IMG/VR virus record: IMGVR_UViG_3300012005_000003 | Span: 37,401-101,400 of that record | Direction: 5' to 3' (one strand) | DNA from: a virus | Length of the DNA stretch: 64,000 nt | Part shown: in pieces, positions 1 to 64,000 of the stretch | How positions within the stretch are numbered: the stretch's first letter is position 1 | Layout: each line of letters begins with the position of its first letter | The notes under the pieces: generated by a model | Database searches by the model: none | What the model was told of the DNA's origin: nothing | Seen by the model: the letters and a program-made list of their open reading frames with translations, nothing else | Position numbers and translations under genes: made by a program

Positions 1-3000
1 GTATGTTCAATTGCCAAACATCAGGAGATAGACCAGACATTGTTGAAAAATCCAAATTTATATTATACAATCCTGACGGATTGATAGGTTGCAGATATCC
101 TTCTGCTGTGAATGTCACAGGATCCAATATTTCATTATCTTTGATACATCTATCATAAATACCACTGTGCATCACATTTATATTGACTGATGTATCAGCT
201 CTACCTGTGATATCCAAGATCTTTGTAGATTGTGGAATGACATTCTCCTGTATCCATTTTTTCAAACCTGATAATTTTACAATGGCTTCATCCAAACTGT
301 AAGCTTGTATATTATTGCCATCTACATCTGTTATCCTGTAAGTGAGATTGAACAGTTTAGTTTTTTCAAAATTCTTGTTTGGAAGAGTGTTCTTGATATA
401 ATCCTTTTCGTTCCAACCAGGAATACTATTGTCGAAAATATCAGGAATTTCCATCTTCTGTAATTTTTTATAATTTGCAGAATTTGGATTTATATTTCTG
501 TAATATTCATATAATTCTAAATCGTTGTATCCAAAATAATTGATCGCGTTCACTAAAGCTCTGTAAGCTCCGACATAGTTGAAAATCTCAGGCTGTACCT
601 GTAACATCTCTTTTCTTTTTCTGTTCAGATATATCCAATCTATACCATTCTCGATTATATCATACTGTTTGAATATGTAAACATCTCTGTGTTTTATATT
701 ATGCCCAACATTATCTAACTGGATTCTAAATCTGGCATCTTCTATCTCAGTCTGTCCATAAAGATTAACTCTGATGAACTCTTTTGGTTCTACTTTTATT
801 GTCACTGTCATACCAGTAGGTATAGTATTGAACGGTGGTAACGGATTGGTTATACTTGTTAAACTTGATTCTGTAGATAACACAGACTCATCAAAGAAAT
901 CTAATATTATCGCATTTGTATATACATTCTTTATCAAGAATTTCTTACCATTGTTCAAAAATTTGGCCTGGTTTGTAGAATTAGTGTTATCGTAACCATA
1001 CAAACTGATTATTTGTCCAGCTCTAAAATTATAATTTGTGAAAAATATAGTACTGCTGATTATGTTTATGCTCATATCCTCAGCATTGAAATTTATAATG
1101 TCTGCTGGTGAAGATGGATTAGTAGTTATAGTTAATGAAATATCTTCTATCATTTCTCCTATCACAACATTATTTTTTACACCTTCATCCTGGGCATTGA
1201 AACCCAAAAATGTCTGAAAAGGTTCTGGTTCGAATGTTAAATCTGTCGTAGAATCTACTTTATCAAGATTATAAATAAGTTCTGGAAATACAGTCTGTTG
1301 GTATTTAGGTATACTCACTCTGGATAAATCAGTATTTGGAATTTTATTTAAAACAAGCCTGTTGTTTGCATCATTTTCATTCGTTACATCCATCAAAGGT
1401 AACATGCCAGTATAAGCAAAAGGTCCACTTGTTGCCAGATTCTTACCTGAGAAATCATAAAAGAATATTTCAGGTGTAGTATCATCCAACCATCTAAATC
1501 TGTATTTTGTAGTTGTGTCTAAATCGAAACCAAATCTTGGTTGTCGTATGAATTCTCTCGTCTGTAAAACAAGCACAGAAGTGAGATCTTGCCAAAAAGG
1601 TCCTTGGTAAGACAATGTCAAATTAGTAGGATCTAATCCGATTATGTTATACTCTTGATTATTTAACGGAAATGTAGAACCTTTGATATGTGTAATCATA
1701 GCAGTTGCAAAACCTTTAGTTTGAAGATCTACTGATAGATTAGTATTAGATATTTGATTAGAAGCGATGATTATACCAGTGTTGCCATATTTTTTATAGT
1801 TGACTGAATAGTTATCATTTCTATCGTATGTAAATTGGTGTCCTGTATAAACATTGTAACGAAGTCCATCCAGTATAGTTTGATTTATAGTGCTGAATGA
1901 TAATGTAGATCCAGAAGATTTCACTATAATTCCAGAAGATAGAAGCTCATACATATAAGTGTTTTTCCAATTCAAAACGGTGTTTGATATAGATGTATCA
2001 AAAGGAACACTATACGTAATATCGTTTATCACCATACTGAGAACTGTAAATAAAGGATTAGTATTAAAAGTGATCACAGAATGTTCAAACTCGTAAGCTG
2101 CTGTAGATCCTAACAATATTTCTACATCTATCAACATGTTAGGATATGAACTTTTTACAGTCAATGTATTAGTTACAGATGTAACAACGATACCCAATTT
2201 CAACAATGTTGTTGCATGAGTAGTGATCCAATCAGCCAATGTTATAGTATCGTTTGTATCGAATGGTATACCATATTGTAAGCCATTTATAGTGATATGC
2301 AATCCGAAAGAATCTATACCGGTGAACAGTATATTATATTCAAAATTCTCAGAAATATAATTCGAATCATGTTTTATGTTGAATAACGGAGATTCATATG
2401 GAGTATAAAATGATGCAAATTCTGTATTAATCTGTTCTGATACATTCATCATATACACAGGAATAGGCATATTTGTTCCATCTATAACAGTTACAATGTT
2501 TCCAACATTCGCAGTCCAAAACAAATCTATAGCATTGTGAGTATGTCTGCTTCTGCATACAATTGTAGAAAGAGCTTCTGAATATTCTAATAATAGATTC
2601 AGTTTATAGAAAGCATTGTAATTATTTCTAACGAAAGCTACCATCGTATTTACATCAGATATGCTCCAGAATTGTTTGAACAGAAATTCTGTAGTCGTCA
2701 AAAACATAGATCCATTTCCAGAAGTTGTCTCTGAAATAGGTGTTTGTGTTATGTAAACAGACGTCAATGTTTTTGTCCAATCTGTAGTAGAACTATCTGG
2801 TAATATTCCTGTATTAGTGGTCAAAGATCTATAGTATGTTCCTCTGTACAATATTATATTATCAGGTCTGTATATTACATTTGAATCATAATCTTTATTA
2901 TACACTTGCCAATAGCCAGGACTATTTGATGGTTGTTTGCCGGTGTTTCCGGCAAACATACTGATGTATAATACATTAAAATATTCAACAACTTCATATT

Positions 3001-3952
3001 GTGCATATATCGCAGCAGCGTTATAATATGGATATGCTAAAGATGTTACTTCAAATGTTATATTGTAGTTTAAACTTGTCTGATCATCTATCACAAATTG
3101 GCTTCCTACTGTTAATACATCAGGTGCAGATGTGAATTTTATACTCTTTCTATCAGAATCTATGATCACTGATTCACTACTGACGAATATTCTATCCATT
3201 CGAAATACAACCTTGGCTTGTATGTAATGTTGGCTATTTGACATACCAGCAGTAGTCAGTAAAGATGGATCCAGATCATGTGTTTCCAGAGTTTTTCCAG
3301 AAATGAGTTTATCTATTGTGTAAACACCATCATTCTTAGCACTGTTTATTATTGTTATCTTTCTGCCTGTGTATAGACTTGATTCGAATCCAGGTTGAGA
3401 GTAAACAGGAAGATTGTAATGATCGTTCACTTGAATTATGTTCAAAGATGTGATGGTTCCTGTTACAGGAACATCGACATACGTTTGATTATCAGTAATA
3501 GTGATGATCATGATTGCATTATTCTTCACTGATGCAACCGTAAATGTACTGATAGGGCTTATAGTAGGTTCAAATTCTGTATTTCCAGTTCCGGTGAAAT
3601 ATATTTCAGTTCCTACGGGGTATAAAGTGTTGATCTTGTCTCCGTATACCCATTTAGAGTAGAAATTTGGAGCATTGTTCACTTTTGAAATACTAGCAAA
3701 ACCAGAAGTTCTTGTATAGGCTTTAAATTCTAAACCTTTATCATTGAATAGTTGAAATTTTACTAGATCTAGATCGTTAGCTTGCGAGTATTCAAAAGCT
3801 GGAATTCTTTCAAAGGTGTTGATAACCAACGTTTTGAAAGTGTCACTGGAGTTCTGATCAAAGAACATCTTGCCTTCATATCTATCTTCTATATCGTTAT
3901 GTTTAAAATTGAGAGCATAGCCCTCTTTATCAAAGAAAATAAGATTTTTCAC
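1..3952 (-). CDS. Very large tail/baseplate structural protein (3' end outside window)
   Basis: A minus-strand frame read from a GTG at 3952 was translated in several stretches and runs off the left edge, giving at least 1,317 codons. The start VKNLIFFDKEG is a common opening for large phage structural proteins; a TGA lies two codons upstream of the GTG, so translation cannot begin earlier in this frame. The protein is rich in Ser, Thr, Asn and Ile, with many short beta-type stretches, no obvious membrane segment and no catalytic motif I recognise. The part near the left edge is more charged and helical (for example FKQYDIIENGIDWIYLN). A T4-like tail, baseplate or fibre-attachment role is inferred from size and composition. 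Exact function is unknown. Confidence 0.75.
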   Translation of the reverse strand, partial: MKNLIFFDKEGYALNFKHNDIEDRYEGKMFFDQNSSDTFKTLVINTFERIPAFEYSQANDLDLVKFQLFNDKGLEFKAYTRTSGFASISKVNNAPNFYSKWVYGDKINTLYPVGTEIYFTGTGNTEFEPTISPISTFTVASVKNNAIMIITITDNQTYVDVPVTGTITSLNIIQVNDHYNLPVYSQPGFESSLYTGRKITIINSAKNDGVYTIDKLISGKTLETHDLDPSLLTTAGMSNSQHYIQAKVVFRMDRIFVSSESVIIDSDRKSIKFTSAPDVLTVGSQFVIDDQTSLNYNITFEVTSLAYPYYNAAAIYAQYEVVEYFNVLYISMFAGNTGKQPSNSPGYWQVYNKDYDSNVIYRPDNIILYRGTYYRSLTTNTGILPDSSTTDWTKTLTSVYITQTPISETTSGNGSMFLTTTEFLFKQFWSISDVNTMVAFVRNNYNAFYKLNLLLEYSEALSTIVCRSRHTHNAIDLFWTANVGNIVTVIDGTNMPIPVYMMNVSEQINTEFASFYTPYESPLFNIKHDSNYISENFEYNILFTGIDSFGLHITINGLQYGIPFDTNDTITLADWITTHATTLLKLGIVVTSVTNTLTVKSSYPNMLIDVEILLGSTAAYEFEHSVITFNTNPLFTVLSMVINDITYSVPFDTSISNTVLNWKNTYMYELLSSGIIVKSSGSTLSFSTINQTILDGLRYNVYTGHQFTYDRNDNYSVNYKKYGNTGIIIASNQISNTNLSVDLQTKGFATAMITHIKGSTFPLNNQEYNIIGLDPTNLTLSYQGPFWQDLTSVLVLQTREFIRQPRFGFDLDTTTKYRFRWLDDTTPEIFFYDFSGKNLATSGPFAYTGMLPLMDVTNENDANNRLVLNKIPNTDLSRVSIPKYQQTVFPELIYNLDKVDSTTDLTFEPEPFQTFLGFNAQDEGVKNNVVIGEMIEDISLTITTNPSSPADIINFNAEDMSINIISSTIFFTNYNFRAGQIISLYGYDNTNSTNQAKFLNNGKKFLIKNVYTNAIILDFFDESVLSTESSLTSITNPLPPFNTIPTGMTVTIKVEPKEFIRVNLYGQTEIEDARFRIQLDNVGHNIKHRDVYIFKQYDIIENGIDWIYLNRKRKEMLQVQPEIFNYVGAYRALVNAINYFGYNDLELYEYYRNINPNSANYKKLQKMEIPDIFDNSIPGWNEKDYIKNTLPNKNFEKTKLFNLTYRITDVDGNNIQAYSLDEAIVKLSGLKKWIQENVIPQSTKILDITGRADTSVNINVMHSGIYDRCIKDNEILDPVTFTAEGYLQPINPSGLYNINLDFSTMSGLSPDVWQLNI

Positions 3953-3999
3953 CCAGTGTCAATTGTTTATTGAACTATATATTGGAAAACTGCCGAACA

Positions 4000-4215
4000 C
4001 TAGCAGTCGTAAACATACCTCTTGCTGATTATCAAAGTCTTGGATTGAAAGTTTTTTATTTCAATATCTCCGTCATTGTCAACTTTAAATTGATTTGTTT
4101 CCAATTTTTTACCTGCCAAGGATTTAACAAAAGCTTTATCTTCTTTTGATAGTTTTCCATACCATTCCGACTTAACGATATTGCTGGCTATGAGTTTTTT
4201 GATTTCTTGTTCCAT
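4000..4215 (-). CDS. Small hypothetical protein, 71 aa
   Basis: Short charged protein starting MEQEIKKLIASNIV. It ends with a basic-aromatic stretch (KTLIISKRYVYDC) and has no motif I recognise. It lies just upstream of the giant structural gene on the same strand, with about 50 bases between, and may be co-transcribed with it. It faces away from the tagged gene at 4261. Confidence 0.55.
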   Translation of the reverse strand: MEQEIKKLIASNIVKSEWYGKLSKEDKAFVKSLAGKKLETNQFKVDNDGDIEIKNFQSKTLIISKRYVYDC

Positions 4216-4247
4216 GCTGTTTATATGATATTTTGTTCAATATGTTT

Positions 4248-4260
4248 AAATATATAGATC
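4248..4260 (+). promoter_or_regulatory. Candidate late promoter, TATATAGATC next to the start codon
   Basis: AAATATATAGATC directly precedes the ATG at 4261. The same TATATAGATC-ATG block stands before the paralogues on the minus strand at 60380-60389 and 61744-61753. T4 late promoters are a lone TATAAATA box read by gp55; a gp55-like gene is present at 57160. The assignment is inference from position and recurrence. Confidence 0.45.
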
Positions 4261-4722
4261 ATGATAACAAACTTTAAACAATTTAATGAAAATCTGTTGG
4301 TTCCACGCAACCTGGAAGGGCGCAATGAGAAGCTCAAGCAGATTAACATCAAGCTGCTTTCTCAGGAAGTGATAGATGATAATTTAGAACTTGATGAGTC
4401 ATTCATGGACATAGATCCTAAATTCGTGAAACTGAAAAAAATAAATGGCACTGTTACATTAACAGGAAATCATTGGACCGAAATTCCTGAATGGTTAAAA
4501 GATGTGAAAATAAGTGGAATTTTTGATTGTTCAGATAATAAGTTAACAACTTTAAAAAATTGTCCTCAGGATATAGGAGGAAGTTTTTGGTGTGCGTTCA
4601 ACAAATTAACATCTCTTGAAGGATGTCCTAAAATATTAAAAAAATCTATCCATTGTTTTGACAATAAAGTTAAATTAAAACTTCCAGATTATGTTGATTT
4701 AAGAGGTAATATTTACAATTAA
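4261..4722 (+). CDS. Capsid-tagged leucine-rich-repeat protein (copy 1)
   Basis: One of five paralogues here (others at 49939, 59855, 61216 and the C-terminus of 50420). It begins with the tag MITNFKQFNENLLVPRN, in which FNE could be the prohead-protease site. A conserved segment of about 60 residues follows, then about two units of a 21-residue repeat of the form NKLTSLEGCPxxIGGxFxC, and a closing segment LPDYVDLRGNIYN. The repeat resembles the Cys-containing leucine-rich repeats seen in other phage proteins. The second repeat is diverged (CPKILKKSIHCFDN). Leucine-rich repeats usually mediate protein binding; the target is unknown. This copy lies alone on the plus strand among minus-strand genes, which suggests a moved cassette. 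Confidence 0.8.
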   Translation: MITNFKQFNENLLVPRNLEGRNEKLKQINIKLLSQEVIDDNLELDESFMDIDPKFVKLKKINGTVTLTGNHWTEIPEWLKDVKISGIFDCSDNKLTTLKNCPQDIGGSFWCAFNKLTSLEGCPKILKKSIHCFDNKVKLKLPDYVDLRGNIYN

Positions 4723-4725
4723 AAT

Positions 4726-5448
4726 TTAATCTTCATCTGAAGATTCTCCGTTTTCCATTTCTTCTTCACTCTGAACTGGTTCTATGAAATCTCCTTGCTC
4801 TCTTTGTAACATCTCGGCTTTATCAGAAGCGTCTTCTTTCTCTTGTTGTCTTTTAATATTTCTATCTTTGACAAATTCATCCAACATATTATTCATTTCT
4901 TTCATGTTCAAGATGTTAGTCTTGTCTTGTTCTGTTACATCTTCAGGAGTCATGATGGCCATGAACATCTCTTTCATAGATCTGTAGTTATTCTCTATTT
5001 CCTTAAATTTTATAGATAGAGATTTTATATTATCTCGCATATCCTTCTGCAGATTTCCTACAACTTCTATCATACGAGCACTATCATCACCATTATCGAG
5101 TTTAGTCATTCCTGATACGTATAATCTTTTGGATTGTTCAACCATGAATTTCAAATATGCATAACCTTCGATGTCTTCTTCCATCTTATCGATCACCAAT
5201 TGGTTTTTCAATGCCTCTTCACCCAGATGCATCTTCACTACTTCGACTATCATAGATCTTGATTTTCCTATGTATTTTTCAAGATCACTTTCGTAATCGT
5301 AAACTTGAACATTGTCGCCCAATCCTGGTATATCATCAGCAGTAGGAAAAAACTCTTTAGGATCAGTTTTCACTGAATTTATGACTAGTTCATAGTCGTC
5401 CATGAGATCTTTTTTCTTCTTTTGGTTTTCTGTTGGTTCTTTTGGCAT
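4726..5448 (-). CDS. Acidic coiled-coil protein, probable virion assembly factor
   Basis: 240 residues with a lysine-rich start (ENQKKKKDLMDD), a mainly helical middle with a long charged coiled-coil-like region around residues 110-210, and a very acidic tail ending GESSDED. There is no catalytic motif. A TATATA box lies about 7 bases before the start. Small terminase subunits and scaffold-type proteins of T4-like phages have this general make-up, but I cannot assign it to either. Real gene, function unknown. Confidence 0.65.
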   Translation of the reverse strand: MPKEPTENQKKKKDLMDDYELVINSVKTDPKEFFPTADDIPGLGDNVQVYDYESDLEKYIGKSRSMIVEVVKMHLGEEALKNQLVIDKMEEDIEGYAYLKFMVEQSKRLYVSGMTKLDNGDDSARMIEVVGNLQKDMRDNIKSLSIKFKEIENNYRSMKEMFMAIMTPEDVTEQDKTNILNMKEMNNMLDEFVKDRNIKRQQEKEDASDKAEMLQREQGDFIEPVQSEEEMENGESSDED

Positions 5449-5470
5449 ATTGCTATATATCTAGTTTGAT

Positions 5471-5800
5471 CTAAACAGGCTGATAGTCGAAAGAAGAGTC
5501 CATCTTCTTGAGCATTGCAAATTTCTTGATTAGTTCTTTCTTTATGTTTGGAAGTTTCAATCTTTCAATAAAAGACAAATCCCATTTGATATTACCGTTA
5601 TCGCCAAATCTACAAATAGATTTTCCAAAAGTTCTTCCTGGATCTTTTTCTTCCGAATCATAAACTGTTACAGATCCAAGGTGTCCAACACACTTCATGC
5701 CGTGTTTCGATAGCTCTGAAGCGAGTTCTATCAATCTCTGAGCCATGAAATCATTTCTTCTTTCATTGATAAATGTTTCATAGGTCTTAATAGTTTTCAT
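5471..5800 (-). CDS. Capsid-tagged hypothetical protein
   Basis: 109 residues starting MKTIKTYETFINE, close in pattern to the T4 internal-protein tag MKTYQEFIAE. INE at residues 11-13 fits the (L/I)xE prohead-protease rule. The remainder is a small alpha/beta protein with no motif I recognise. It shares the TATATATAA region at 5806-5814 with the divergent tagged gene starting at 5834. Confidence 0.7.
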   Translation of the reverse strand: MKTIKTYETFINERRNDFMAQRLIELASELSKHGMKCVGHLGSVTVYDSEEKDPGRTFGKSICRFGDNGNIKWDLSFIERLKLPNIKKELIKKFAMLKKMDSSFDYQPV

Positions 5801-5805
5801 ATGCT

Positions 5806-5814
5806 TATATATAA
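5806..5814. promoter_or_regulatory. Shared, possibly bidirectional TATATATAA late promoter box
   Basis: TATATATAA lies 5 bases above the ATG of the minus-strand gene (5800) and about 20 bases above the likely ATG of the plus-strand gene (5834). The core is palindromic and could serve both directions. Inferred from position and from similar boxes at other late genes. Confidence 0.35.
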
Positions 5815-5833
5815 TTCAAATAGGTTTATCATC

Positions 5834-6445
5834 ATGATCCATAATTTCAAACAGTTTCTTAACAAAATATACGAAGGCTACCAAGTTCCAAACGATGGTA
5901 GAAAATATAAATCTCTTTCTAGCGATGATATGAAAAAGATTGCAAGTAGAAGATTATCAGATTCTGATATGAAACATCCTAGTCATGATATTGAAACAGC
6001 AGAAGTTGAAAAGGCTCCAAAGCTTAAAACAATGCCAGGATTCAGAAGACTCATGTATAAGGATGCGGATCCTAAAAATATCAATGCAATCGCTTATGGT
6101 CCACTTGATATAGTTTTTGAACTAGATTTGGAAAACATACCAGTTTATTCTGAATATCTAGAATCAAAACATAAAAACAAAAATGGATATGGCATAGGAA
6201 AGGCTTTATATTATGGATGGTCAGCAGATCAATACAGTGATCAGCCTTATTTCTTTGTGACTTTATCTATAAACGATTCTAATGACAAACCAGCAGCAAA
6301 CTTCATTCCTGATGTTCCTGTAGACGAACATGAAATGTATGATCTTGTCTGGCAATTACTGGATGCGATAGATGATGTTAAAAGTGACAAAGAAGAATTA
6401 CTCAATCCTATATATGTTACTAGCGGTAGACTAACCGATAAATAG
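5834..6445 (+). CDS. Capsid-tagged hypothetical protein, about 203 aa
   Basis: The frame opens at 5801, but the ATG at 5834 gives MIHNFKQFLNKIYEGYQ, which matches the tag family. IYE|G is a possible prohead cleavage site, so I chose this start. The C-terminal 120 residues look like a globular alpha/beta domain (LDIVFELDLENIP, YYGWSADQYSDQPYFFVTLSI). No catalytic motif is recognised. It is followed by the early-type promoter of the next gene. Confidence 0.7.
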   Translation: MIHNFKQFLNKIYEGYQVPNDGRKYKSLSSDDMKKIASRRLSDSDMKHPSHDIETAEVEKAPKLKTMPGFRRLMYKDADPKNINAIAYGPLDIVFELDLENIPVYSEYLESKHKNKNGYGIGKALYYGWSADQYSDQPYFFVTLSINDSNDKPAANFIPDVPVDEHEMYDLVWQLLDAIDDVKSDKEELLNPIYVTSGRLTDK

Positions 6446-6487
6446 AACATCAAGAGAGAACAATTTTTAATTGATGAATGTTTTTAG

Positions 6488-6495
6488 TATTTTTG
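6488..6495 (+). promoter_or_regulatory. Bacteroidota-type -7 box TATTTTTG
   Basis: TTTAGTATTTTTG ends four bases before the ATG at 6500. The same 13 bases stand before the gene at 18371. TAnnTTTG is the known -7 element of Bacteroidota housekeeping promoters; I see no clear -33 TTTG. The closeness to the ATG implies a very short leader. Confidence 0.5.
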
Positions 6496-6499
6496 CTAC

Positions 6500-6853
6500 A
6501 TGAAAAATAAAACAGAATTTAATGCTGAGCTTTCAACTCTGATGGAAAAATACAACATAGGATTAAGTGTAATGGTGACTGAGTTTAAAGAAGGAAACAA
6601 TACAGTCATGTCAACTTCAGTATTCGATACAGTAAAAAATAAATCTCGCAGGAACAAACTACTAAAAGAAGTTTCGGATCTTTTCCAGAAAACTGGTTTG
6701 GATTATTCTAAAATCAAGAATATTAATGATGTTTTAGAATCTGCAAAATTAGAATTAGAGATGTTAACACTAATCAGAGATATTAAAGAAGTTGCAATAT
6801 CAGAAAATGTTAAGAAGAAACTGAAATCTATAAGATCAAACAAAAAGATATAA
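6500..6853 (+). CDS. Small hypothetical protein, 117 aa
   Basis: A mostly helical, lysine-rich protein (MKNKTEFNAELSTLMEKYNI) with a basic C-terminus (KKKLKSIRSNKKI). No known motif. It is expressed from a host-type promoter, so probably early. The middle, NNTVMSTSVFDTV, may form one beta hairpin. Confidence 0.6.
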   Translation: MKNKTEFNAELSTLMEKYNIGLSVMVTEFKEGNNTVMSTSVFDTVKNKSRRNKLLKEVSDLFQKTGLDYSKIKNINDVLESAKLELEMLTLIRDIKEVAISENVKKKLKSIRSNKKI

Positions 6854-6881
6854 AATTAAATTCAGTTATGAAGCTATAATC

Positions 6882-6900
6882 AGTTACTTAATATTATACT
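6882..6900. repeat. 19-bp direct repeat, copy 1
   Basis: AGTTACTTAATATTATACT occurs here and, identically, at 21946-21964. At the second site it covers the end of a small minus-strand gene. In AT-rich DNA a 19-base match is only weakly significant. Confidence 0.35.
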
Positions 6901-6936
6901 CGATATTTTGAAAGTTAAAAAACTTAAATCAATTGA

Positions 6937-7146
6937 ATAATAGAAAAATATTTAGTAGTAACAGGAAATGAACAAGGTGTAGAATTGGATGATATTATTC
7001 CTTTTGAATGGTTAGATAAAGCTGAAGATTTATTTACAATATATCTAGGTGAATATGGATGTACTGCAATGTATAAAATTTGTCTTGATAAAATGATTTT
7101 AGTTAAAAACAACATAATTTTTAAAAAACATGATCTGGAATATTAA
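6937..7146 (+). pseudogene. Start-less ORF, about 69 codons
   Basis: After a TGA at 6934 an open frame reads IIEKYLVVTGNEQGVELDD and continues to a TAA at 7144-7146 with protein-like composition (IPFEWLDKAEDLFTIYLG). It has no ATG, GTG or TTG before the Met in CTAMYK, about 45 codons in. It is either a gene that has lost its 5' end or one using a rare start. It sits in the same orientation between two small genes. Confidence 0.4.
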
Positions 7147-7178
7147 AATAAAAGAATATTACACTAAAACTGTAAGTA

Positions 7179-7490
7179 ATGAAAAATAAATGCATAGAAG
7201 GATATGATTATCCAAAAAAGATCATTTTAGAACTAATCAGAACCTTTGGTTTTTATGTCGATGTAGACAAATGGGAAGATAAAGATAAAGAATATCTGAG
7301 GATTAAATCTAAGGAATATGAAGAAGTTAATATAATTCTTTATAGAGATTCTCTTGAGGTGCAAGTTCATCAAGAAAGAGAATATCTTGAAGATTTGTTC
7401 AGAAAATCTTTAATGAGCATTGGAGAAATCGAATTTAAAAAGAAGCTTCAGAACCTAATGTCAATGGAATTCATGAGACATGAAGACTAA
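7179..7490 (+). CDS. Small hypothetical protein, 103 aa
   Basis: Charged alpha/beta protein (MKNKCIEGYDYPKKIILELI). Its middle looks like a beta-rich segment (EEVNIILYRDSLEVQVHQ) followed by helices. No motif recognised. It precedes the histone-like gene on the same strand. Confidence 0.6.
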   Translation: MKNKCIEGYDYPKKIILELIRTFGFYVDVDKWEDKDKEYLRIKSKEYEEVNIILYRDSLEVQVHQEREYLEDLFRKSLMSIGEIEFKKKLQNLMSMEFMRHED

Positions 7491-7568
7491 AACCAATAAT
7501 GATCTTGTTTAATTTTTTTAAACAAGTTTTAATTTTTGTCATATAATAATCAAACAAATAACTCAAAC

Positions 7569-7742
7569 ATGACAAAATCAGAAATTTTCGATCAATTAGC
7601 AACACAATGGGAAGCTTTTACAGCAGCTCACAACAGTACAAAGAAGAAAGATGCAGCAGAAGCTCGTAAGGCTTTAGGAGAAATCAAAAAATTAGTTACT
7701 CCGTATCGTGCTGCTTCAGTAGAAGAGGCTAAAAAGGCTTAA
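7569..7742 (+). CDS. Histone H1-like (Hc1-type) small DNA-binding protein
   Basis: 57 residues from the ATG at 7569; the frame can be read from a TTG at 7536, but the first ATG gives MTKSEIFDQLATQWEAF. The C-terminal half, KKKDAAEARKALGEIKKLV then EEAKKA, resembles the short Lys/Ala-rich histone-H1-like proteins common in Bacteroidota. The predicted role is DNA binding or compaction, or modulation of the host nucleoid. It ends at a strong terminator. Confidence 0.6.
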   Translation: MTKSEIFDQLATQWEAFTAAHNSTKKKDAAEARKALGEIKKLVTPYRAASVEEAKKA

Positions 7743-7761
7743 TTCTTTATATAAAATATGC

Positions 7762-7794
7762 AAAAGCTCGTAGTTTGAAACTACGAGCTTTTTT
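7762..7794 (+). terminator. Rho-independent terminator
   Basis: AAAGCTCGTAG pairs with CTACGAGCTTT around a short loop and is followed by a T run. It lies just after the histone-like gene. Confidence 0.8.
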
Positions 7795-7806
7795 AATATA
7801 TACAAT

Positions 7807-8352
7807 ATGAAACATATGAAACATATTAAACTTTTTGAAACATTCATTGCTGAATCCAAACAGTCATTTCCTGATATCCAGAAAGAGAAGAAGGAACTTG
7901 ACAAATTAGGAAGATATGAGATATTTGTTGGTAAACCTGAACAAGTGTCTAATTTTTTGAAAGAATGTGATCCTGACATGTTGAAATGGATCCAGGAGAT
8001 GTCTGATACACAAGTCAAAGTATATCTTTCGCCGAACAATAGATATCTTATGAGACCTATCGGAATCTTATCTTTAGAAAAAGGTTTATTGAAAGTTGAT
8101 TTAAATAAAGCAAGATTGTTAGAATCCATCAACTGGATGAGCATGGAAATACCCGCAGAATCAGAATGGGAAATAACAGATGGTAAATTCAAAGATTCCA
8201 AAGTGTATAAAATCAAGAAATTTGATAATTCTTACATTATACCTTCAGATAGAGTAAATTGGTTTAAAGAACATATTGGAACAACAGTTAGATTCAAATA
8301 CGATCCATCTGAAATGTTGATGACCAATATTCATATCAGTAAAAGAGCTTAA
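7807..8352 (+). CDS. Capsid-tagged hypothetical protein, 181 aa
   Basis: Starts MKHMKHIKLFETFIAESKQSF. Its IAE|S is exactly the T4 internal-protein cleavage pattern. The initial MKHMKHIKL is a small duplication of the tag start, also seen at 30827. The C-terminal domain (DGKFKDSKVYKIKKFDN, TTVRFKYDPSEMLM) looks like a small beta-barrel. Function unknown. The inferred location is inside the phage head. Confidence 0.7.
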   Translation: MKHMKHIKLFETFIAESKQSFPDIQKEKKELDKLGRYEIFVGKPEQVSNFLKECDPDMLKWIQEMSDTQVKVYLSPNNRYLMRPIGILSLEKGLLKVDLNKARLLESINWMSMEIPAESEWEITDGKFKDSKVYKIKKFDNSYIIPSDRVNWFKEHIGTTVRFKYDPSEMLMTNIHISKRA

Positions 8353-8354
8353 AA

Positions 8355-8540
8355 TTATATTTTATTTAGTATCTTTTCGTATTCTTCAAATCTATGTTCT
8401 CTGATAGGTTTTATTTTTGGTTCAGTTGAAAAATGTAATAGCAGGCAAGGACTTATGTTTTTATAAGTGTCAACATATTCATAATGTTCAAGTTCTCTGT
8501 TGTTTATGCGCTGTTTTATTTTGCAGTGATAAGGATACAT
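8355..8540 (-). CDS. Small hypothetical protein, 61 aa
   Basis: The frame can be opened from a TTG at 8549; the ATG at 8540 (MYPYHCKIKQRINN) is more likely because a TATATTTG promoter box sits 6 bases upstream. Basic protein without a known motif. It converges on the tagged gene ending at 8352. Confidence 0.55.
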   Translation of the reverse strand: MYPYHCKIKQRINNRELEHYEYVDTYKNISPCLLLHFSTEPKIKPIREHRFEEYEKILNKI

Positions 8541-8546
8541 GTGTTG

Positions 8547-8554
8547 CAAATATA
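8547..8554 (-). promoter_or_regulatory. Bacteroidota-type -7 box TATATTTG
   Basis: On the minus strand TTTAGTATATTTG stands 6 bases before the ATG at 8540. It matches TAnnTTTG and resembles the boxes at 6488 and 18359. Confidence 0.45.
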
Positions 8555-8600
8555 CTAAAAATATTCAAAACTTAAACATTTTATTTGAATATTAAATACC

Positions 8601-9281
8601 ATGGACCCTATCATTTACATAGACATGGACGATACTATTGCAGATTTTAAAACTGCAAGCAGATCCAGATCCCAAAATGCCACAATGCATATTGAGAAAT
8701 TATACCCTCAGTCCAAAGTTGGTTTCTTTAAAAACCTAGAACCAATACCAGGAGCAATAGAAGGCGTAGAGAGACTCATATCAAAGGATTACGATGTTAA
8801 TTTCTTAACAAGGCCAAGTATTCATAACACACATTGTTACACCGAAAAAGCCGAATGGATCAAAAAATATTTTGGACATGATATGTTGAAAAATCTATAT
8901 TTCAGTTGTGACAAGAGCAGATTGATAGGAGATTATCTGATCGATGATCATATCAGCAACAATGATTTCAAAGGGACTTTTATCCAGTATGGAACAAAAC
9001 CTTTCTTGGATTGGAAAATAGTTACAGATTTCATCATATATCAAGAGGAAGAGATCATAGATAATGATTTCATCAGGCCTATGTACAATTCTAAAATAGA
9101 ACATCTGATCAATACAGATAATGATCATATAAGATCTTTATATAAATCATGGGGTAAAGGTGATTGTAGCACTGTGGGTTTATTGAAAATTTTATTAAAG
9201 CAACAGATCATGTTTGAAGAAACTGATTTTCATTACAATGGAGATTATAATGATATAAAAAACTTTTTAGATGGAAAATAG
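8601..9281 (+). CDS. 5'(3')-deoxyribonucleotidase-like HAD phosphatase
   Basis: The N-terminus IIYIDMDDTIADF is the HAD nucleophile motif DxDxT in the form typical of the NT5C deoxyribonucleotidase family. NFLTRPS (around residue 73) is motif II, and KSRLIGDYLIDDH (around 115) supplies motifs III and IV. The predicted reaction is dephosphorylation of deoxynucleoside monophosphates, adjusting nucleotide pools. The family domain ends near residue 155; the last 70 residues are an extension without a recognised motif. The gene overlaps the next by 11 bases, which suggests translational coupling. Confidence 0.85.
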   Translation: MDPIIYIDMDDTIADFKTASRSRSQNATMHIEKLYPQSKVGFFKNLEPIPGAIEGVERLISKDYDVNFLTRPSIHNTHCYTEKAEWIKKYFGHDMLKNLYFSCDKSRLIGDYLIDDHISNNDFKGTFIQYGTKPFLDWKIVTDFIIYQEEEIIDNDFIRPMYNSKIEHLINTDNDHIRSLYKSWGKGDCSTVGLLKILLKQQIMFEETDFHYNGDYNDIKNFLDGK

Positions 9282-9639
9282 ATTTTTAGAAACAAATATA
9301 GAGATTGCAGAGTTTGCTTATGTTGATAAATATAATCACAACGGAACTAAATTTTATAAATTTGATTTTACACCTGATGCTTTATTTAGAACAGCAGAAG
9401 ATTTAAAGTTTCATTGCTCATGGGATTGGATCATGCCGGTTTTAGAAAAAGCTCAACTGACTTTAATGAAAATGGGTTTAGACTGTAATGTAGTTTTAGA
9501 CAGACATGGAGCAGCAGTAAACGTTTTAGGTATCACCATTGATATAGAATATGTAGGATTAGAAAATACCAAAATAGAAACAATGTACAAATCTGTTTTA
9601 ACATTGATAAGATATATCAAGAATATAGATCAATTATAA
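9271..9639 (+). CDS. Hypothetical protein with a SWDWIMPV-type phage motif
   Basis: 122 residues. The segment FHCSWDWIMPVLEKAQ resembles a motif repeated in many small proteins of Bacteroidota phages. The gene at 23604 has a related YHKSWDQLMKAAVKL. Function unknown. Coupled to the upstream nucleotidase by an 11-base overlap. Confidence 0.6.
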   Translation: MENRFLETNIEIAEFAYVDKYNHNGTKFYKFDFTPDALFRTAEDLKFHCSWDWIMPVLEKAQLTLMKMGLDCNVVLDRHGAAVNVLGITIDIEYVGLENTKIETMYKSVLTLIRYIKNIDQL

Positions 9640-9643
9640 ATTT

Positions 9644-10072
9644 TTATTTAATTATTTCTAACAAAGTCACAGGATGTATTTCTAACAGATTGTGAGTTTT
9701 GTCTACCATTAAAGAACCTGTTACTTTTATTGTATCGTTGATCTTGGGTATTATTATTTTATTGACATAGCCTTTACAGCTACATGACATTGGAAATATT
9801 GCTTTATGAGCACAGACAATTTCCAATATCAGACAACTATCCTGTTTAGAATAATTATTAGGCAATAATGTAAAATTAGTATCATTCAACTTCAATCTGA
9901 TATGATAATCTCCATCAAGTTCAGAATGTACATAAGTTACAGTTCCTGTGAATGTTGTATCTTTTATTGTGATCAATCTATCAGAATTGAATATATGATT
10001 TTTTGGAACATTTTGAGCTTTAACAACCAAAATACAAAACGTAATAATGATTATTAAAAATACTCTTTTCAT
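9644..10072 (-). CDS. Exported small beta protein with signal peptide
   Basis: MKRVFLIIIITFCILVVKAQ is a classic signal peptide of the Bacteroidota type, with probable cleavage near KA-Q. The mature part, about 120 residues, is beta-rich (GTVTYVHSELDGDYHIRLKL) with three Cys near residues 88-99 (CAHKAIFPMSCSC) and resembles an OB-like barrel. Export to the periplasm or outer surface is inferred. In a phage this could be a superinfection-exclusion or envelope-modifying factor, but nothing in the sequence proves it. Confidence 0.7.
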   Translation of the reverse strand: MKRVFLIIIITFCILVVKAQNVPKNHIFNSDRLITIKDTTFTGTVTYVHSELDGDYHIRLKLNDTNFTLLPNNYSKQDSCLILEIVCAHKAIFPMSCSCKGYVNKIIIPKINDTIKVTGSLMVDKTHNLLEIHPVTLLEIIK

Positions 10073-10180
10073 ATTTTATATATGATGAGTATTTTATTTT
10101 TTACTACAAATTATGTGTAATGAACATATTGTTAATGATAAATTAACTTTAATTTAAAGTTTCAATTTTTAAAACAAAAT

Positions 10181-10636
10181 TTATTTAAACAAAGGGTTAA
10201 ATTTTGGAGTGTTATCTCCGAATATCAATTTGCTAAAATCTTCTTCGAAGACTATATTCGTTGGAACATTTCTAGCTTTGAACATATCGGCCATTTCTAA
10301 ATCTGTGTAACCGTTCAAATTTTCAGTATTGGCTCTGTAAACAATCCAGAATTCATTATCAGGATGAGCTTCAGCGTACTTATAAAGATCTTTAATTTGA
10401 CGCTTGATATAAGATATACTTACGCTGGGATGTTTTTTCTTTGTTAGATCTTTTGTCACTATGGCATATGATTGTCCTTGAGGACCTTCTGCTTGACCGT
10501 ATATCGCACCATGTTTCATTCTAGCCACAAGAGCACTCCCTTTTGAATGTCTTCCTTCTGTGTTCGATCCATACACGTAAATCTGATGAGATTTCAGAGA
10601 TCTTATCAAGCCTTGATATGTTTTTCTTTTATTCAT
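10181..10636 (-). CDS. Macro-domain-like phage protein (IYVYGSNTEGRHSKGSA)
   Basis: The segment IYVYGSNTEGRHSKGSALV, with GAIYGQAEGPQGQSYAI, matches a widespread phage family whose core looks like the Gly-rich loop of a macro (ADP-ribose-binding) domain. Macro domains bind or hydrolyse ADP-ribose derivatives; T4 encodes one as Tk.4. The C-terminal half (EFWIVYRANTENLNGYTD) completes an alpha/beta fold. It overlaps the upstream gene by 4 bases (ATGA). Binding activity is inferred. Confidence 0.6.
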   Translation of the reverse strand: MNKRKTYQGLIRSLKSHQIYVYGSNTEGRHSKGSALVARMKHGAIYGQAEGPQGQSYAIVTKDLTKKKHPSVSISYIKRQIKDLYKYAEAHPDNEFWIVYRANTENLNGYTDLEMADMFKARNVPTNIVFEEDFSKLIFGDNTPKFNPLFK

Positions 10637-10917
10637 TTTTTGGATATAAGATAATCATCGATATGCTTTTCAACAATAAGTCTATGTTCACACATAGCTT
10701 TCATAGTTGATGCATCTGTGTAAAAACGACAAGTTCCAAATTTCAACTTAATTTGAGAATATTTAAAATTTGGAATTAAGATAAAATCTTGGAATTTAGT
10801 GTCCAAATATCGCATAACATATTCATCATCAATATCTAAACCGTAAGATCCTTCTACTAGGAATTCTTTATATTTTTCATTGAATTCTTTAGCTGTTTTT
10901 ATTTGATTGTTTTTCAT
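10633..10917 (-). CDS. Hypothetical protein, 94 aa
   Basis: Alpha/beta protein (MKNNQIKTAKEFNEKYKEFL) with no known motif. It is in a minus-strand operon, overlapping the macro-like gene by 4 bases and starting 3 bases after the gene above it. Confidence 0.6.
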   Translation of the reverse strand: MKNNQIKTAKEFNEKYKEFLVEGSYGLDIDDEYVMRYLDTKFQDFILIPNFKYSQIKLKFGTCRFYTDASTMKAMCEHRLIVEKHIDDYLISKK

Positions 10918-10920
10918 ATT

Positions 10921-11181
10921 TTATTCAATTTTGAAATCATCCAAATCATAAATCTGTCTATAGACATAATCTCCACATTGTTCACAATATCCTCCATCTT
11001 CACCTTCGTAATCAATATTATCCAATAGTAGATTTATTGTTGAATCTAATCCTTGCATGTTACATATTTTGATGAGTCTTGCCAATAAAGATTCTTTTTC
11101 TTCTTTAGACAATTCGTTTAATTCTCTACCATCTATGTCTGTATAGAATGCTGTACATCCTTGTGATTTAATTATTTTCAT
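10921..11181 (-). CDS. Hypothetical protein with a CxxC knuckle
   Basis: 86 residues; the C-terminal GGYCEQCGDYVYRQ contains a single CxxC pair that could bind metal as a dimer. The N-terminus (MKIIKSQGCTAFYTDIDGREL) is beta-like, with a helical middle. Overlaps the upstream gene by 4 bases. Confidence 0.6.
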   Translation of the reverse strand: MKIIKSQGCTAFYTDIDGRELNELSKEEKESLLARLIKICNMQGLDSTINLLLDNIDYEGEDGGYCEQCGDYVYRQIYDLDDFKIE

Positions 11182-11576
11182 ATTTCTTTTCTATGCCATG
11201 TTAAAGTTGTTTCTTTTCCATCTTTATATTCCATCCATGTTTTTCTCCATGGACCTTGTATCAATAATGTTAAACAACCTTCAGAATTATTTATAGAATG
11301 ATAACAGTCTCTTTGGAAATATTTGAATATTTTATCTCTATTTGCATATGATATTTTGAAATCCTTATCTAATATTCCTTCGATGTAATTTCCAAATATT
11401 TTGAAAGATATAACACTAAACGCATGGGTGTGAAATCTATCTTGAAATCCACCTTTAAAATAGAAGAATAGGATACCAAATAATCTTTTGTGTTCAAACA
11501 ATACAAACTGTTTAGCAACAAGATCACCAAACACTATTGGTTTATAACTGAATATTTCACAACCTAATATTCTCAT
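11178..11576 (-). CDS. Cupin-fold protein
   Basis: 132 residues. FHTHAFSVISFKIFGNYIE gives the cupin HxH with a downstream Gly, and YHSINNSEGCLTLLIQGP resembles cupin motif 2, with His about 45 residues later. Cupins bind a metal or a small ligand. The substrate is unknown. Member of the overlapping minus-strand operon (4-base overlaps at both ends). Confidence 0.6.
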   Translation of the reverse strand: MRILGCEIFSYKPIVFGDLVAKQFVLFEHKRLFGILFFYFKGGFQDRFHTHAFSVISFKIFGNYIEGILDKDFKISYANRDKIFKYFQRDCYHSINNSEGCLTLLIQGPWRKTWMEYKDGKETTLTWHRKEI

Positions 11577-11911
11577 TTTGCTATTTTGTAAAATTTGGTA
11601 GGGTTTGAAAGTCTGTAATCTAATTCTACAGGTTTGTCAACATCATCTCTATATCCCATATAGCCTTTGTAGTAAGGCGTGACTCTTGCTTGAAAACCTA
11701 TATCATCTCCAACTACCAATTCTAATTCTTTTATCTGTTTGCCAACTGTCATCCACAGATGATCACATAGATCTTTTCCTTCTTCGTCTTTCAGATTTAC
11801 GATACATAGCGTTTCTTTGACATAACCATATGAAGATTTGGTTCCAAAGCGACTGACTTCTGCAGTCACTTTGATCCTTATATCATTCAATTTCTGTAAA
11901 TTTTTACGCAT
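11573..11911 (-). CDS. OB-fold-like small protein
   Basis: 112 residues with alternating beta segments (IRIKVTAEVSRFGTKSSYG, HLWMTVGK, VGDDIGFQARVTPYYKGYMG). The pattern 'velvGDdIgF-arV' is typical of small OB-like phage proteins that bind nucleic acid. This is a fold impression only. Top of the overlapping cupin/CxxC/macro operon. Confidence 0.5.
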   Translation of the reverse strand: MRKNLQKLNDIRIKVTAEVSRFGTKSSYGYVKETLCIVNLKDEEGKDLCDHLWMTVGKQIKELELVVGDDIGFQARVTPYYKGYMGYRDDVDKPVELDYRLSNPTKFYKIAK

Positions 11912-11930
11912 TTACTAAATAGCCAAATGT

Positions 11931-12644
11931 TTAATTATCGTTTGTAACGATTTTGATCTTGTTGATAACATTATCATCTTCGGCTTCTTCTCCCCAGGCT
12001 GTAACTATTTGATACATGATGCCATTGTTGTAACCTCTTGGATTATACAAAGGAGCAAGAATAATAGGATCCAAATTAAAAGATGGTTTCTGAAACTCGA
12101 ATTTGAGTTTAGGTTTCTCTACGTTTAAGATTAATCTATCGGCTTCTACCAGATTTTCTTTGAACATATATCTAGGTGCAACTATTGCATAACAGACACC
12201 GTCATATTTAATATCTATTGCTGATGTAGATGCAAAACGACAGAATTCTTTAGAATTTAAAACCTTATTTTTATGATTATTAAGATCTTGCAGGTTACTA
12301 TATGGAATACTTCCTATGAATTGATTAATGAGTCCTAAGTACAAATCATACTTCTCGCAAAGATTTAAGATATTTTTGATTCCTATCAAACGATAATTAG
12401 TGTATTTTATGCTGATCTTGTTGTAAAGTTCGCGATCTTTGTTAAGACCATCTATATCCTTATTAATGCCTATATTTTCAGATAATTCTTCATATGTTTT
12501 AGAATTACTAAGTCCTAATTTAATTAGGTTGTCTTGTAATTCATTTGCGTCAACCAAATCTATACTTGGATTACTTACACTGTTGAATGAATTAAGATCT
12601 AAAGATTTCTTAAAATCTGCATGTATTTCTGCTGCTGTTACCAT
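11931..12644 (-). CDS. Hypothetical protein, 237 aa
   Basis: Helical N-terminal half (EELSENIGINKDIDGLNKDREL) and a beta-containing C-terminal half (VCYAIVAPRYMFKEN, IILAPLYNPRGYNNGIMYQI). No motif recognised. The start overlaps the membrane-protein gene by 7 bases, so the two are probably co-translated. Confidence 0.6.
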   Translation of the reverse strand: MVTAAEIHADFKKSLDLNSFNSVSNPSIDLVDANELQDNLIKLGLSNSKTYEELSENIGINKDIDGLNKDRELYNKISIKYTNYRLIGIKNILNLCEKYDLYLGLINQFIGSIPYSNLQDLNNHKNKVLNSKEFCRFASTSAIDIKYDGVCYAIVAPRYMFKENLVEADRLILNVEKPKLKFEFQKPSFNLDPIILAPLYNPRGYNNGIMYQIVTAWGEEAEDDNVINKIKIVTNDN

Positions 12645-13159
12645 GTTGTATTTTTATATTGTTCTATTCTTAATTTATATAAAGTTTTACTTTGTTCTAT
12701 GTACATTATGGCATTAATGTGGTTATAAAAACTCTGTCCTATGGAAAACAAACTTCTATACTTACCGTCATTGAATACACTTATTTTAGCTATATGAAAA
12801 ATGATAATAATTATAGCTAAAATAAGAAAACATATATCATAATTATGAACAGCTAATATCTTTAAAGAATAAACAAGAGATCCTTCTATAATAAAATTTG
12901 TAAAATAAATACAGAACTTATAAAATAAAACTTTTGAAAATATAGAAGTTTCTATTACTTCAAATTTAAAATCATTTGCTTCATATATATAATTTATTAG
13001 CTGTGTTAAAATACAAAAAAACAAAGCACTGTTTGTAATAAGAAATATACCATTTTTTTCAACATTATGAATAACATTAATTTGAAATGTAATCAACATC
13101 AATACACACAATATTGCAAAAGTTGTAATATTTAAAATTTTAACACTTACTATTTTCAT
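12638..13159 (-). CDS. Inner-membrane protein, about four transmembrane segments
   Basis: Hydrophobic stretches near residues 10-30, 38-60, 75-100 and 106-126 (such as ICFLILAIIIIIFHIAKI), followed by a soluble, basic C-terminal tail (residues 130-173). No family recognised. A phage membrane protein of this kind could act in superinfection exclusion or lysis timing; this is speculative. Confidence 0.6.
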   Translation of the reverse strand: MKIVSVKILNITTFAILCVLMLITFQINVIHNVEKNGIFLITNSALFFCILTQLINYIYEANDFKFEVIETSIFSKVLFYKFCIYFTNFIIEGSLVYSLKILAVHNYDICFLILAIIIIIFHIAKISVFNDGKYRSLFSIGQSFYNHINAIMYIEQSKTLYKLRIEQYKNTTW

Positions 13160-13202
13160 ATATCTAAATTAATATTTTTATTTGATTAATGTATATTTTT
13201 AC

Positions 13203-14141
13203 TCAAATATATTGTTGTTCAACAAAATCTATCAGCATATTCAGATTTTCAGAATTATCTGGATATTTCAAAACCATCTTTTTCAAAAATTCAATTCTTG
13301 CTCGTTTATAGATATTATTTCCGCATGGCTTGTATTCATTATAAATCCCTTCTTCCCATTTCAACAAACTTGCATAATCTCTTTCAACTATCTTCATATC
13401 GAATTCATTGAAGATCTTAGAGAGATAATCCTCTGAAGTGTGTTTCTTTGTATGAAGTATAGCATACATGATATCATTCGCATCAGAACTTACAGCTGAA
13501 AAATGAGATAAGAAAAAATCTGCACTGTCTTCTTCATTTATAGAACTTAAAGGATTATATATAATATCATGGAACAACGCAACTAATATCAATTTCTCAT
13601 ATGTATGTGTATCATATTCTTTCTTATCTAATCCATTCTTTATTTGTCTAAAAAGATCATTTAAGTGTTCCCTGTTGTGATAGAAGCGATGAGGTTCGTT
13701 CCATCTAGCAAATATATCTTTAAGCTTGATATTCATTTGCCATTTATCTAACAAAACTTGCAATCCTTTGATATCATAGAATGATGAATCATTTAAACCA
13801 TCATCTTGTTCATATTTCAATTTCAATCTCAGATACGTTTGAACTTCAAATTCTTCTTGTTTAGCTTTCTCTTTAATTTCTCTTTCTTTAGCTATTCTCT
13901 CTAGTTCAATCTTAGCATCCGATTCTTTTTGATGATGTCTTTTTATCACATCTTCTACAGGATCTTCAAGATCTTCAGGTGACAGATATACGCTCCATTG
14001 ATCGCTATCACCTCTTTCATATGCTATAAAACTGACATAAATTCTACCATCCTCTTCTATACAAATGTTATCCAAATATCGTTCAGATGATTTTGATATT
14101 CTACAACCTAGTAATTTACATTTTTGATATAGTTCTTTCAT
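13203..14141 (-). CDS. HD-domain metal-dependent phosphohydrolase
   Basis: 312 residues. Residues 1-90 form a small beta domain followed by a charged helix (ELERIAKEREIKEKAK). The C-terminal half has the HD signature RFYHNREHLNDLF, ALFHDIIYNP and NEEDSADFF, which supply the metal ligands H...HD and a conserved NExxSA. This matches the predicted HD phosphohydrolase family found in bacteria and phages. The substrate is likely a nucleotide or nucleotide signal; unproven. Confidence 0.75.
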   Translation of the reverse strand: MKELYQKCKLLGCRISKSSERYLDNICIEEDGRIYVSFIAYERGDSDQWSVYLSPEDLEDPVEDVIKRHHQKESDAKIELERIAKEREIKEKAKQEEFEVQTYLRLKLKYEQDDGLNDSSFYDIKGLQVLLDKWQMNIKLKDIFARWNEPHRFYHNREHLNDLFRQIKNGLDKKEYDTHTYEKLILVALFHDIIYNPLSSINEEDSADFFLSHFSAVSSDANDIMYAILHTKKHTSEDYLSKIFNEFDMKIVERDYASLLKWEEGIYNEYKPCGNNIYKRARIEFLKKMVLKYPDNSENLNMLIDFVEQQYI

Positions 14142-14167
14142 TTTTAATTTATGATTTTATTAAATAT

Positions 14168-14371
14168 TCAAAATGTTTGTAGCTCATCACATACTTCATC
14201 TAACTTTACAGCTTTAGTTTTGTCATTAATATCTATTCCAATTACTGTACATCTATTTTTATAAGGTGTTACGGCAAAGAAATTACGGCAATTCTCACAT
14301 TTTTTATTTCTGTTTTCGTATTCGTCGTTTTGAGTTCGGTAATTAATTTCTTTTTTAGTCTTCATAAACAT
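14168..14371 (-). CDS. Small Cys-rich protein, possible zinc or Fe-S site
   Basis: 67 residues (or 65 from the second ATG at 14365). CENCRNFF, RCTVIG and EVCDEL give four cysteines in a C2-C-C arrangement able to bind zinc or an Fe-S cluster. Overlaps the end of the upstream gene by 11-17 bases. Confidence 0.6.
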   Translation of the reverse strand: MFMKTKKEINYRTQNDEYENRNKKCENCRNFFAVTPYKNRCTVIGIDINDKTKAVKLDEVCDELQTF

Positions 14372-14588
14372 ATTCTGTTACAATTCCAAATTTTTTATTT
14401 GCTAGTTTCGGTATTCCTTTTTCATCAACTAGCAACTTAACCTTATATGGATCTTTAAATCCTTCAGCATAAGGTATTATCACAACAGTTCCAATTTCAA
14501 TATCCTCAATAGCTTGTTCTGTTATCACTAATAAATGACTATATCCTCTTCCATTTGTCATTTTCTTTAATTCAAATTCTTTTTCCAT
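14355..14588 (-). CDS. Small beta protein, 77 aa
   Basis: The frame can be extended to 14648, but that would run into the tRNA gene; the ATG at 14588 (MEKEFELKKMTNGRG) is chosen. It has a beta-rich SH3-like make-up (GTVVIIPYAEGF, YKVKLLVDEKGIP). Function unknown. Confidence 0.6.
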   Translation of the reverse strand: MEKEFELKKMTNGRGYSHLLVITEQAIEDIEIGTVVIIPYAEGFKDPYKVKLLVDEKGIPKLANKKFGIVTEYVYED

Positions 14589-14643
14589 ATTTAATATTTT
14601 AAATTGTTTATTAAGTAAAATTAAACGTAATATCAATTTTTTG

Positions 14644-14715
14644 TGCACCCAGACGGGAACGATCCGCCAACCTTAACATTATGAGTGTTCTGCTCCACCA
14701 TTGAGCTATGGGTGC
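14644..14715 (-). tRNA. tRNA with anticodon CAU (Met or Ile2)
   Basis: The 72-base minus-strand sequence folds with a perfect 7-bp acceptor (GCACCCA/TGGGTGC), D arm GCTC-AATGGTG-GAGC, anticodon loop CTCATAA (anticodon CAT) and T arm GGCGG/CCGTC with one G-T pair. The outer anticodon-stem pair is mismatched and the T loop (ATCGTTC) departs from the usual TTCRANY. CCA is not encoded. It could be elongator Met or a lysidine-modified Ile tRNA. Confidence 0.85.
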
Positions 14716-14740
14716 TTTGTTTTTATCAAAAATACAAATA

Positions 14741-15055
14741 TTAGATCAATCCTAGCTCTCTAGCATGAGAGATTTTTACGTCAAATATACATCTATCATT
14801 AGGATTATATCCTTCATTGATGGCATAGTGATTTCCTCCTGTTACATCACAATATTCTGACCATCCACACTTAGTTTTTATTGCATAGAATGTGACAGGA
14901 ACTGTTTCTTCTTTCTCTTGAACAGGTTTAGTAAAAATATCTATAAATTCATTTTCTAATCGTTCAGCTGTTTCATCAGTGATGCCTCTGTATGAATCAT
15001 TCCTAGAAGCTCTATAAGCTTTTCTTAAATCTTCTTCTGTATATAATTTTTTCAT
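14741..15055 (-). CDS. Hypothetical protein, 104 aa
   Basis: Helical N-terminus (MKKLYTEEDLRKAYRASRND, with the TDETAERLENEFIDIF region typical of small phage proteins) and a short C-terminal beta part (VTFYAIKTKCGWSEYCDV). Function unknown. It lies next to the tRNA gene. Confidence 0.6.
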   Translation of the reverse strand: MKKLYTEEDLRKAYRASRNDSYRGITDETAERLENEFIDIFTKPVQEKEETVPVTFYAIKTKCGWSEYCDVTGGNHYAINEGYNPNDRCIFDVKISHARELGLI

Positions 15056-15072
15056 TTTTGTTATTTTTTATA

Positions 15073-15762
15073 TTAATACTTAAAACCTTTCTGAAAATCA
15101 TTTGTTGCTATTCCCAAAGTTTTTAATATCTGCATGATTTCTGCATCATTCAGTTTCATCTCAACTCCATTCTTTTCTAAATAGAGAGTTTTATCTTGCA
15201 TGATGTGTTTATACACACCATTTTTAGAATCGACCTTTTGAGAAGACCAAGCTTTAAAAAAATGTTTTTCTTCAATATATTCATCAATTAAAGAACTGTT
15301 AATCATATCTTCATTCATGACAATGTAATCAAAACCAACTATTTTGGCGTATTCATTACACGCTTTAAACTTACTGATATTTTTATCATAAATTTTCCAT
15401 TGCTCAGCATTTGTTTTCATCTGTTTCAAACTCATATGTACTGATATATCATCAGGAGGAAGCAAAGATGATTTCATACTTATGTCAGAAATAATTTTCC
15501 TGATATTTCCTGCACCATTTTCTATCTCAAAATAAAAATCAGGTGTATGTGTGCTAAATTTTCCATTGTGAGCATAACTGATATCATAAATTCTAAAACC
15601 GTATTTTTTAATATGATCGTTCATATCCAACAATTGTAAAACTTTTAATTCCAAAGAGCTTCTATAGTTGATAATTTTTTCAGTATTTATCAATTTATCA
15701 GGATTCTTAGGTGTATAATATCCTTGTTTAAAATTGGTTCCTTTTGATTTTACTTTTTCCAT
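15073..15762 (-). CDS. Diverged paralogue of the gp4-type head-completion nuclease
   Basis: Residues 1-130 follow the gp4-like gene at 55954: NFKQGYYTPKNPDKLI, then NYRSSLELKVLQLLD (catalytic Glu region) and TPDFYFEIENG (PDF motif). The third motif, EVKP in the other copy, is replaced by ISDISMKSSLLPP, so the canonical ExK is altered. T4 gp4 is a PD-(D/E)xK, TnsA-like protein required to finish filled heads. This copy carries a C-terminal extension of about 60 residues and lies in the accessory region, so it may have another role. Confidence 0.6.
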   Translation of the reverse strand: MEKVKSKGTNFKQGYYTPKNPDKLINTEKIINYRSSLELKVLQLLDMNDHIKKYGFRIYDISYAHNGKFSTHTPDFYFEIENGAGNIRKIISDISMKSSLLPPDDISVHMSLKQMKTNAEQWKIYDKNISKFKACNEYAKIVGFDYIVMNEDMINSSLIDEYIEEKHFFKAWSSQKVDSKNGVYKHIMQDKTLYLEKNGVEMKLNDAEIMQILKTLGIATNDFQKGFKY

Positions 15763-15767
15763 ATTTC

Positions 15768-16376
15768 TTATTTTATCAATTTTTTAATAAATGAATCTTT
15801 CAATTTTATACAACCTATATCATGAGCGTGATGTTGTTTTGTCGAATCTAAATAATAATCAACATTCTTTTTTTCAACATCTATGATCATTTCTTGCTGT
15901 ACGGTATTATCTACATGTCCGAAACCGTGATACGAGGTTCCACAATATTTATATACCAATTGTCCTTTATCATTAATGCTACAATAATCAAATTCTATAC
16001 TGCTTCTAGATGTTGATTTCATGTTAAATTTCTTGAGAGTAAAAAATCTACTATCATATTTATTCAAAAATAATTTTTCTTTATTTTTTAAAATCTTTTT
16101 AACGAATATTTCAAAATCTTTTTGAATTTCTTCATTTGAAGTCCATGCAAAATAATCAGTTCCTTCTCTCTGATTAAATGTTTCTGCAAAAAGATTAGTG
16201 ATGCTTTCGTTAAAATGAGCAAAACTTATATCTTTTGACCATTCCTTGACAGTCTTTTGCATATCATTCATTATAGATGACACTATCTGATTTTTTCTTA
16301 TTTCAATATTTTTAATCTCTTCATATAGGGATATAAGTTCAGAATTATCTGATATTGTAGATTTTTCTTTTATCAT
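15768..16376 (-). CDS. Hypothetical protein, 202 aa
   Basis: Helical, charged N-terminus (ISLYEEIKNIEIRKNQIV) and a mixed C-terminal domain with GTSYHGFGHVDN and KQHHAHDIGCIKL. The several His residues could bind metal, but I recognise no family. Start 5 bases after the preceding minus-strand region; part of the same strand run as the gp4-like paralogue. Confidence 0.6.
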   Translation of the reverse strand: MIKEKSTISDNSELISLYEEIKNIEIRKNQIVSSIMNDMQKTVKEWSKDISFAHFNESITNLFAETFNQREGTDYFAWTSNEEIQKDFEIFVKKILKNKEKLFLNKYDSRFFTLKKFNMKSTSRSSIEFDYCSINDKGQLVYKYCGTSYHGFGHVDNTVQQEMIIDVEKKNVDYYLDSTKQHHAHDIGCIKLKDSFIKKLIK

Positions 16377-16389
16377 TATTGTACAAATT

Positions 16390-16620
16390 TTAAGAAATTA
16401 CATCGTTAATTATTTTTTGTTTTTCGTAGTATTCATCAAAACCATTCATGAATGCTCTGACGTCGTCTTCGTAACCCATATCTGGATCATAATACTCAAA
16501 TCTGACTTTACATGAAATATCATCAGAGAATATCAGATCATATTTGGTTTGCCAATCAAGATCCGACTCGTAAATTTTATGAGCCTTTTGATAAATTGTT
16601 CTTAGTTCTTTGAATTCCAT
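16390..16620 (-). CDS. Small hypothetical protein, 76 aa
   Basis: Acidic, aromatic-rich (YESDLDWQTKYDLIFSDD, DPDMGYEDD). No motif. A TACTTTTG box at 16643-16650 on the minus strand fits the TAnnTTTG promoter element, 22 bases above the ATG. Confidence 0.6.
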   Translation of the reverse strand: MEFKELRTIYQKAHKIYESDLDWQTKYDLIFSDDISCKVRFEYYDPDMGYEDDVRAFMNGFDEYYEKQKIINDVIS

Positions 16621-16728
16621 GATGATTTAATTTTGATAATAGCAAAAGTAAACAATTAAATTGAACCATGAAAATTATTTATGGTTATTGATAAAAAAAA
16701 GTTATTAACAGTGAGCGTCTCTACAATA

Positions 16729-16831
16729 AAAACATACGACGTCAAGCGAAATATTTTTTCTTATAAAGTCGTATGTTTTCAAAAACCGCGTATATGTTGC
16801 TGGTTGACTTCACTCCAGAAAAACATACGAC
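16729..16831. repeat. Three copies of AAAACATACGAC (two direct, one inverted)
   Basis: AAAACATACGAC lies at 16729-16740 and 16820-16831, and its complement at 16768-16779, in a 300-base stretch without a convincing gene. A variant (AACATACGA) lies just before the ATG of the gene starting at 17778. The copies could be operators for a phage regulator or parts of a small RNA. The stretch 16621-16923 otherwise holds only the terminator at 16872. Confidence 0.45.
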
Positions 16832-16871
16832 ATTATGTATATAAAATAAATAATATTAATTTTTAGCTAAA

Positions 16872-16907
16872 AACAGGGCTAGAGCTCAAAGACCACCCTG
16901 TTCTTTT
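16872..16907 (-). terminator. Terminator hairpin, probably bidirectional
   Basis: AACAGGG (16872-16878) pairs with CCCTGTT (16896-16902). T runs follow on both strands. It lies just below the stop codon of the minus-strand primase-like gene. Confidence 0.6.
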
Positions 16908-16923
16908 TGTGACTACCGACTTA

Positions 16924-17364
16924 TCAGAAAGGAAGATCTTCGTCGTTATTCTCAGTCTTTTTAGCTCTTGGAATTTTTTCTATATCGGTTTCTGAAAAAT
17001 ATTTTCTTGCTTTAGCTCCATTCATCAATCTATCTGAAAAAAACAACGCATCGGTGAAATTTATATCGAACAAAGTTTTTACGAATCCTATCGAAGTCAA
17101 TCCTCCTGTTCCACATTCGAAGCATTTAAACCTTCCTTTCCTATCTGAAACCCTAAAGTGTTTATCATTCAAAGTTTTCGGTGTGCAGAAAGGACATCTT
17201 CCAACACAGTCTCCGGATTTCAATCTTTTTAAAATAACAAATTTTGATATCAGATCACTCATTTTGAAAGAATAGATGATCTCATTGATCACATGTTGTT
17301 TTATCACTATATCTGTTTTTCTCCTCTTTTTAGGGAACAGATCTCTGCGTTTTCTTTTAAACAT
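16924..17364 (-). CDS. Stand-alone primase-type zinc-finger protein with SSB-like tail
   Basis: 146 residues. The N-terminus is very basic (MFKRKRRDLFPKKRRK). GRCPFC ... HFRVSDRKGRFKCFECGTGG is the CHC2/DnaG-type zinc-binding module with two CxxC pairs (about residues 56-85). There is no TOPRIM catalytic domain, so it is not a full primase. The last residues, NNDEDLPF, mimic the acidic C-terminal tip of bacterial SSB, which docks replication and repair proteins. Predicted role: template recognition or priming, perhaps with a separate catalytic partner outside the window. Confidence 0.75.
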   Translation of the reverse strand: MFKRKRRDLFPKKRRKTDIVIKQHVINEIIYSFKMSDLISKFVILKRLKSGDCVGRCPFCTPKTLNDKHFRVSDRKGRFKCFECGTGGLTSIGFVKTLFDINFTDALFFSDRLMNGAKARKYFSETDIEKIPRAKKTENNDEDLPF

Positions 17365-17778
17365 TTAACAAATATTTTTACCGAACAATCTCAATACAAC
17401 AGAATATTTTCCAATTATCATTCCTCTATATCCCAATCTTCTACTGAACAGACATTTATCCAATTTTTTGATCGATAAAAAGAATTTTATTTCATTATTA
17501 ATATGAGCTCCGTTGATATGATCCAAAAAATTCAAAAATTCCCTTTCTACCATGATCTTTGCATTTTCAAAAGTGTCTGCTTTTGCAATAAAATCAGGCA
17601 TATCATTTCCACTGACAGGAAAATGTCCATTTATAGAAAATATTCTTTTTCCATCATGGTTTATCATATTGACCCAAGCAATGTTCAGATCTTTGTAATG
17701 ACATATTCTGGCCCATCTTCCTTGCTTATCCGGTTCTTCTGTAGAACTATACCTTGTTGACCAATTAAAATTTTTCAT
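17365..17778 (-). CDS. Hypothetical protein, 137 aa
   Basis: Beta-containing N-terminal half (KDLNIAWVNMINHDGKRIF) and a helix (DTFENAKIMVEREFLNFLD); basic C-terminus. No family recognised. Directly upstream of the zinc-finger gene, with no gap, so probably co-transcribed. An AACATACGA element lies just before the start. Confidence 0.6.
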   Translation of the reverse strand: MKNFNWSTRYSSTEEPDKQGRWARICHYKDLNIAWVNMINHDGKRIFSINGHFPVSGNDMPDFIAKADTFENAKIMVEREFLNFLDHINGAHINNEIKFFLSIKKLDKCLFSRRLGYRGMIIGKYSVVLRLFGKNIC

Positions 17779-17798
17779 TTAAGTTCGTATGTTTTTTT

Positions 17799-18071
17799 TT
17801 ATTTATGGCTGCTGTTTTTAATAAATTTTCCTGTTGGTTCTATTTTAAGATCTAAAAAATAATTAGTTTCGTCACAATAGGAGCTCGCTGATAGATTTAT
17901 TTCAATATCTTTATAGTTCTCTTTCAAAAATATTTTAAGCTTTTCTATGTATGACATATGCGCAATTGGCATACACCAAGTTTTTCCTTCTTCTAGATTT
18001 TTTGAAATGTTATCTTCATTGAATTTGTGATCTTGATAAGAGAATATTGTAGCGGTCGACTGATTCATCAT
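17799..18071 (-). CDS. Hypothetical protein, 90 aa
   Basis: Small alpha/beta protein (HMSYIEKLKIFLKENYKDIE, then a beta segment). No motif. Overlaps the upstream gene by 4 bases (ATGA). Confidence 0.55.
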   Translation of the reverse strand: MMNQSTATIFSYQDHKFNEDNISKNLEEGKTWCMPIAHMSYIEKLKIFLKENYKDIEINLSASSYCDETNYFLDLKIEPTGKFIKNSSHK

Positions 18072-18274
18072 AAAGTGTAACCTGTTAAAGATGCCGGCAT
18101 TTTACTAATAATGTCAATATGATGATCATTTGATATCATGATTTTAGTTAATGATATTTCTGAATCATTTGTCACACAGCCATATTCATCAAGATCTGTT
18201 ATCATTATCTTGTATTTTGTTTTGGGATCTTTTAAGGATTTTTCATCCAGGTTAAACAGCTCTTTGATTTTCAT
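18068..18274 (-). CDS. Small hypothetical protein, 68 aa
   Basis: The frame opens at 18322; the ATG at 18274 (MKIKELFNLDEKSLKD) is preferred because the upstream residues are hydrophobic and read through promoter-like DNA. Coupled to the next gene by a 4-base overlap. Function unknown. Confidence 0.5.
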   Translation of the reverse strand: MKIKELFNLDEKSLKDPKTKYKIMITDLDEYGCVTNDSEISLTKIMISNDHHIDIISKMPASLTGYTL

Positions 18275-18358
18275 AAAAACAAAAATATAAAATAAACATA
18301 AACTTAATAAACATTTACTCATTTAGAGAATAAGATAGTTTTATTTAAACATATTTAG

Positions 18359-18366
18359 TATTTTTG
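18359..18366 (+). promoter_or_regulatory. Bacteroidota-type -7 box TATTTTTG
   Basis: TTTAGTATTTTTG ends four bases before the ATG at 18371, the same 13 bases and spacing as at 6483-6495. It drives the plus-strand run of small genes to 20871. Confidence 0.5.
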
Positions 18367-18370
18367 ATAA

Positions 18371-18595
18371 ATGAACAAAGAAGAATTTTTATTGCCTAAC
18401 ATTCCTATAGTCGATGCAACAAAGTTGCCAGATGATATTTTGCAAGCACTTTATAAATTTGATAAAGATTATGAACTACATGATTATTATGTATTTTATC
18501 TTCATGGAGATAGTGAAAATAAACATGAAGATAAAATAATAAGATTTTTTAGAAATTCTGGTATTTTATCGAACAAGATTTTAATAACTAATTAA
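18371..18595 (+). CDS. Small acidic hypothetical protein, 74 aa
   Basis: MNKEEFLLPNIPIVDATKLP followed by an acidic-aromatic segment (YELHDYYVFYLHGDSENK). No motif. First gene of a plus-strand run that ends with dephospho-CoA kinase and a tagged protein. Confidence 0.55.
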   Translation: MNKEEFLLPNIPIVDATKLPDDILQALYKFDKDYELHDYYVFYLHGDSENKHEDKIIRFFRNSGILSNKILITN

Positions 18596-18601
18596 AACAA
18601 T

Positions 18602-18793
18602 ATGCAAAAAAGAGTCATAAAAGTAGATTATATGTTTAATAATGAAAAAATGAGTGAACAAGAATACAGTGAACAAAATGATAAAATCTTTTACGTCACT
18701 AAAGAAATGATCTATGATTTAGTGAGAGAAAAAGTTAAAACACCTGAAGGTTTCGAAATTTGTACTAATAATTTTTACATCAATAAAATTTAA
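18602..18793 (+). CDS. Small hypothetical protein, 63 aa
   Basis: MQKRVIKVDYMFNNEKMSEQ; charged, mixed alpha/beta; no known motif. Six bases after the previous gene, in the same transcription unit. Confidence 0.5.
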   Translation: MQKRVIKVDYMFNNEKMSEQEYSEQNDKIFYVTKEMIYDLVREKVKTPEGFEICTNNFYINKI

Positions 18794-18800
18794 TTAAACC

Positions 18801-19085
18801 ATGGCAACAAGAAAATTTTATCAAGTTGGTTTTCAACTAGATGTAGTAGGAGATTATTTCGGAGAAATTCATAAGAATTACGAAGGAGATCCAAAATGCG
18901 AAGTTCAGGAATTTAATAATTCTGAGACGAGATTATCTTTATTGAAAATTGATAATAGAACTCAAGCATTCGTGATCGAGACAAGATCTGAGTTTAATGA
19001 TCTTGAGTTCATCCTTGGTGATGTTGAATTTAAAACTATCGAAAGCAATGATGCAAGATTATTCAAGATGATGTTCAAACAATGA
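18801..19085 (+). CDS. Hypothetical protein, 94 aa
   Basis: Beta-rich protein (KFYQVGFQLDVVGDYFGEI, TRLSLLKIDNRTQAFVIETR) followed by LGDVEFKTIESND. No family recognised. Its end touches the KH-domain frame. Confidence 0.6.
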   Translation: MATRKFYQVGFQLDVVGDYFGEIHKNYEGDPKCEVQEFNNSETRLSLLKIDNRTQAFVIETRSEFNDLEFILGDVEFKTIESNDARLFKMMFKQ

Positions 19086-19116
19086 TTATGAGCATCAAAT
19101 ACATAAAATAGAAGTA

Positions 19117-19281
19117 GTGTTGACTATAGTCAATGAAATCGAAGCAACTATAACTCTCGGAAGACCAGGTTTATTGATCGGTAAAGCTGGTAGAACCATT
19201 CAGGAACTAACAGAATTTATGGATAAAGTGATGGATAAAAAGGTTGTTATAAAAATTAAAGAATACGACCCATGGAACTAA
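19117..19281 (+). CDS. KH-domain RNA-binding protein without an ATG
   Basis: An open frame translated by hand reads EIEATITLGRPGLLIGKAGR and then TIQELTEFMDKVMDKKVVIK, ending KEYDPWN. IGKAGRTI is the GxxG loop of a KH domain, with the flanking beta strand and helices of the S3 or KH-II style. The frame opens after a TGA at 19069 and has no ATG; the first plausible start is the GTG at 19117. The missing N-terminal part may mean another start, a frameshift from ATGs at 19082/19088, or decay. It overlaps the next gene by 10 bases. The predicted role is binding RNA or single-stranded DNA. Confidence 0.6.
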   Translation: MLTIVNEIEATITLGRPGLLIGKAGRTIQELTEFMDKVMDKKVVIKIKEYDPWN

Positions 19282-19466
19282 AAGAATTAAAAAATAAATT
19301 AAGTGAGATTATGTTAAATGGAGCTGATGAAAGAGCCATTATATTTATGTGTAAGGAGTTCGCTATTTCTAATTTGGAATTAGTCAGAAATAAAATTTAC
19401 ATGAATGATTGTGTTGAATCATATTCTACAGAAGTGATCGATGAACAGATAACTAAAATAGAATAA
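19272..19466 (+). CDS. Small helical protein, 64 aa
   Basis: MELKELKNKLSEIMLNGADE; entirely helical and charged. Overlaps the KH frame by 10 bases and lies 7 bases before the kinase gene. Function unknown. Confidence 0.55.
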   Translation: MELKELKNKLSEIMLNGADERAIIFMCKEFAISNLELVRNKIYMNDCVESYSTEVIDEQITKIE

Positions 19467-19473
19467 CATATAG

Positions 19474-20058
19474 ATGTTAACAGTAGGATTGACTGGAGGC
19501 ATCGGTAGTGGCAAAACCACGATATCCAAGATATTTGAAAAATTTGGTTGTATATTATACAATTCTGATGAAAGAGCTAAAAGATTATATTTTTATCCTG
19601 AAATCAAAGTACAGGTCATAGAATTGTTAGGAACACAAGTCTATATTTCAGAAACTGAGATTGGCAAGGATCTTGTATTCGATATCATTTTCAATGATCA
19701 ATCTAAATTAAATAAACTTAATAGTATTTTCATCCCTTTCATAAAAGAAGATTTCAAAAAATTTGTAAAATCTTGTTTGAATAATCATATAGTCATATTA
19801 GAATCTGCAACTCTTTTTGAATCTGGTATTTATCAAGATCTTGATTTTAATATTTTGGTTACTGCTCCAGAATATATCAGAATAGAAAGAGTGATCGAGA
19901 GAAATAAAATACCAAGAGAAAAGGTTGAACAATGCATCATGAATCAATGGACCGATGATAAGAAATTAGATTTTGCCGATTTTGTGATATCCAATATCGA
20001 TATTGCTGATTCTGAGCAAGAAGTGCTGAAAATCATGAATGTTTTTAGCAATATATAG
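19474..20058 (+). CDS. coaE: Dephospho-CoA kinase-like P-loop kinase
   Basis: 194 residues, the normal CoaE length. GLTGGIGSGKT is the P loop in CoaE form; LYNSDERAKRLY gives the conserved substrate region; ILESATLFESG corresponds to the family's PLLFE motif; RVIERNKIPREKVEQCI and FADFVISN match the lid and the C-terminal 'ADxVIxN' signature. The enzyme phosphorylates dephospho-CoA in the last step of CoA synthesis. The family resembles phage deoxynucleotide kinases (T4 gp1 is a dNMP kinase), so the in vivo substrate could be a nucleotide. It lies four bases before the tagged gene at 20062. Confidence 0.8.
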   Translation: MLTVGLTGGIGSGKTTISKIFEKFGCILYNSDERAKRLYFYPEIKVQVIELLGTQVYISETEIGKDLVFDIIFNDQSKLNKLNSIFIPFIKEDFKKFVKSCLNNHIVILESATLFESGIYQDLDFNILVTAPEYIRIERVIERNKIPREKVEQCIMNQWTDDKKLDFADFVISNIDIADSEQEVLKIMNVFSNI

Positions 20059-20061
20059 TTT

Positions 20062-20871
20062 ATGATTATCAACTTTGAAAAATGGAAGTCTATAAATGAA
20101 AACAGAATTGTAGAAACTGATCATTTAATAGCATATTTAGAATCCATCAAAAAGATGGAACCGAGTAAATATAAATCTCATTCTGATCCAAATAAAGAAA
20201 TCGACAAAGTGAAAGATGAAGCTTTTCAAATGCTTTTATCCGAAGAAACAGAATATGATATGAAGGATATCATGATGGATTTTGCAACCTATGATTCACC
20301 TGAAAATGACGAAAATATGGAAGATGCAATATGGAATAAAAATTTTGTAGAATCTCTAGATGAAGATTTTGACCCTGAGAATGTTTACAGACAAGCTTCT
20401 TTCAAAGATCTCAAGTCTAATTTCTCTGAAGATGGATATCAAATGTTTTTAAAACACGCTAGAAATGTATTCGATTCTGAATCAGATGAGATGATTTCAA
20501 AAGTTGAAGAAAGTTATTCAGAAGATGGCTATATTGATATATGGAGAGCTGTAGTGTACAAAACAGAAGAGTTATCAAAGATCAAAAGTAAATATGCTGG
20601 AGTTGGAGTCTATTGGTCGTGGGAAGAAAATACAGCAGAATCTTACCATGCTGAATTCATAGGACATGATATCGTTTTGCATGGAAAGGCTACCACAGAA
20701 AGTATAGATTGGAAGAACACTCTATATAAAAATGTTTATATTCTGAAATATGAAAAAGAAATACTATTGAAAGACTATAGTTCTGTAATGATTGTAGGTT
20801 TTCATGATAGCAAAACAAACAAATACGTAAAATTAGACGAACCTATAGTTGTGAATACTGGAATATCTTAA
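20062..20871 (+). CDS. Capsid-tagged protein, ADP-ribosyltransferase-like C-terminus (tentative)
   Basis: 269 residues. The start MIINFEKWKSINENRIVET matches the tag family, with INE|N as a possible prohead site. The N-terminal 150 residues are acidic and helical. The C-terminal part has IDIWRAVVY, then GVGVYWSWEENTAESYHAEF and a beta-rich end. An Arg strand followed by a 'WSW' segment is seen in phage proteins annotated as putative ADP-ribosyltransferases. T4 Alt is the precedent for a packaged, processed ADP-ribosyltransferase. I do not see an unambiguous ExE motif. Confidence 0.5.
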   Translation: MIINFEKWKSINENRIVETDHLIAYLESIKKMEPSKYKSHSDPNKEIDKVKDEAFQMLLSEETEYDMKDIMMDFATYDSPENDENMEDAIWNKNFVESLDEDFDPENVYRQASFKDLKSNFSEDGYQMFLKHARNVFDSESDEMISKVEESYSEDGYIDIWRAVVYKTEELSKIKSKYAGVGVYWSWEENTAESYHAEFIGHDIVLHGKATTESIDWKNTLYKNVYILKYEKEILLKDYSSVMIVGFHDSKTNKYVKLDEPIVVNTGIS

Positions 20872-20876
20872 TTTTT

Positions 20877-21089
20877 TTAATATAGAGTAAATCTACAGAA
20901 ACCATCAACACTTTCATACCATTGATCCAAAGGTCTGGCATAGACAGTTCCAAAATGAACAGATTTATATATTACTAACACTTCACCAGTTTCACTATGT
21001 GTGGAAAGAGTTAACACTTCGTATCTACCACCTTTATAATGTTGGTAAAAAGCTCCTACTGTAGGATATTTTATAAAATTTTTATTCAT
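20877..21089 (-). CDS. Small SH3-like protein, 70 aa
   Basis: The pattern VGAFYQHYKGGRYEVLTLS ... VLVIYKSVHFGTVYARPLDQW is that of the small DUF1653-type family (GxYrHYKGkxYeVlg ... vvYr.ly.g.vWvRP). Function unknown. Overlaps the upstream gene by 8 bases. Confidence 0.7.
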   Translation of the reverse strand: MNKNFIKYPTVGAFYQHYKGGRYEVLTLSTHSETGEVLVIYKSVHFGTVYARPLDQWYESVDGFCRFTLY

Positions 21090-21534
21090 TGTTTTTAGAA
21101 ATTTCGTAATTATATTTTATTGAGTTCTCTATGCCTGTTTTTATGAAATCTAGATCTTCATTTCTGTTTATGGCCATGATGATCTGATCCAATTTAAAAA
21201 ACATGTGAGAGTTTGGAATAACATGATTGTAATTTGTAGATGTTACATTTTTGATAATTTCAACAGCTTCATCTTCAGTAATAACAGCATTATCAAAAAT
21301 ATTTGTCTCTTTGAATATGGCATCAGCTTCATGGCTATTTAAAAATGAATATAACGCTATGTCTTTAAATGAATCATTATATTCAATGATATTGAAAGTT
21401 ATGATATAGCTATGATCATCTCTTTTAAAACTGAATAGATCTTTATCCAATTTTTGTAAATACTCAAAATACTTATTATAACCTTTTGATCTTTTGTTAG
21501 TTATTTTTTCCAATAAAGTTCTATCGTTATCCAT
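21082..21534 (-). CDS. Hypothetical protein, 150 aa
   Basis: Mixed alpha/beta protein (NIIEYNDSFKDIALYSFLNS, DEAVEIIKNVTSTNYNHVI). No family recognised. It is read from the long AT-rich gap above it and coupled to the SH3-like gene. Confidence 0.6.
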   Translation of the reverse strand: MDNDRTLLEKITNKRSKGYNKYFEYLQKLDKDLFSFKRDDHSYIITFNIIEYNDSFKDIALYSFLNSHEADAIFKETNIFDNAVITEDEAVEIIKNVTSTNYNHVIPNSHMFFKLDQIIMAINRNEDLDFIKTGIENSIKYNYEISKNNE

Positions 21535-21957
21535 AAATATAGAATATTGATATAATCACTAAAAATATATAAATATATTCCTAGCTTTGTAATTAAAAAC
21601 ATCTAAATAGATGTTAGAAACGTACTGGACTGATTATAGAGCCCACTATCATGTCAGATTACTCTTTCATGAATACATTTATTTCATTAAAATATTTTTA
21701 CTTTTAATGATCTTACATTTGTTTTACATATGAATTTGTAAATTTCATACAACCAACACATCAATGAACATTTATCAATTAAATCTATAGTTAAAGTGGC
21801 TTTTTATTTCCTACCAGACATTTATATCGGTCCTATAAATTTTATATTTTGCTAGCAAAATATCTTAATTGATATAGTATATATGATATAAAAATTGTTT
21901 AGTTTAAATATTTTTACATATATTTGTATAAATTGATATAAATCTAGTTACTTAATA
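21535..21957. other. AT-rich non-coding stretch with palindromes
   Basis: No convincing ORF on either strand over about 420 bases, long for this compact genome. It holds a perfect 20-bp palindrome at 21844-21863 (ATATTTTGCTAGCAAAATAT), a hairpin near 21600 (AACATCTA/AGATGTT) and several TATATA runs. Possible origin, regulatory region or small-RNA locus; nothing decides between them. Confidence 0.4.
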
Positions 21958-21964
21958 TTATACT
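21946..21964. repeat. 19-bp direct repeat, copy 2
   Basis: AGTTACTTAATATTATACT, identical to 6882-6900; it includes the stop codon of the minus-strand gene ending at 21958. Confidence 0.35.
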
Positions 21965-22143
21965 GAAATATTCTTTTTTAAAACAAATGTTATCAAAAAA
22001 CAATTATTAAGATCATATTTAGTTTTTATATCATTAATTGAAAATGCATTATACCATTTAAAATCATTATGGCTTACATGTTCTGATTTATTGAATAGTT
22101 CCAATAGAAATTGGTTGTCAGACATGTGTGTTATTTTTTTCAT
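21958..22143 (-). CDS. Small hypothetical protein, 61 aa
   Basis: MKKITHMSDNQFLLELFNKS; mixed composition and no motif. Preceded on its strand by TTATTTGTATATTT, near-promoter-like. Weakly supported by its ATG and compact position. Confidence 0.45.
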   Translation of the reverse strand: MKKITHMSDNQFLLELFNKSEHVSHNDFKWYNAFSINDIKTKYDLNNCFLITFVLKKNISV

Positions 22144-22173
22144 AAATAAATATACAAATAATAAACATATTAT

Positions 22174-22461
22174 TTATATTTTTACTCTCATTCTTTCTTT
22201 TTTTACATTTTTCATCGATTCTGATAAATATGCACCAAACATATTTTCTATATCTTGCAAATTAGGAAAATCTTCTAAAGTTTTGGTATAGATCGAATCT
22301 ATTTTAGCAGTATATCCATCTATTCCTTTGATAAGATCTTTTAATGACTCTATGTAAAAAAGATACAATGTTGAATTGGATCTAACATCATCCAAATTTG
22401 CTAAACACCAATCTAGATCTTTTTTAAGCTCTTCTGTTGTTGATTTTTTAATTGGTTGCAT
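22174..22461 (-). CDS. Small helical protein, 95 aa
   Basis: A run of helices (TTEELKKDLDWCLANLDD, YLFYIESLKDLIKGIDGY) ending with a basic tail (KNVKKERMRVKI). Function unknown. Confidence 0.55.
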   Translation of the reverse strand: MQPIKKSTTEELKKDLDWCLANLDDVRSNSTLYLFYIESLKDLIKGIDGYTAKIDSIYTKTLEDFPNLQDIENMFGAYLSESMKNVKKERMRVKI

Positions 22462-22475
22462 TCAAAAAATATAGA

Positions 22476-22877
22476 TTAAACATTTTTACAAAATTCTATA
22501 AATTCATTATCAAAATTTCCTTGTTCGTCAAATACTCTATGATCTAGATATTCTTCATCCTGAACAAAGAATGGATAGTTTGATTTGTTGTTATATCTAG
22601 CAACAAACATGTATTCTTTATCATTGATAAAGAACTTAATATTCGAAATAGTTAAATCACCATCAGTTGTCATTCCTATTTCAAATGCTTCAGAATTATG
22701 TTCAACTTTAACTCCATCAGGAGCTTTATCATCATGAATCAGTAAACATAAACGACCTACACATTTCAATAGCTTAGCTTCGTTAAATAGATCTCTTGGA
22801 AGCACCCTATCGTAATTCAGATTGATCTTATTTTCGGAATAAGATTCAAACTGTTTGAATGTTTTGATAGGTTTCAT
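22476..22877 (-). CDS. Capsid-tagged hypothetical protein (degenerate tag)
   Basis: The frame opens at 22913, overlapping the upstream gene; the ATG at 22877 gives MKPIKTFKQFESYSENKINL, which fits the tag family with a less typical YSE|N site. The body is beta-rich (DGDLTISNIKFFINDKEYMF). It lies 4 bases after another tagged gene. Inferred head cargo. Confidence 0.6.
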   Translation of the reverse strand: MKPIKTFKQFESYSENKINLNYDRVLPRDLFNEAKLLKCVGRLCLLIHDDKAPDGVKVEHNSEAFEIGMTTDGDLTISNIKFFINDKEYMFVARYNNKSNYPFFVQDEEYLDHRVFDEQGNFDNEFIEFCKNV

Positions 22878-22881
22878 ATTG

Positions 22882-23220
22882 TTATTTAAAATATTCGCTA
22901 AATCTAGTAGCAAATTTATCTTTTTGATGAGGTTTGAATTTTTCTAAACCTGCTAAAATCGCAGTTTTATATTTAGTGTTCCATTCTGAAGGATTTTTAC
23001 AATTATCTCTTCCTACAGGTTTCAACCACATCTCAGGATTGTCTTCATGCCATTCGTTAAAGGTGTCTGTCATCCACATATACATATCAGGAAGTTCATC
23101 TGTAGCATATTGCCAAGATTTAGCATCATTTGGAAATTTATCCAAAAATTTATTAAATTTATCAATATTGAATTTATTAGATTCGTTTAAAAATTGTTCG
23201 AATAAGTTTATATGTTTCAT
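22882..23220 (-). CDS. Capsid-tagged small protein, 112 aa
   Basis: MKHINLFEQFLNESNKFNI is a textbook form of the local tag, with LNE|S. The remainder (FLDKFPNDAKSWQYATDELP, DMYMWMTDTFNEWHEDNPEM) is helical and rich in Trp. Function unknown. Confidence 0.7.
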   Translation of the reverse strand: MKHINLFEQFLNESNKFNIDKFNKFLDKFPNDAKSWQYATDELPDMYMWMTDTFNEWHEDNPEMWLKPVGRDNCKNPSEWNTKYKTAILAGLEKFKPHQKDKFATRFSEYFK

Positions 23221-23230
23221 GCATTATATA

Positions 23231-23617
23231 TTAAACTTCTTCACTATATTCTTCTTTTCTGAATGCTAAAGTTTCGATTAAACACCTAGCATTATCACAT
23301 TCTTTCTCCAATTTTTCTAATTTAGCTTTTATATCTTCGAAAATTGATAATTTTAGCATGTTTTCAGGTGTATATTCTGCCAATACCCATGGATAGTTAG
23401 TGTGACATTGTTCTCCGGTGTCTAACATCTCGAAGTCGTAACCCAGGTGCATATTCTCACCTTGATCAGTTCTTATTTTGACATCTTTGACAATAGTTCC
23501 CTTTGCAACAAAGGGTAATTCGTATAATGATGAAGCTGGAAGATCCATCATTACGATATAGTTGATATCAGTTTTGGGTTCTTTACCCTTCTCAATCATG
23601 TGATCAAATAGTCCCAT
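23231..23617 (-). CDS. Hypothetical protein, 128 aa
   Basis: MGLFDHMIEKGKEPKTDINY, a central beta part (LPFVAKGTIVKDVKIRTDQG) and a helical C-terminus ending in acidic residues. Function unknown. Overlaps the upstream gene by 14 bases. Confidence 0.6.
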   Translation of the reverse strand: MGLFDHMIEKGKEPKTDINYIVMMDLPASSLYELPFVAKGTIVKDVKIRTDQGENMHLGYDFEMLDTGEQCHTNYPWVLAEYTPENMLKLSIFEDIKAKLEKLEKECDNARCLIETLAFRKEEYSEEV

Positions 23618-24008
23618 TTTTATTTATTTTATTTAGTATTTCGTTATAAGCGATTTCAATATCAGTATTGATCTTATCCATTCCAAGTTTAACTGCAGCT
23701 TTCATCAACTGATCCCAACTCTTATGATAATTGAGTTCACTTAGATAACCATGTTCTGAATAGAATCCTAATTCAATGATGATCAAATCTTTTGGTCGTT
23801 TAAAAATTTCTTCTCCTCTGCCATCATCGTGAATAAAATCAAAATATAAAGGTTCTTTTGAATAGTATATGATATCAGAATAGACTCCTCCTATATCAGA
23901 GAAATCTTCATATGCTCCATATTTATATTTATATCCAAGAAATTCTGCAATGATCTCATTGTATGTTTCAGGAAAAAGTAATCTTTTTGCTTCTAATCTT
24001 TCAGCCAT
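23604..24008 (-). CDS. Hypothetical protein with SWDQLM-type phage motif
   Basis: 134 residues; ELNYHKSWDQLMKAAVKLG and DIEIAYNEILNKI resemble a motif in many small Bacteroidota-phage proteins, and also the gene at 9271. An unknown role in early infection is inferred. Confidence 0.6.
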   Translation of the reverse strand: MAERLEAKRLLFPETYNEIIAEFLGYKYKYGAYEDFSDIGGVYSDIIYYSKEPLYFDFIHDDGRGEEIFKRPKDLIIIELGFYSEHGYLSELNYHKSWDQLMKAAVKLGMDKINTDIEIAYNEILNKINKNGTI

Positions 24009-24014
24009 TTTTCT

Positions 24015-24377
24015 TTAGTATTTTAAAAAATCATATACAAGTTTTTCAAAAGTTCCTTCTCCTTCATATACAAAATATAAAATACATTTCTCGTTATTTG
24101 ATACTGGAATATAAGAAAATGCAGTGTCGAACCCATCAGTATTAATGATTATATTTGTCAACCTCTTTTCAGATCTTTTGAATAATAATAAATCTCCATC
24201 AACATTAATTGAATAATTAAAAGGTTCATATATCGTAAAATTTGATTTATATAAAGCTTTGAAAAATTCATCATAAATAATATTGATCACTTTTTTCTGA
24301 TCTTCTGTAAGATCTTTTAAGTTCAATATAGAATTGAATTCATTCTGTAAATAAAATAAGAATTCTTTATTGTTCAT
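24015..24377 (-). CDS. Hypothetical protein, 120 aa
   Basis: The frame opens at 24479 but would run through the membrane-protein gene; the ATG at 24377 (MNNKEFLFYLQNEFN) lies just after that gene's stop and is preferred. Mixed alpha/beta protein with no known motif. Confidence 0.55.
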   Translation of the reverse strand: MNNKEFLFYLQNEFNSILNLKDLTEDQKKVINIIYDEFFKALYKSNFTIYEPFNYSINVDGDLLLFKRSEKRLTNIIINTDGFDTAFSYIPVSNNEKCILYFVYEGEGTFEKLVYDFLKY

Positions 24378-24379
24378 TT

Positions 24380-24571
24380 TTAACCTAATAATATTGCCAT
24401 GATAGCAATTATGATAAATATTGCTAAAATTAAAGCTGCTCCACCCCATAAAGGCATTGTTACGTACCACCAACTCCAATCTATGTAGTGTGTCAATTTC
24501 AATATCATGAATATTAAAAATAATAACATCCCTAGTCCTATTCCTCCTGATTGTGTCGATTTGTTTCCCAT
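24380..24571 (-). CDS. Small membrane protein, two transmembrane helices
   Basis: 63 residues. MGNKSTQSGGIGLGMLLFLI begins the first helix and AALILAIFIIIAIMAILLG is the second, joined by a Trp-rich loop (DWSWWYVTMPLWGG). This pattern matches a small membrane protein found in many phages, sometimes labelled 'transmembrane Fragile-X-F'. Function unknown. Confidence 0.75.
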   Translation of the reverse strand: MGNKSTQSGGIGLGMLLFLIFMILKLTHYIDWSWWYVTMPLWGGAALILAIFIIIAIMAILLG

Positions 24572-24581
24572 TTTTATTTTA

Positions 24582-25199
24582 TTAAAAAACTCCTGTTTTG
24601 TTTAATAATTCTATTATTTGATCCATCGATTCAGGTTTGATATAAAGTCCTTCTCCATTTTCATAGTTCAGATTTGTAGTTGAGTAACAATAAGGAATGT
24701 ATTTTGGATCACTTTTGCCTTCAAATACTAACCATGCACAAATTTTATCTTTCTCTACTGAGACTGTGTGTATCTCATCAGCTTTCATGAAAAGCTCATC
24801 TCCTTTATCCAATATTTTTCTATCGATGTATTTCATATCAGTTCTTCCTATATGATCAAATCTCATTTCGCCTTTTGAGATCTTGCTCTTGTAGAGGTAT
24901 TTATCGATTTCGAAATCTGAATCTATATCATCAGTTTCTTCAACTGTGATATTCGTCAAAGTTCCTTCAACAATTTTCAACGTCAGATCACAATGATGAG
25001 GATGATACCCAACATTTATAACTCTGTTCATGAAAGGATTAAGTTCGTGGTCTACATCTGTTATATAAAGTCTGATAGTTTTTCCTGGACTATCAAGCAA
25101 CATAATAGAATATACACCTTTTACATGACAGTTGAACAAAGATTTTTCCAAAACCTCTTTGGAATTATTTTCTATGAAATGTTTGATTAATGTTTTCAT
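24582..25199 (-). CDS. Cupin-like double-stranded-beta-helix protein
   Basis: 205 residues. VGYHPHHCDLTLKIVEGTL resembles cupin motif 1 and LFMKADEIHTVSVEKDKICA motif 2. No further family clue. Overlaps the downstream neighbour by 4 bases (ATGA). Confidence 0.5.
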   Translation of the reverse strand: MKTLIKHFIENNSKEVLEKSLFNCHVKGVYSIMLLDSPGKTIRLYITDVDHELNPFMNRVINVGYHPHHCDLTLKIVEGTLTNITVEETDDIDSDFEIDKYLYKSKISKGEMRFDHIGRTDMKYIDRKILDKGDELFMKADEIHTVSVEKDKICAWLVFEGKSDPKYIPYCYSTTNLNYENGEGLYIKPESMDQIIELLNKTGVF

Positions 25200-25396
25200 C
25201 TTCTAATGTCTGTTTCCAATAAATCTTTAACTTTAATCCAATCTTCTGCTAGGTCTAATGCTGTTTCTAATGTCAACCAATATTTTACTCTGTATGATCT
25301 GTAATCAGTTATGATGAGTTCACATGCTTTGATTGCAAGTCTAGTATTTCCAAAAGTGTCTATAAGCTTATCTGCTTGTTCTTGATGATTTGTCAT
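25196..25396 (-). CDS. Small hypothetical protein, 66 aa
   Basis: MTNHQEQADKLIDTFGNTRL then helices with YWLTLETALDLAEDWIKVKD. Coupled by 4-base overlaps to genes on both sides, so it is a genuine operon member. Function unknown. Confidence 0.6.
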   Translation of the reverse strand: MTNHQEQADKLIDTFGNTRLAIKACELIITDYRSYRVKYWLTLETALDLAEDWIKVKDLLETDIRR

Positions 25397-25791
25397 GCCG
25401 TTATGCTAATTTTGTTTTTATTTTTCCATTCTAGAAACTCTTCTTCTGTAGCAGGTTCCAATTTATTAATATTGTATTCTTCATTTTTGTATCCTTTTAA
25501 TATAAACCCTTTGATAAAAGGGTTTGTTGTTTCAGTTTCACAAATATATCCAACTACTGGTAAAATATCACCATTTTGCCAATATCCATTACTGTTGATA
25601 ATTCTACAATACTTGATTGTGAATATGGCATTAAAATCAGATAATCTTCCTTGGTACCATTTCAAAGGTTTGAATACATCTGTATATTTATCAAAAGATC
25701 CTTTAGTTTCGTCAACAACATCATTGACTTTATATTCTGAACCAGGATATAAACTTAACACCAGGTATCTTTTTGTTTTCCAATTTATCAT
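25393..25791 (-). CDS. Hypothetical protein, 132 aa
   Basis: Mostly beta (RYLVLSLYPGSEYKVNDVVD, PVVGYICETETTNPFIKGF) with an acidic end. No family recognised. Two bases after the gene at 25794-26231. Confidence 0.6.
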   Translation of the reverse strand: MINWKTKRYLVLSLYPGSEYKVNDVVDETKGSFDKYTDVFKPLKWYQGRLSDFNAIFTIKYCRIINSNGYWQNGDILPVVGYICETETTNPFIKGFILKGYKNEEYNINKLEPATEEEFLEWKNKNKISITA

Positions 25792-25793
25792 AT

Positions 25794-26231
25794 TTAATAA
25801 CCGTGATATAGATTTAACATTAATGCAGGTTTCAAATCTCCGATATGTTTTCTGAATTTTTTCTCAAATTTATTTTTAGCTATTTCTAGTTTTTTTTCTG
25901 AAATGACGCTATAATCATTGTTTGCATATTCGTCATGACAAGCTACATGAATACCTATCACCTGATCGATGATTGGTCCATCTTGTGTCATATTAAACAA
26001 AAAAACTTCGTTTTTTAATTCAGGAAAGAGATTACAATATTCATCTTTTAAATTGAATATTTCATTTGTGAATATATTCTGAACTTGTTTTATAACATCA
26101 AATCCTTTTTTACCGGTTTTTAATCCAGATTTAAGATCATGTAGATCATATTCTTGTCTAGTTTCTATAGTTTTGAAAACTTGATCATATCTGACACCGT
26201 AGTATAAATTTGCTGTTGATGATAAACACAT
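25794..26231 (-). CDS. Hypothetical protein, 145 aa
   Basis: Mixed protein (NLYYGVRYDQVFKTIETRQ, VFLFNMTQDGPIIDQVIG). No motif. First gene of the minus-strand run down to 23231; the divergent region up to 26314 likely holds its promoter. Confidence 0.6.
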   Translation of the reverse strand: MCLSSTANLYYGVRYDQVFKTIETRQEYDLHDLKSGLKTGKKGFDVIKQVQNIFTNEIFNLKDEYCNLFPELKNEVFLFNMTQDGPIIDQVIGIHVACHDEYANNDYSVISEKKLEIAKNKFEKKFRKHIGDLKPALMLNLYHGY

Positions 26232-26313
26232 GAATTTGATAAATTATCGTTAATTGACCAAAATTAAGCAATATTTCATTAATAATTTAGCCATATTCTC
26301 TAATATATAATAA

Positions 26314-26787
26314 ATGATTTACAAATTTAAAGAATTCTTAAATGAATCGAAAAAACCAGAGCCAGATCTGAAGGCTCTTGAAGCTCTGTTGGAAGAATAC
26401 AGATCCGAAATGGAAGAGGAGGAAGAATGGTCCGATAACAAGGAATGTTTTAAGGGATCTTGTCAGGATGTTACCAATAGATTAGAAACATTTTTGGAAG
26501 ATGCTGGTTATGACGCAGTTCGCACCCGAGGATACTACACTAATGCTGGAGATGATTACTATCCAGATATGGATAATTGGGATCTGGACGATATAGAATG
26601 GTTTCAGAAGAAGTATGATAAAAATGATGGAAGTTCTAATGGATTGAAATTTCCTCACTGGTGGATAGAAGTTTTCAATTCAAAATATATCATAGATCTA
26701 ACAGAAGATCAGTTTCATCCAGGTGAAGAAGATGATTACAGAATAGGAATTTATAAAAAACCAGTAAAATATTACAAGAAAGGATAA
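26314..26787 (+). CDS. Capsid-tagged protein with Cys-His-Asp (transglutaminase/protease-like) triad
   Basis: 157 residues. Tag MIYKFKEFLNESKKPEPD with LNE|S. The body has Cys50 at the start of a helix (KGSCQDVTNRLETFLEDAG), His115 in FPHWWIEVF and Asp128 in KYIIDLTEDQF. The order C, then HxWxEV, then IDLTxDQF is the pattern of transglutaminase/papain-fold proteins. A cysteine protease, transglutaminase or deamidase packed in the head is the inference. The next gene begins at the base after the stop codon. Confidence 0.6.
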   Translation: MIYKFKEFLNESKKPEPDLKALEALLEEYRSEMEEEEEWSDNKECFKGSCQDVTNRLETFLEDAGYDAVRTRGYYTNAGDDYYPDMDNWDLDDIEWFQKKYDKNDGSSNGLKFPHWWIEVFNSKYIIDLTEDQFHPGEEDDYRIGIYKKPVKYYKKG

Positions 26788-27273
26788 ATGAAACATATCA
26801 AATCATACATAAACACTGATATCAGATTATTTGAGAGTTTTGAAAATAAATTTGTAGGAATACACTGCAGTCCTAAATCTTTGAATCATGATGATTTCTA
26901 TGGCAAGATCTTGAATGAATATTACATGATGTTCAAACAGATCTTAGAACTTGTGCAATATGATTATAAGCAAGCTAAAGAATTATTAACAAAAATAGAA
27001 TCATTTGCAGATGGAATAAGTCTTGCAGATGACAGTATAGATCTAGTTTTTGAAATTGAGGAATTCTTTGCTGATAACAATCTATAATGGATATTCGTTT
27101 CTAAAGGTGACACAATGACAAAATATGGTGATAATTGCTACAATGTTTATTTTAAAGACTTACGTAATATATATTCTATGCAAGATGAACTGACTGATGA
27201 TGCTATGATCTATATATACAATTCAAAAACTGATAAACCGATACTTAAAAACCTAAACGATGAAACATATTAA
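26788..27273 (+). pseudogene. Capsid-tagged gene interrupted by an in-frame TAA
   Basis: The first ORF (99 aa, to the TAA at 27085-27087) starts MKHIKSYINTDIRLFESFEN and contains VGIHCSPKSLNHDDFYG. After the stop, the same frame continues WIFVSKGDTMTKYGDNCYNV to a TAA at 27271-27273 that overlaps the next gene's start. The two halves together look like a single phage domain (His-Cys-Ser-Pro start, GDNCYxV end), possibly ADP-ribosyltransferase-like. A single nonsense change or stop readthrough would explain it; both are inference. Confidence 0.6.
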
Positions 27274-28150
27274 ACTTTTTGAACAATTCATTAATGATCA
27301 TAAATTGGATATTAATAGCGATATCCAATGTTATAATATACTCAAAGAAACAGAAAAATCTTATATAAAAACAGATGTAACAATAATAGACAATGATTTT
27401 GATCATGATGATATAGAATACAAAAGAACTAAAGCTTACAAACTGGAATATTTTGTCAATTGGATGGATTTGGAAACATCATCAGATCCAGATACTGATA
27501 AATTTGATAACATTATTGAAGCTTATGAAAATGCTCAGTTAGAAGGTAATTGGTTGAATGGACATACAGAACATGTGAAAACAATAGATCTTATGTTTAA
27601 AGAAGTTTGGTTGAATTCTGATGATTCAGAATATGATGAAACTGGAAAAATATTAAATATAGAAGAAGCAAAAAATATAAAGGTTTTAAATCAATTTATA
27701 ACATCTCTTGAGCTTGGAACAAACGACGTCATCTATATAAAATCTTTTGGAAAAAGAGATGATAATGCAAAAGATTTAGAAGCTGAAGTTTATGTTCATA
27801 TAGGTAAAGATCTAGAAAGATTATTCACTGCTGAAAATGGTCAAAAATATAAAATAGTTCATGCAGGAAGAGGAAAATATTCTAAATTGATCATAGAAGA
27901 TAGTGAAGGTGAAGAAATTGATAGCATCAAATTAAGAATTTCAGATCATACATACAATCCATCTAATAACGATGATGAATCAAGAAGTGGAAAATTCATA
28001 TCAATAGAGATAGCGAATGTTAATCCTACTAAAAATAGATTCAGAACAGCTTATTCGTTAAGTTTTGATGGAGAAAATACATATTCAGAAGTTCTAGATT
28101 GTGTGAATGACAGGATTGATGACATAATAAAAAATATAATTAAATTGTAA
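27260..28150 (+). CDS. Capsid-tagged protein, 296 aa
   Basis: MKHIKLFEQFINDHKLDINS: normal tag, but IND replaces the expected INE at the processing site. Long acidic body with VYVHIGKDLERLFTAENGQK and later beta segments (KYKIVHAGRGKYSKLII). No family recognised. It is directly followed by the next tagged gene without a gap. Confidence 0.65.
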   Translation: MKHIKLFEQFINDHKLDINSDIQCYNILKETEKSYIKTDVTIIDNDFDHDDIEYKRTKAYKLEYFVNWMDLETSSDPDTDKFDNIIEAYENAQLEGNWLNGHTEHVKTIDLMFKEVWLNSDDSEYDETGKILNIEEAKNIKVLNQFITSLELGTNDVIYIKSFGKRDDNAKDLEAEVYVHIGKDLERLFTAENGQKYKIVHAGRGKYSKLIIEDSEGEEIDSIKLRISDHTYNPSNNDDESRSGKFISIEIANVNPTKNRFRTAYSLSFDGENTYSEVLDCVNDRIDDIIKNIIKL

Positions 28151-28753
28151 ATGAAACATATCAAACTATACGAACAATTCGTAAATGAATCATTAACATA
28201 TAATGATGTTCAACAATATTTAAAAAAAATAGATCCTAAATTGACCGATCTTTTTAATGTCCTCACAACATTGATGACATGGTCTGGTAGTAACACTGTA
28301 GGTGGATATGACCAAGAACAAATGACCTCAACTATTAAAAATGTAAAAATGTTAAAAAAATATTTTAAAGTTAATGATATTCCAAAAGTTTTATATAGAG
28401 TGACATCTGAAGAGCGAGATTTTAGATTTAAACCAGGCTTTATTATAGATAGTCCTGTTTTTAATTCTGGGCCAGGTTGGAGTTCAGGCTTACATGTTAT
28501 GAATACTAAAGACGATAGCCAAATAGCAATTAAAATAATAAATCCTGAAAAATGTTTGGGTGTTTCTTATAAAGAATTAATAAAATTATTAGAAATACTT
28601 AAAAAAAATATGGGCCAAGAATACAAAAAATGGTTTTCAGGAAGTACTATGGAATATTTTAAAGATGACAAAGAATGTTATATACTTAATGGAACAAAAT
28701 TAGAAATTATCAGCATTAGTAACGATAATATATTAACTTGTAAAGCTATATGA
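28151..28753 (+). CDS. Capsid-tagged ADP-ribosyltransferase-like protein
   Basis: 200 residues. Tag MKHIKLYEQFVNES (VNE|S). The C-terminal domain has VLYRVTSEE (Arg83), FNSGPGWSSGLHVM (Ser111-112) and KDDKECYILNGTKLEII (Glu175). This is the R - S - E arrangement of R-S-E mono-ADP-ribosyltransferases, with 'ExxILxGTKxxI' in the usual last position. T4 Alt, also packaged and processed at its N-terminus, modifies host RNA polymerase. The target here is unknown; activity is inferred. Confidence 0.6.
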   Translation: MKHIKLYEQFVNESLTYNDVQQYLKKIDPKLTDLFNVLTTLMTWSGSNTVGGYDQEQMTSTIKNVKMLKKYFKVNDIPKVLYRVTSEERDFRFKPGFIIDSPVFNSGPGWSSGLHVMNTKDDSQIAIKIINPEKCLGVSYKELIKLLEILKKNMGQEYKKWFSGSTMEYFKDDKECYILNGTKLEIISISNDNILTCKAI

Positions 28754-28779
28754 TTGTTATAAAAATATTAAAGAAATAA

Positions 28780-29325
28780 ATGAAACATATCAAACTATTC
28801 GAAGATTTCAACAAAGAATCTGAAAAAATATACAGAAATACTAATATACAATGGTTATTGAAATTCCTCAAAAAAGGAGAAATAGACAGATATAAAGAAA
28901 ACAGGTTTATATCTTTCTCGTTTGAGCCAGACAGTGGAGGACAGGACAATTTCGGAGATACTCATATAGAATTCGATTCTAACGAAGTGTTCAAACAGGG
29001 TGCTGTAGCTATAGAATATGATGAAGATTTCTTTGAAGAAAATCCTGACATATCAGCTTATGTGACAGGTTTTAAAAATGAAGATGATTATTATAAAAGT
29101 AATGATTACAAAGACAAAGAAGACTTTGAACAGAATGGTCATGATGATGCAAATACTCTCATGTGGTCATCCAATATAGAAGGCTATGAAGGTGAAGCCG
29201 AAATAGTCATCAAGAAACTTGAATATATACCTGGTATGATCACCAAAGTAGTTTTAGACAAACCTATCAGTAAAAAGGATATGGAATTTATAGAATCTTT
29301 TGACATACCAGTAGAACTAAAATAG
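28780..29325 (+). CDS. Capsid-tagged ADP-ribosyltransferase-like protein with ExE motif
   Basis: 181 residues. Tag MKHIKLFEDFNKESEK, then IYRNTNIQWLLKFLKKG (Arg19), NRFISFSFEP (STS-like, residues 42-50) and YEGEAEIVIKKLEYIPGMI with E139-x-E141. R, STS and ExE in this order are hallmarks of arginine-type ADP-ribosyltransferases. GAVAIEYDEDFFEENP fits the intervening strand. The Arg is close to the tag, so processing after NKE would leave it near the new N-terminus. Likely a head-delivered effector. Confidence 0.65.
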   Translation: MKHIKLFEDFNKESEKIYRNTNIQWLLKFLKKGEIDRYKENRFISFSFEPDSGGQDNFGDTHIEFDSNEVFKQGAVAIEYDEDFFEENPDISAYVTGFKNEDDYYKSNDYKDKEDFEQNGHDDANTLMWSSNIEGYEGEAEIVIKKLEYIPGMITKVVLDKPISKKDMEFIESFDIPVELK

Positions 29326-29329
29326 AAAC

Positions 29330-29830
29330 ATGAAACATATCAAATTATACGAAGAATTCTCTAAAACCAATGAAACGGTTTTAAGAAACGACCTTCCAAA
29401 GATAAAATCTTTCATAGACAAATTATTGGCTATGGTAAAGGACTCAGAACTTGTAAAAGACATCAAGAATTTTGTGTCCAACCACGAGATAGATCCTTAT
29501 CCGTACACGTTCGAAACTTTCATAAAAGATCTTAAAGCTCAGTTCAGCAGCAAGGTTGATTTTTCAAGCATAGTCGAAAGTGTCAACGAATCTAAACAGA
29601 AAGTGAAATCTGATAAGGAAGATAAACTACTTTACAATAACGATTCTAATCATATTGATTTCGATGTATATAAACCATCAAAAGAAGGAGTTTATAAAGT
29701 TTACATGACATCCAAGAATGGCAGAAATACACGTCATGACAAAGCTCACTGGAATGGTTCTGAATTTGAAACAAGTAAAACATTTGGCTTGAGAAATGAC
29801 CAGATAACACATTTCGAAAATAAAATATAA
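29330..29830 (+). CDS. Capsid-tagged two-part protein, 166 aa
   Basis: MKHIKLYEEFSKTNETVLRN begins the tag. A helical region follows, then a second tag-like site (VESVNESKQK, near residue 88) and a beta domain (EGVYKVYMTSKNGRNTRHDK, AHWNGSEFET) ending ITHFENKI. Processing at VNE|S would release the C-terminal domain. The end FENKI plus the DNA after it is duplicated at 30738-30809. Confidence 0.65.
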   Translation: MKHIKLYEEFSKTNETVLRNDLPKIKSFIDKLLAMVKDSELVKDIKNFVSNHEIDPYPYTFETFIKDLKAQFSSKVDFSSIVESVNESKQKVKSDKEDKLLYNNDSNHIDFDVYKPSKEGVYKVYMTSKNGRNTRHDKAHWNGSEFETSKTFGLRNDQITHFENKI

Positions 29831-29835
29831 AAACG

Positions 29836-29882
29836 GAGCTTATGTGTTTAAATTCATATTATATATTTAAACACATAAGCTC
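29836..29882 (+). repeat. Intergenic hairpin, copy A (17-bp stem, 13-nt loop)
   Basis: GAGCTTATGTGTTTAAA pairs perfectly with its complement around the loop TTCATATTATATA. Copy B at 30761-30809 has an identical loop and one paired change (G-C here, A-T there). No clear T run follows, so it is more than a standard terminator. Confidence 0.75.
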
Positions 29883-29917
29883 TAAAAAACAAAACAAAAC
29901 AAAAAAAATGATAAAAA

Positions 29918-30559
29918 ATGATAAAAAATTTCAAACAATTCTTAAATGAATCATCAAAAAAATCTGATGATGAAGCTATGAAAATGATAATTGATTATTT
30001 TTCTGATAATGGAATAGAATTATCAGATCATAATGAGATTGGTCTAGATTATAATGATGATAAAGTTATAAAAAGACATGTAGTAAGCCACCCAGAAACT
30101 TACATAAATGTTTTACCGGATGGTTCATTTTGCGTCACAAGTGGTAATGAAAAATCGTTATCTATGTATTCATATACTAGAAATTTAAAAACAACATTAA
30201 AAAATGCTAAAGAATGTTTCTTTAGCTATAAAGATTCTAAATCTTATAAAGAATTTTCTGCTGTTTTAGACTATATGGAAAATATTGGTTATAAAATACT
30301 TTATAACACAAAATTGTATGCAGATGGTAATGTCGAAAATAAAAAAGGTGTAATTTTTAAACTTTCTTATCTATCATTTCACGATAGGGCTCCAGAATAT
30401 GTATTAGTACCTAAATTTATACTTGATATTTTTATTAAAAGTCAACGTAGTATTTCTGCGTTTATTCCTAGTTATGCGCCTTTAGATCTTGGAAGTTTGA
30501 AAGAAAGAGCTAAATTATGGCTTAATATTGAGGAAAAAGATCTTCCTGTAGAGGAGTAA
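29918..30559 (+). CDS. Capsid-tagged protein, 213 aa
   Basis: MIKNFKQFLNESSKKSDDEA: tag of the MIKNF subtype, LNE|S. The body has GNEKSLSMYSYTRNLK and a C-terminal segment FIPSYAPLDLGSLKERAKLW. No family recognised. It follows hairpin copy A and ends before a strong terminator. Confidence 0.65.
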   Translation: MIKNFKQFLNESSKKSDDEAMKMIIDYFSDNGIELSDHNEIGLDYNDDKVIKRHVVSHPETYINVLPDGSFCVTSGNEKSLSMYSYTRNLKTTLKNAKECFFSYKDSKSYKEFSAVLDYMENIGYKILYNTKLYADGNVENKKGVIFKLSYLSFHDRAPEYVLVPKFILDIFIKSQRSISAFIPSYAPLDLGSLKERAKLWLNIEEKDLPVEE

Positions 30560-30620
30560 TCTAAAAACTAGAAAGCCTATATGAAAGGATGATCAGATCA
30601 TACATACTGTTTCTACGGAA

Positions 30621-30650
30621 AAAGGCTCTACCAAAATAGAGCCTTTTTTT
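30621..30650 (+). terminator. Rho-independent terminator
   Basis: AAGGCTCTA pairs with TAGAGCCTT, followed by a run of seven T. It lies about 60 bases after the gene ending at 30559. Confidence 0.8.
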
Positions 30651-30663
30651 GAATATATAGTTC

Positions 30664-30756
30664 ATGATAACAATCAAAGAAAAATGCTCAGATCTTGTAA
30701 TACAACCACTGACAATGGACCAAGTGTTAAGTTTATCTTTCGAAAATAAAATATAA
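30664..30756 (+). pseudogene. 30-codon remnant ending in FENKI
   Basis: ATG at 30664 opens MITIKEKCSDLVIQPLTMDQ and ends SFENKI-stop. The last codons and the DNA after them match the end of the gene at 29330-29830, so this is a recombinant fragment left by duplication of the 3' cassette. Unlikely to be functional. Confidence 0.45.
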
Positions 30757-30760
30757 AAAC

Positions 30761-30809
30761 AGAGCTTATATGTTTAAATTCATATTATATATTTAAACAT
30801 ATAAGCTCT
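30761..30809 (+). repeat. Intergenic hairpin, copy B (18-bp stem, 13-nt loop)
   Basis: AGAGCTTATATGTTTAAA pairs with its complement around TTCATATTATATA. Same architecture as 29836-29882, with a compensatory change in the stem. It stands just before the tagged gene at 30827. Confidence 0.75.
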
Positions 30810-30826
30810 AAAAAAACAAAAAAAAC

Positions 30827-31138
30827 ATGAAACACATGAAACACATCAAATTATTTAAAGATTTCTTAAATGAGTCATTCAATATTACATCTGAAAAAGA
30901 TGATAATTATGAAAAAACAGACATTGTTATAGATATAATAGCAGGAAATTCAGGATTCGTAGGAACTGTAAAAGGGACCTATGATAATAAAAAAGTTGAT
31001 GCAACTATTTTTTATGGATATGAAAAAGGCTCTCAATTTTTATCAATAGAAGACGATAATCTTACTAACGATGATATTGAAATGCTTACTGATATTATTG
31101 AAAATGATGAAAATTTTATAAAATCTACCAATGAATAA
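30827..31138 (+). CDS. Capsid-tagged protein, paralogue of 42830
   Basis: 103 residues: MKHMKHIKLFKDFLNESFNI, then KTDIVIDIIAGNSGFVGTVK and an acidic C-terminus. About two thirds of positions are identical to the gene at 42830 (GNSGFVGT, KKVDATIFYGY, DIEMLTDII). The shared core is a small beta domain of unknown role. The frame continues in-phase after the stop for about 61 codons. Confidence 0.7.
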   Translation: MKHMKHIKLFKDFLNESFNITSEKDDNYEKTDIVIDIIAGNSGFVGTVKGTYDNKKVDATIFYGYEKGSQFLSIEDDNLTNDDIEMLTDIIENDENFIKSTNE

Positions 31139-31174
31139 AAAATTACAGAATCTAAACAAAGTTTAACTTTGAAA

Positions 31175-31321
31175 ATGATTGTAGATACTTTAATAGAAGG
31201 AATCAATGAAATGATTTATGAAAGAGTTGGAGAATTAGAATCAATTCCAGAATTCAAAGATGTACCAGATGTTGAAAATATCATACGGAAAGAAGTCATT
31301 AATAAATTACAAAAATTTTAA
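31175..31321 (+). CDS. Short helical ORF, 48 aa
   Basis: MIVDTLIEGINEMIYERVGE, ending KEVINKLQKF. It lies in the same frame as the tagged gene that stops at 31138, with ITESKQSLTLK between, so it may be the detached tail of a longer tagged protein. It ends just before a terminator. Low certainty that it is translated alone. Confidence 0.4.
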   Translation: MIVDTLIEGINEMIYERVGELESIPEFKDVPDVENIIRKEVINKLQKF

Positions 31322-31325
31322 AACT

Positions 31326-31353
31326 AAAAAGCCTCTAAATTTAGAGGCTTTTT
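31326..31353 (+). terminator. Rho-independent terminator
   Basis: AAAGCCTCTAAA pairs with TTTAGAGGCTTT, followed by T. It closes the plus-strand tagged array of 26.3-31.3 kb. Confidence 0.8.
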
Positions 31354-31410
31354 AGTTTTTAAACTATTCCTAAATTCTGTAATAAAAATAAACAATACAA
31401 AAATCAAACA

Positions 31411-31806
31411 ATGTTAAAAGTAAAAACTAAATTAGGCCAAAGCAAAATTGCAGGTACAGGATTATTTGCAGATCAGTTCATTCCAAAAGATGCAATCATC
31501 TGGCAGTATGATTCAGATCATGATAAATCATATACTCAAGAACAATTAGATAAAACAGAAGGCTTGGATAGAGATTTTCTGAACACTTACTGTTTCAGAT
31601 TTGATGGCTTATATTATCTGTGTATCGATAATTCAAGATTTTTCAATCATTCGGATAATCCTAATTGTTATTCATCTGAATTCAGTTCTGGTAATCTTGG
31701 TTACACAAAAGCCTTGAGAGATATAGAAATAGGAGAAGAACTGACAGATGATTATCTTGGTTTTGGTTTGACTGATGAAGACAAAGAATGGAACAAACAA
31801 TACTAA
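31411..31806 (+). CDS. SET-domain protein (protein lysine methyltransferase family)
   Basis: 131 residues, the size of a minimal SET domain. KIAGTGLFADQFIPKDAII is the opening G.GlfA..f...I; FFNHSDNPNC is the SET NHS.xPNC signature that binds S-adenosylmethionine; ALRDIEIGEELTDDY is the closing motif with its catalytic Tyr. Predicted role: methylating lysines of a host or phage protein. The gene after it overlaps by 19 bases. Confidence 0.8.
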   Translation: MLKVKTKLGQSKIAGTGLFADQFIPKDAIIWQYDSDHDKSYTQEQLDKTEGLDRDFLNTYCFRFDGLYYLCIDNSRFFNHSDNPNCYSSEFSSGNLGYTKALRDIEIGEELTDDYLGFGLTDEDKEWNKQY

Positions 31807-31949
31807 ACATAAAGATAGAAAAATATAATATATTCGAAAAAGTACCAGTTCATGGATATACAGAAAATAATATGATATTAGGTCCTTATTCTTGTAAAGA
31901 AGATGCAGAAAAAGCTTCAGCTTTTTCTGCAAATATTTATTTTCTATAA
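31788..31949 (+). CDS. Small overlapping ORF, 53 aa
   Basis: ATG at 31788, inside the end of the SET gene, reads MEQTILNIKIEKYNIFEKVP and ends SAFSANIYFL. Beta-type start and a GPYSCKEDAEKA segment give it protein-like character. The overlap suggests coupling. Its last part forms the hairpin at 31905. Confidence 0.45.
   Translation: MEQTILNIKIEKYNIFEKVPVHGYTENNMILGPYSCKEDAEKASAFSANIYFL
31905..31930. terminator. Perfect hairpin between convergent genes
   Basis: GCAGAAAAAGCT-TC-AGCTTTTTCTGC is a 12-bp perfect inverted repeat with a 2-base spacer. It lies where the plus-strand SET unit meets the minus-strand synthetase-like gene. No long T run, so the terminator role is tentative. Confidence 0.45.
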
Positions 31950-33274
31950 AACATATTCATAATAGGAATCATATCATCATATATCTCTTTCAAAGTAATA
32001 GATATAGATTTCTTTTTAGATTCTTCTATCCATTTAGAACAAAACATGTCCCAAAAGAATTTATAAAACCTGTCATTCGCCTTATCTATTTCATAATTAT
32101 CTAAATGTTCATATATTTCATTTTTGATGTTCAACCATATAGATCCATATTCTTCTTTCTTTCCAATCCATTCGTTATCTATCTGCATGTCTATGAACAG
32201 TTTTGCATTTTTAAATTTATTTATGATCTTCCAACCCATCTTCATCTTCTGCTCATCAATTTTAGTGTCAGTTCCTAACGTATTAGAAAATGCCCAGTAT
32301 CTTATACCAGATTGCCCATATTTTTCAAGCATTGGTTCACATGCTGTTGCATTGCCTGATGATTTACTAAACTTGTCACCTTTGCCATCAAGGGTGTGTC
32401 CAGTGATCATCAAAGTCTTCCAAGGTATTTGATTATTGATAAAGTAAGACATAGCTATAGTATAGAATGCCCAAGTTCTGATGATGTCATGAGACTGGAA
32501 TCTCATATCGAATATTGGACATTCCAACATATCATTATATCCTCTATCTGCAGACCAAGCAATCTGAGGCGTTAATGCAGAAATGAACCAAGTATCAAAA
32601 GTGTATGTTTCATCTCCTGGTATATTTATACCGAAATTTCTTTCTCTTGAAATGGACCAATCCCACTGGATATTATCGCACCAATCATCAAACCTCTTTT
32701 TGTATTTTTCGGGTTTCCAATTAATCTTACTACCCATCTCTTTTATCTGAGAAATATGATCCTTGATATTGATGAACCAACCTTCTCCGGTTTTGATAAT
32801 TGGAGTTTCACCAGTTCTTTCTATGAGTCCTTTATCGTCAAGTTCAGATTGTGATATAGATGTTTTTAATTGCTCAGACCATAAATATTCAGTAGTCTTT
32901 TTGTAAGCTATGCCTTTCTCTTTCAATATTTCAAAAGCTTGATATGCAATATCTATAGCAGTTTTATCATAAGTGTGATATTGATGATTCGAGAATTCTA
33001 TACCACTGTTTTTGAATTCTTTTTTATAGTCTTCTGATTTATCTATAGCAAAGCTTATTATATTCTCTTTACCCATTATGCCATTTTTAGATGCGAGTTT
33101 TCCTGTAGGGATGCCATTACAGTCGAAACAGAAAGGATATAGAAGCTCTCTACCTTTTAATTTCTGATACTGCGCAATAAGATCTCCTTGAGTGTAAGAG
33201 AATATATGACCTATGTGTAATTTTCCTGATATAGTAGGAGGTGGAGTGTCGATTAAGAATTTATTTGTTTTCAT
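31937..33274 (-). CDS. Half-length valyl-tRNA-synthetase-like class I protein
   Basis: 446 residues from the ATG at 33274; the frame extends to 33358, but that part includes the upstream terminator. TPPPTISGKLHIGHIFSYTQ is the ValRS/IleRS-type HIGH region, WDWSISRERNFGI and DTWFISALTPQIAW are typical ValRS core motifs, and GDKFSKSSGN is the KMSKS loop with F for M. Cellular ValRS has about 880-950 residues. The editing insertion seems mostly absent and the anticodon-binding region is short. It may aminoacylate or merely bind tRNA-Val; T4 handles the same host enzyme through its Vs modifier. Activity is inferred. Confidence 0.75.
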   Translation of the reverse strand: MKTNKFLIDTPPPTISGKLHIGHIFSYTQGDLIAQYQKLKGRELLYPFCFDCNGIPTGKLASKNGIMGKENIISFAIDKSEDYKKEFKNSGIEFSNHQYHTYDKTAIDIAYQAFEILKEKGIAYKKTTEYLWSEQLKTSISQSELDDKGLIERTGETPIIKTGEGWFINIKDHISQIKEMGSKINWKPEKYKKRFDDWCDNIQWDWSISRERNFGINIPGDETYTFDTWFISALTPQIAWSADRGYNDMLECPIFDMRFQSHDIIRTWAFYTIAMSYFINNQIPWKTLMITGHTLDGKGDKFSKSSGNATACEPMLEKYGQSGIRYWAFSNTLGTDTKIDEQKMKMGWKIINKFKNAKLFIDMQIDNEWIGKKEEYGSIWLNIKNEIYEHLDNYEIDKANDRFYKFFWDMFCSKWIEESKKKSISITLKEIYDDMIPIMNMFYRK

Positions 33275-33302
33275 GATTTTTGGTTTTAGTTTTTTGTTTA
33301 AT

Positions 33303-33332
33303 AAAAAAGTCCAACATTTATAATGTTGGACT
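33303..33332 (-). terminator. Terminator downstream of the endonuclease-like gene
   Basis: AGTCCAACATT pairs with AATGTTGGACT; on the minus strand it is followed by TTTTTTATT. It separates the gene ending at 33442 from the synthetase-like gene. Confidence 0.75.
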
Positions 33333-33441
33333 CTATATAATAGATATGTGCACAACATCAGACTCGAGTTGTGACAATGACAGTATTTAAAGCAAAAATA
33401 GATTTCATTTTACAAATATACAACTATATATTCAGATTATT

Positions 33442-35247
33442 TCAATTGTTAATAACTTTATTTTCATAAATATACAAGTTACTTCCTGTGTCATAACACC
33501 TTTCGTATCCATTATCTGCCATGATCTCAAATTCAGTCTGATCAATCGTACCCAATCCTTTATCAACTAATGAACTTTTGGTGAAACCAAAACGATGATA
33601 CCTAATACCATTTTTCACATACCAGTAGTTTGGAACAGTCGTCTTCGAATAAGAAAATCCGATCTTCTCATAGACATTGTCTGATAAACTCGACCAATCT
33701 AGTGAAGCATAGCTGAACACCGATATAGGATTTATTTCCTTTAGAAAATGTCTGAATAATCTGCTAGCACCTCCGATCACATTAAGATCTATCTTGTTAC
33801 AGAACCTTAATAATTCATAAACACCTTCTTCTACAATTCTACCTGTAACTCTCCTTCCATGCCCGAATGACATCATCGATACAGGTTCATCATTATACAC
33901 AAGAGTATATACTATTTTAGAACCAACGAAACCTTGAATATGGTTGTCTTCCATGAACTCTTTGTAGATAGAATAATCTTCCACTTTCACGATCTTGCAT
34001 TTCCTGGCATATATCTTTTCTGATATCAAGCCTAACATGTTCCTGATCCTTGATTTGACTATCGATTTCCTTTCCATCCAATCGTCTTCCCATATATGAA
34101 CTAGATTGATGCCTTTGTCATGAGCCAATTTCTTCTTATCTATGTGGTAGTTCTTGTCTTTGAATTTATCTGAATGCCAGTAGACTCCGTTGTATTCGAA
34201 TGCAACATTTTTAGAAGGGATAAAACAATCAAGCTCTAAGCCTATCTGGGCTCTATCGTTGGATATACAATCTTGATTTAAAGATCTAACATAATCTGTA
34301 AGTTCTTTTTCACATATAGAGCCAATGTTTACAGGATTGCATATAATACAAGGATTTTCAATTTTGTTAACTTTAACCCTTTGTGAAAAGAAAGCTGCAT
34401 TGATTTCGTAAATGTGATTATGTATACAACAAACAGTCATTATTCCGTTTTCACATTTTTTAATATCATGATTTGGGAATTTTATTAAATAATTTTCGTA
34501 TTCAATTTTATTCCTTGTTTCAGCAGTTTTTATTTTTACTTCTTTGTTCTGAGCAGTACTTTTAGCTCCATATCTTTCCAGATTTGTTTTTTCCGCTTTA
34601 TCTTTAATGCTTTCATGTTTAGCAGCATTAGTGACTCCATACCTTTCTAGATTCGTTTCAACAATCTTATTTTTGACAATATCTGAACTGAATGTATGAT
34701 CAACTCCGTATCTCTCCTGATTAGTTGAAATCATTTTATCCATCACCTCTTTGTTTCCTGCAGGAGTATCAGAACCATATCGCTCTTGATTGGTAGTTTT
34801 AACCTTGTCCTTTTTGGATTGTAATTTAGCTGTATTGGTTACACCGTATTTCTTTAGGTTATTCTTTTTGATTGTATCCTGAACCTCTTTGGACTGCGAT
34901 GGATTCAGAACACCATAAGTATCCATCATTGTTTGTTCGCGCTTTCTGATCGTCTCTGGATGACTCTGGCTGCATTTAGAAGAACATGTTTTACTGTAAC
35001 CTGTATTTGTAGATAAAAATGTTACTTTTTTAATTTTACACACTTCACATAAAACATCATCAGGTAATTTGTGATAATAATGGTAAAGCCTTTCTGAAAA
35101 TGATGAATATGGATCTAAATTTTTTGTATAGTCTAATATAGCATCATAAAATTCAGGAAAATTAGTAGATATAAAGCTTTGTCTTGCTTTAGAATTGAAG
35201 GTTCCGTCTTCTTTGGTTATGATTGAAAGCTCTTGTTGGAATTGCAT
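33442..35247 (-). CDS. Vsr/PD-(D/E)xK-type homing-endonuclease-like protein (copy 1)
   Basis: 601 residues. N-terminal Cys pairs (CEVCKIKKV, CSSKCSQ) suggest a zinc knuckle. Residues about 110-240 hold tandem units of the form TNxERYGVxxxAKxxxxKxK. A nuclease-like core follows: GLELDCFIPSKNVAFEYNG and VYWHSDKF, then HIWEDDWMERK, similar to Vsr-related phage homing endonucleases. The C-terminal domain (IYARKCKIV, HIQGFVGSKIVYTL) may recognise DNA. It lies beside the major capsid gene, a common site for mobile endonucleases in T4-like phages. No intron or inteln boundary is visible. Confidence 0.65.
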   Translation of the reverse strand: MQFQQELSIITKEDGTFNSKARQSFISTNFPEFYDAILDYTKNLDPYSSFSERLYHYYHKLPDDVLCEVCKIKKVTFLSTNTGYSKTCSSKCSQSHPETIRKREQTMMDTYGVLNPSQSKEVQDTIKKNNLKKYGVTNTAKLQSKKDKVKTTNQERYGSDTPAGNKEVMDKMISTNQERYGVDHTFSSDIVKNKIVETNLERYGVTNAAKHESIKDKAEKTNLERYGAKSTAQNKEVKIKTAETRNKIEYENYLIKFPNHDIKKCENGIMTVCCIHNHIYEINAAFFSQRVKVNKIENPCIICNPVNIGSICEKELTDYVRSLNQDCISNDRAQIGLELDCFIPSKNVAFEYNGVYWHSDKFKDKNYHIDKKKLAHDKGINLVHIWEDDWMERKSIVKSRIRNMLGLISEKIYARKCKIVKVEDYSIYKEFMEDNHIQGFVGSKIVYTLVYNDEPVSMMSFGHGRRVTGRIVEEGVYELLRFCNKIDLNVIGGASRLFRHFLKEINPISVFSYASLDWSSLSDNVYEKIGFSYSKTTVPNYWYVKNGIRYHRFGFTKSSLVDKGLGTIDQTEFEIMADNGYERCYDTGSNLYIYENKVINN

Positions 35248-35277
35248 GTATAAATTTACTAATTATTTTTGAGTAAA

Positions 35278-36969
35278 TTAAATTTTTACTCTATGATTAT
35301 AGGTGTAAAGGTTGGATCCAGAATCGTATATCATGTTACAATCATTATCATTTATGGTATTTTTATCTATACCAAGACGATGGTAACGAATTCTATTTTT
35401 GATATACCAATTACTGGGAACTGTTGTTTTGAAATATTCAAAACCCAATTTTTCATATACTGTATCATTTAAATTTGACCAATCTAGTGAAGCATAACTG
35501 AATACTGATATAGGGTTTATTTCCTTTAGAAAATGTTTAAATAGTTTACTTGCGCCACCTACAATATTTGTATCAATCTTATTACAAAACCTTAAAAGCT
35601 CATAAACATCTTCCTCTTTTTTCTTGCCTGTTATCATTCTAGCATGACCAAAAGACATCATTGAAACAATAATACCATTATACACAAGAGCATAAACAAT
35701 CTTTGAATTGACAAATCCCTGTATATGATTCTCCTCCATAAAATCTTTATATACTGTTAAATCTTCAACTTTAACAATTTTACATTTTCTGGCATAGATA
35801 CGTTCTGAAGTGTAACCTAGTATATTTTTAATCCTGGATTTAACTATATGCTTCTTCAATATCCAGATATCTTCCCATACATGTATAAGATTTATGCCTT
35901 TTTCATAAGCCTTTTTCTTTTTGTCTATATGGTAGTTTCTGCCTTTGAATTTATCAGAATGCCAGTAAATTCCATTATATTCTATAGCAATATTTTTTGA
36001 AGGAATATAACAATCTAATTCTCTTCCTATCTGTTCTCTGTCATTTATTATACATTCATCTCCGAATGATTTTATATAATCTATGAGTTCTTTTTCAGCA
36101 ATAGATCCAACATCAATTGGATTACATATAACACATGGATTTTCTACACCATATCTTCTGGTTCTCTGTCTAAAATCTCCTGTGTATATTTGATAATCAT
36201 GTCCATTTATACATGTAATAGTTAGTATGCTTTTATTAGTAGCTTTTATTTTAAATTCAGGATATTTAAGTATATATTTTTCAAGTTCTTTTTTATTATT
36301 TTTTATAGAAGCTTTATTTTTTACTATATCACTTTTTGCAGCATTTTCATGACCGTATTTTTCTAGATTTGTTTTGGCCATTTTGTCTTTGACCACTTGA
36401 TTCTGAGCTACATTTTCGTGACCATATTTTTCTAAGTTGGTTTTCTTAGCTTTATCTCTAACTTCTTTACTACCTGTAGGAGAATTTGAACCGTATCTCT
36501 CTTGGTTTGTCGCATTAGTTTTATCTCTTACTGTTTTCAGTTTTGCTGTATGAGTCACTCCGTATTTTGCAAGATTATTCTTCTTTATGGTTTCTTGGAC
36601 CTCTTTGGATTGTGATGGACTTGTCACTCCGTATTTTTCCATGAAAGAATTTTGTAAATTCTTTTTTGTTTCTGGATGATTCATGCTGCATTTAGGTCCG
36701 CAAGTTCTTGTATATCCTTTATTGATACTTAGAAATGCACATAGATCTTTTTTGCATACTGGGCAAACAACGGTATCAGGTATTTTGTAAATATAGTGGT
36801 ATATCTTTTGTGAAAATTTATCTCCTACTGTTATATCTTTGGTATATTCTAATATAGCTTTATGGAATTCTGGATATAATGAAGATATGCGAGGTTCTCT
36901 GATCTTTCCGTTTGAGAAATCTTCAGAGTCTTCCTTTTTTAGTTCGTTTATTATTTCTTTAAAATCCAT
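35278..36969 (-). CDS. Vsr/PD-(D/E)xK-type homing-endonuclease-like protein (copy 2)
   Basis: 563 residues, colinear with the neighbour at 33442: CPVCKKDLCAF zinc knuckle, repeats such as TNLEKYGHENVAQNQ, core RELDCYIPSKNIAIEYNG, IYWHSDKF and HVWEDIWILK, and the same C-terminal domain (IYARKCKIVKVEDLT). Adjacent paralogues imply duplication; the DNA is more AT-rich than copy 1, so the copies have diverged or arrived separately. Predicted sequence-specific nuclease. Confidence 0.65.
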   Translation of the reverse strand: MDFKEIINELKKEDSEDFSNGKIREPRISSLYPEFHKAILEYTKDITVGDKFSQKIYHYIYKIPDTVVCPVCKKDLCAFLSINKGYTRTCGPKCSMNHPETKKNLQNSFMEKYGVTSPSQSKEVQETIKKNNLAKYGVTHTAKLKTVRDKTNATNQERYGSNSPTGSKEVRDKAKKTNLEKYGHENVAQNQVVKDKMAKTNLEKYGHENAAKSDIVKNKASIKNNKKELEKYILKYPEFKIKATNKSILTITCINGHDYQIYTGDFRQRTRRYGVENPCVICNPIDVGSIAEKELIDYIKSFGDECIINDREQIGRELDCYIPSKNIAIEYNGIYWHSDKFKGRNYHIDKKKKAYEKGINLIHVWEDIWILKKHIVKSRIKNILGYTSERIYARKCKIVKVEDLTVYKDFMEENHIQGFVNSKIVYALVYNGIIVSMMSFGHARMITGKKKEEDVYELLRFCNKIDTNIVGGASKLFKHFLKEINPISVFSYASLDWSNLNDTVYEKLGFEYFKTTVPSNWYIKNRIRYHRLGIDKNTINDNDCNMIYDSGSNLYTYNHRVKI

Positions 36970-37027
36970 ATTGCAATATAAGTATATTCTGAGTATTTAT
37001 ATTCATATTTACTCTAATTGATTAAAC

Positions 37028-37058
37028 AAAAAACCCTGACATGAATGCCAGGGTTTTT
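37028..37058 (-). terminator. Terminator of the major capsid gene
   Basis: AAAACCCTG pairs with CAGGGTTTT around a 10-base loop, with T runs on both sides. It lies 20 bases below the capsid gene's stop codon. Confidence 0.85.
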
Positions 37059-37078
37059 ATTATTTGTTTAGTAAAAGA

Positions 37079-38761
37079 TTACACTAAGTAAGATAAAGGA
37101 TCAGTTACTTTAATTGTTAAGTATTGTTTTTGAGGGAAGAATCCGCCTTCAACAACAGCGTAACGAGAACGTAAAAATAATCTTGGTGCTCTAGTTGCTT
37201 CAGAAATTAAACTGATTGATTGTGCCATTAAGTAAGGTACGAATACGATACCTGGTTGATCAACTTCGTTACGACGGCCTAACACAACACGATTATCATC
37301 ATACTTCATGTATGGATCAACGTAAACTTGAATACCTGCAATTTGTCCTACTGGATATAATTGACCGTTAGTGTTCATGTTTCCTTTAACAGGACTGATT
37401 GTGTAAGCAGCAGCATCAGATAAAGCAGCAGCGATACGGCCGTTAGTTACTAAATAAGTAGCAGGCCCGATTCGTCCTTCAGAAGCAATAAAGTTGCTAC
37501 CAGCAAATATTTTAGAACATAACTTACGCTGTATAGCATGAGTAGTTTCACCTTGAGGTCCACCAGCAGCTAAGTAAGCAGTATCTAAGTCGAAAATTGT
37601 ACCTGTGCCCATAACTGGAGCAGCAGCTCTGTTTAATTCTCCCATTTGGAAAATCTTCTCAACAATTTGACGAGAGATAGTTTGAGATAATTCATTAACT
37701 AAAACTGATTCTAATTTCTGAACGATGTCGATTCCTGTTTGAGATTTGATATCTTCCATCTCTGTACGCTTTAAAGCAGAAGAGATTTCGATAGTACCAA
37801 CAGTTACACGCTTAGTAGAAACGTTTGGAGCGATAATTCCTGGGTAGTTCATATCATCTTCTTGACGAGACATTGGGTAAGACTTGTTCCAGTTAGAAAC
37901 GAAACCTGGGATATGGTCTTCCATAGCTGAAATTAATTCAACAGATGCTGTAGTAAAAGCACCAGTAGGAACAGCAGTTGTAGCAACACCGTTAACTGTT
38001 GTTGGAGCAGCAAAACCTAAATTAATAACATCAGAAACTACTTCTGTTATTGTAAATGTGTTTTTACTACCATCGAATGTATAACTACCAGCAGAAGCTG
38101 TGTTATTCTGACGATATGATCTTAACATTGGCAAACCATCGATACGAGAGTATCCTAAGAACTCTAATACATGTGTTTTAGAAACTGAAGGCTCAATTAA
38201 AGCATCAGCTAAAGTAATACCAGTTATTGAAACAAATATACGTTTGTTTAATCCACCTTGAGATAATACAGCGCCAGCATTAGCAATTAAAGCATTTAAG
38301 AAAGTTTTAGCAGTTGCCATGTCAGCAGTACCGAAACGAATTTTGAACACTTGAGGTCTTTCGTCTGTTCCATCTGGAGTATCATCGTAACGATAGTCTA
38401 CGTAGAATAAGTCTATAACTGGTCCTGGAGTTGGTTTAACAGGAACTAAGTCTAAACCGATTGTTTGTGCAGCAACTTTCATTGAAGCAGCTAACAATTG
38501 TTGACCTAAGTCACCTGAACCTACTGCACCACTTGCTGTATAAGCAGCACCTGGGATTGTACCTGCGGTTGGAGAAATAACTGCGCCCATACCTGAAACG
38601 TTAGCGTTGTTCGCGTAAGCGATGTTCTCATTTAATTGGTGATATTCTGCATACTCAGCCATCCATGACTTTTTGTAACTGTCAGTTCCAACACCTAAGC
38701 TCTCGATAATCGGAGCCCATTTTTTTTCGATTTTTTTCTTGTCGATTTGAACGTGGTTCAT
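37079..38761 (-). CDS. gp23: Major capsid protein, T4 gp23 family
   Basis: 560 residues (T4 gp23 has 521). The start KKWAPIIESLG, KSWMAEYAEYHQLNENIAYAN and NVSGMGAVISPT follow the gp23 pattern. QLNE|N after residue 45 is the expected gp21 cleavage point (T4 cuts gp23 after residue 65). Ala-rich central regions and the end VVEGGFFPQKQYLTIKV are typical of the mature shell domain. Codon use is more GC-rich and regular than neighbours, fitting very high expression. Upstream lies a TATATA late-promoter box; downstream a terminator. Confidence 0.93.
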   Translation of the reverse strand: MNHVQIDKKKIEKKWAPIIESLGVGTDSYKKSWMAEYAEYHQLNENIAYANNANVSGMGAVISPTAGTIPGAAYTASGAVGSGDLGQQLLAASMKVAAQTIGLDLVPVKPTPGPVIDLFYVDYRYDDTPDGTDERPQVFKIRFGTADMATAKTFLNALIANAGAVLSQGGLNKRIFVSITGITLADALIEPSVSKTHVLEFLGYSRIDGLPMLRSYRQNNTASAGSYTFDGSKNTFTITEVVSDVINLGFAAPTTVNGVATTAVPTGAFTTASVELISAMEDHIPGFVSNWNKSYPMSRQEDDMNYPGIIAPNVSTKRVTVGTIEISSALKRTEMEDIKSQTGIDIVQKLESVLVNELSQTISRQIVEKIFQMGELNRAAAPVMGTGTIFDLDTAYLAAGGPQGETTHAIQRKLCSKIFAGSNFIASEGRIGPATYLVTNGRIAAALSDAAAYTISPVKGNMNTNGQLYPVGQIAGIQVYVDPYMKYDDNRVVLGRRNEVDQPGIVFVPYLMAQSISLISEATRAPRLFLRSRYAVVEGGFFPQKQYLTIKVTDPLSYLV

Positions 38762-38796
38762 TTTCGTGTTTTTTTGTTTTTGGTTGTTTTGTGTTA

Positions 38797-38805
38797 GTAT
38801 ATATG
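38797..38805 (-). promoter_or_regulatory. Candidate late promoter of the capsid gene
   Basis: GTATATATG on the plus strand (CATATATAC on the minus strand) lies about 38 bases above the capsid ATG in the short gap between capsid and protease genes. Matches the TATATA boxes at other late genes. Confidence 0.45.
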
Positions 38806-38846
38806 CGAGCTAAAAAAGTGTCTTTTTTCCACTTTTTTGCCGTATA

Positions 38847-41078
38847 TTACTTTAGCCTATCGAACTTGTTTAACATTGATTGGATTTGGCTTTCGTTTAA
38901 TAGATCATTGTCTATTAAATTAGTTCCTAATACTTTCTTTGATTCAACAATCGGTTCAGCTGTGTTGAACTTACGTGTTGCCCAGAAATGTTCCATTTTG
39001 TCTTGAGTGTCTATAGAATAGAACTTAGATTGTGCGATAACAGATCTTTGTGCATTTACGTCCAACGATTCCCATAACGGTTTAATGCTAGATGGGATGT
39101 TTTTGATCAATCTTTCTTCTTGAGTTTCAGCTTCAACAGATAATGCTTTGTGCATGATTTTCAAAACGTCAGTCTTAGAGAAGTATCCGTTGCTTTCTTT
39201 TATTGCAACAATAACTGTTTCTTGTTCTTCGTTTGATAACTGTTTGAAGTTTTTGATCTCGCTTTCGTTTAAGAAAGTGAAGAAATGTGGCTCTTCTTGT
39301 TTGGAGGCTTCTCGTTTTTTAGTCTCCAGGATAAGCGCCTGTATGCTTTCGGTCAAATTTTTAGATTCGATAACTTCTTCCTCTGCAGGAACAAGTTCAT
39401 TCTCTTGTTTTAATACTTGTTCACCTGAGTTTGTTAACTCGATAGTGATACCTTCTTCTCCGATGTTGATAACTTTACCAACTTCAGTAGTTCCGTCGAT
39501 CTTAACTACCATGTCCATGCAGATTCCACATATTGGCTCGATAGCTGCAACAACTGGAGCTTCTTCACCTTCTTTAGAAACAACTGGCTCAGTTGCAGGT
39601 TCAGAGATGATTTTAGTTAAAGTAACTTCTGCTTCAGGAGTTTCTTCCTCTTCTTCATCTTCCTCAGTTGATGGATTCTCAACAGTGATGTCCATAAATT
39701 CGATGATAGATTGGATAGGCTCTGTAGCAGTAGACTCGTTTACGTTCTTGCTGTTTAAACCTTCTACTAATTTCACATTGTAACCGATAGTTTTATCTAA
39801 AGATTCTGCAATGTATTTAGTGTAGTCGATGTTGTCTCCAACGTTCTCAGCGATGTACTGAGCATAAAGAACTGTACTGTCTAAGTTCTCAGCTAAATAG
39901 TTAGAGAAGTCGATAGAGTTCTTTGTGTTTTCAGCAACATATTCAGAGAATTCGATAGATGCGTTCAAGTTCTCAGCTAAATAGTTAGAGAAGTCGATAG
40001 ATCCTTTTAAGTTCTCAGCGATATATTCGCCGTAAGAGATTGCCTTATCAACGCTCTCTGCTAAGTAGTTTTGATACTTGATAGAGCTTTTTAAGTTCTC
40101 TGCGATGTAGTCGCCAAAAGAGATTGCATTATCTACATTCTCAGCAACGTACTTCACGTAGCCGATTGCCTTTTCTAAATCCTTAGAAAGGTTTTCGTTC
40201 TTTTCAACTAACATTGTAGTTGTTTCCTTCAGAGCTTTATTCTCGATGAAGAATGTGCTCATGTTTTCTGCTAGGTAGTCTAGGTAACTTGATACCTTCT
40301 CCTGTGCATGCAATAATGATTCGTACTGAGCTATCATGTTGGTCATCTTATCGAAATCAGGCATTGCGCCAGTTTTTGAAGCTGTTTGTTTGATTTCAGC
40401 TGCTAAGTTTTCGATAGTTTCCTTGATGTACTCTGAGTACTCAGTCAACTGCATTTTAGTTACTAAGTCTTTGTTGTCGTTCATGTGAAACATTTCATTT
40501 ATTTTTGATTCGTCTACCACTTCGATAATGCGGAAGTTACTGTTGTTGCTAAAGCCTAAAGATTCGTTCATAGATTTTGATTCCATGCGGGCTTCAGCAA
40601 ATCCAGGATCTGCCACTATGTCATAAGTGAATAGTTTTTTTATTGTTACTTCCTTGTTGGATTCAGTAACACCAGCAGCTCTTGAAGAAACGAAGATAGG
40701 ATCTCCGTCATCTACCAATGCACGTGCTTCCTTACCGAAGTAAGTGGTTAATAATTTGATATCACCGTATACAGCATTCTTCTCTTTCACATAATATGCA
40801 TTAAGCAATTTGTGAGAGATACGGCTCATGCTTGTATCGAAATTTTCTGGATGGTCGAATTCTCCATAAACAACACCTGGCTTGGTGTTGATTCTGTACA
40901 TCATCTCTTCTAAATGTGGAAGGAATTTCTCAGCTTTGTAGATTCTGTTGTTTCGGTTCTCTTCGTTGAACAAGGTCAATAACCCTGTCATCGTGTAGTT
41001 CTTTTGGCCTTGAGGATTGACAGACTCGTTCAGCTTCATAGCTTCTAGTGTGTTGTCAAAAATTAATACTTGCTTCAT
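38847..41078 (-). CDS. gp21: Prohead protease (gp21 family) fused to scaffold-like domain
   Basis: 743 residues; T4 gp21 has 212. Residues 35-165 are the protease: NRNNRIYKAEKFLPHLEEM, GEFDHPENF (His76), MSRISHKLLNA and IFVSSRAAGV (Ser131/132), as in the herpes-like gp21 family. LNE|S at residues 16-18 is a likely self-processing site. From 200 to 445 it is helical, with nine exact 14-residue repeats (Y-[IVL]-A-E-[NS]...SI-x-[FY]) at 310-435. Then come an acidic stretch (EEDEEEEETPEAE), a small domain and a C-terminal helix (LLNESQIQSMLNKFDRLK). The repeat part resembles the function of T4 scaffold gp22, which is cut into small peptides. The fusion is seen directly; function is inferred. Confidence 0.88.
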   Translation of the reverse strand: MKQVLIFDNTLEAMKLNESVNPQGQKNYTMTGLLTLFNEENRNNRIYKAEKFLPHLEEMMYRINTKPGVVYGEFDHPENFDTSMSRISHKLLNAYYVKEKNAVYGDIKLLTTYFGKEARALVDDGDPIFVSSRAAGVTESNKEVTIKKLFTYDIVADPGFAEARMESKSMNESLGFSNNSNFRIIEVVDESKINEMFHMNDNKDLVTKMQLTEYSEYIKETIENLAAEIKQTASKTGAMPDFDKMTNMIAQYESLLHAQEKVSSYLDYLAENMSTFFIENKALKETTTMLVEKNENLSKDLEKAIGYVKYVAENVDNAISFGDYIAENLKSSIKYQNYLAESVDKAISYGEYIAENLKGSIDFSNYLAENLNASIEFSEYVAENTKNSIDFSNYLAENLDSTVLYAQYIAENVGDNIDYTKYIAESLDKTIGYNVKLVEGLNSKNVNESTATEPIQSIIEFMDITVENPSTEEDEEEEETPEAEVTLTKIISEPATEPVVSKEGEEAPVVAAIEPICGICMDMVVKIDGTTEVGKVINIGEEGITIELTNSGEQVLKQENELVPAEEEVIESKNLTESIQALILETKKREASKQEEPHFFTFLNESEIKNFKQLSNEEQETVIVAIKESNGYFSKTDVLKIMHKALSVEAETQEERLIKNIPSSIKPLWESLDVNAQRSVIAQSKFYSIDTQDKMEHFWATRKFNTAEPIVESKKVLGTNLIDNDLLNESQIQSMLNKFDRLK
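39774..40151 (-). repeat. Nine tandem 42-bp (14-aa) repeats in the scaffold domain
   Basis: Units such as YIAENLKSSIKYQN and YLAENLNASIEFSE repeat without gaps nine times. Each is two heptads long and carries V/I/L-A-E before Asn or Ser, the pattern cut by gp21-type proteases. Confidence 0.9.
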
Positions 41079-41107
41079 CGTAAGTGCCTAATTTGGTTTT
41101 ATGAAGC

Positions 41108-41114
41108 TATATAT
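41108..41114 (-). promoter_or_regulatory. Candidate late promoter of the protease gene
   Basis: TATATAT about 30 bases above the ATG at 41078, within the divergent gap to the tagged gene at 41210. By analogy with the other late boxes. Confidence 0.4.
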
Positions 41115-41171
41115 GGAGTGTAAAAAAGCGGCTTTTTGCCAATTTTTTGATATATTTAATAATGATTGTTC

Positions 41172-41179
41172 TATATATA
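41172..41179 (+). promoter_or_regulatory. Candidate late promoter of the tagged gene at 41210
   Basis: TATATATA in TTCTATATATAGATG, about 30 bases before the ATG at 41210. It resembles the TATATAGATC motif of the leucine-rich-repeat genes. Confidence 0.4.
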
Positions 41180-41209
41180 GATGATTAAGAAACAAACAAA
41201 AAATTGTAT

Positions 41210-41686
41210 ATGAAAGTATTAGGAAAATTAAACGAGGCTGCAAAAGAACCTGTGAACTACGACAAGTGGCGCAGAGCTATGAATGGTAAATCAATTGGAA
41301 GATTCATCTTCTTTTTACAAGATACGATGGGTAACAAGAAACGATATATTGTGAATATCAAATATAATGAGACTATAGAAGAGAATGAACTTTCTTTATC
41401 TGAGATATTGTTAGGTGGTTGGGAAGATAAGGCTGCAACAAGTTTCTCTTTATCAAATATGCAAAATAAACCTGGAAAATTGTTTGATCAGACTGATTCA
41501 ATAGGTTTCACTGATGCTTATTTTAACACGTTGATAGATGCGTTTTCTAAAGATGAAACTACTGCAGAGAGATTTATGAATAAAATTTTTAAAGAAGAAT
41601 GGTTGGGTAAAGATATCAAAGACTTAGTTTTTGATTGGATTAAGACTGGCGTTATGAAATATGTTAAATACGAATTCAAAAAATAA
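41210..41686 (+). CDS. Short-tag hypothetical protein, 158 aa
   Basis: The frame opens with a TTG at 41204; the ATG at 41210 gives MKVLGKLNEAAKEPVNYDKW, a shortened tag with LNE|A. The body has GRFIFFLQDTMGNKKRYIVN and ends with charged helices (FMNKIFKEEWLGKDIKDLVF). No family recognised. First gene of the plus-strand array to 43759. Confidence 0.65.
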   Translation: MKVLGKLNEAAKEPVNYDKWRRAMNGKSIGRFIFFLQDTMGNKKRYIVNIKYNETIEENELSLSEILLGGWEDKAATSFSLSNMQNKPGKLFDQTDSIGFTDAYFNTLIDAFSKDETTAERFMNKIFKEEWLGKDIKDLVFDWIKTGVMKYVKYEFKK

Positions 41687-41693
41687 AAAACAT

Positions 41694-42329
41694 ATGAAAC
41701 ATATAAAACTATTCGAACAGTTTCTTAATGAGTCTAAGAAAGATTATAAAAATCACAAACTTGCTGATCATATAATCACTAAAAAAGATGCTGGGAAATT
41801 AGCAAATTTTGAAGATGAACAAACAGGTCCAGTGGGTCCAGGTTTTTCAAAATCTAAATATGATAATTTCATTAATGATATTGAAGGTAAAACTATCAGA
41901 GAATTTTCTGAATGGAGATGGCCAGAAGAACCTCAAAAACAGTTCAATATAACTTTACATATTTTAGATTTGGATGAAAGATCAGTAAAAGAAAATTCTT
42001 CTACAAATTTAACGCCAAACCAATTAGAAAAACATGGATTATACGAAGTTTTAGTTCATGGAGATAACAATGAAGAAAAATTCAAATTTCAAGAACTGGT
42101 ATTGGATATTAATGATAAAGAGATTCTTGCATTGGATTATGACTATTTCAGATTAGAAAAAGATAAATCTAAATTAAAAGATGTGTACAAAATAGATTTA
42201 AAGTATGTCACAACTGTAGGTATAGAAGATACTTTATTAGATGAATGTGTTATATTATATAATATCAAAGGAGATGAAATAAAAACAGAACTTGGCTTTA
42301 AAGTTGAATTCGTTGTAAAAATAGATTAA
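41694..42329 (+). CDS. Capsid-tagged protein, 211 aa
   Basis: The frame begins inside the previous gene at 41661; the ATG at 41694 yields MKHIKLFEQFLNESKKDYKN, the consensus tag with LNE|S. The body includes QFNITLHILDLDERSVKENS and GLYEVLVHGDNNEEKFKFQE, beta-rich. Function unknown. Confidence 0.7.
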   Translation: MKHIKLFEQFLNESKKDYKNHKLADHIITKKDAGKLANFEDEQTGPVGPGFSKSKYDNFINDIEGKTIREFSEWRWPEEPQKQFNITLHILDLDERSVKENSSTNLTPNQLEKHGLYEVLVHGDNNEEKFKFQELVLDINDKEILALDYDYFRLEKDKSKLKDVYKIDLKYVTTVGIEDTLLDECVILYNIKGDEIKTELGFKVEFVVKID

Positions 42330-42333
42330 GAAT

Positions 42334-42813
42334 ATGAAACATATTAAATTATATGAACAATTCGTTCAGGAAAAAGTCGACATGGAAAAATTGGAGTTTG
42401 AATTAAAACAAGCTAAAAAAGATAATCCAGATAAGGATGTGTCATATTTTTTTATTAATGACGGTAAAAATGGTTACAAAATTCAAATAAAGGATAAAAA
42501 AAATAAAGGTTCCAGTAATAAACCTACACTAGAAAATATCAGTTTTAGATATAAATATAATGATAATCAAGATATGGAAGAGCTTGTAAATAAAGCAGCT
42601 CAGGAGATGGGAATCATGACAGATATGATCTTTTTTAGATCTGTAGACTTACCAGAAACTGTTAAAGAAGTTGTAAATTCAATCATAGGTACATCTAATT
42701 TTAAACTTGATAAAGTTATGAGAAACAGAACTGATGATGGAGATACTATGGTTTATGTCAGTTATGATGAAGATTCAGAACAATATACAATATTTTCAAA
42801 TAAAGAATTTTAA
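42334..42813 (+). CDS. Capsid-tagged protein, 159 aa
   Basis: MKHIKLYEQFVQEKVDMEKL; VQE|K is a weaker cleavage site. The rest is a Lys-rich domain (SYFFINDGKNGYKIQIKDKK) plus a C-terminal alpha/beta part. Function unknown. Confidence 0.65.
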   Translation: MKHIKLYEQFVQEKVDMEKLEFELKQAKKDNPDKDVSYFFINDGKNGYKIQIKDKKNKGSSNKPTLENISFRYKYNDNQDMEELVNKAAQEMGIMTDMIFFRSVDLPETVKEVVNSIIGTSNFKLDKVMRNRTDDGDTMVYVSYDEDSEQYTIFSNKEF

Positions 42814-42829
42814 ATAAAACTCAAAAAAT

Positions 42830-43138
42830 ATGAAACATATAAAACTATTTGAACAGTTCATAAACGAAAACAAAGAAATATCTTTTAAAATTTCTTATGA
42901 AAAAGATGGATCTTATGAAAAAACAGACATTGTTATAAATATACACGCAGGTAATTCAGGATTTGTAGGAACTGCAAAAGGAATATATAATAAAAAAAAG
43001 GTTGATGCAACGATTTTTTATGGATATGATGATCAATGTTTATCTATAGAAGATGAAAATCTTAGTGAAGAAGATATTGAAATGTTAACCGATATTATAG
43101 ATAACGATGATAATTTTATAGAAAACATTAATAAATAA
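42830..43138 (+). CDS. Capsid-tagged protein, paralogue of 30827
   Basis: 102 residues: MKHIKLFEQFINENKEISFK, then YEKTDIVINIHAGNSGFVGT and KKVDATIFYGYDDQ. Strongly similar to the gene at 30827 along the whole length, including the acidic end. INE|N processing site. Shows that tagged genes duplicate within this genome. Confidence 0.7.
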   Translation: MKHIKLFEQFINENKEISFKISYEKDGSYEKTDIVINIHAGNSGFVGTAKGIYNKKKVDATIFYGYDDQCLSIEDENLSEEDIEMLTDIIDNDDNFIENINK

Positions 43139-43171
43139 CTCTAAAGAATTCTAAACAAAAAAAAACAAAAT

Positions 43172-43759
43172 ATGAAACATATTAAATTATACGAACAGTT
43201 CCTTAATGAAAGCAAAAGTTTTAGCATGGGAGATTTTAAACAATCATTATCTAAATATATGGATACTTTCGAGGATTATTGCAAAAGAAAAGGAGTTGGT
43301 GAAGATCTCAAAGATAGAGCTTTAGATTTATTAAGAGAAATAAAAAATAAAGCTGAAAATGATAACAAATTATTCGATATTGTTTGCGATTGGATGATTG
43401 GAGAAGGATCAACTTTAAAACTTCAGGCTATTCTAAGAGAAATTACATCATACCAAGGTGGAAATCGAGAAATTGCAAATTCACCTGAACAATTATTAGA
43501 TTTTAATGCCTTTGCATTACTTGATACTGTTTCAATGCATAATAAACAAGCTGGTAAAATACCTACAAGTTTTTCTTTCTTTGAGGTTCAATTCGGATTG
43601 AGTCATGCAGTGAAAAATGGCATTTTGGATAAAAAAGAATTAGATAGAATAGAAGATGCAATTACTGATAATAGAGTAAAAACTGATAAATTAAAAGAGA
43701 TCTTAGGAGACAGAGCTGATGAACTTATAAATTTCATCATTGACAAAAACAAATACTAA
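43172..43759 (+). CDS. Capsid-tagged helical protein, 195 aa
   Basis: MKHIKLYEQFLNESKSFSMG: consensus tag. The body is mostly helical (RALDLLREIKNKAENDNKLF, EVQFGLSHAVKNGILDKKEL). No catalytic motif recognised. Ends at a bidirectional terminator. Confidence 0.7.
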   Translation: MKHIKLYEQFLNESKSFSMGDFKQSLSKYMDTFEDYCKRKGVGEDLKDRALDLLREIKNKAENDNKLFDIVCDWMIGEGSTLKLQAILREITSYQGGNREIANSPEQLLDFNAFALLDTVSMHNKQAGKIPTSFSFFEVQFGLSHAVKNGILDKKELDRIEDAITDNRVKTDKLKEILGDRADELINFIIDKNKY

Positions 43760-43776
43760 TTTTATATTATAAAAAT

Positions 43777-43807
43777 AAAAAGCCTCAAATTAATTTGAGG
43801 CTTTTTT
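43777..43807. terminator. Bidirectional terminator
   Basis: AAAAAGCCTCAAATT pairs with AATTTGAGGCTTTTT, between convergent tagged genes ending at 43759 (+) and 43810 (-). Confidence 0.85.
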
Positions 43808-43809
43808 AA

Positions 43810-44127
43810 TTAAAATTTTTCATTGGATGTTGTTGTCAAATGATATCCAGATACTGTGTATAATATAGTACCATCTCCGAATTCAACATCGTAATATTCA
43901 TGATTCTTATCGCCTAATTCTGTATAAGTTGCTAAACATTCAATAATAGCTTTTTTACCATCAAGTTGATCTAATTTATGTTCCCACCAGTCTGAATCAT
44001 GTTCTTCTTCATCGAAACCAAATTCTGTAGCTCCGACTCCATTCAAATCAAATGTAACTTCAGTTCCATTAGGAATAGATTGTTGTTTTTTGTTTTCGTT
44101 TAAAAACTGTTTAAAATTATTTATCAT
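43810..44127 (-). CDS. Capsid-tagged small beta protein, 105 aa
   Basis: MINNFKQFLNENKKQQSIPN: MINNF subtype, LNE|N. The body is SH3-like (GTEVTFDLNGVGATEFGFDE, HEYYDVEFGDGTILYTVSGY) with an acidic loop. Function unknown. Confidence 0.7.
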   Translation of the reverse strand: MINNFKQFLNENKKQQSIPNGTEVTFDLNGVGATEFGFDEEEHDSDWWEHKLDQLDGKKAIIECLATYTELGDKNHEYYDVEFGDGTILYTVSGYHLTTTSNEKF

Positions 44128-44159
44128 GATTTATATTTTTTTTTTGGTAAATACTTATT

Positions 44160-44599
44160 TTAGATGAATTCTGTGTAATGTTTTTCGTAGCATTTTAATA
44201 CAGCAATCAACGGAGAACCAAAATCTTCCATAAATCCCATATATTCGTCTTTAACATCTATTTCTTTTCCGTTAACTTTTAAAGTTGCATAGTTTTTCTT
44301 AGAGTCAGAAGGGTTTGGGCTTATTACATATTTACATTCTAACGAAACTTGATGTCCGTTACTTAATTCAATATCATATCATTTCTTTCTGAACCTATAG
44401 AACCTTCTACAGAAGTAACTGTAATAGCAGGAACAGGAGAAAAATTCCATTTTTTGATCTTTACTTCTTCGCTAGGAGCTTGACCATCAAATTCATCATT
44501 AAATTCTACATTAAAACTTTCAATTTTTGTAGCTTCAGCTAATTTTTCAACTGTATCATCTTTTCCTTCATTCAGGAACTGATTAAAGTTTTTTATCAT
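44160..44599 (-). pseudogene. Tagged gene frameshifted by a 5-bp tandem duplication
   Basis: From 44599 the frame reads MIKNFNQFLNEGKDDTVEKL to GSERNDMILN-stop at 44363. Removing one copy of the tandem GATAT (in AATGATATGATATTGAA on the minus strand) restores a frame that continues IELSNGHQVSLECKYVISPN and ends CYEKHYTEFI at 44160. The rest of the gene is therefore intact except for this duplication. Either recent decay or slipped-strand phase variation. Confidence 0.7.
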
Positions 44600-44602
44600 A
44601 GT

Positions 44603-44921
44603 CTATATATTATTATTATTTTTGTTGATAAGAGCATTAAGCTCTTTCATTATTGCATCATGTTCTGTCCTGCATTCCTTGGAATTATAAGGATTATATC
44701 CTCCGTTTCCCCATTCGGACCAGCATATCAGCAGTATTTCACCTTTTTCTAATTATCAGCAGCCATTACAAGCATTGATGCATCAGGTGATGTATATTTG
44801 CTATCATCTTCAGGATCCCAATTTGGTGATATTTATCAATGAATTTTCTGATCCTGCTTGCAAGATCTTTCATATATTCAATATTGTTTTCATTTAAGAA
44901 CTCTTTAAAATTGTTTATCAT
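44603..44921 (-). pseudogene. Tagged gene with at least two frameshifts
   Basis: Starts MINNFKEFLNENNIEYMKDL and RIRKFIDKY, then must change frame to read PNWDPEDDSKYTSPDASMLV and again to read EKGEILLICWSEWGNGGYNP and KECRTEHDAIMKELNALINK. All three segments are protein-like and colinear, so this is a decayed tagged gene. It sits next to the other broken copy. Confidence 0.65.
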
Positions 44922-44923
44922 AT

Positions 44924-45373
44924 TTATTTAATTCCTTTCCAAACTAAAATTGTAGTCATTCCTAAATTGTTAACAGCATTAGCTCTGTGAGTTCCATCGA
45001 TTATACAGAAATCTCTATCTATGATTATAGGAGGATATGTTCCAGTCTTTTCTATCTTTACTTCTATAGCTTCTACATGATCTTCGTCCTTGTACCATTC
45101 ATCCAGATCTAGTTTATCGATATCAATTTCTGTCAATTTATATCTTTTATATTTTTCAATCCTGTCTCCAAGATCTCCTTCATGAAAATCATCATAGTTC
45201 CTGTGTAAGCTTTGGGCATAATTGTAAATATCTGATTCATCAACAATATCTCCAATTTTAGCATTCTTCCAGCATAGATTCTGGTATGTTTCAGATCTTG
45301 ATTCGTTCATAACAAATTTCTGAATATTTGATATATTCTTATGAGTATTTTTAAATTGTTCGAAACTATACAT
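44924..45373 (-). CDS. Capsid-tagged ParB/Srx-fold nuclease-like protein
   Basis: 149 residues. N-terminus MYSFEQFKNTHKNISNIQKF with VMNE|S as candidate site. The C-terminal half has TGTYPPIIIDRDFCIIDGTH and RANAVNNLGMTTILVWKG, the ParB-like nuclease/sulfiredoxin core (PPI ... IxDGxHRxxAxxxLG...I). Possible DNA-binding, nuclease or CTPase activity. Packaging is inferred from the tag. Confidence 0.65.
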   Translation of the reverse strand: MYSFEQFKNTHKNISNIQKFVMNESRSETYQNLCWKNAKIGDIVDESDIYNYAQSLHRNYDDFHEGDLGDRIEKYKRYKLTEIDIDKLDLDEWYKDEDHVEAIEVKIEKTGTYPPIIIDRDFCIIDGTHRANAVNNLGMTTILVWKGIK

Positions 45374-45378
45374 TGTTT

Positions 45379-45774
45379 TTATTTAATTTTATATTCATCA
45401 AACAACTGATAGACTTCTTTTGCTATGGTTTTAAACCAATTAACTTGTACATGATCTTCATCTTCTTCATCAGCATCAGCTTTCATCAAATCGAAAATAT
45501 AAGATAAATTTATGATTTTTTCAAAATCGTAATCTATGTTAAAGCTAGAAGGCAGACCGCTGATCCAATCAGCGAAACCTTTTATGTTTTTTTCTTTGTG
45601 ATATTCACTTTTAAAACAGTCAAACAAAAATTGTAATCTATCTTTATCTGATTTTAAAACAATGTTATAATTATCTGCATCGATAGCATTCAAAATATAG
45701 ATATCCAGAGCTTCTTTGTTTGTTGTCGATGTTGATTCATTGACGAATTGTTGAAATGTTTTGATATTTTTCAT
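45379..45774 (-). CDS. Capsid-tagged acidic protein, 131 aa
   Basis: MKNIKTFQQFVNESTSTTNK (VNE|S) followed by a helical body (DRLQFLFDCFKSEYHKEKNI) and the acidic stretch KADADEEDEDHVQVNW. It overlaps the gene upstream on the strand by one base. Function unknown. Confidence 0.65.
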   Translation of the reverse strand: MKNIKTFQQFVNESTSTTNKEALDIYILNAIDADNYNIVLKSDKDRLQFLFDCFKSEYHKEKNIKGFADWISGLPSSFNIDYDFEKIINLSYIFDLMKADADEEDEDHVQVNWFKTIAKEVYQLFDEYKIK

Positions 45775-46211
45775 TAATCTTTTTTAGTTTTTTCTTCTGT
45801 TTGTGGATTTGGATCTTCCATTCTGCCAAGATCCAAGATCGATTTCTTCATCTTGTAAAGAGTTTCATTTTCAGGAGTGCTCTTCATGATCTCAGTGAAT
45901 GCCATTTTTGTAAAATCTATACATTGTTTGATATCATCAAATTCGAATCTTTTGCTCAGATTGATATTTTTAGGTTTTGCAGTAAATGAAATATACCATT
46001 GGTTGCTATCGTCTTTGGACCAATGATTACCAGAAACATTATTAATAGATCCAATGTTTATATCATTAGCTAATATTTCATAACCTCTCAGACTATTACG
46101 AGCCACAACAGAAGCCAATCCAGTTGATGCTGAATATCTCTTGGTTTTGAATTTGTATAAATCTTTCTCTTTCTTTACTTCGTTCATGAAACCATCAAAA
46201 TTCTTTATCAT
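45774..46211 (-). CDS. Capsid-tagged protein, 145 aa
   Basis: MIKNFDGFMNEVKKEKDLYK: MNE|V site is atypical. Beta-rich middle (YEILANDINIGSINNVSGNH, WYISFTAKPKNINLS) and a Lys-rich tail. Function unknown. Two bases below the next gene in the array. Confidence 0.65.
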   Translation of the reverse strand: MIKNFDGFMNEVKKEKDLYKFKTKRYSASTGLASVVARNSLRGYEILANDINIGSINNVSGNHWSKDDSNQWYISFTAKPKNINLSKRFEFDDIKQCIDFTKMAFTEIMKSTPENETLYKMKKSILDLGRMEDPNPQTEEKTKKD

Positions 46212-46213
46212 GG

Positions 46214-46606
46214 TTAGAATATAACTTTTATTTTCTTTGTTTTGAAGTCTATATCGATCTCCTGTGGTTCTACAGTGCCACCGAATTCAAAATTGTTGAT
46301 CTCGGATTCAAACTGCCAGTTTGAATCAGCTTCAAATTCAAGTTCTTTTACATCATCTTTATCTTCTTCAGGAGTTGTTACTGTGTAATCACCGTAAACC
46401 TTTAATATTTCTACATCGAATGAAGATATGCCATGTTTTGTTTCATATATGTTCGTTTTCCATTCTATGGTCATGTCTAACGGATCAACATATTGTTCTC
46501 CTTCTACAGGTTTATTGTAAAGATTAACAAATCTATAGCCAAGCTTAGTTTTGAAATTATCAGTTGTGTTAGATTCATTTAAGAATTTATTGAAATTTTT
46601 GATCAT
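46214..46606 (-). CDS. Capsid-tagged beta protein, 130 aa
   Basis: MIKNFNKFLNESNTTDNFKT: LNE|S. Beta sandwich-like body (PLDMTIEWKTNIYETKHGIS, SFDVEILKVYGDYTVTTPEE). Function unknown. Confidence 0.65.
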   Translation of the reverse strand: MIKNFNKFLNESNTTDNFKTKLGYRFVNLYNKPVEGEQYVDPLDMTIEWKTNIYETKHGISSFDVEILKVYGDYTVTTPEEDKDDVKELEFEADSNWQFESEINNFEFGGTVEPQEIDIDFKTKKIKVIF

Positions 46607-46661
46607 GATATTAGTTATATTATGTACTATATATTAATATTTTAACAAAAATATCAAAGTT

Positions 46662-47171
46662 TTATTTCTTGGATTTTTCTTTTTGTGAAACTTTCAATAT
46701 CTTTTCAACACTCAATGGACTTGGAATCCATCCTCCTTTATAATCTGAAATCTTACTTTTTATAATAGAGAAAGCTTTTTCTATTTTATCTCTTTCCTTT
46801 CCTTGGATGTGTATATATCCTCCAGTTTCACAAAAATATTTAATATCTTCTACATTGAAAAGTGAAACCACACCCATCAGAACAGTCCAAGGATCTTCAT
46901 CCTTCAAAGGTTCTAGTTCATGATTCAACTTGATAAGATCTTCCAACATTATTTTGAATATTGGATTATTCATGTCTCCAATTTTGTCAAATATATTGAA
47001 TATATTTTTACGATATATGTCAGCATTTATATCATCAGACATCATATAGTCTGTGTAAAGATCCAATCCAAATGCATCAGAAACAACCTTGCTTGGAAGA
47101 TAGTTGGTGTCTGTTACAAATTTTGGAGTATTTTTGGATTCTTTCAGAAAATTGTTAAATTTTTTAATACG
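46662..47171 (-). pseudogene. Tagged gene beheaded by the TnpB element
   Basis: From 47171 the frame reads RIKKFNNFLKESKNTPKFVT and continues through GLDLYTDYMMSDDINADIYR to a stop at 46662. IKKFNNFLKES is clearly a tag, but the start codon is missing: CGT stands where ATG should be, and an in-frame TAG lies just above. The tnpB-containing segment begins there, so insertion removed the start. Internal TTG/ATG codons could give a tagless product. Confidence 0.75.
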
Positions 47172-47197
47172 CTACAAATATAGCTATATATGATTTA

Positions 47198-47276
47198 AAA
47201 TTTGTATACATTATACAAATTTCTTCTTAAGCAAAGCTTGAACTATTGTTCTACTTTAGCGCTTAAAGGTCTAATC
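47198..47276 (-). ncRNA. Candidate omega (right-end) RNA of TnpB
   Basis: TnpB proteins use an RNA made from the 3' end of their gene and the element's right end. The 80 bases below the tnpB stop contain potential stems (TTAAGCGCTAAAG; CAAGCTTTGCTTAAG region) and the AAATTTGTATA/TATACAAATTT hairpin. The guide would derive from DNA below about 47170. Boundaries are guessed. Confidence 0.35.
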
Positions 47277-48398
47277 CTAGACATGCTTAATTTTATTTCT
47301 TAAACCGAAATTCTTGATATTGTTTGCAGCATTGATATCTCTATCATGTTCAATACCACATTTACAAGTCCATTCTCGATCCTTCAATGTCAGTTCTTTA
47401 TTGATTATACCACAATTTGAACATGTTTTTGATGATGGTTCGAATCTACCTATGAATATTAGATTTTTTCCATACCATTCAGTTTTATATTCAAGCTGTC
47501 TTCTGAACTCACTCCAGCTAACATCCTGAATGGCTTTAGCTAAACAATGATTTTTCATCATCCCATCAACATTCAAGTCTTCTAGAACTATCGTGTTATA
47601 CTTCTTGGTTATCGAAGTTGTTATTTTATGCAGATTATCTACACGTTGGTTTTTTATTTTCTCGTGTATTTTAGCAACTTTAAGTTTCTGTTTTTTATAC
47701 CCATTGCTTTGTTCTTTTTGTCCTTTCTTAAATCGTCTAGACAAAGTCCTTTGTTCAATTCTTAATTGCTTTTGTGCCTTTTTATACCATCTAGGATTCT
47801 CAAACTTGGTTCCATCAGAAAGTATAGCTAAATCTTTAATTCCTAGATCTATACCTATGGTTGTATTTTCGTCTATTTCAGGTTTAGTTGGACCATCTAT
47901 TCCAGTATCAACCTGGATAGATATAAAATATTTACCAGTTGTTGATTTGCTAACTGTGCAAGTTTTTATAATGCCTTCAAATGTCCTATCGATAATGATA
48001 GGTACCCATTTAAGTTTTGGTATAAATATTTTACTATTTTCTAAATCTATTTTTACATGTTGAGGTAGTTGGAATGATTGTTTAGAGTGTTTGTTTTTAA
48101 ATTTAGGAAATCCTTTGCCTTTGAAGAAAGCTGTATAAGCATTATCCAGATTGTTTAAGGACATCTGCAATGCCTGACTAGGACTGTCTTTCAACCATGA
48201 ACATTGTTCTGTTTGTTTAAGCTCTGTCACTTGTTTGTTTAAATCAAAACAGCTCAAATTAACTCTAGCACTAGTGTATGCTGAAATCTTAGTTTCTAAA
48301 CCTAGATTATAGACGTACCTGACAGAACCAAATATACATTTCAGTTGCTCTGTCTGGAGCAAATTAGGATATATTCTATATTTAAAGGCTTTTATCAT
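47277..48398 (-). CDS. tnpB: TnpB, RNA-guided RuvC nuclease of IS200/IS605 family
   Basis: 373 residues, normal length. Opens MIKAFKYRIYPNLLQTEQLK, the family signature. RuvC residues lie in GIDLGIKDLAIL (Asp, about residue 185), VLEDLNVDGM (Glu, about 275) and DRDINAANNI (Asp, about 357). The zinc ribbon is CSNCG ... CKCG (about 332-352). All catalytic residues seem present, so the enzyme should be active. No TnpA transposase is nearby; mobility would need a helper in trans. Confidence 0.93.
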   Translation of the reverse strand: MIKAFKYRIYPNLLQTEQLKCIFGSVRYVYNLGLETKISAYTSARVNLSCFDLNKQVTELKQTEQCSWLKDSPSQALQMSLNNLDNAYTAFFKGKGFPKFKNKHSKQSFQLPQHVKIDLENSKIFIPKLKWVPIIIDRTFEGIIKTCTVSKSTTGKYFISIQVDTGIDGPTKPEIDENTTIGIDLGIKDLAILSDGTKFENPRWYKKAQKQLRIEQRTLSRRFKKGQKEQSNGYKKQKLKVAKIHEKIKNQRVDNLHKITTSITKKYNTIVLEDLNVDGMMKNHCLAKAIQDVSWSEFRRQLEYKTEWYGKNLIFIGRFEPSSKTCSNCGIINKELTLKDREWTCKCGIEHDRDINAANNIKNFGLRNKIKHV

Positions 48399-48526
48399 TT
48401 TCTTTAATATATTATATATAAAGTAAAGCTGGCTCCGTTAGAATTTTTATTTATAGTTGTGAATTATTGATAAATATTTTTGTATAAAAAAATATATAAT
48501 TAAAACAACTGATAAAAGTATAAATC

Positions 48527-49165
48527 ATGTCTACTAATCCATACACAAAAGTTTTTATCAAAGATCTCAAAAAGTCTTGCAAGGAACATAATGTTGATCT
48601 GAAACTAGAAGATTTACCAAAAATCAGATATGCTAAAAACATGTATGTTTCTGGTTATTTTCAGGATGAACCTGCAGAACTTGTCACAGCAGTCAAAATG
48701 TCTGAAGATAAATGGTTGTCTATATTAGTACACGAGTCTTGTCACATGGACCAGTGGATGGAAAACACCAATATATGGAAACTTCAAAATTCTGAATATG
48801 GAGATATCAATAGCATCCTGGATAATAGATTAAAAGGAGATAAAAATTGTACTGTAAAACAATTCAGAGATGCTTTAAACAGATGTCTTCGTCTGGAATT
48901 GGATTGTGAGAAAAGATCAATCAAGAAGATCAAAAAATATAATCTTGCTATAGATATAAAAGACTATATCAAGAAAGCTAATGCTTACATATTCCTATAT
49001 AGTGTCATGGGATCAACTTACAAATGGTGTGATACTGCTCCATACAAAATAGAAGAGATATATAAAATAATGCCGGATAAGTTTCTTAGAGTCAAAGATT
49101 ACACTCATGATAAAAAGATGTTAGATCTTTATAAAATGTATTGTTACAAAAATAAAAAGAGCTGA
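48527..49165 (+). CDS. Zinc metallopeptidase-like (HExxH) protein
   Basis: 212 residues. ILVHESCHMDQW gives HESCH (His69, Glu70, His73) and LRLELDCEKRSIKKI supplies a distant Glu as possible third ligand, as in gluzincins. The N-terminal region (YTKVFIKDLKKSCKEHNVDL) and a C-terminal YKWCDTAPYKIEEIYKIMPD accompany the core. It lacks the capsid tag, unlike its neighbours, so it probably acts in the infected cell. Its substrate is unknown. Confidence 0.65.
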   Translation: MSTNPYTKVFIKDLKKSCKEHNVDLKLEDLPKIRYAKNMYVSGYFQDEPAELVTAVKMSEDKWLSILVHESCHMDQWMENTNIWKLQNSEYGDINSILDNRLKGDKNCTVKQFRDALNRCLRLELDCEKRSIKKIKKYNLAIDIKDYIKKANAYIFLYSVMGSTYKWCDTAPYKIEEIYKIMPDKFLRVKDYTHDKKMLDLYKMYCYKNKKS

Positions 49166-49186
49166 TAAAATATATCAGCTCTTTTT
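49154..49186. terminator. Bidirectional terminator
   Basis: AAAAAGAGCTGATA pairs with TATCAGCTCTTTTT, between the metallopeptidase-like gene and the convergent tagged gene ending at 49205. Confidence 0.85.
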
Positions 49187-49204
49187 CATTTCATATATTT
49201 GAAA

Positions 49205-49924
49205 TTAAATACCTAAAACTTTTCTTATATTACTGATTTTGGATTTTATCTGTGCATCCATGGCATCGTAAAGTTCTACTTTACCATCATCAAAGATTGC
49301 AAAAGCTAACTTGTACCAATCTTTATTACCTCCTGACAATTTATCAAGTTCCTCTCTCATTTTTTCATTTCTTACTAGAACATAATAAAATGTTACATCT
49401 CTTTTGAAAAAATAATCATTGAAATGTGAATTGTTTTTGTATGTTGTGCACCATGCGCTGTCACAATCGTTATTTCTGTGAGCAAATACAGTAAGGCCTA
49501 ATTTTCTACTGGCTTCATGTGTGTTCGGACTTGCAATGTATAGATCTTTATCATCCTTTATAAGATCGTAATCATCTTCTAGCTCTTTCATTGATGCAGT
49601 ACCTCTGCTGTTCAATTCGTCTATATAAGATTTGAACTCATCTAATGATTTAAATGTACCTATGTCATTCTTTTCAGCTTTGCTTTTTCCTACTAAAAGA
49701 TCATATTCTTCTACATAAGATTTGATGCTATCAACAGCATAAGCTTCTTCAATGTACATCTTAGATAACCAACCTACATATTTTTTAGTCTTGGAAGGGT
49801 CTATAGCAATGATAGAATCTACAGTCTTTTGAGAAATCTTACCAGCTTTGATGTAAGCTTCTGCTTGTTTCTTGTTTTCGTTTAAATGGATGTTTTTCCA
49901 TTCATTCATGTTTGTTATGATCAT
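49205..49924 (-). CDS. Capsid-tagged protein with a WCTT domain, 239 aa
   Basis: MIITNMNEWKNIHLNENKKQ: tag with LNE|N. A helical middle leads to CDSAWCTTYKNNSHFNDYFF and VTFYYVLVRNEKM, followed by KDWYKLAFAIFDDGKVELYD. This CxxxWCTT...HFNxYF pattern recurs in other large phages, where its function is unknown. Possible catalytic Cys. Packaged cargo is inferred. Confidence 0.65.
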   Translation of the reverse strand: MIITNMNEWKNIHLNENKKQAEAYIKAGKISQKTVDSIIAIDPSKTKKYVGWLSKMYIEEAYAVDSIKSYVEEYDLLVGKSKAEKNDIGTFKSLDEFKSYIDELNSRGTASMKELEDDYDLIKDDKDLYIASPNTHEASRKLGLTVFAHRNNDCDSAWCTTYKNNSHFNDYFFKRDVTFYYVLVRNEKMREELDKLSGGNKDWYKLAFAIFDDGKVELYDAMDAQIKSKISNIRKVLGI

Positions 49925-49938
49925 ACTATATTTTTATT

Positions 49939-50406
49939 TTAATTATTAAATTCACCTTTAAGTTTCACATAATCAGGAAGTTTTAATTCAACTTCATTCT
50001 CGCCACAATTAAGATCTCCTCCTATATTTTTAGAGCACCCATCCAAAGATATTAATTGATTAACACAACAATTAAAATTTTTTCCTACACTATGTGGACT
50101 ATTTTCCAATGACATTAATTGATTATGATTGCAATCAAAATCTCCTGTTATTTCAATATCTTTAAACCATACAGGAAATGTTGTCCAATCTTCTCCATCT
50201 AAATAAACATTACCTTTCACTTTCTTAAGCTTGACAAACTTAGCATCAACATCCATGAATGATGAATCAAGATTTAAAGGTCCTTCTATCACTTCCTGAG
50301 AAAGTAACTTGATGTTCATTTGCATTCTTTTTACTTTCCTCTCTTCAATGTTGCGAGGAACTAACAGGTTTTCATTTACGAATTGTTTAAAATTTGTTAT
50401 GATCAT
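49939..50406 (-). CDS. Capsid-tagged leucine-rich-repeat protein (copy 2)
   Basis: 155 residues. MIITNFKQFVNENLLVPRNI and the conserved 60-residue segment (LLSQEVIEGPLNLDSSFMDV) precede about two repeats (NQLMSLENSPHSVGKNF; NQLISLDGCSKNIGGDL) and the LELPDYVKLKGEF-type end. Its repeats are the most diverged of the set. It directly precedes the larger fused copy on the strand. Confidence 0.8.
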   Translation of the reverse strand: MIITNFKQFVNENLLVPRNIEERKVKRMQMNIKLLSQEVIEGPLNLDSSFMDVDAKFVKLKKVKGNVYLDGEDWTTFPVWFKDIEITGDFDCNHNQLMSLENSPHSVGKNFNCCVNQLISLDGCSKNIGGDLNCGENEVELKLPDYVKLKGEFNN

Positions 50407-50419
50407 GTTCTATATTTTT

Positions 50420-52261
50420 TTAATTTTTAAATTGACCTTTCAATTTAACATAATTAGGAAGTTCTAATTCGCCTTTATTATTTTGGCAATAAAAATCTCC
50501 TCCTACATTTTCAGGACAACCTTCCAAAGTTGTTAATTCATTACTTGTACAACTAAAATTTCCTCCTATGTATTCAGGACATCCTTGCAAAGATGTTAAT
50601 TTGTTATTATAACATTGAAAACTTCCATTTATATTATCTGGACTTCCTTCCAGAGATGTTAAATCATTATATGAACAACCAAAATCTCCTCCTATCTTCC
50701 GTGGACAGTTTTTCAATGTAGTTAATTTATTATTATAACAATTAAAATCGCCATTTACTTCAACATCTTTCAGCCATGCAGGTATTTCAGTCCATTGTTC
50801 TCCTGTTAACCAAACATCTCCATTAACTTTTTTCAGTTTTACGAACTTTGGATCTATGTCCATGAAGGATTCATCAAGCTTAAGTTCTCCATCTATCACT
50901 TCCTGAGAAAGCAGCTTGATGTTAATCTGCTTGAGCTTCTCCTTGCGCCCTTCCAGGTTACGAGGAACTAACAGGTTTTCATTTACGAATTGTTTAAAGT
51001 TTGTTATGATTTTACTTTCTCCTAATTTATTTTGTGCTATATCATGTTTGATATCTTTAACGATATCGTTTATCTCTTTTGTTGCATTTTTATCTCCTGA
51101 TAAAATGTTCTTCATTATAGCATTAAACTCTTTAGCTGGTTTAGAAGATAAAACAGCTATAATATTATTTTTGTATTCTTCGTTTCTGCTATCGTATATA
51201 GCATCATTCAATCTCTGCCAGAATCCAGGCCCTAGTCTCAGAGCCATTCTTTCAGAAGCTAAAGAATCTGCAGCTTTTATAACTTTTGTTCTTTCTTCAC
51301 TTGATAATGAATCATGTGACATCAATAATTCTGTAACTCCTTTTGCCAATTCGTGAATCAGGAATGGAAACGATGTTGCAGTTACAATGATTTTTGGAGT
51401 ATCATCCTGAAGATCCAATTTTATTTTACCAACACTTGATTCTTCTCCTCCGAAGTTATCAGGAACTACCCAGTATCCGTATTCAGACATCACGCTTAAT
51501 ATAGAATACATATCTACTAAACCTGGATGAATCTTTTTAAGTCCATCAGAAATCAAATGATATGCATATGTAGTTTTTACTGCAGAACCATGAATAAGAC
51601 TGTTGATGAATTTTCTCTTTTCCACTTCAAGCTCCAAACCAGTTAAATCATCTGCTATTTCTTCTGCATCTTCATCGTCTATGTCAGATAATGAAATCTC
51701 ACCATGTTTTATCATCTTGGCTTCGAAATCTACATCATCTTCTGATATATTAAATTCTTTACAGATAAGATCTATTGCAAGTTTTTCCAAATCTTCTATA
51801 TGATCAGCTTCTATCTCGACAACTTCATTGTAAACTTTCATCAACAACATCTGAAGATCCATCATATTTTCTATATCAATATGTTTGTCGTGTACATATG
51901 ACTGTAACTTATCAACTATCTCTTTGAATCTCTCATCAGCTATAATCTTATCAAAATCTTCATTTGGATAAGCTGGGTTTTTTGCCAAACTGTGAGTTTT
52001 AGATTTCAAAGATTTGTCTATATCAGAGTGTCTCTTGTGAGACATAGCTTCGTTTAAAACTTCTGATATAAGCTTGTATGCTTTTGGCTTTGGAGATTCT
52101 TTTGGATCTCTTTTTCCAGGTTTGAATGGATTGATCGAAGGCTTAGTTGCAGGTTCTGCAATCTTTGGTTCACTTGGAGCAATCAAAGGTTGAGGCTCTT
52201 TTGTGTTCTTTTCGTTTAATCTCTTTTTAAAGTTTGTAAAATCTGATAATTTTTTAAACAT
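50420..52261 (-). CDS. Prohead-core-like protein fused to a leucine-rich-repeat cargo domain
   Basis: 613 residues. Residues 1-416: tag MFKKLSDFTNFKKRLNEKNT (LNE|K), a Pro-rich acidic linker with SEVLNEAMS as another site, helical regions and a conserved domain with HPGLVDMYSILSVMSEYGYW and FPFLIHELAKGVTELLMSH. From about 418 a complete second tag appears internally, IITNFKQFVNENLLVPRN, followed by four 21-residue leucine-rich repeats. The join is in-frame without a stop. Position near the portal suggests a core or internal head protein, as T4 gp67/gp68 lie between gp20 and gp21. Protease action at VNE|N would release the repeat domain. Confidence 0.75.
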   Translation of the reverse strand: MFKKLSDFTNFKKRLNEKNTKEPQPLIAPSEPKIAEPATKPSINPFKPGKRDPKESPKPKAYKLISEVLNEAMSHKRHSDIDKSLKSKTHSLAKNPAYPNEDFDKIIADERFKEIVDKLQSYVHDKHIDIENMMDLQMLLMKVYNEVVEIEADHIEDLEKLAIDLICKEFNISEDDVDFEAKMIKHGEISLSDIDDEDAEEIADDLTGLELEVEKRKFINSLIHGSAVKTTYAYHLISDGLKKIHPGLVDMYSILSVMSEYGYWVVPDNFGGEESSVGKIKLDLQDDTPKIIVTATSFPFLIHELAKGVTELLMSHDSLSSEERTKVIKAADSLASERMALRLGPGFWQRLNDAIYDSRNEEYKNNIIAVLSSKPAKEFNAIMKNILSGDKNATKEINDIVKDIKHDIAQNKLGESKIITNFKQFVNENLLVPRNLEGRKEKLKQINIKLLSQEVIDGELKLDESFMDIDPKFVKLKKVNGDVWLTGEQWTEIPAWLKDVEVNGDFNCYNNKLTTLKNCPRKIGGDFGCSYNDLTSLEGSPDNINGSFQCYNNKLTSLQGCPEYIGGNFSCTSNELTTLEGCPENVGGDFYCQNNKGELELPNYVKLKGQFKN

Positions 52262-52291
52262 AGTTTGTATTTATTTCTTATCTATATATTG

Positions 52292-52320
52292 AAAAAGAGA
52301 TGCGTTGCTGCATCTCTTTT
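52292..52320 (-). terminator. Terminator hairpin
   Basis: AAAAGAGATGC pairs with GCATCTCTTTT; it lies below the minus-strand gene ending at 52334. A TATATA box at 52283-52289 follows for the next gene. Confidence 0.75.
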
Positions 52321-52333
52321 GAATATTTTTTAA

Positions 52334-52945
52334 TTAGTCTTTTTTGGTTTTATCTGATATATCAGCTGGATCCGTTCCTTCAGGAACGTTATCAACTATA
52401 TCAACGAAAGTTCGGTTGTAAATAGCCGCTTCCTTTTCAGAATATGAATCCTGTAATGCTTTGATGAAAGCTTTTGGAGTCTTAGGATCTTTGTTTATTT
52501 TTTTATTCCATGAATTACCAATTTCCAAAGTGTAACCGAAATAATTGATCATATCTACTAAAGTTCCTATGACATATTTAGTTCTGCTACCATTTCTGCT
52601 AGATTCCACTTTAACTATGAAAGATTTATCCATTTTTGCTTCTAACACTACTTCAATTCCTTCTTTGACATTTTCCTTCTTAGCTTGTTTCAAAGCATCA
52701 TCAAATATGTTTTTTTCAGGATTGATATTTGCAACAAATGCCAACATGCCTACAACTTCTTTCTCGTTGTCATCTGTAGCCTTCATTAAGGCATCGTAAA
52801 GTTCTTTACCAGTCTTGAAAGATCCTGAAACAGTTTCATCTTCTTTCAATCCTAACAATTTGTGCATTTTACCTTGTTTAGGCTTAAATTTATCAGAAAA
52901 GAAGTTTTTCTTTTCATTAACAAAATCTTCAAATCTTTTGATCAT
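52334..52945 (-). CDS. Capsid-tagged protein next to the portal gene, 203 aa
   Basis: MIKRFEDFVNEKKNFFSDKF (VNE|K), a small helical domain (GKELYDALMKATDDNEKEVV) and beta segments (EVVLEAKMDKSFIVKVES; KYVIGTLVDMINYFGYTLEI). Its place directly after the portal gene suggests a prohead-core or internal structural protein. No family recognised. Confidence 0.65.
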   Translation of the reverse strand: MIKRFEDFVNEKKNFFSDKFKPKQGKMHKLLGLKEDETVSGSFKTGKELYDALMKATDDNEKEVVGMLAFVANINPEKNIFDDALKQAKKENVKEGIEVVLEAKMDKSFIVKVESSRNGSRTKYVIGTLVDMINYFGYTLEIGNSWNKKINKDPKTPKAFIKALQDSYSEKEAAIYNRTFVDIVDNVPEGTDPADISDKTKKD

Positions 52946-52979
52946 CTTTAATTTTATTTTTTATGCTTTATATATTATT

Positions 52980-54632
52980 TTAAGAAGCTGGTTGTTCAGG
53001 TTGTTCAGGTTGTTCTGCTGGAGCTTCTGCAGCTGGAGCTTCTGCAACCGGTTCTTCACCAGCTGGTTCTGCAGCTATTTCCTCGGTTGGAACTTGTCCA
53101 AGTTTTCTCATTTTCGCTTTTTTGTTCTCTTCTATCTCAATATCAGTCAGTTTTAAAATCCTCTTGATCAAGTAATCTATATCGAAGTATGACTCTGGAG
53201 CTTCTTTTGGAATATTGGTTAATAGATTTGCAAGAATGTTTGCTCTCTTTTCCAAGATACCAATCTCTTTCCACTCTTCGAACATGTTGTTCTGATTGAA
53301 ACGAACATTGATAGAATTTATAAAAGAAGCATCGTTCTTCAATTCTGGAAATTCTAATAAAGTCTGTATGATCAAAGGTTTCACAATGATCTCTTTGAAC
53401 ATAGCTCTCAATCTGGATACAAAATTAGTAAATCTCATTTCATCACGAGTCACCTCTGATGCATCAGAGAATATGTTACCACCACCAGTTGAGCCATCAA
53501 GACGTGATGCCGGAACTTTTGAACTTCTCTTCAGAGCTCCCATGAACCAGTTCAACATGGATTCTTCGTTAAGATCTGCCGTATCTGGTTTTATCATTTC
53601 TATACTAGGAGTTCCAGATTCAGATTCAGGAAACCACCATTGTTTACTGAAAGGTATATGAGCTGAACCATTGATTGATACTGTTCCCATTTCATCATTA
53701 AATGATACTTCATCTTTGTAATCAGCTATCAACTGTCCTATCTCTTCCTCTGCTCTGGTTTTTGATAAACCTCCAACAGGGATGATGAACTTCTGATACA
53801 TTGTAGCATTCATGATATTGAACATGATACGAGACTGTTCTATCAATTTCAACTGATTGTAAGGCCGTATTAAATTCTCAACATAACTGGTTTCGAAAAT
53901 ACCAATGCTGTTGTTTCCAGAATATGCCAGATATATGATAGAAGAATCCAACATGATTTTTCTATTTTGTATATCGTTAGGATGTTGTATCCATACTTTC
54001 TTTCCTGACATAGGTTCTACCGCAGGAACCAGTGTTGCAGGATCCAACATTTTTATATCTATGATCACCTTCTGTCTGTCATCGTATACAATCTCGAAAG
54101 CCAAGTAACCATCGACAATGAATTGTCTGAAATAGTTCCATGCTGTGATACCATCGTTAAATCCTAGTGTATTGTACACTTGTTCGAATATCTGATAATA
54201 ACGGTCTTTTACTTTCTTTGCTACATTCTCTTTGAGATCTACAGGGAAACAGAATTTTGATCCATCGTCATAATCTATTGCATCATCACAAACTATTGTG
54301 ATATACTCACTGATCTCACCTTTGACAGAATACTGTCTCAATATCTTCTGTTTTTCAGTATATGCAAAATTCAAAAATGCAACAGATTTCTTTTCTAGAA
54401 CTTTAGAAACAGCTCTTCTTGAAAAAATATCATACATGCTACCAGATGTAGCAAGAGTATTAGGATCTTCATTTATTCCAGTTGCACTAGAATTCTTGAG
54501 GATCATATCATCGTATTTCATACCCCAGTTCCATGAGGAAAGATCTCTCAATACTTTATTGTAGAAAGATTTATTGCCTATGTTACTAGGTGAGTACTGT
54601 ATCTGACGATATGGGTTTGCTGATCCTGCCAT
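52980..54632 (-). CDS. gp20: Portal protein, T4 gp20 family
   Basis: 550 residues (T4 gp20 524). Core motifs: WNYFRQFIVDGYLAFEIVYD, LDPATLVPAVEP, EQSRIMFNIMNATMYQKFII, the PVGGLSKTRAEEEI region, and KVPASRLDGSTGGGNIFSDA with the following EVTRDEMRFTNFVSRLRAMF. These are the conserved wing and stem segments of T4-type portals. The C-terminus is an unusual Ala/Glu/Pro tail (EEPVAEAPAAEAPAEQPEQP). The dodecamer forms the DNA-packaging vertex. Confidence 0.9.
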   Translation of the reverse strand: MAGSANPYRQIQYSPSNIGNKSFYNKVLRDLSSWNWGMKYDDMILKNSSATGINEDPNTLATSGSMYDIFSRRAVSKVLEKKSVAFLNFAYTEKQKILRQYSVKGEISEYITIVCDDAIDYDDGSKFCFPVDLKENVAKKVKDRYYQIFEQVYNTLGFNDGITAWNYFRQFIVDGYLAFEIVYDDRQKVIIDIKMLDPATLVPAVEPMSGKKVWIQHPNDIQNRKIMLDSSIIYLAYSGNNSIGIFETSYVENLIRPYNQLKLIEQSRIMFNIMNATMYQKFIIPVGGLSKTRAEEEIGQLIADYKDEVSFNDEMGTVSINGSAHIPFSKQWWFPESESGTPSIEMIKPDTADLNEESMLNWFMGALKRSSKVPASRLDGSTGGGNIFSDASEVTRDEMRFTNFVSRLRAMFKEIIVKPLIIQTLLEFPELKNDASFINSINVRFNQNNMFEEWKEIGILEKRANILANLLTNIPKEAPESYFDIDYLIKRILKLTDIEIEENKKAKMRKLGQVPTEEIAAEPAGEEPVAEAPAAEAPAEQPEQPEQPAS

Positions 54633-54640
54633 GTGTTATG

Positions 54641-54646
54641 TATATA
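54641..54646 (-). promoter_or_regulatory. Candidate late promoter of the portal gene
   Basis: TATATA 8 bases above the portal ATG, at the junction with the gene ending at 54647. Weak by itself; consistent with other late genes. Confidence 0.35.
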
Positions 54647-55204
54647 TTATGTGAAGCTTTGCCAGAAAGAGAAAGAAGCTTCTAATCTTTTTAATTCTTC
54701 TTTCATAGCTTCTATATTGATTGCTACATCTCCTGGTAATTTATAAGTATAAGTTTCTAACATATTTATTAGATCCATTTTACATAGAATTACACAATAG
54801 TCTTTGAACAATTGTGTAGCAGCGATGAAATCATCTCCAACATATTTGACAACCATTGCATTGAGTTCATCATGTCTGATATGATCCAAAATAGTCAATA
54901 TATTATTTGTTGTATTATAAAAGAATTTCTTTGTATTATCAGTTTCGTTTCTTACATTGACTGATACAACTGTTAAAACATCTCTACCAAGGTGAGCTTG
55001 TTGAGTCAATAATTCGAAATTATCTTTCAATGATATATTTTCATAATATCCAGCAAATTTGCTATTCTTTTTGAAATAATCTAAAGCTCTGTCGATGTTC
55101 ATATCGATCATATCGACAGAAAATAATTCTGGTAATTTACATCCATAAGTCAATCTTGTTTTAATGTAATATTTTACTTTTTCCAATTGATCTTTATTTT
55201 CCAT
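54647..55204 (-). CDS. Probable virion or assembly protein, 185 aa
   Basis: Mostly helical (NIDRALDYFKKNSKFAGYYE, ATQLFKDYCVILCKMDLINM). No family recognised. Sits between portal and the next structural gene, overlapping it by 11 bases, so it probably belongs to head or neck assembly. Confidence 0.65.
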   Translation of the reverse strand: MENKDQLEKVKYYIKTRLTYGCKLPELFSVDMIDMNIDRALDYFKKNSKFAGYYENISLKDNFELLTQQAHLGRDVLTVVSVNVRNETDNTKKFFYNTTNNILTILDHIRHDELNAMVVKYVGDDFIAATQLFKDYCVILCKMDLINMLETYTYKLPGDVAINIEAMKEELKRLEASFSFWQSFT

Positions 55205-55952
55205 TTTTAATGTTGTTTAGATTGTTTAAATCTTCTATTGATTTATTCAGATTCTCTCGAGTAGTTTTAAAATCTTGCATGCTTTTTTCTAAAACTTTAT
55301 CTATATCCTTCCAATTGTTCATAGTATCCTTCATCAGGTTCTGATGCCTTTCATCTCTAGTCTTCAGTTTGGCCTTCCAGATCTGAGCAAGTTTGCCTTC
55401 ATCTACATTAGTGAACACTTGGCTGTTCATAGTCAGAAATCTTTCAAGTTGTGTAAAGCTGATTTCGTACACTTTGTTTACGAGCCTGAGATCGAATTCT
55501 CTGATCGAATATTCGAAACCTATTGCAGATAACATCTGATATACATTTTCGTAAGATATACCATTCATGGGTTGTTCTTGCATTCCAGCTTTAGTCTTAT
55601 CATCTTTGGATTTAAGTAAGTTTTCTTGACCATCAAACATCTTATCGAATAATCTGATCCTGAGCTTCATCGGAATGAAATTGATACTTAAACCGAAAAC
55701 TATCTTGGTATGTTCTAGTTGTTTCCAATCTGTGAGAAGTATTGGAGCATATTGTTCCAGTTTGGAACTCTTTCCTTGAAGATTGTAAAGAAGGAAATAG
55801 AACTTACCAGCAAGCATATCTGACAGATTGACAACAGAAACACCATCTGAAGGAGATTGTAGTTTATCTATCATCCATTTCGATGAATTGTTAGATAGTT
55901 TTTCTCCTTCAGTTCTGTAAAGAAGCTCTAAGTTATCTAATAGTTTTCCCAA
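55194..55952 (-). CDS. Conserved structural or neck-region protein, 252 aa
   Basis: The N-terminal part YAPILLTDWKQLEHTKIVFG and LSINFIPMKLRIRLFDKMFD has a pattern ('GLNxxFxPxxxRxxLlD') I associate with conserved proteins of T4-like phages. The C-terminal 60 residues form a coiled coil (DKVLEKSMQDFKTTRENLNK). Exact function unassigned. It begins 2 bases after the gp4-like gene. Confidence 0.65.
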   Translation of the reverse strand: MGKLLDNLELLYRTEGEKLSNNSSKWMIDKLQSPSDGVSVVNLSDMLAGKFYFLLYNLQGKSSKLEQYAPILLTDWKQLEHTKIVFGLSINFIPMKLRIRLFDKMFDGQENLLKSKDDKTKAGMQEQPMNGISYENVYQMLSAIGFEYSIREFDLRLVNKVYEISFTQLERFLTMNSQVFTNVDEGKLAQIWKAKLKTRDERHQNLMKDTMNNWKDIDKVLEKSMQDFKTTRENLNKSIEDLNNLNNIKNGK

Positions 55953-55953
55953 T

Positions 55954-56457
55954 TTACTCTTTGATTCTGTTTAAGTGTTTCTCAGTGATGATGTAGAATT
56001 CAAGATCTCTTGCTTTGCAATATTCTTTAGCTCTCTCCCATTTGTATACATTTTTTGTATATGTCTTGATCTGGTATTCGAACGATTCCAGTTTTTTAGA
56101 ATTTGCATTCTTTGGCAACACTGGCGGCTTCGTTTCGTTCAGAGGTTTAACTTCCAACACCATGCGTTTGAATTTGTCTGGGTTGCCGTCTATACACATT
56201 TCAACATAGAAATCAGGATAATACCTGTGAGGTTTACCCATCATGTCGTTATATTTGATCTCTATGAATTCAGCACCCCATCTTGCAACTTTTCCTGTAC
56301 CTGATAAATAATCCAACCATATCATGATCCTTTTTTCCCAGGATGATCTGAAATACAAACCACCTTCATTGTTCAGTTTGATCACCTTGTTTTTGTTCTG
56401 TGGTGTATACAGTCCTTGCTGGTAGTTACCTCTCTGTGTCGGTTTACTATTAAGCAT
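55954..56457 (-). CDS. gp4: Head-completion nuclease, T4 gp4 (50) family
   Basis: 167 residues. QGLYTPQNKNKVIKL, YFRSSWEKRIMIWLD, KPHRYYPDFYVEM and VLEVKPLNET supply the PD-(D/E)xK/TnsA-like residues: Glu of RSSWEK, Asp of PDF and ExK of LEVKP. T4 gp4 is required to finish heads after packaging. All key residues appear intact, in contrast to the copy at 15073. Overlaps the 2H-phosphoesterase gene by 8 bases. Confidence 0.85.
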   Translation of the reverse strand: MLNSKPTQRGNYQQGLYTPQNKNKVIKLNNEGGLYFRSSWEKRIMIWLDYLSGTGKVARWGAEFIEIKYNDMMGKPHRYYPDFYVEMCIDGNPDKFKRMVLEVKPLNETKPPVLPKNANSKKLESFEYQIKTYTKNVYKWERAKEYCKARDLEFYIITEKHLNRIKE

Positions 56458-57121
56458 TTAATACATAATGGAATTTCTGTTTGTCTGCTGTAGAATAAGT
56501 GACGTCTTTTATATCTTCTATAGTGATGACGTCTTTAAATTTCTTTAAATATTTTTCACCAGTTCCTTTCAAGCAATAAGCCAATGTGATATGAGGAACA
56601 TACGCATCGTAATCTGATTTATAAGGAAACTCTTTCAATTCTTCATGAAGAGCTATAAGTTCTTCAGAAGGTATGACTGCGATCTTGACAACATCGAATT
56701 TCTCATTATCGAACATGCTGATTTCTGAAATCTGAACTGTGAAAGGTTCATACTGCATGATCACTTTTTCTACATCTTCTGGAGTTGCTGCATCTTCATC
56801 ATCTTGTTCAGAAACCAAACCGTACAAAGCTGTTATATGGACATCGTCCTGTTTTCCAAATCTGTTCGGGTTTTCAGGATCGTTGTATAAATCTTCATCA
56901 GATATCTCGTCTTGCATCTTTCTGATTATATCTATAGAGTCGCCATTTGTGACATCCAACATCACACATCCGTAACTGTATTTTGCTTTCTCCTCTTTTC
57001 CTTCGTTTAGAAAAATATGATCAGCAATACCAATACGACCTTTTTTATGAATAGTGTTCGAAGCTTCTAAAATTTTAGAAGCTAAAGATCTTTGTTTTAG
57101 AAACCCTTTGAAATCTAACAT
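56450..57121 (-). CDS. Capsid-tagged 2H (LigT-like) phosphoesterase
   Basis: 223 residues. The tag region MLDFKGFLKQRSLASKILEA has ILE|A, and a second site, FLNE|G, follows at residue 40. The body has two HxT motifs, DVHITALYG (residues 95-97) and YVPHITLAYC (177-179), spaced as in 2H phosphoesterases, with EELKEFPYKSDYDAY before the second. The family cleaves 2',3'-cyclic or 2'-5' linked nucleotides. T4 Acb1 is a 2H enzyme that destroys CBASS signals. Processing and anti-defence use are inferred. Confidence 0.8.
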   Translation of the reverse strand: MLDFKGFLKQRSLASKILEASNTIHKKGRIGIADHIFLNEGKEEKAKYSYGCVMLDVTNGDSIDIIRKMQDEISDEDLYNDPENPNRFGKQDDVHITALYGLVSEQDDEDAATPEDVEKVIMQYEPFTVQISEISMFDNEKFDVVKIAVIPSEELIALHEELKEFPYKSDYDAYVPHITLAYCLKGTGEKYLKKFKDVITIEDIKDVTYSTADKQKFHYVLNA

Positions 57122-57159
57122 GTTACAAGTTTTTATTTTATGTTCTATATATCGAAATT

Positions 57160-57546
57160 TTACAAATGGTGAAGTCCTTCACCATCATTTGCTCTATCTA
57201 GAGACATTAATCTGATCAAGTTGTCAGGATCACCCTTCTTCTTATGAAGTTCGTTGTAACCTGCTGCAATACCTCGTTTGAAAATTTCTGTGTAGTAAGA
57301 GAATGCATCAGTGTATTTCTCTTCATTGAATTTAGACCAGTTATCGAACAGGTTTAATAATCCTGTCTGTATACAATCCTTACGATCGTCAGGATTGGAA
57401 TACACCATCTTGCGAATTGCTCTGTCTGCAATCTTTTTTAGCATCTCTTCAGCATCTCTGGTTAAAAAACCGTACGCTTTGGAGATCACGATCTGTTTGT
57501 AGATCTCTTTTTTGTCAATATAGAAATTGTTGATATTATCAGCCAT
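57160..57546 (-). CDS. gp55: Late sigma factor, T4 gp55-like
   Basis: 128 residues; T4 gp55 has 185. RKDCIQTGLLNLFDNWSKFN, EEKYTDAFSYYTEIFKRGIA and AGYNELHKKKG match the sigma region-2-like core of gp55 (D.IQxG.l...NF..kY.nafaYfT.i..n....I...K). The usual C-terminal extension that contacts the sliding clamp is short. In T4, gp55 directs polymerase to TATAAATA; here many late genes have TATATA. Strong by context. Confidence 0.75.
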   Translation of the reverse strand: MADNINNFYIDKKEIYKQIVISKAYGFLTRDAEEMLKKIADRAIRKMVYSNPDDRKDCIQTGLLNLFDNWSKFNEEKYTDAFSYYTEIFKRGIAAGYNELHKKKGDPDNLIRLMSLDRANDGEGLHHL

Positions 57547-57658
57547 CTTTGGAGCTTTAATTTTTTGGTTGCTGTTTTTAAAAATTATAAGGCTTTAGAT
57601 GGCGTAAAAATGGTAATTACTATATTGTATGCATGTCAGAGAGAAAAGTTTAGAACAT

Positions 57659-57691
57659 AAAAAAAGGTGTAGATTTCTCTACACCTTTTTT
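57659..57691 (-). terminator. Terminator hairpin
   Basis: AAAAAGGTGTAGA pairs with TCTACACCTTTTT around a short loop. Lies between the gp55-like gene and the gene at 57716, so it probably acts on both strands. Confidence 0.8.
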
Positions 57692-57715
57692 ATTTACGGT
57701 TTTTGATTATGGCTA

Positions 57716-57943
57716 TTAATGCTGTGTTTTAGCATGAATAAAAGTTATAATTTCTTTGGCTCTTTTCAAATCATGCTCTTTATGTTCTAGTTCATTATTC
57801 AATCTATCTATGATTGGTTGATAAACTTTTTTTACACAATCAACAGCTTCATCTAATGTTATATTCTTATTTAAAATAATATTTATAACATCTTCTAGTT
57901 CTTCCTTACTAGGTGAATCACATAACAATACATATAGTTCCAT
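57716..57943 (-). CDS. Small helical protein, 75 aa
   Basis: MELYVLLCDSPSKEELEDVI and a long helix (DRLNNELEHKEHDLKRAKEI). No family recognised. Three bases below the next gene; both run toward the terminator at 57659. Confidence 0.55.
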   Translation of the reverse strand: MELYVLLCDSPSKEELEDVINIILNKNITLDEAVDCVKKVYQPIIDRLNNELEHKEHDLKRAKEIITFIHAKTQH

Positions 57944-57945
57944 TA

Positions 57946-58311
57946 CTAAGCACTCAAACGGTGCGTATAGATCTTAATATGTAATTTTTTACGAGCACAT
58001 ACGATAAAATCTTGTATGTTATCCTTACCCCATTGGCTGTTGACTGCTACATCTTTATTGCCAACTTTAATAATATCTTCTAAGTTTAAAAAGAATCTAC
58101 CTTTGTTTGCTTTATTGACGTTTTGCGCTATTTCAAACCCGGAATGTAATTCCTTTCTAGGAAATAAATTCTGTAACGTATCAAGTGTTACATCTGGATG
58201 CTCCTTAACATAGTCGCTTACTACAGCAAGAACCAAATGCCCTTTACCGTATTTTTCTCCTTTGAATGTGTACTTTGAATAGTCTCTTGCTGATTTTGTT
58301 AAATTTTTCAT
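57946..58311 (-). CDS. Conserved small protein, 121 aa
   Basis: The frame opens at 58332 in a T-rich stretch; the ATG at 58311 (MKNLTKSARDYSKYTFKGEK) is preferred. VLAVVSDYVKEHPDVTLDTL, QNLFPRKELHSGFEIAQNVN and FLNLEDIIKVGNKDVAVNSQ with WGKDNIQDFI resemble a small protein family seen in Bacteroidota and their phages. Function unknown. Promoter probably in 58333-58430. Confidence 0.6.
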   Translation of the reverse strand: MKNLTKSARDYSKYTFKGEKYGKGHLVLAVVSDYVKEHPDVTLDTLQNLFPRKELHSGFEIAQNVNKANKGRFFLNLEDIIKVGNKDVAVNSQWGKDNIQDFIVCARKKLHIKIYTHRLSA

Positions 58312-58430
58312 ATTATTTGTTTTTTTTTTCAATAAACAACATTGTCTATTGGTTTAGCAAATTTATGAATACTTTCGATTTTAGTTGTTACACCCTAATA
58401 TAAAAAAGTTACACATTTATTACATTGACG

Positions 58431-58468
58431 AAACTAAAAAAGCCGCACATATGCGGCTTTTTTAGTTT
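58431..58468 (-). terminator. Strong terminator
   Basis: AAACTAAAAAAGCCGC pairs with GCGGCTTTTTTAGTTT around ACATAT. Lies 15 bases below the gene ending at 58483. Confidence 0.85.
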
Positions 58469-58482
58469 TTATATGATTAAAT

Positions 58483-59769
58483 TTATTTAACCATCGATTT
58501 TGTAAATTCTAACTGCTTGGATTTGATATCTTTAAGAGCTTGTTTCTTTACTTGCTCTGTAACGATCAACTTCTCCATGATTGAGTTCAAACCTTCAGAT
58601 TCATCAGTTGAACTGATTGCAACTTGTAAAGATTCAATGTTCTCTTTGATTACGTTAAGATCTACAGTGATCTCTTTTTCTTTATCTTCTAAAGAACGCT
58701 TTGTTTTATGTTCTGTTGTCAAATTGTTCTCATAGAAATAAGTAACATCGCAATCAAACTGACGTTGGATATCATTAATCAATTCAGCAGTCGATACATA
58801 TTCAAATAAGCTAGTTCCTACGCGTTTATCACATGTATAAACATACATTTTACCACTATGGTTGAAACAGTAAGCTTCGTTGTAAACATTGATGATGTTG
58901 CTAACTTTAGTAACTACATCTAATTCAATGAATTTATCTACATTCTTTATAGCTTCAGCGATAACAGGATAGAAATTTCTCTTTAACATCGGAACGATAG
59001 GAGAATTGAAAATGTTTTCTAATGTCATATCTTCTTCGATTGCAACATCATTGATGTAAACTTTTTTACTATCTGTAGCTAAACTGATTACTAAGTTCTC
59101 ATCGATATGGTAATCTATTCTGTTTTCTCTGAAATCAGCAAATTTTAAAGATTCTTCAAGAATACGTAATTTTTTCAATTTAACTTCATCAGTAACTTGT
59201 TCAGAAAGATCACACATTGAAATTTTTGACTCTTCTAATAAGAACCAACGATCTTTGATGTAAACCATATGCCCTTTATCTACAGTCTCAACGATTGTAT
59301 AAACTGAGTCAGCTTTACCTGTATGCTTTAAATTCATTCTCTCTTGTGGAGTAGCTTTGAATTTCAACATGAAATGCTTAACTTCGTTGATCCAATCATA
59401 AATTGATAATTCGTTAAGGATTTTTACCATACGAGCATCATTATCAGCTTCGTTGATAGTGTTTAAAACAACTTGCATAGGATGGCGTAATAATTCACCA
59501 GTGTTCTGACGTTGCAATTTCTTGTAAAGATCCTTTAGATCATAAACTAAAGAATTATTTAACATATCATCGTTCATGCTCTCAACAAGAGATTTCACAT
59601 CTGAATCGTATGTGTAGATTTCTAACCTTTCAGTCAAAGATGTAGTTACTTCCTTCTCAGATAAGTTATCGAAGTTATTAAGGAAAGCTTCAACGATCTG
59701 ACAAACCTCTTCCTGATCTAAAGTAAGAGAGTTTTTGAAGTTGAATAATTTAAGTTTCAAATTGTCCAT
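58483..59769 (-). CDS. Large virion or assembly protein, 428 aa
   Basis: Mixed protein: helical N-terminus (LTLDQEEVCQIVEAFLNNFD), beta-containing middle (ADSVYTIVETVDKGHMVYIK; DRWFLLEESKISMCDLSEQV) and a coiled-coil C-terminus (DLNVIKENIESLQVAISSTD). No family recognised. A strong own terminator, a TATATA box above and capsid-like codon use suggest an abundant late product. Confidence 0.65.
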   Translation of the reverse strand: MDNLKLKLFNFKNSLTLDQEEVCQIVEAFLNNFDNLSEKEVTTSLTERLEIYTYDSDVKSLVESMNDDMLNNSLVYDLKDLYKKLQRQNTGELLRHPMQVVLNTINEADNDARMVKILNELSIYDWINEVKHFMLKFKATPQERMNLKHTGKADSVYTIVETVDKGHMVYIKDRWFLLEESKISMCDLSEQVTDEVKLKKLRILEESLKFADFRENRIDYHIDENLVISLATDSKKVYINDVAIEEDMTLENIFNSPIVPMLKRNFYPVIAEAIKNVDKFIELDVVTKVSNIINVYNEAYCFNHSGKMYVYTCDKRVGTSLFEYVSTAELINDIQRQFDCDVTYFYENNLTTEHKTKRSLEDKEKEITVDLNVIKENIESLQVAISSTDESEGLNSIMEKLIVTEQVKKQALKDIKSKQLEFTKSMVK

Positions 59770-59854
59770 TTGATATATTTATTTTTTGTACCTATTCAGG
59801 CTTTTGTGATAGTATATATTTAAAAAATCTAACCCTTTTTTGCTAATTCTGATT

Positions 59855-60379
59855 TTAATTTATAAATTTACCTTTTAAATCAACATAATCTGGAAGTTCC
59901 AATTTATATTTGTTTCCATAACAATAAAAATCTCCTCCTATATTTTCAGGACATCCTTCCAGAGATGCTAAATTGTTATAATAACAATCAAAATCACCTC
60001 CTATATTTTCAGGACATCCTTCCAGGGATATTAATCTATTTCTAGCGCACTTAAAACTTCCTCCTATTTCTTTTGGGCAGTTTTTCAGTGTTGTCAATTT
60101 ATTACCTGAACAACTAAAATTACCATTTACTTCAACATCTTTCAGCCACTCAGGAATTTCAGTCCATTCTAATGACGATAACCGAATATTACCATTCACC
60201 TTTTTAAGTTTTACGAACTTTGCATCTATGTCCATGAAGGATTCATTTAGCTCTAAATCTCCATCTATCACTTCCTGAGAAAGCAATCTGATGTTCATCT
60301 GTTTACGTTTTACATGTCTTTCTGCAAGGTTGCGTGGAACCAACAGGTTTTCATTGAATTGTTTAAAGTTTGTTATCAT
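59855..60379 (-). CDS. Capsid-tagged leucine-rich-repeat protein (copy 3)
   Basis: 174 residues. MITNFKQFNENLLVPRNLAE, the conserved segment (SQEVIDGDLELNESFMDI), three 21-residue repeats (NKLTTLKNCPKEIGGSFKC; NRLISLEGCPENIGGDFDC; NNLASLEGCPENIGGDFYC) and the end LELPDYVDLKGKFIN. The last two repeats are almost identical, pointing to recent unit duplication. TATATAGATC precedes the ATG directly. Confidence 0.85.
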   Translation of the reverse strand: MITNFKQFNENLLVPRNLAERHVKRKQMNIRLLSQEVIDGDLELNESFMDIDAKFVKLKKVNGNIRLSSLEWTEIPEWLKDVEVNGNFSCSGNKLTTLKNCPKEIGGSFKCARNRLISLEGCPENIGGDFDCYYNNLASLEGCPENIGGDFYCYGNKYKLELPDYVDLKGKFIN

Positions 60380-60391
60380 GATCTATATATT

Positions 60392-61213
60392 CTATGCAGG
60401 ATCTGTGTTCAGATGATCTGTTGATAAATTATCAGGATTTCCGTATTTGATATAAGTATCCCATTGGACTCTCTTGTTTGCCAAAAAGAAATGCGTGCCA
60501 AATACTCCTGGAGCTGTAATATTTTCTTTTCCTGATAATAATGCCTGCATTGAAGCCAAAGATCCATTGTCACCTAGATCCATTGCTGGAAAAACACTCT
60601 TCACTTCGAAAGAATATTTGATAGCTATTTTGTTATCAGAAGACATGTTACTTTCTCTTGGAATAGTCATTTCTATACCTTCAGGTTGCTGCATGATGCC
60701 TTTGATACTTATTCCTCTGTGGTCAAATTCTAGGTATTTGTAAACCTGTAAAATAGACTGTATCTTAGATATGGCAACAAGAACATCCCTTTCAGAAGAT
60801 AATTGTATTTCTAAACTAAAAGAACATGTGATTGGAATTGGAACCACCTTAGAATAAACTTTCAATATCTCACTCTCAGATTCGAGATTAGATCTGATCC
60901 ATACATTAGGATTTGCCATTTCACCAAAATTTGCAGCCACAGATTCCAAATAAATATGTCCTCTTGGTATGATATCAGTGTTAAGTTCAACTCTTTTATC
61001 AACAATATCATCAACAAATGAATCCATTAAAAACCTTTCATCTCCTGATATGCTATAATAGAAAGGGACTGTAACGAGACGATTTTCTTTCTTGAAACGA
61101 TTGATCCACCATCTCCTATCTTGTAGTTTGGCGATCACTGCGATTATGAGATCTCTATAATAGACATCGTCATAGTTCATTAAATGATCGATAGATAAAT
61201 TTTCTTGGCCCAT
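60392..61213 (-). CDS. gp15: Tail completion and sheath-stabiliser protein, T4 gp15 family
   Basis: 273 residues (T4 gp15 272). VTVPFYYSISGDERFLMDSF, DIIPRGHIYLESVAANFG, VPIPITCSFSLEIQLSSERD and VLVAISKIQSILQVYKYLEF follow the order of T4 gp15 (rVPitYaskehfm, iLPRinlhlvdf, ikmiYeLsiftr.eddmfqIvEqIL.yf.P), and IAIKYSFEVKSVFPAMDL matches the last conserved strand. In T4 it caps the tail and stabilises the sheath. It lies between two leucine-rich-repeat genes. Confidence 0.8.
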   Translation of the reverse strand: MGQENLSIDHLMNYDDVYYRDLIIAVIAKLQDRRWWINRFKKENRLVTVPFYYSISGDERFLMDSFVDDIVDKRVELNTDIIPRGHIYLESVAANFGEMANPNVWIRSNLESESEILKVYSKVVPIPITCSFSLEIQLSSERDVLVAISKIQSILQVYKYLEFDHRGISIKGIMQQPEGIEMTIPRESNMSSDNKIAIKYSFEVKSVFPAMDLGDNGSLASMQALLSGKENITAPGVFGTHFFLANKRVQWDTYIKYGNPDNLSTDHLNTDPA

Positions 61214-61215
61214 TT

Positions 61216-61743
61216 TTATTTATTTTTAAATTTACCTTTTAATTTTACATAATCAGGAAGTTCTAATTTAACTTTATTATCACTACACCAAAAATCTCCT
61301 CCTATATTTTCAGGACAACCTTTCAGAGATGTTAATTTGTTCCATGAACAATTAAAACTTCCTGCTATATTTTTAGGACATCCTTCCAGAGATGTTAATT
61401 CATTATTATAACACCTAAACTCTCCTCCTATCTTCTGTGGACAGTTTTTCAATATTGTTAATTTATTGTCTGAACATAAAAAACTTCCCAATATTTTCAC
61501 ATCTTTCAACCATTCAGGAATTTCTGTCCATTGGTTTCCTGTTAATGTAACATCGCCATTAACTTTCTTGAGCTTGACGAACTTAGCATCGATATCCATG
61601 AAAGATTCATCAATCTTCAAATCTCCATCAATCACTTCCTGAGAAAGTAATCTGATGTTCATTTGTTTGAGTTTCTCCTTGCGGCCTTCTATATTTCTAG
61701 GGACTAGTAAATTCTCATTTACGAACGTCTTAAAATCTTTCAT
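61216..61743 (-). CDS. Capsid-tagged leucine-rich-repeat protein (copy 4)
   Basis: 175 residues. The tag MKDFKTFVNENLLVPRNIEG differs from the MITNFKQF type but joins the same NLLVPRN segment. Three repeats (NKLTILKNCPQKIGGEFRC; NELTSLEGCPKNIAGSFNC; NKLTSLKGCPENIGGDFWC) and LELPDYVKLKGKFKN end. A tag swap beside a conserved body supports modular exchange. TATATAGATC precedes the ATG. Confidence 0.85.
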   Translation of the reverse strand: MKDFKTFVNENLLVPRNIEGRKEKLKQMNIRLLSQEVIDGDLKIDESFMDIDAKFVKLKKVNGDVTLTGNQWTEIPEWLKDVKILGSFLCSDNKLTILKNCPQKIGGEFRCYNNELTSLEGCPKNIAGSFNCSWNKLTSLKGCPENIGGDFWCSDNKVKLELPDYVKLKGKFKNK

Positions 61744-61820
61744 GATCTATATATTTATTTAACATGTCTAAACAATATTCGATATTCAACATATATTAAA
61801 AACTACTAAATTAGACAAAA

Positions 61821-62759
61821 ATGGTAAAAGAGCTTTTATTTTGGGAAAAATATGCCCCAACAAACATGGAAGAAGCTATAGTTCTTCCTAGAATTCAAAA
61901 TATTGTCAAGGATGGTATTCAAGTAAATCTGATGTTTGAAGGCACTGCAGGGTGCGGTAAATCTTCATTAGCAAAATTGTTAACGAAAGGAAAAAACTTT
62001 AAGAAGATCAACGCATCCAAGGATACAGGAATTGACACTTTGAGAGAAGACATATATGAATTCTGTAACACTCAATCTATTTTTGATGATAATACTGGGT
62101 TTAAATATGTGTATTTAGAAGAGTTTGATAAAGCAACATCGGCATTCCAGGATGGATTAAAAGATTTCATAGAAGAATATCAGGACAAAGTTCGTTTTGT
62201 TGCTATAGTGAACAATCTTGCAAAGATCAGTGATCCTATACAGTCCCGTTTCAATATCATCAAATTCACTCCTATCAATGACGAGGAGCGTAAATTCATA
62301 ATGAATGCTATGTATAAACGTTGTCAGCATATTTGTGAAAAAGAGGCAATGACGATAGCAAAGGAAGATCTTGCAAAGATCATCAAGAAGAATTCTCCTG
62401 ATATGCGTAGGACTTTGAATAATCTGCAACTCATCAAGATCACAGGCAATGTAAGTGTTCTTTCTGGAGCTGCTGCTTCTAATACAGAGTTATATAATTT
62501 AGTCATATCGAATGGAACAGCTTCAACAGATCATGACTATCTTATGGCAAATTATGTTGATACACCAGAAGAAGCTCTGATCTCTTTAGGTAGGCCATTC
62601 TATGAATGGACAAACAAAGAGAAGCCGGAAATGATTTCTAAATGGCCTATGGTTTTACCTATATGGAACAAATACATGTCATACTATAGTACAACTTTAG
62701 ATCCTATTATTTTACTAATGGGATTAGTTTCAGAATTGAGAACTGTTTTAAAAAAATAA
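61821..62759 (+). CDS. gp44: Sliding-clamp-loader AAA+ subunit, T4 gp44 family
   Basis: 312 residues (T4 gp44 319). LLFWEKYAPTNMEEAIVLPR is the family opening; FEGTAGCGKSSLAKLL is Walker A, YVYLEEFDKAT is Walker B with Glu-Glu, VNNLAKISDPIQSRF holds sensor 1 and the SRF arginine-finger motif, and MRRTLNNLQLI is sensor 2. It loads the replication clamp, which in T4 also activates late transcription. The first gene of the plus-strand replication run. Confidence 0.9.
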   Translation: MVKELLFWEKYAPTNMEEAIVLPRIQNIVKDGIQVNLMFEGTAGCGKSSLAKLLTKGKNFKKINASKDTGIDTLREDIYEFCNTQSIFDDNTGFKYVYLEEFDKATSAFQDGLKDFIEEYQDKVRFVAIVNNLAKISDPIQSRFNIIKFTPINDEERKFIMNAMYKRCQHICEKEAMTIAKEDLAKIIKKNSPDMRRTLNNLQLIKITGNVSVLSGAAASNTELYNLVISNGTASTDHDYLMANYVDTPEEALISLGRPFYEWTNKEKPEMISKWPMVLPIWNKYMSYYSTTLDPIILLMGLVSELRTVLKK

Positions 62760-62763
62760 AAAT

Positions 62764-62946
62764 ATGGAAAAAACCAAAAATGATGAAATAATCGAATTAC
62801 GTCATATAAAATATAGTGAATTGCATTTGATGTTCAGCAGACTAGTTATAGATGTTCAAGAACATCCTGAAAATTACATCAACGGTGAAGGCATTACTGA
62901 GTTTATAGAACAGGAAAATTTCAGAAGATCCTTATTTGAAAAATAA
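62764..62946 (+). CDS. Small hypothetical protein, 60 aa
   Basis: MEKTKNDEIIELRHIKYSEL; helical and charged, ending ENFRRSLFEK. Four bases after the clamp-loader gene. Much shorter than T4 gp62, the usual next gene, and I see no similarity. Confidence 0.55.
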   Translation: MEKTKNDEIIELRHIKYSELHLMFSRLVIDVQEHPENYINGEGITEFIEQENFRRSLFEK

Positions 62947-62973
62947 TAAATAACAAAAAATAATATAATCAAA

Positions 62974-63240
62974 ATGAACAAAGAATTTTTAGTCATGGAA
63001 TACATGAAAAATGTAGATATGAAAAATCCAAATTTATCTTTCAGAGAAATAAAAGAAGGTTTAAAGAGGATTTTACAAGAAGAACCAGCAATCAACATCA
63101 ATTACGAAAATGTTGAAGTGCTGAACGAGATCATGAAGACTTCTGAGACAAAGGAACGTATGGCAAGCATTGATATCTTCTTTACAGAAATAGGAATAGG
63201 AGACAACGAAACACCAAAGAAAGTAACCTTTTTATTATAG
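62974..63240 (+). CDS. Small hypothetical protein, 88 aa
   Basis: MNKEFLVMEYMKNVDMKNPN, helical with an acidic C-terminus. No family recognised. It ends three bases before the exonuclease start and likely shares its mRNA. Confidence 0.6.
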   Translation: MNKEFLVMEYMKNVDMKNPNLSFREIKEGLKRILQEEPAININYENVEVLNEIMKTSETKERMASIDIFFTEIGIGDNETPKKVTFLL

Positions 63241-63243
63241 TAT

Positions 63244-64000
63244 ATGCAATACAACCTTGTCATAGATTTAAATTACATATTCATGAAGAACGTGTTTTCG
63301 CTCAATAAAGTAAATATGCTTTATGGTGAACTTGAAAGATCTCTTCAGAAGAATGTGGACAGTCTTAAGAAATTATACAATTTCGAAAATGTATATCTTG
63401 CATGTGATGGCAATGGTGGTTCATGGCGCAAGGCTTTATACCAAGAATATAAAGCAACACGTAAAAAAGACTCTACTATAGACTGGGAAAAAGTTTACCA
63501 GATGTTTGATAATTTTAAAAAGAAAATCAAAGAAACTGGTAGTTTCAAAGTTTTGGAAGCTCCTCATACAGAAGGTGATGATTGGATATCTTATATAGTC
63601 AAACAGAGTAATTCAGAAGCTATATCAGTTCTGATCATAACATCGGATAAGGATATACTACAAGAAGTGAAAATACAAATGGATATACCTTCGTACATGA
63701 ACATCATGATGAACAACGAGATGTATAACGAAAAAATGTATATACCAGTAGGCTATGAGATGTTTTTACAGAAATTTGGTGGAGGTTCCAATTCTTTATA
63801 TTACGGAACCGATGAAGGAGATGTTGAGCAACTTGTTTACAATCTGATGAAAGGCAAAACAGTAGAAGAAGTTTTTTACGAAGAGAAACTGTTTATCAAA
63901 TTGGTCTCAGGTGATAAAGCTAGTGATAATATAGAATCTGTATACGAAAAGAATGGAAGAGGCATAGGTGGCAAAGGAGCTGAAAAGATCTATGCTAAAT
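63244..64000 (+). CDS. rnh: 5'-3' exonuclease / RNase H, T4 Rnh-like (3' end outside window)
   Basis: Partial, 252 codons, start ATG at 63244. YNLVIDLNYIFMKNV supplies the first metal-binding Asp, YLACDGNGGSWRKALYQEYK and ATRKKDST the second Asp and conserved basic residues, EGDDWISYIV and LIITSDKDIL further acidic ligands, and VSGDKASDNIESV the helix-hairpin region. These are FEN-family residues in T4 Rnh order. The enzyme removes RNA primers from lagging-strand fragments. Runs with the clamp loader as a replication operon. Confidence 0.9.
   Translation, partial: MQYNLVIDLNYIFMKNVFSLNKVNMLYGELERSLQKNVDSLKKLYNFENVYLACDGNGGSWRKALYQEYKATRKKDSTIDWEKVYQMFDNFKKKIKETGSFKVLEAPHTEGDDWISYIVKQSNSEAISVLIITSDKDILQEVKIQMDIPSYMNIMMNNEMYNEKMYIPVGYEMFLQKFGGGSNSLYYGTDEGDVEQLVYNLMKGKTVEEVFYEEKLFIKLVSGDKASDNIESVYEKNGRGIGGKGAEKIYAK

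What the first reader, a model, noticed from the sequence alone, without database searches (positions are those of the whole stretch)
4261..61743. A large capsid-cargo system: about 35 genes share a cleavable head-targeting N-terminus
Seen: tags such as MKHIKLFEQFLNES, MIKNFKQFLNES, MITNFKQFNENLL and MKTIKTYETFINE begin otherwise unrelated proteins on both strands. Known: T4 IpI-III and Alt enter the prohead on MKTYQEFIAE-like sequences removed by gp21 after (L/I)xE. The capsid protein (QLNE) and the protease (KLNE) here carry the same cut site. Inference: these proteins are packaged, trimmed and probably injected; this number far exceeds T4's few internal proteins.
Basis: partly seen in the sequence, partly recalled or inferred. 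Interest (0 to 1): 0.92.

Follow-up and report, generated by a model that had tools for sequence, protein, structure and literature searches.

The report
Huge phage's tagged head-cargo proteins
A very large bacterial virus puts the same short address label on about thirty different proteins, very probably so that they are loaded into its head, trimmed and carried into the next host cell; the label matches the one proven in phage T4, but here it is used on a far larger scale, and in related viruses it marks proteins that look able to disarm bacterial immunity.

Summary
In the window 32 genes on both strands begin with a short tag built on [F/Y]xxF[L/I/V]NE|S/N (22 in strict form); their bodies fall into 27 unrelated groups. 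Conservation stops one residue after the E. A profile built from such tags, with no T4 sequence in it, finds exactly two places (E<=1) in all of phage T4: the starts of ipII and ipIII, classic carriers of the capsid-targeting sequence. The tag keeps the four T4 positions reported to matter for targeting (4, 7) and cutting (8, 10). The window also encodes a gp23-like capsid protein, a gp20-like portal and a gp21-like protease fused to a scaffold. That scaffold holds 14-residue repeats of the tag's pattern (YSEYIAEN-like), which suggests that a tag is one scaffold repeat worn by cargo. The tag recurs in huge phages (37 genes in a 482-kb contig); its commonest form has no exact match in 84,980 bacterial and archaeal genomes. 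Recognisable cargo in relatives includes Thoeris inhibitor Tad3 (tagged at 3 of 3 loci) and Acb1-like phosphodiesterases (8 of 11). Packaging and cleavage are very likely; injection is inferred; no virion proteomics was available. New variant of a known kind.

The parts
38847..41078 (-). gp21-like prohead protease (about residues 1-235) fused to a scaffold with YxxY[LIV]AE[NS]-type repeats (11 motifs between residues 265 and 605, nine of them in an unbroken run at 14-residue spacing, about 307-425); starts MKQVLIFDNTLEAMKLNE|S
   Evidence: PHROG 207 head maturation protease E 1.2e-26; related protease in 15 of 16 MCP-bearing loci; repeats
37079..38761 (-). gp23-like major capsid protein, pro-region ending YAEYHQLNE|N
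   Evidence: Pfam Gp23 E 7.2e-30; [ILM]xE|[NS] at that alignment column in 17 of 18 non-T4 rows
52980..54632 (-). gp20-like portal protein
   Evidence: Pfam Portal_T4 E 6.7e-70
52334..52945 (-). tagged protein MIKRFEDFVNE|K directly after the portal gene; probable core protein; tagged homologue in LR756504 at 312935 (MAIKKFNTFLNE)
50420..52261 (-). 613-aa probable core protein with N-terminal FKKRLNE, internal LISEVLNE and a complete internal tag NFKQFVNE|NLLVPRN followed by the LRR-like domain (fusion)
4261..4722 (+). tagged cargo, NLLVPRN LRR-like family (MITNFKQF-NE)
5471..5800 (-). tagged cargo MKTIKTYETFINE
5834..6445 (+). tagged cargo MIHNFKQFLNK (variant, no Glu)
7816..8352 (+). tagged cargo MKHIKLFETFIAE
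20062..20871 (+). tagged cargo MIINFEKWKSINE (variant)
22476..22877 (-). tagged cargo MKPIKTFKQFESYSE (variant)
22882..23220 (-). tagged cargo MKHINLFEQFLNE
26314..26787 (+). tagged cargo MIYKFKEFLNE; homologue in LR756504 starts MKYIKPFIFE
26788..27087 (+). weakly tagged cargo MKHIKSYINTDIRLFESFE
27260..28150 (+). tagged cargo MKHIKLFEQFIND (Asp at the cut position)
28151..28753 (+). tagged cargo MKHIKLYEQFVNE
28780..29325 (+). tagged cargo MKHIKLFEDFNKE
29330..29830 (+). tagged cargo MKHIKLYEEFSKTNE (variant)
29918..30559 (+). tagged cargo MIKNFKQFLNE
30836..31138 (+). tagged cargo MKHIKLFKDFLNE (paralogue of 42830)
41694..42329 (+). tagged cargo MKHIKLFEQFLNE
42334..42813 (+). tagged cargo MKHIKLYEQFVQE
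42830..43138 (+). tagged cargo MKHIKLFEQFINE
43172..43759 (+). tagged cargo MKHIKLYEQFLNE
43810..44127 (-). tagged cargo MINNFKQFLNE
44363..44599 (-). tagged cargo MIKNFNQFLNE
44766..44921 (-). tagged cargo MINNFKEFLNE
44924..45373 (-). tagged ParB/nuclease-like protein, FEQF then FVMNE|S; homologue in contig G001 begins at the domain, without tag
   Evidence: PHROG ParB-like E 1.1e-6; untagged homologue
45379..45774 (-). tagged phrog_11100 protein MKNIKTFQQFVNE; profile match starts at residue 17; the three homologues read (Escherichia, Pseudomonas and Vibrio phages) are untagged
45774..46211 (-). tagged cargo MIKNFDGFMNE
46214..46606 (-). tagged cargo MIKNFNKFLNE
49205..49924 (-). tagged cargo MIITNMNEWKNIHLNE (variant)
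49939..50406 (-). tagged cargo MIITNFKQFVNE, NLLVPRN family
59855..60379 (-). tagged cargo MITNFKQF-NE, NLLVPRN family
61216..61743 (-). tagged cargo MKDFKTFVNE, NLLVPRN family
56450..57121 (-). 2H phosphodiesterase / Acb1-like protein with a 40-residue leader MLDFKGFL...HIFLNE|G, longer than but of the same layout as T4 IPI (FxxF, then a later cut site)
   Evidence: Pfam 2_5_RNA_ligase2 9e-15, Acb1 2.1e-7; IPI sequence
41204..41686 (+). 160-aa protein with KVLGKLNE|A near the start; possible head or core protein
   Evidence: no PHROG or Pfam match

Best explanation
The shared start is a capsid-targeting sequence (CTS) of the T4 type, used as a general loading address by a huge T4-related phage. 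Tagged proteins are made late, with the head genes (inferred; weak support from a shared TATATA box). The two aromatic residues [F/Y]xxF dock the protein in the assembling core, probably by standing in for one repeat of the scaffold (inferred). The protease fused to that scaffold then cuts after [L/I/V]xE, at the tag, at the scaffold repeats and at the capsid pro-region (like sites: shown; cutting: inferred). The freed cargo stays in the head with the DNA and is delivered to the next host (inferred from T4), where part of it probably blocks host immunity (Tad3 in relatives, Acb1-like here and in relatives) and most has an unknown task.
For: 1) A profile from 32 tags (no T4 sequence) searched against the whole T4 genome gives exactly two places at E<=1 (0.0011 and 0.0015), the N-termini of ipII and ipIII, both MKTYQEFIAE|A. 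2) IPIII residues 4, 7 (targeting) and 8, 10 (processing) (PMC9026906, passage) correspond to tag columns -6 (F/Y in 22 of 22), -3 (F in 22), -2 (L/I/V/M in 21) and 0 (E in 21; the core regex allowed only E or D there). 3) Information is 2.8-3.6 bits at E, 1.2-1.3 at P1' (S/N/A/K/G), and 0.6 bits or less from +2 on, mostly under 0.3. 4) gp21-like protease, gp23-like MCP and gp20-like portal in the window. 5) The protease-scaffold protein holds 11 of 13 internal [FY]xx[FY][LIV][ANST]E motifs of the window, 11 of 17 in LR756504 and 13 of 23 in G006, mostly 14 residues apart; shuffled regions average 0.02-0.04. 6) 27 unrelated bodies; untagged homologues. 7) The pattern occurs in at least 118 IMG/VR stretches and in 0 of 84,980 prokaryote genomes. 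8) Tagged genes share an ATATATA box in some genomes: LR756504 18 of 22 against 125 of 633 untagged (p 1.7e-9, best of many k-mers). 9) Tad3 is tagged at 3 of 3 and Acb1-like at 8 of 11 loci.
Against: No virion proteomics or cleavage data for this phage or any tagged relative was at hand. Some tags lack the cut-site Glu. Cargo bodies are mostly acidic (22 of 32 below pI 6), whereas PMC9026906 (passage) calls the T4 internal proteins basic. LR756500 (W05) has tags (11 by matrix) but only 1 strict scaffold motif. No tag match at E<=1 in KVP40, P-SSM2, HTVC008M, MaF61 or pT24, none in PTm1 with profile A1, and only 2 unconvincing regex matches among 209 ORFs of Maribacter phage Molly_1, although PTm1, pT24 and Molly_1 have gp21/gp23-like genes. 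The TATATA box is also common before untagged genes (11-62% by genome). The AlphaFold model of the fusion was poor (mean pLDDT 43.7).
Confidence: 0.88

Rival explanations
1. The tag is a docking peptide that recruits proteins to the scaffold or shell, but it is not generally removed and the proteins are assembly factors rather than delivered cargo.
For: Two tags lack Glu at the cut position or have Asp there (5834 LNK, 27260 IND); in T4 an Asp at position 10 still allows targeting but blocks processing (PMC9026906 passage). The tag resembles scaffold repeats.
Against: 21 of 22 strict tags have Glu (selected in part: the core regex allowed E or D), with a P1' preference, which was not selected, and an abrupt end of conservation right after it. 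Cargo domains that are recognisable (Tad3, 2H/Acb1-like, nucleotidyltransferase) are not assembly factors.
Confidence: 0.07
2. The shared start is spread at DNA level, as a gene-start cassette moved by recombination or kept for expression, with no targeting function.
For: Tagged genes lie in clusters (26314-31138, 41694-46606); there is a slight excess of shared codons in the core (64% against 56% expected); an upstream box is shared in part.
Against: Identical residues use different codons almost as often as codon usage predicts. The same residues are kept in distant phages with different surrounding letters (MKYIKEYxxFLNE in LR756500). The profile finds the T4 ipII and ipIII CTS.
Confidence: 0.03
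3. The tag addresses proteins to some other phage structure, such as a replication compartment or the cell membrane, and the likeness to the T4 CTS is convergent.
For: The compartment is not observed; most window cargo has no known function.
Against: The same motif is concentrated in the protease-scaffold fusion, the capsid pro-region ends in a like site, and the only T4 matches are internal head proteins.
Confidence: 0.02

Closest known systems
Capsid-targeting sequence of T4 internal proteins IPI, IPII, IPIII (and Alt), cut by gp21
   Same: Same spacing of two aromatics, a hydrophobic residue and Glu as in IPII and IPIII; similar length (10-19 residues in T4, here mostly 10-17); cognate gp21-like protease; unrelated bodies behind one tag; at least one T4 cargo (IPI) is counter-defence.
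   Different: About 32 genes in 64 kb instead of a handful; bodies mostly acidic, not basic; no significant BLASTP match of the bodies to IPI-III (best E 0.029); protease fused to the scaffold; host unknown.
Inner-body and ejection proteins of phiKZ and SPN3US
   Same: Giant phages with many head proteins trimmed by a prohead protease and ejected.
   Different: There most propeptides are long (several over 100 residues; one of 20), though gp53 and gp54 share theirs (PMC5694885, passages); here one short interchangeable tag on dozens of genes.
Phage P1 Dar and Hdf head proteins (counter-restriction)
   Same: Anti-defence proteins associated with the head (PMC12810830, start of abstract seen).
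   Different: A common short tag was not looked for there; different phage group.
T4 gp22 scaffold with separate gp21 protease
   Same: Scaffold cut into pieces by the protease.
   Different: Here one polypeptide carries protease and scaffold, with near-regular 14-residue repeats that share the tag pattern. Records of PTm1 and Molly_1 already name such a fusion.

Membership tests
T4-type capsid-targeting sequence | N-terminal [FY]xxF[LIV]xE within about 10-20 residues of the start | tested here: met
   22 of 32 strict, 10 variants; a profile without T4 finds only ipII and ipIII in T4 at E<=1
T4-type capsid-targeting sequence | Key residues are IPIII positions 4, 7 (targeting) and 8, 10 (processing) | tested here: met
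   The matching columns are kept in 21-22 of 22 strict tags (residue class set in part by the core regex); other columns (I at -9, N at -1) are kept too; residue roles from PMC9026906 passage
T4-type capsid-targeting sequence | Tag is modular: on unrelated bodies, absent from some homologues elsewhere | tested here: met
   27 clusters of 32; untagged homologues of 45379 (3 read of 118 records matched), 44924 and the 2H family
T4-type capsid-targeting sequence | A gp21-like protease with like cut sites in scaffold and capsid protein | tested here: met
   cutting itself not shown
T4-type capsid-targeting sequence | Tag removed and protein found in virions, then ejected | not testable with these tools
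   needs virion proteomics and infection assays
T4 internal proteins as a protein family (IPI-III) | Body related to IPI, IPII or IPIII; basic | tested here: not met
   No significant BLASTP match of 32 bodies to the three T4 bodies (best E 0.029; Alt not compared); 22 of 32 bodies have pI below 6
phiKZ/SPN3US ejection proteins | Mostly long propeptides | tested here: not met
   Tags are short and interchangeable; SPN3US lengths from PMC5694885 passages
Acb1 (anti-CBASS) for 56450-57121 | Acb1 domain over the curated cut-off | tested here: met
   31.2 bits against 27, but 2_5_RNA_ligase2 scores higher (55.5), so substrate and activity are open

The most novel reading that the evidence does not exclude
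The tag is a single copy of the scaffold's own 14-residue repeat. Any protein that wears it is built into the core as if it were scaffold and is cut loose by the protease at the same kind of bond that breaks up the scaffold. Huge phages exploit this as an open loading system for dozens of proteins, many of them counter-defence, so that immunity is blocked before any phage gene is expressed. This would also explain how the T4 capsid-targeting sequence works: a 2023 review says that what localizes proteins in the core remains mysterious.
Probability: 0.42. Interest if true: 0.87.

Novelty: new variant of a known kind. Interest (0 to 1): 0.74.

Why it matters
It makes a tag in a gene's first 15 codons a usable predictor of virion cargo in huge phages, whose gene products are mostly of unknown function, and gives a searchable list of candidates (136 distinct tagged ORFs in 80 IMG/VR loci, 87 unrelated body groups), some of them counter-defence proteins. 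The likeness of tag and scaffold repeat offers a testable answer to how core proteins of T4-type heads are selected, which PMC9958956 (passage) says remains mysterious.

Tried and rejected
Chance or start-context artefact: rejected by internal-Met and internal-position controls and by the scan of 84,980 genomes, 0 matches to the exact pattern. With the loose regex the relatives show weak or no enrichment (odds ratios 0.8-3.1; significant in LR756502, p 7e-15, and LR756504, p 3e-4), so it was replaced by the matrix.

Aligning the window MCP with T4 gp23 to place the known T4 cut: the N-terminal part aligned unreliably (T4 FLTE not in register); not used. In four cultured-phage rows the MCP site is reached only with gaps.

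TATATA box as late promoter: found within 60 bases of the start of 8 of 8 protease and 7 of 8 MCP genes, but untagged genes have it too, from 54 of 507 (G006) to 52 of 84 (G001), so it is weak support. In the window alone TATATA within 25 bases is in 9 of 32 tagged and 4 of 46 untagged genes (p 0.026).

AlphaFold: protease-scaffold fusion mean pLDDT 43.7 (repeats drawn as long helix at low confidence) and commonest IMG/VR cargo family mean pLDDT 58.2; no fold search was made on either.

Function of window cargo: Pfam and PHROGs on 30 of the 32 tagged proteins gave almost nothing; the other two (50420, 52334) were scanned. PDB sequence search with a tagged 2H protein: 0 matches at E<=0.01. Two frequent cargo families have no match at E<=0.001 in 50,697 phage records.

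Doubtful matrix matches in other genomes: LR756504 213251-214366 starts PFLNE as DegT-like enzymes do (by eye; one DegT among 127); 263081-264682 is a Glu/Gln-tRNA synthetase whose domain starts at residue 41, behind a weak tag FLKE|S, left open. Matrix counts outside the window include a few wrong genes (0.2-3.7 expected per genome).

Literature: no title or abstract start in the listings (20 of 660 shown; 15 of 38 shown) reports this tag or a large CTS set in huge phages; the strings MKHIKLFE and MKTYQEFI occur in 0 papers of the held library. The library lacks most subscription papers. Seen of papers: PMC9958956, PMC9026906, PMC5694885, PMC13282480 passages only; all others search listings or abstract starts.

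Full report
What was checked. The window is positions 37,401-101,400 of a 101.4-kb IMG/VR virus contig. Gene starts were listed in six frames. 32 genes begin with a tag of one of two related shapes, MKHIKLFEQFLNE|S and MIKNFKQFLNE|S, 16 on each strand; 22 fit a strict core and 10 are variants. Both shapes share one core: F/Y at -6, F at -3, L/I/V at -2, mostly N at -1 and E at 0.

More than chance. A 9-column matrix from the 22 cores was tested leave-one-out (21 of 22 at 12.6 or more, one at 5.8). Of 14,595 internal positions only one reaches 16, a second full tag inside 50420-52261. At a threshold of 10, 24 of 106 window genes match near the start (1.7 expected from the internal rate; in-sample). 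Out of sample: 37 of 751 genes in the 482-kb contig G006 (1.2 expected), 27 of 289 in G009 (1.6), 13 of 149 in G010 (0.4), 22 of 944 in LR756504 (3.7), 18 of 994 in LR756502 (2.0), 11 of 685 in LR756500 (1.2). Little or no excess: PTm1 1 of 315 (1.1 expected); part of PAU 3 of 158 (0.9); the G001, G002 and G003 fragments 1, 2 and 2 (1.4, 0.2, 0.4). G006, G009 and G010 came in through a tag pattern, so their having tags is selected, their number is not.

The tag is a module. The 32 bodies form 27 clusters. Conservation, measured on 22 window tags and 136 IMG/VR tags, falls from 2.8-3.6 bits at E to 1.2-1.3 at the next residue and to 0.6 bits or less from +2 on, mostly under 0.3. Positions up to E were selected by the IMG/VR pattern and in part by the core regex for the window, so only the residues after E are an unbiased test. 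Identical core residues share a codon in 64% of pairs against 56% expected from codon usage, so selection acts mainly on the peptide. Homologues without the tag exist: the ParB/nuclease-like body of 44924-45373 in contig G001, the phrog_11100 body of 45379-45774 in an Escherichia, a Pseudomonas and a Vibrio phage (three read of 118 records matched), and the 2H family in Maribacter phage Molly_1.

It is the T4 capsid-targeting sequence. A profile from 32 tags (19 from the window, 13 from relatives; none from T4) was searched against 18 records. In T4 (168,903 bases, six frames) it gives exactly two matches at E<=1, 0.00106 and 0.00145, which are the starts of ipII and ipIII; both read MKTYQEFIAE|A. 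IPI (MKTFKEF...TITE|A), whose cut lies further on, is not found. A review reports that in IPIII residues 4 and 7 matter for targeting and 8 and 10 for processing (PMC9026906, passage); these are the tag columns -6, -3, -2 and 0. The same search gives 65 matches at E<=1 in G006, 23 in G009, 21 in G004, 20 in LR745206, 19 in G005, 16 in LR756501 and in G011, 14 in G010, 13 in G008 and 4 in the short G007; none in KVP40, P-SSM2, HTVC008M, MaF61 or pT24; one each, at 0.13 or more, in MA9V-1 and Lak-B9.

The machinery is present. The window encodes a gp23-like capsid protein (E 7.2e-30), a gp20-like portal (E 6.7e-70) and a gp21-like protease (PHROG 207, E 1.2e-26). In the collection of phage records the closest capsid relatives are 635-735-kb uncultured huge phages at 50-56% identity. 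A related protease was found in 15 of 16 MCP-bearing loci (none in the Lak-B9 locus), in one polypeptide with a long scaffold-like tail in most of them but not in PAU. The tail carries 14-residue repeats such as NIAYSEYIAENLDK. The motif [FY]xx[FY][LIV][ANST]E outside the first 40 residues occurs 11 times in this one protein and twice elsewhere in the window; 11 of 17 in LR756504, 11 of 22 in LR756502, 11 of 14, 10 of 11 and 11 of 15 in G001-G003, 13 of 23 in G006; but 1 of 5 in LR756500, 0 of 5 in PTm1 and 0 of 1 in part of PAU. Shuffles of the stretch from the first to the last motif average 0.02-0.04, and the tag matrix scores the stretch 6-9 standard deviations above shuffles in the seven genomes with repeats, 3.7 in LR756500 (the stretch was chosen from the data). 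The repeats mostly have Y and A where tags have F and N, so single repeats score well below true tags. The capsid pro-region ends in [ILM]xE|[NS] in 17 of 18 non-T4 rows. This is the ground for the proposal that the tag is one scaffold repeat worn by cargo.

Expression. ATATATA lies within 60 bases of the start of 18 of 22 tagged against 125 of 633 untagged genes in LR756504 (p 1.7e-9), TAATATAT of 8 of 24 against 2 of 53 in the window (p 0.001, best of many k-mers); weaker in LR756502 and G009; not the leading k-mer in G006 or LR756500. TATATA stands before 8 of 8 protease and 7 of 8 capsid genes, but also before 11-62% of untagged genes, by genome. This fits late expression with the head genes; it is not proof of a promoter.

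Spread. The 80 loci hold 136 distinct tagged ORFs in 87 unrelated body clusters.

Cargo. 30 of the 32 window bodies were scanned with little result. In relatives the recognisable cargo includes a cytidylyltransferase-like enzyme (83 representatives), Tad3, 2H/Acb1-like phosphodiesterases and LRR proteins (127 matrix matches). Tad3 occurs in 3 of 13 genomes and is tagged in all three (MKKIKLYEEFLNES, MKKVKLFEEFLAES, MKTVKLFEEFLAES). Acb1-like genes occur at 11 loci in 10 of 13 genomes (over the family cut-off in 8): 8 loci begin with [FYW]xx[FYW][LIVM]xE, one (G006) has FxxF but no Glu, one in LR756504 has none, and the window's own (56450-57121) has a 40-residue leader with FxxF at the start and FLNE|G at the end, a longer version of the T4 IPI layout. 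If one gene in ten were tagged, 11 of 14 would have p 3e-9, but several of these genes are close relatives, so the true number of independent cases is smaller. The Acb1 match is weaker than that to the general 2'-5' RNA ligase family, so anti-CBASS activity is a suggestion.

How it most likely works. Shown by sequence: a shared, modular tag; a match to the T4 CTS by profile; cognate protease, portal and capsid protein; like motifs in scaffold and capsid pro-region. Inferred: late synthesis, docking through the aromatics, trimming, retention with the DNA, ejection, early counter-defence. A specific prediction: 27260-28150, with Asp in place of the cut-site Glu, should be packaged but not trimmed, as an Asp at that position did in T4 (PMC9026906 passage).

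Novelty. CTS-like propeptides and the idea that T4-like phages load varied proteins with them are known (PMC9026906 passages); giant phages with many trimmed head proteins are known (PMC5694885 passages; PMC13282480 passages). New here, as far as the listings show: one interchangeable T4-type tag on about a third of the genes of a window, its spread across huge phages, tagged Tad3 and Acb1-like genes, and the scaffold-repeat likeness.

Noticed in passing
window 31937-36969: Two DUF7487/homing-endonuclease genes side by side and a 473-aa class I tRNA synthetase piece sit directly beside the capsid gene.
   Followed up: no
window 47277-48398 (-): Start looks like an IS605 OrfB/TnpB-type protein (recalled, no search), inserted among the tagged genes.
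   Followed up: no
window 19474-20058 (+): N-terminus MLTVGLTGGIGSGKTTISK looks like dephospho-CoA kinase (by eye, recalled, no search).
   Followed up: no
window 50420-52261 (-), residues about 420-613: A whole tagged NLLVPRN protein is fused, tag included, to the end of another tagged protein, so the tag also stands inside a chain.
   Followed up: partly
window 4261-4722, 49939-50406, 59855-60379, 61216-61743, and L003 6264-6794: Tagged LRR-like paralogue family spread over the contig; weak LRR and phrog_21719 matches.
   Followed up: partly
L264 3952-4410 (T4 57B): T4 gene 57B (Acb1, name recalled) lies next to ipI and begins MMEFKDFSTG, with the FxxF spacing of the tag but no cut site.
   Followed up: no
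LR756504 42825-43460, 619676-620284, 628569-629207: Three proteins carry a tag-like motif LF(K/E)EFYNET about 10 residues from the C-terminus; T4 Alt is also trimmed at its C-terminus (PMC9026906 passage).
   Followed up: no
LR756504 263096-264682: Glu/Gln-tRNA synthetase with a 40-residue N-terminal extension that begins like a weak tag (MNKKHLKKDYSDFLKES).
   Followed up: no
upstream of capsid, protease and tagged genes in several huge phages: A TATATA box, mostly 24-42 bases before the capsid and protease starts, a candidate late promoter that is also common elsewhere.
   Followed up: partly

Follow-up and report, generated by a model that had tools for sequence, protein, structure and literature searches.

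Predicted head packaging of a 2H phosphoesterase behind a T4-type leader in an uncultured phage

Comparison of its N-terminal tag, of the prohead protease encoded with it and of its relatives gives good support to the prediction that a 2H-superfamily enzyme, encoded among the head genes of an uncultured phage, is loaded into the virion head. Packaging and processing through the tag appear probable. The purpose of the enzyme is a more tentative matter: that it degrades nucleotide signals, as its superfamily and genomic context suggest, falls a little short of an even chance, and the complete statement, that it is a virion cargo enzyme which removes nucleotide alarm signals, is held just as guardedly. 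The initial annotation had proposed a head-packaged anti-CBASS candidate; the packaging half of this proposal stands, and the anti-CBASS half is one that sequence does not decide, the protein lying outside the Acb1 family proper. The window analysed here, a stretch of 64,000 nucleotides, belongs to a virus record of 101.4 kb, and its closest named phage genomes, all records of uncultured phages 460–735 kb in size, are presumably the huge phages described by Al-Shayeb et al. 2020.

The gene and the parts of its product are listed below, with cut positions marked by a vertical bar here and throughout.

56450..57121, minus strand: 2H phosphoesterase gene, an ORF of 223 aa (PF13563, 9e-15; Acb1 model, 2.1e-7; phrog_755, 1.4e-12)
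57095..57121, minus strand: targeting part of the tag, MLDFKGFLK, which shares F4 and F7 with the T4 internal proteins; identical in near relatives L001–L003
57065..57073, minus strand: ILE19 of a possible lineage-specific cut site, ILE|A20, at the position of ITE19|A20 inferred for T4 ipI
57011..57094, minus strand: in-frame 84-nt insert encoding 28 aa, QRSLASKILEASNTIHKKGRIGIADHIF, similar to major capsid protein (MCP) and holding ILE|A; absent from L001–L003
57002..57010, minus strand: LNE40 of the conserved cut site LNE|G41, kept in L001–L003 and of a type enriched in relatives
56453..56974, minus strand: 2H catalytic domain, residues 50–223 (AlphaFold2 model and alignment A2)
56831..56839, minus strand: first HxT motif, H95-I-T97, invariant in 51 sequences
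56585..56593, minus strand: second HxT motif, H177-I-T179, invariant in 51 sequences

The product is a member of the 2H superfamily with predicted phosphodiesterase activity. Its PF13563 match lies above the model cut-off, and two HxT/S motifs and a duplicated alpha-beta fold are present, which bears out the earlier description of two HxT motifs in a LigT-like domain. In the alignment of 51 sequences, F137, V144 and Y174 are invariant as well, and a lysine-rich motif, KxGxGKKY, is conserved. AlphaFold returned pLDDT values >90 across nearly all of residues 50–223, a low-confidence helix at residues 4–24 and disorder at 25–46. A PADLOC search gave weak, meaningless matches only.

The T4 capsid targeting sequence has been defined genetically: ten residues of an internal-protein leader are enough to bring a protein into the head, with a role in targeting for residues 4 and 7 and in cutting for residues 8 and 10, and cleavage by gp21 follows L/I-x-E (PMC9026906). 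The T4 ipI leader, MKTFKEFTSTTTPVSTITE|A (MKTFKEF...ITE|A; locus L091), is cut after residue 19, as inferred from its 76-residue mature form (PMC3012670). F4, F7 and L8 are present in the window protein, with the same targeting aromatics at 4 and 7 in L001–L003, and the leader ends before the folded domain in an L/I-x-E site, LNE|G at residues 38–41, with ILE|A as a further such site at the position of the ipI cut. Both candidate cut sites fall within the low-confidence, partly disordered first 49 residues of the model. The protein thus shares with T4 IPI, IPII and IPIII a short leader, aromatics at 4 and 7, a cut after L/I-x-E and an encoded T4-type protease. It differs in its cargo, which is a 2H-fold enzyme whereas that of the T4 proteins is a small restriction inhibitor; in the window the cut motif is mostly LNE|S/G/N, and at least 20 ORFs are tagged. 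T4-like injected proteins that were found by their leader have been proven to counter restriction (PMC12373910).

The T4 core [FYW]xx[FYW][LIVM]xE occurs within the first 28 residues of 20 of the 99 window ORFs, against a mean of 0.47 and a maximum of 4 in 1000 shuffles, which, like our other shuffle controls, preserve composition and not ancestry; the rate in internal segments outside the scaffold was 1.9%. Five copies of one tagged repeat family, reading ITNFKQF..NENLLVPRN.. followed by repeats of the LTTLKNCPxxIGGxF type, lie at 4261–4722, 49939–50406, 50420–52261 (C-terminal part), 59855–60379 and 61216–61743, and one copy is fused behind another protein with the tag kept inside (KIITNFKQFVNENLLVPRN). 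An IS605-type OrfB/TnpB-like gene (47277–48398; phrog_506, 1.4e-127) lies between tagged genes.

The near relatives L001–L003, with 81% identity to the window protein in the best segment and 93% over aligned columns, read MLDFKGFLK-LNE|GKEEK, the first 13 residues being MLDFKGFLKLNEG, and lack residues 10–37 of the window protein. The insert that makes up this difference matches the window's own Gp23-type MCP at 28.5 bits, with 52% identity over 27 residues (MCP side 37451–37531), and the MCPs of three other huge phages in the same place at 25.4–28.1 bits; the best of 300 shuffles reached 21.9 bits. The ILE|A and LNE|G sites noted in the initial annotation are both present, but of the two LNE|G alone is part of the conserved tag. 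Because ILE|A sits within an insert that near relatives lack, it is not ancestral, and we rejected it as a conserved processing site. On these alignments the double cut site reads as a recent oddity and no design feature of the 2H family. With the frame, a targeting part and a cut site all retained despite the insert, the tag is expected to remain functional.

Another such event may be visible in L001 (5153–5497) and L003 (7835–8179), where a short ORF beginning MENKDQL runs into a near-identical fragment of the phage's own portal (LIADY...GTVSINGSAHIPFSKQWWFPESE), after which a second, diverged copy follows; the window has an intact gene at this position (54647–55204). Fragments of head genes seem to have been copied into neighbouring genes, and this might be linked to a pair of large genes for homing/HNH endonucleases that follow the capsid gene directly on its downstream side (33442–36969; phrog_3339, 1.5e-123 and 3.1e-106). 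A 473-aa ORF at 31937–33358 shows class I aminoacyl-tRNA synthetase signatures by eye (HIGH, KFSKSSGN) and matches phrog_12710, a phrog without known function, at 1.3e-52.

The 2H gene belongs to a late head operon and sits between the genes for a late sigma factor and the portal, with its 3' end inside the start of a head-closure gene. These and the other head genes of the window are as follows.

57160..57546, minus strand: late sigma factor, T4 gp55 type, upstream neighbour of the 2H gene (phrog_234, 3.7e-6)
55954..56457, minus strand: head completion/closure protein, T4 gp4 type, overlapping the 2H stop codon (phrog_218 head closure, 4.7e-35)
52980..54632, minus strand: T4-type portal, gp20 (PF07230, 6.7e-70)
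38847..41078, minus strand: gp21-type prohead protease with a fused scaffold region (phrog_207, 1.2e-26, residues 5–233)
37079..38761, minus strand: major capsid protein, gp23 type (PF07068, 7.2e-30)

A gp21-type protease and a scaffold are thus encoded in the same phage, in one ORF. Its scaffold part holds ten tag-like YxxY(L/I/V)AE(N/S) repeats between residues 265 and 426, most of them 14 residues apart, and FFTFLNES follows at residue 599; a YHQLNE|N site lies near the N-terminus of the major capsid protein. Scaffold repeats of the same type occur 6–8 times in LR756504, LR756502 and LR745206. These repeats resemble the tag FxxF(L)NE|S, and we infer that mimicry of the scaffold lets tagged proteins into the core.

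A scan of viral contigs yielded at least 381 confirmed 2H relatives, of which 80 were kept, and a scan of genome contigs with alignment A1 gave just 29 weaker matches, which suggests that the family is mainly viral. Most stand-alone relatives start with 8–20 residues ending in xE| right before the domain. The site [LIVMF]xE|[ASGN] precedes the domain in 36 of 60 stand-alone relatives, where shuffling predicted 5.6 and gave at most 12 in 1000 trials. On a domain-only tree, the strict tag needs seven changes, at least four of them forced by supported branches, which argues that the tag is not one inherited peptide; fusion to long proteins likewise needs seven changes. A clear tag was not found on the 2H proteins of the protease-encoding LR756508, LR756511, LR756504 and Maribacter phage Colly. 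The idea that tagged 2H genes elsewhere sit among strictly tagged genes found no support within 5 kb, where 2 of 247 other ORFs carried the strict tag; looser (x)FE|S leaders are present on neighbours of the 2H gene in L004 and L006.

Fusions to a DEDDh exonuclease offer a natural comparison of the cut site. In three huge phages, LR745206 (L006), L020 and L031, a tagged 2H domain is followed by the exonuclease in one ORF (PF00929 RNase_T, 2.6e-7 to 5e-7), and the joint reads VESLNE|NKMWYKTIP or INKISESINE|NKMWYKTIP. Separate exonuclease genes begin MKILKFEQINE|NKMWYKTIP or MKHIIGYNQLNE|NKMWYKTIP, and another reads IKRFGQLNE|NNMWYKTIP, or MVSIKRFGQLNE|NNMWYKTIP with one of its two possible starts. 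Whatever the exonuclease leader, (L/I)NE|N and the mature start that follows it stay constant, as a processing site predicts. The 2H–exonuclease loci are L006 (3971–5287), L020 (1061–2374), L031 (4971–6293), L061 and L214.

Longer forms of the 2H protein comprise Portal_Mu–2H–MuF (L043), SAM lyase–2H (L013), CCA-adding enzyme–2H (L033, L038) and large multidomain proteins. Injected polyvalent proteins that include 2H domains were described by Iyer et al. 2017, who suggested that these domains act as RNases or degrade signals (PMC5512222). The fusions to Portal_Mu/MuF and the large multidomain proteins may represent other virion routes for the 2H domain, and the present finding is a T4-leader version of the polyvalent-protein idea. 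The superfamily is the same as that joined there to portal, MuF and multidomain proteins thought to be injected, and so are the purposes proposed; the window 2H protein differs in standing alone, with a T4-type leader and protease as its proposed delivery.

Under the mechanism we propose, MLDFKGFLK...LNE| would act as a capsid targeting sequence like that of a T4 internal protein and bind the assembling scaffold core, and the gp21-type protease would cleave after LNE, possibly after ILE too. The freed phosphoesterase would remain in the head and be injected together with the phage genome. Once inside the new host cell, it would hydrolyse a small nucleotide, either cyclic or 2'-3'/2'-5' linked, most likely in order to clear alarm signals of the CBASS or type III CRISPR type before phage gene expression. 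Against this reading speak the untagged 2H proteins of protease-encoding phages, the scarcity of strict tags near tagged 2H genes elsewhere, the RNA ligases of two huge-phage relatives, the missing counterparts of Acb1 E141 and W147 and the late action of T4 Acb1 (PMC9117128).

An anti-CBASS role for the protein is plausible from its superfamily and genomic context. The Acb1 model gave the window protein 31.2 bits over residues 123–196, barely past the cut-off of 27, and T4 57B 202.7 bits over its full length; the general 2H model gave 55.5 bits for the window protein and 13 for T4 Acb1. A profile comparison with seven T4-type Acb1 sequences returned 97% probability over 78 columns, with F137 and Y171 of the window protein falling on the Acb1 stacking positions W74 and F107. 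Together with the 2H fold and the HxT pair, these aromatics make up the likeness to Acb1, whose gene in T4 also lies in the late region near gene 4. In the 51 aligned 2H sequences no counterpart of the adenine-reading Acb1 pocket residue E141 or of the lid residue W147 was found, and T4 Acb1 for its part has FxxF (MMEFKDF) without a cut site. We therefore rejected the identification of the window protein as Acb1, on the scores and on these pocket residues. An attempt to read the substrate from the fold failed, RNA and cyclic-nucleotide enzymes scoring alike. In profile searches of the PDB, Acb1 and LigT-like proteins matched equally well; Foldseek ranked a Deinococcus cyclic phosphodiesterase, the BCSR5 phosphodiesterase, YjcG and FBB1 Acb1 together; and further structural matches were to the poxvirus cGAMP PDE and 2'-5' PDEs.

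The principal rival, which we consider unlikely but the strongest of those weighed here, is a virion-delivered enzyme for RNA end healing: on tRNA or mRNA that host anticodon nucleases and toxins have cleaved, it would open 2',3'-cyclic phosphates or, in the manner of Usb1, trim the 3' ends, with phage RNA ligases as partners. By E-value the nearest solved structure is the Deinococcus 2',3'-cyclic phosphodiesterase, with LigT and Usb1 close, and the best NCBIfam match is the RNA 2',3'-cyclic phosphodiesterase TIGR02258, at 40.8 bits below its cut-off of 65.7. The likeness to bacterial RNA 2',3'-cyclic phosphodiesterases, LigT and YjcG thus extends to fold and motifs, but the window protein stays under the equivalog cut-offs, belongs to a phage-enriched family and is tagged. 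The lysine-rich KxGxGKKY motif and the CCA-adding enzyme fusions would suit work on RNA, and RNA ligases lie 12–21 kb from the 2H gene in the huge-phage relatives LR756502 and LR745206, which keeps RNA repair a live rival. Against it, the window's 101-kb record, a fragment, yielded no RNA ligase; Iyer et al. observed no linkage of polyvalent-type 2H domains to RNA ligases (PMC5512222); and the need for healing would arise during infection, so that the gain from preloading is less obvious.

Less probable still is a packaged nuclease, in which the 2H enzyme and a co-packaged DEDDh exonuclease would degrade oligoribonucleotides or 2'-5' products at the start of infection. The fusions of targeting sequence, 2H domain and exonuclease in L006, L020 and L031 and the (L/I)NE|N ending of the separate exonuclease leader fit this, but by sequence the exonuclease is near DNA exonucleases of the DnaQ/PolC type, it was not found in the window's record, a 101.4-kb fragment, and in LR756502 it is not adjacent. 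Least probable of all is an ordinary cytoplasmic, late-expressed 2H enzyme whose N-terminal peptide has nothing to do with packaging and serves, for example, as a regulatory or membrane-binding helix. T4 Acb1 was detected as a late activity, reported only from ~15 min after infection (PMC9117128), and several 2H relatives have no tag; such a peptide, however, accounts poorly for the enrichment of the site, its place just before the domain and its recurrence as the internal junction of fusions, or for a tag that is common to many other ORFs and resembles the scaffold repeats.

Head loading of a signal-degrading enzyme, the reading we prefer, would alter when in an infection signal and signal-degrader begin to compete; to our knowledge, the anti-CBASS enzymes described so far are thought of as made during infection. 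If true, it would account for the survival of slow-starting huge phages in the face of fast alarm systems.

Genuine Acb1 proteins of several T4-like phages also start with T4-type leaders: MLKSFSEFTE|A in Aeh1, MLSFKEFLQE|K in L191, MQTFKEFLIE|K in L197 and MKLSKFLE|S in L194. Among 40 dereplicated Acb1 leaders, five contain the T4 core, against 0.15 expected by shuffles, and 11 the aromatic pair (2.6 in shuffles). Because isolated phages, Aeh1 for one, have an Acb1 that begins with a T4-type leader, laboratory phages can serve to test the idea in place of the uncultured phage. Our literature search found no report of virion-packaged Acb1 or 57B. It is conceivable, though we think it improbable, that preloading of signal-degrading 2H enzymes is general in T4-type phages, the 2H family and genuine Acb1 being leadered in many lineages and arriving before transcription, with some huge phages adding an exonuclease that finishes the opened signal. 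Capsid-targeting-like leaders were seen at the Acb1 loci L133, L131, L191, L197 and L204, and in T4 and Proteus phage phiP4-3 the Acb1 gene adjoins a gene annotated as internal virion protein.
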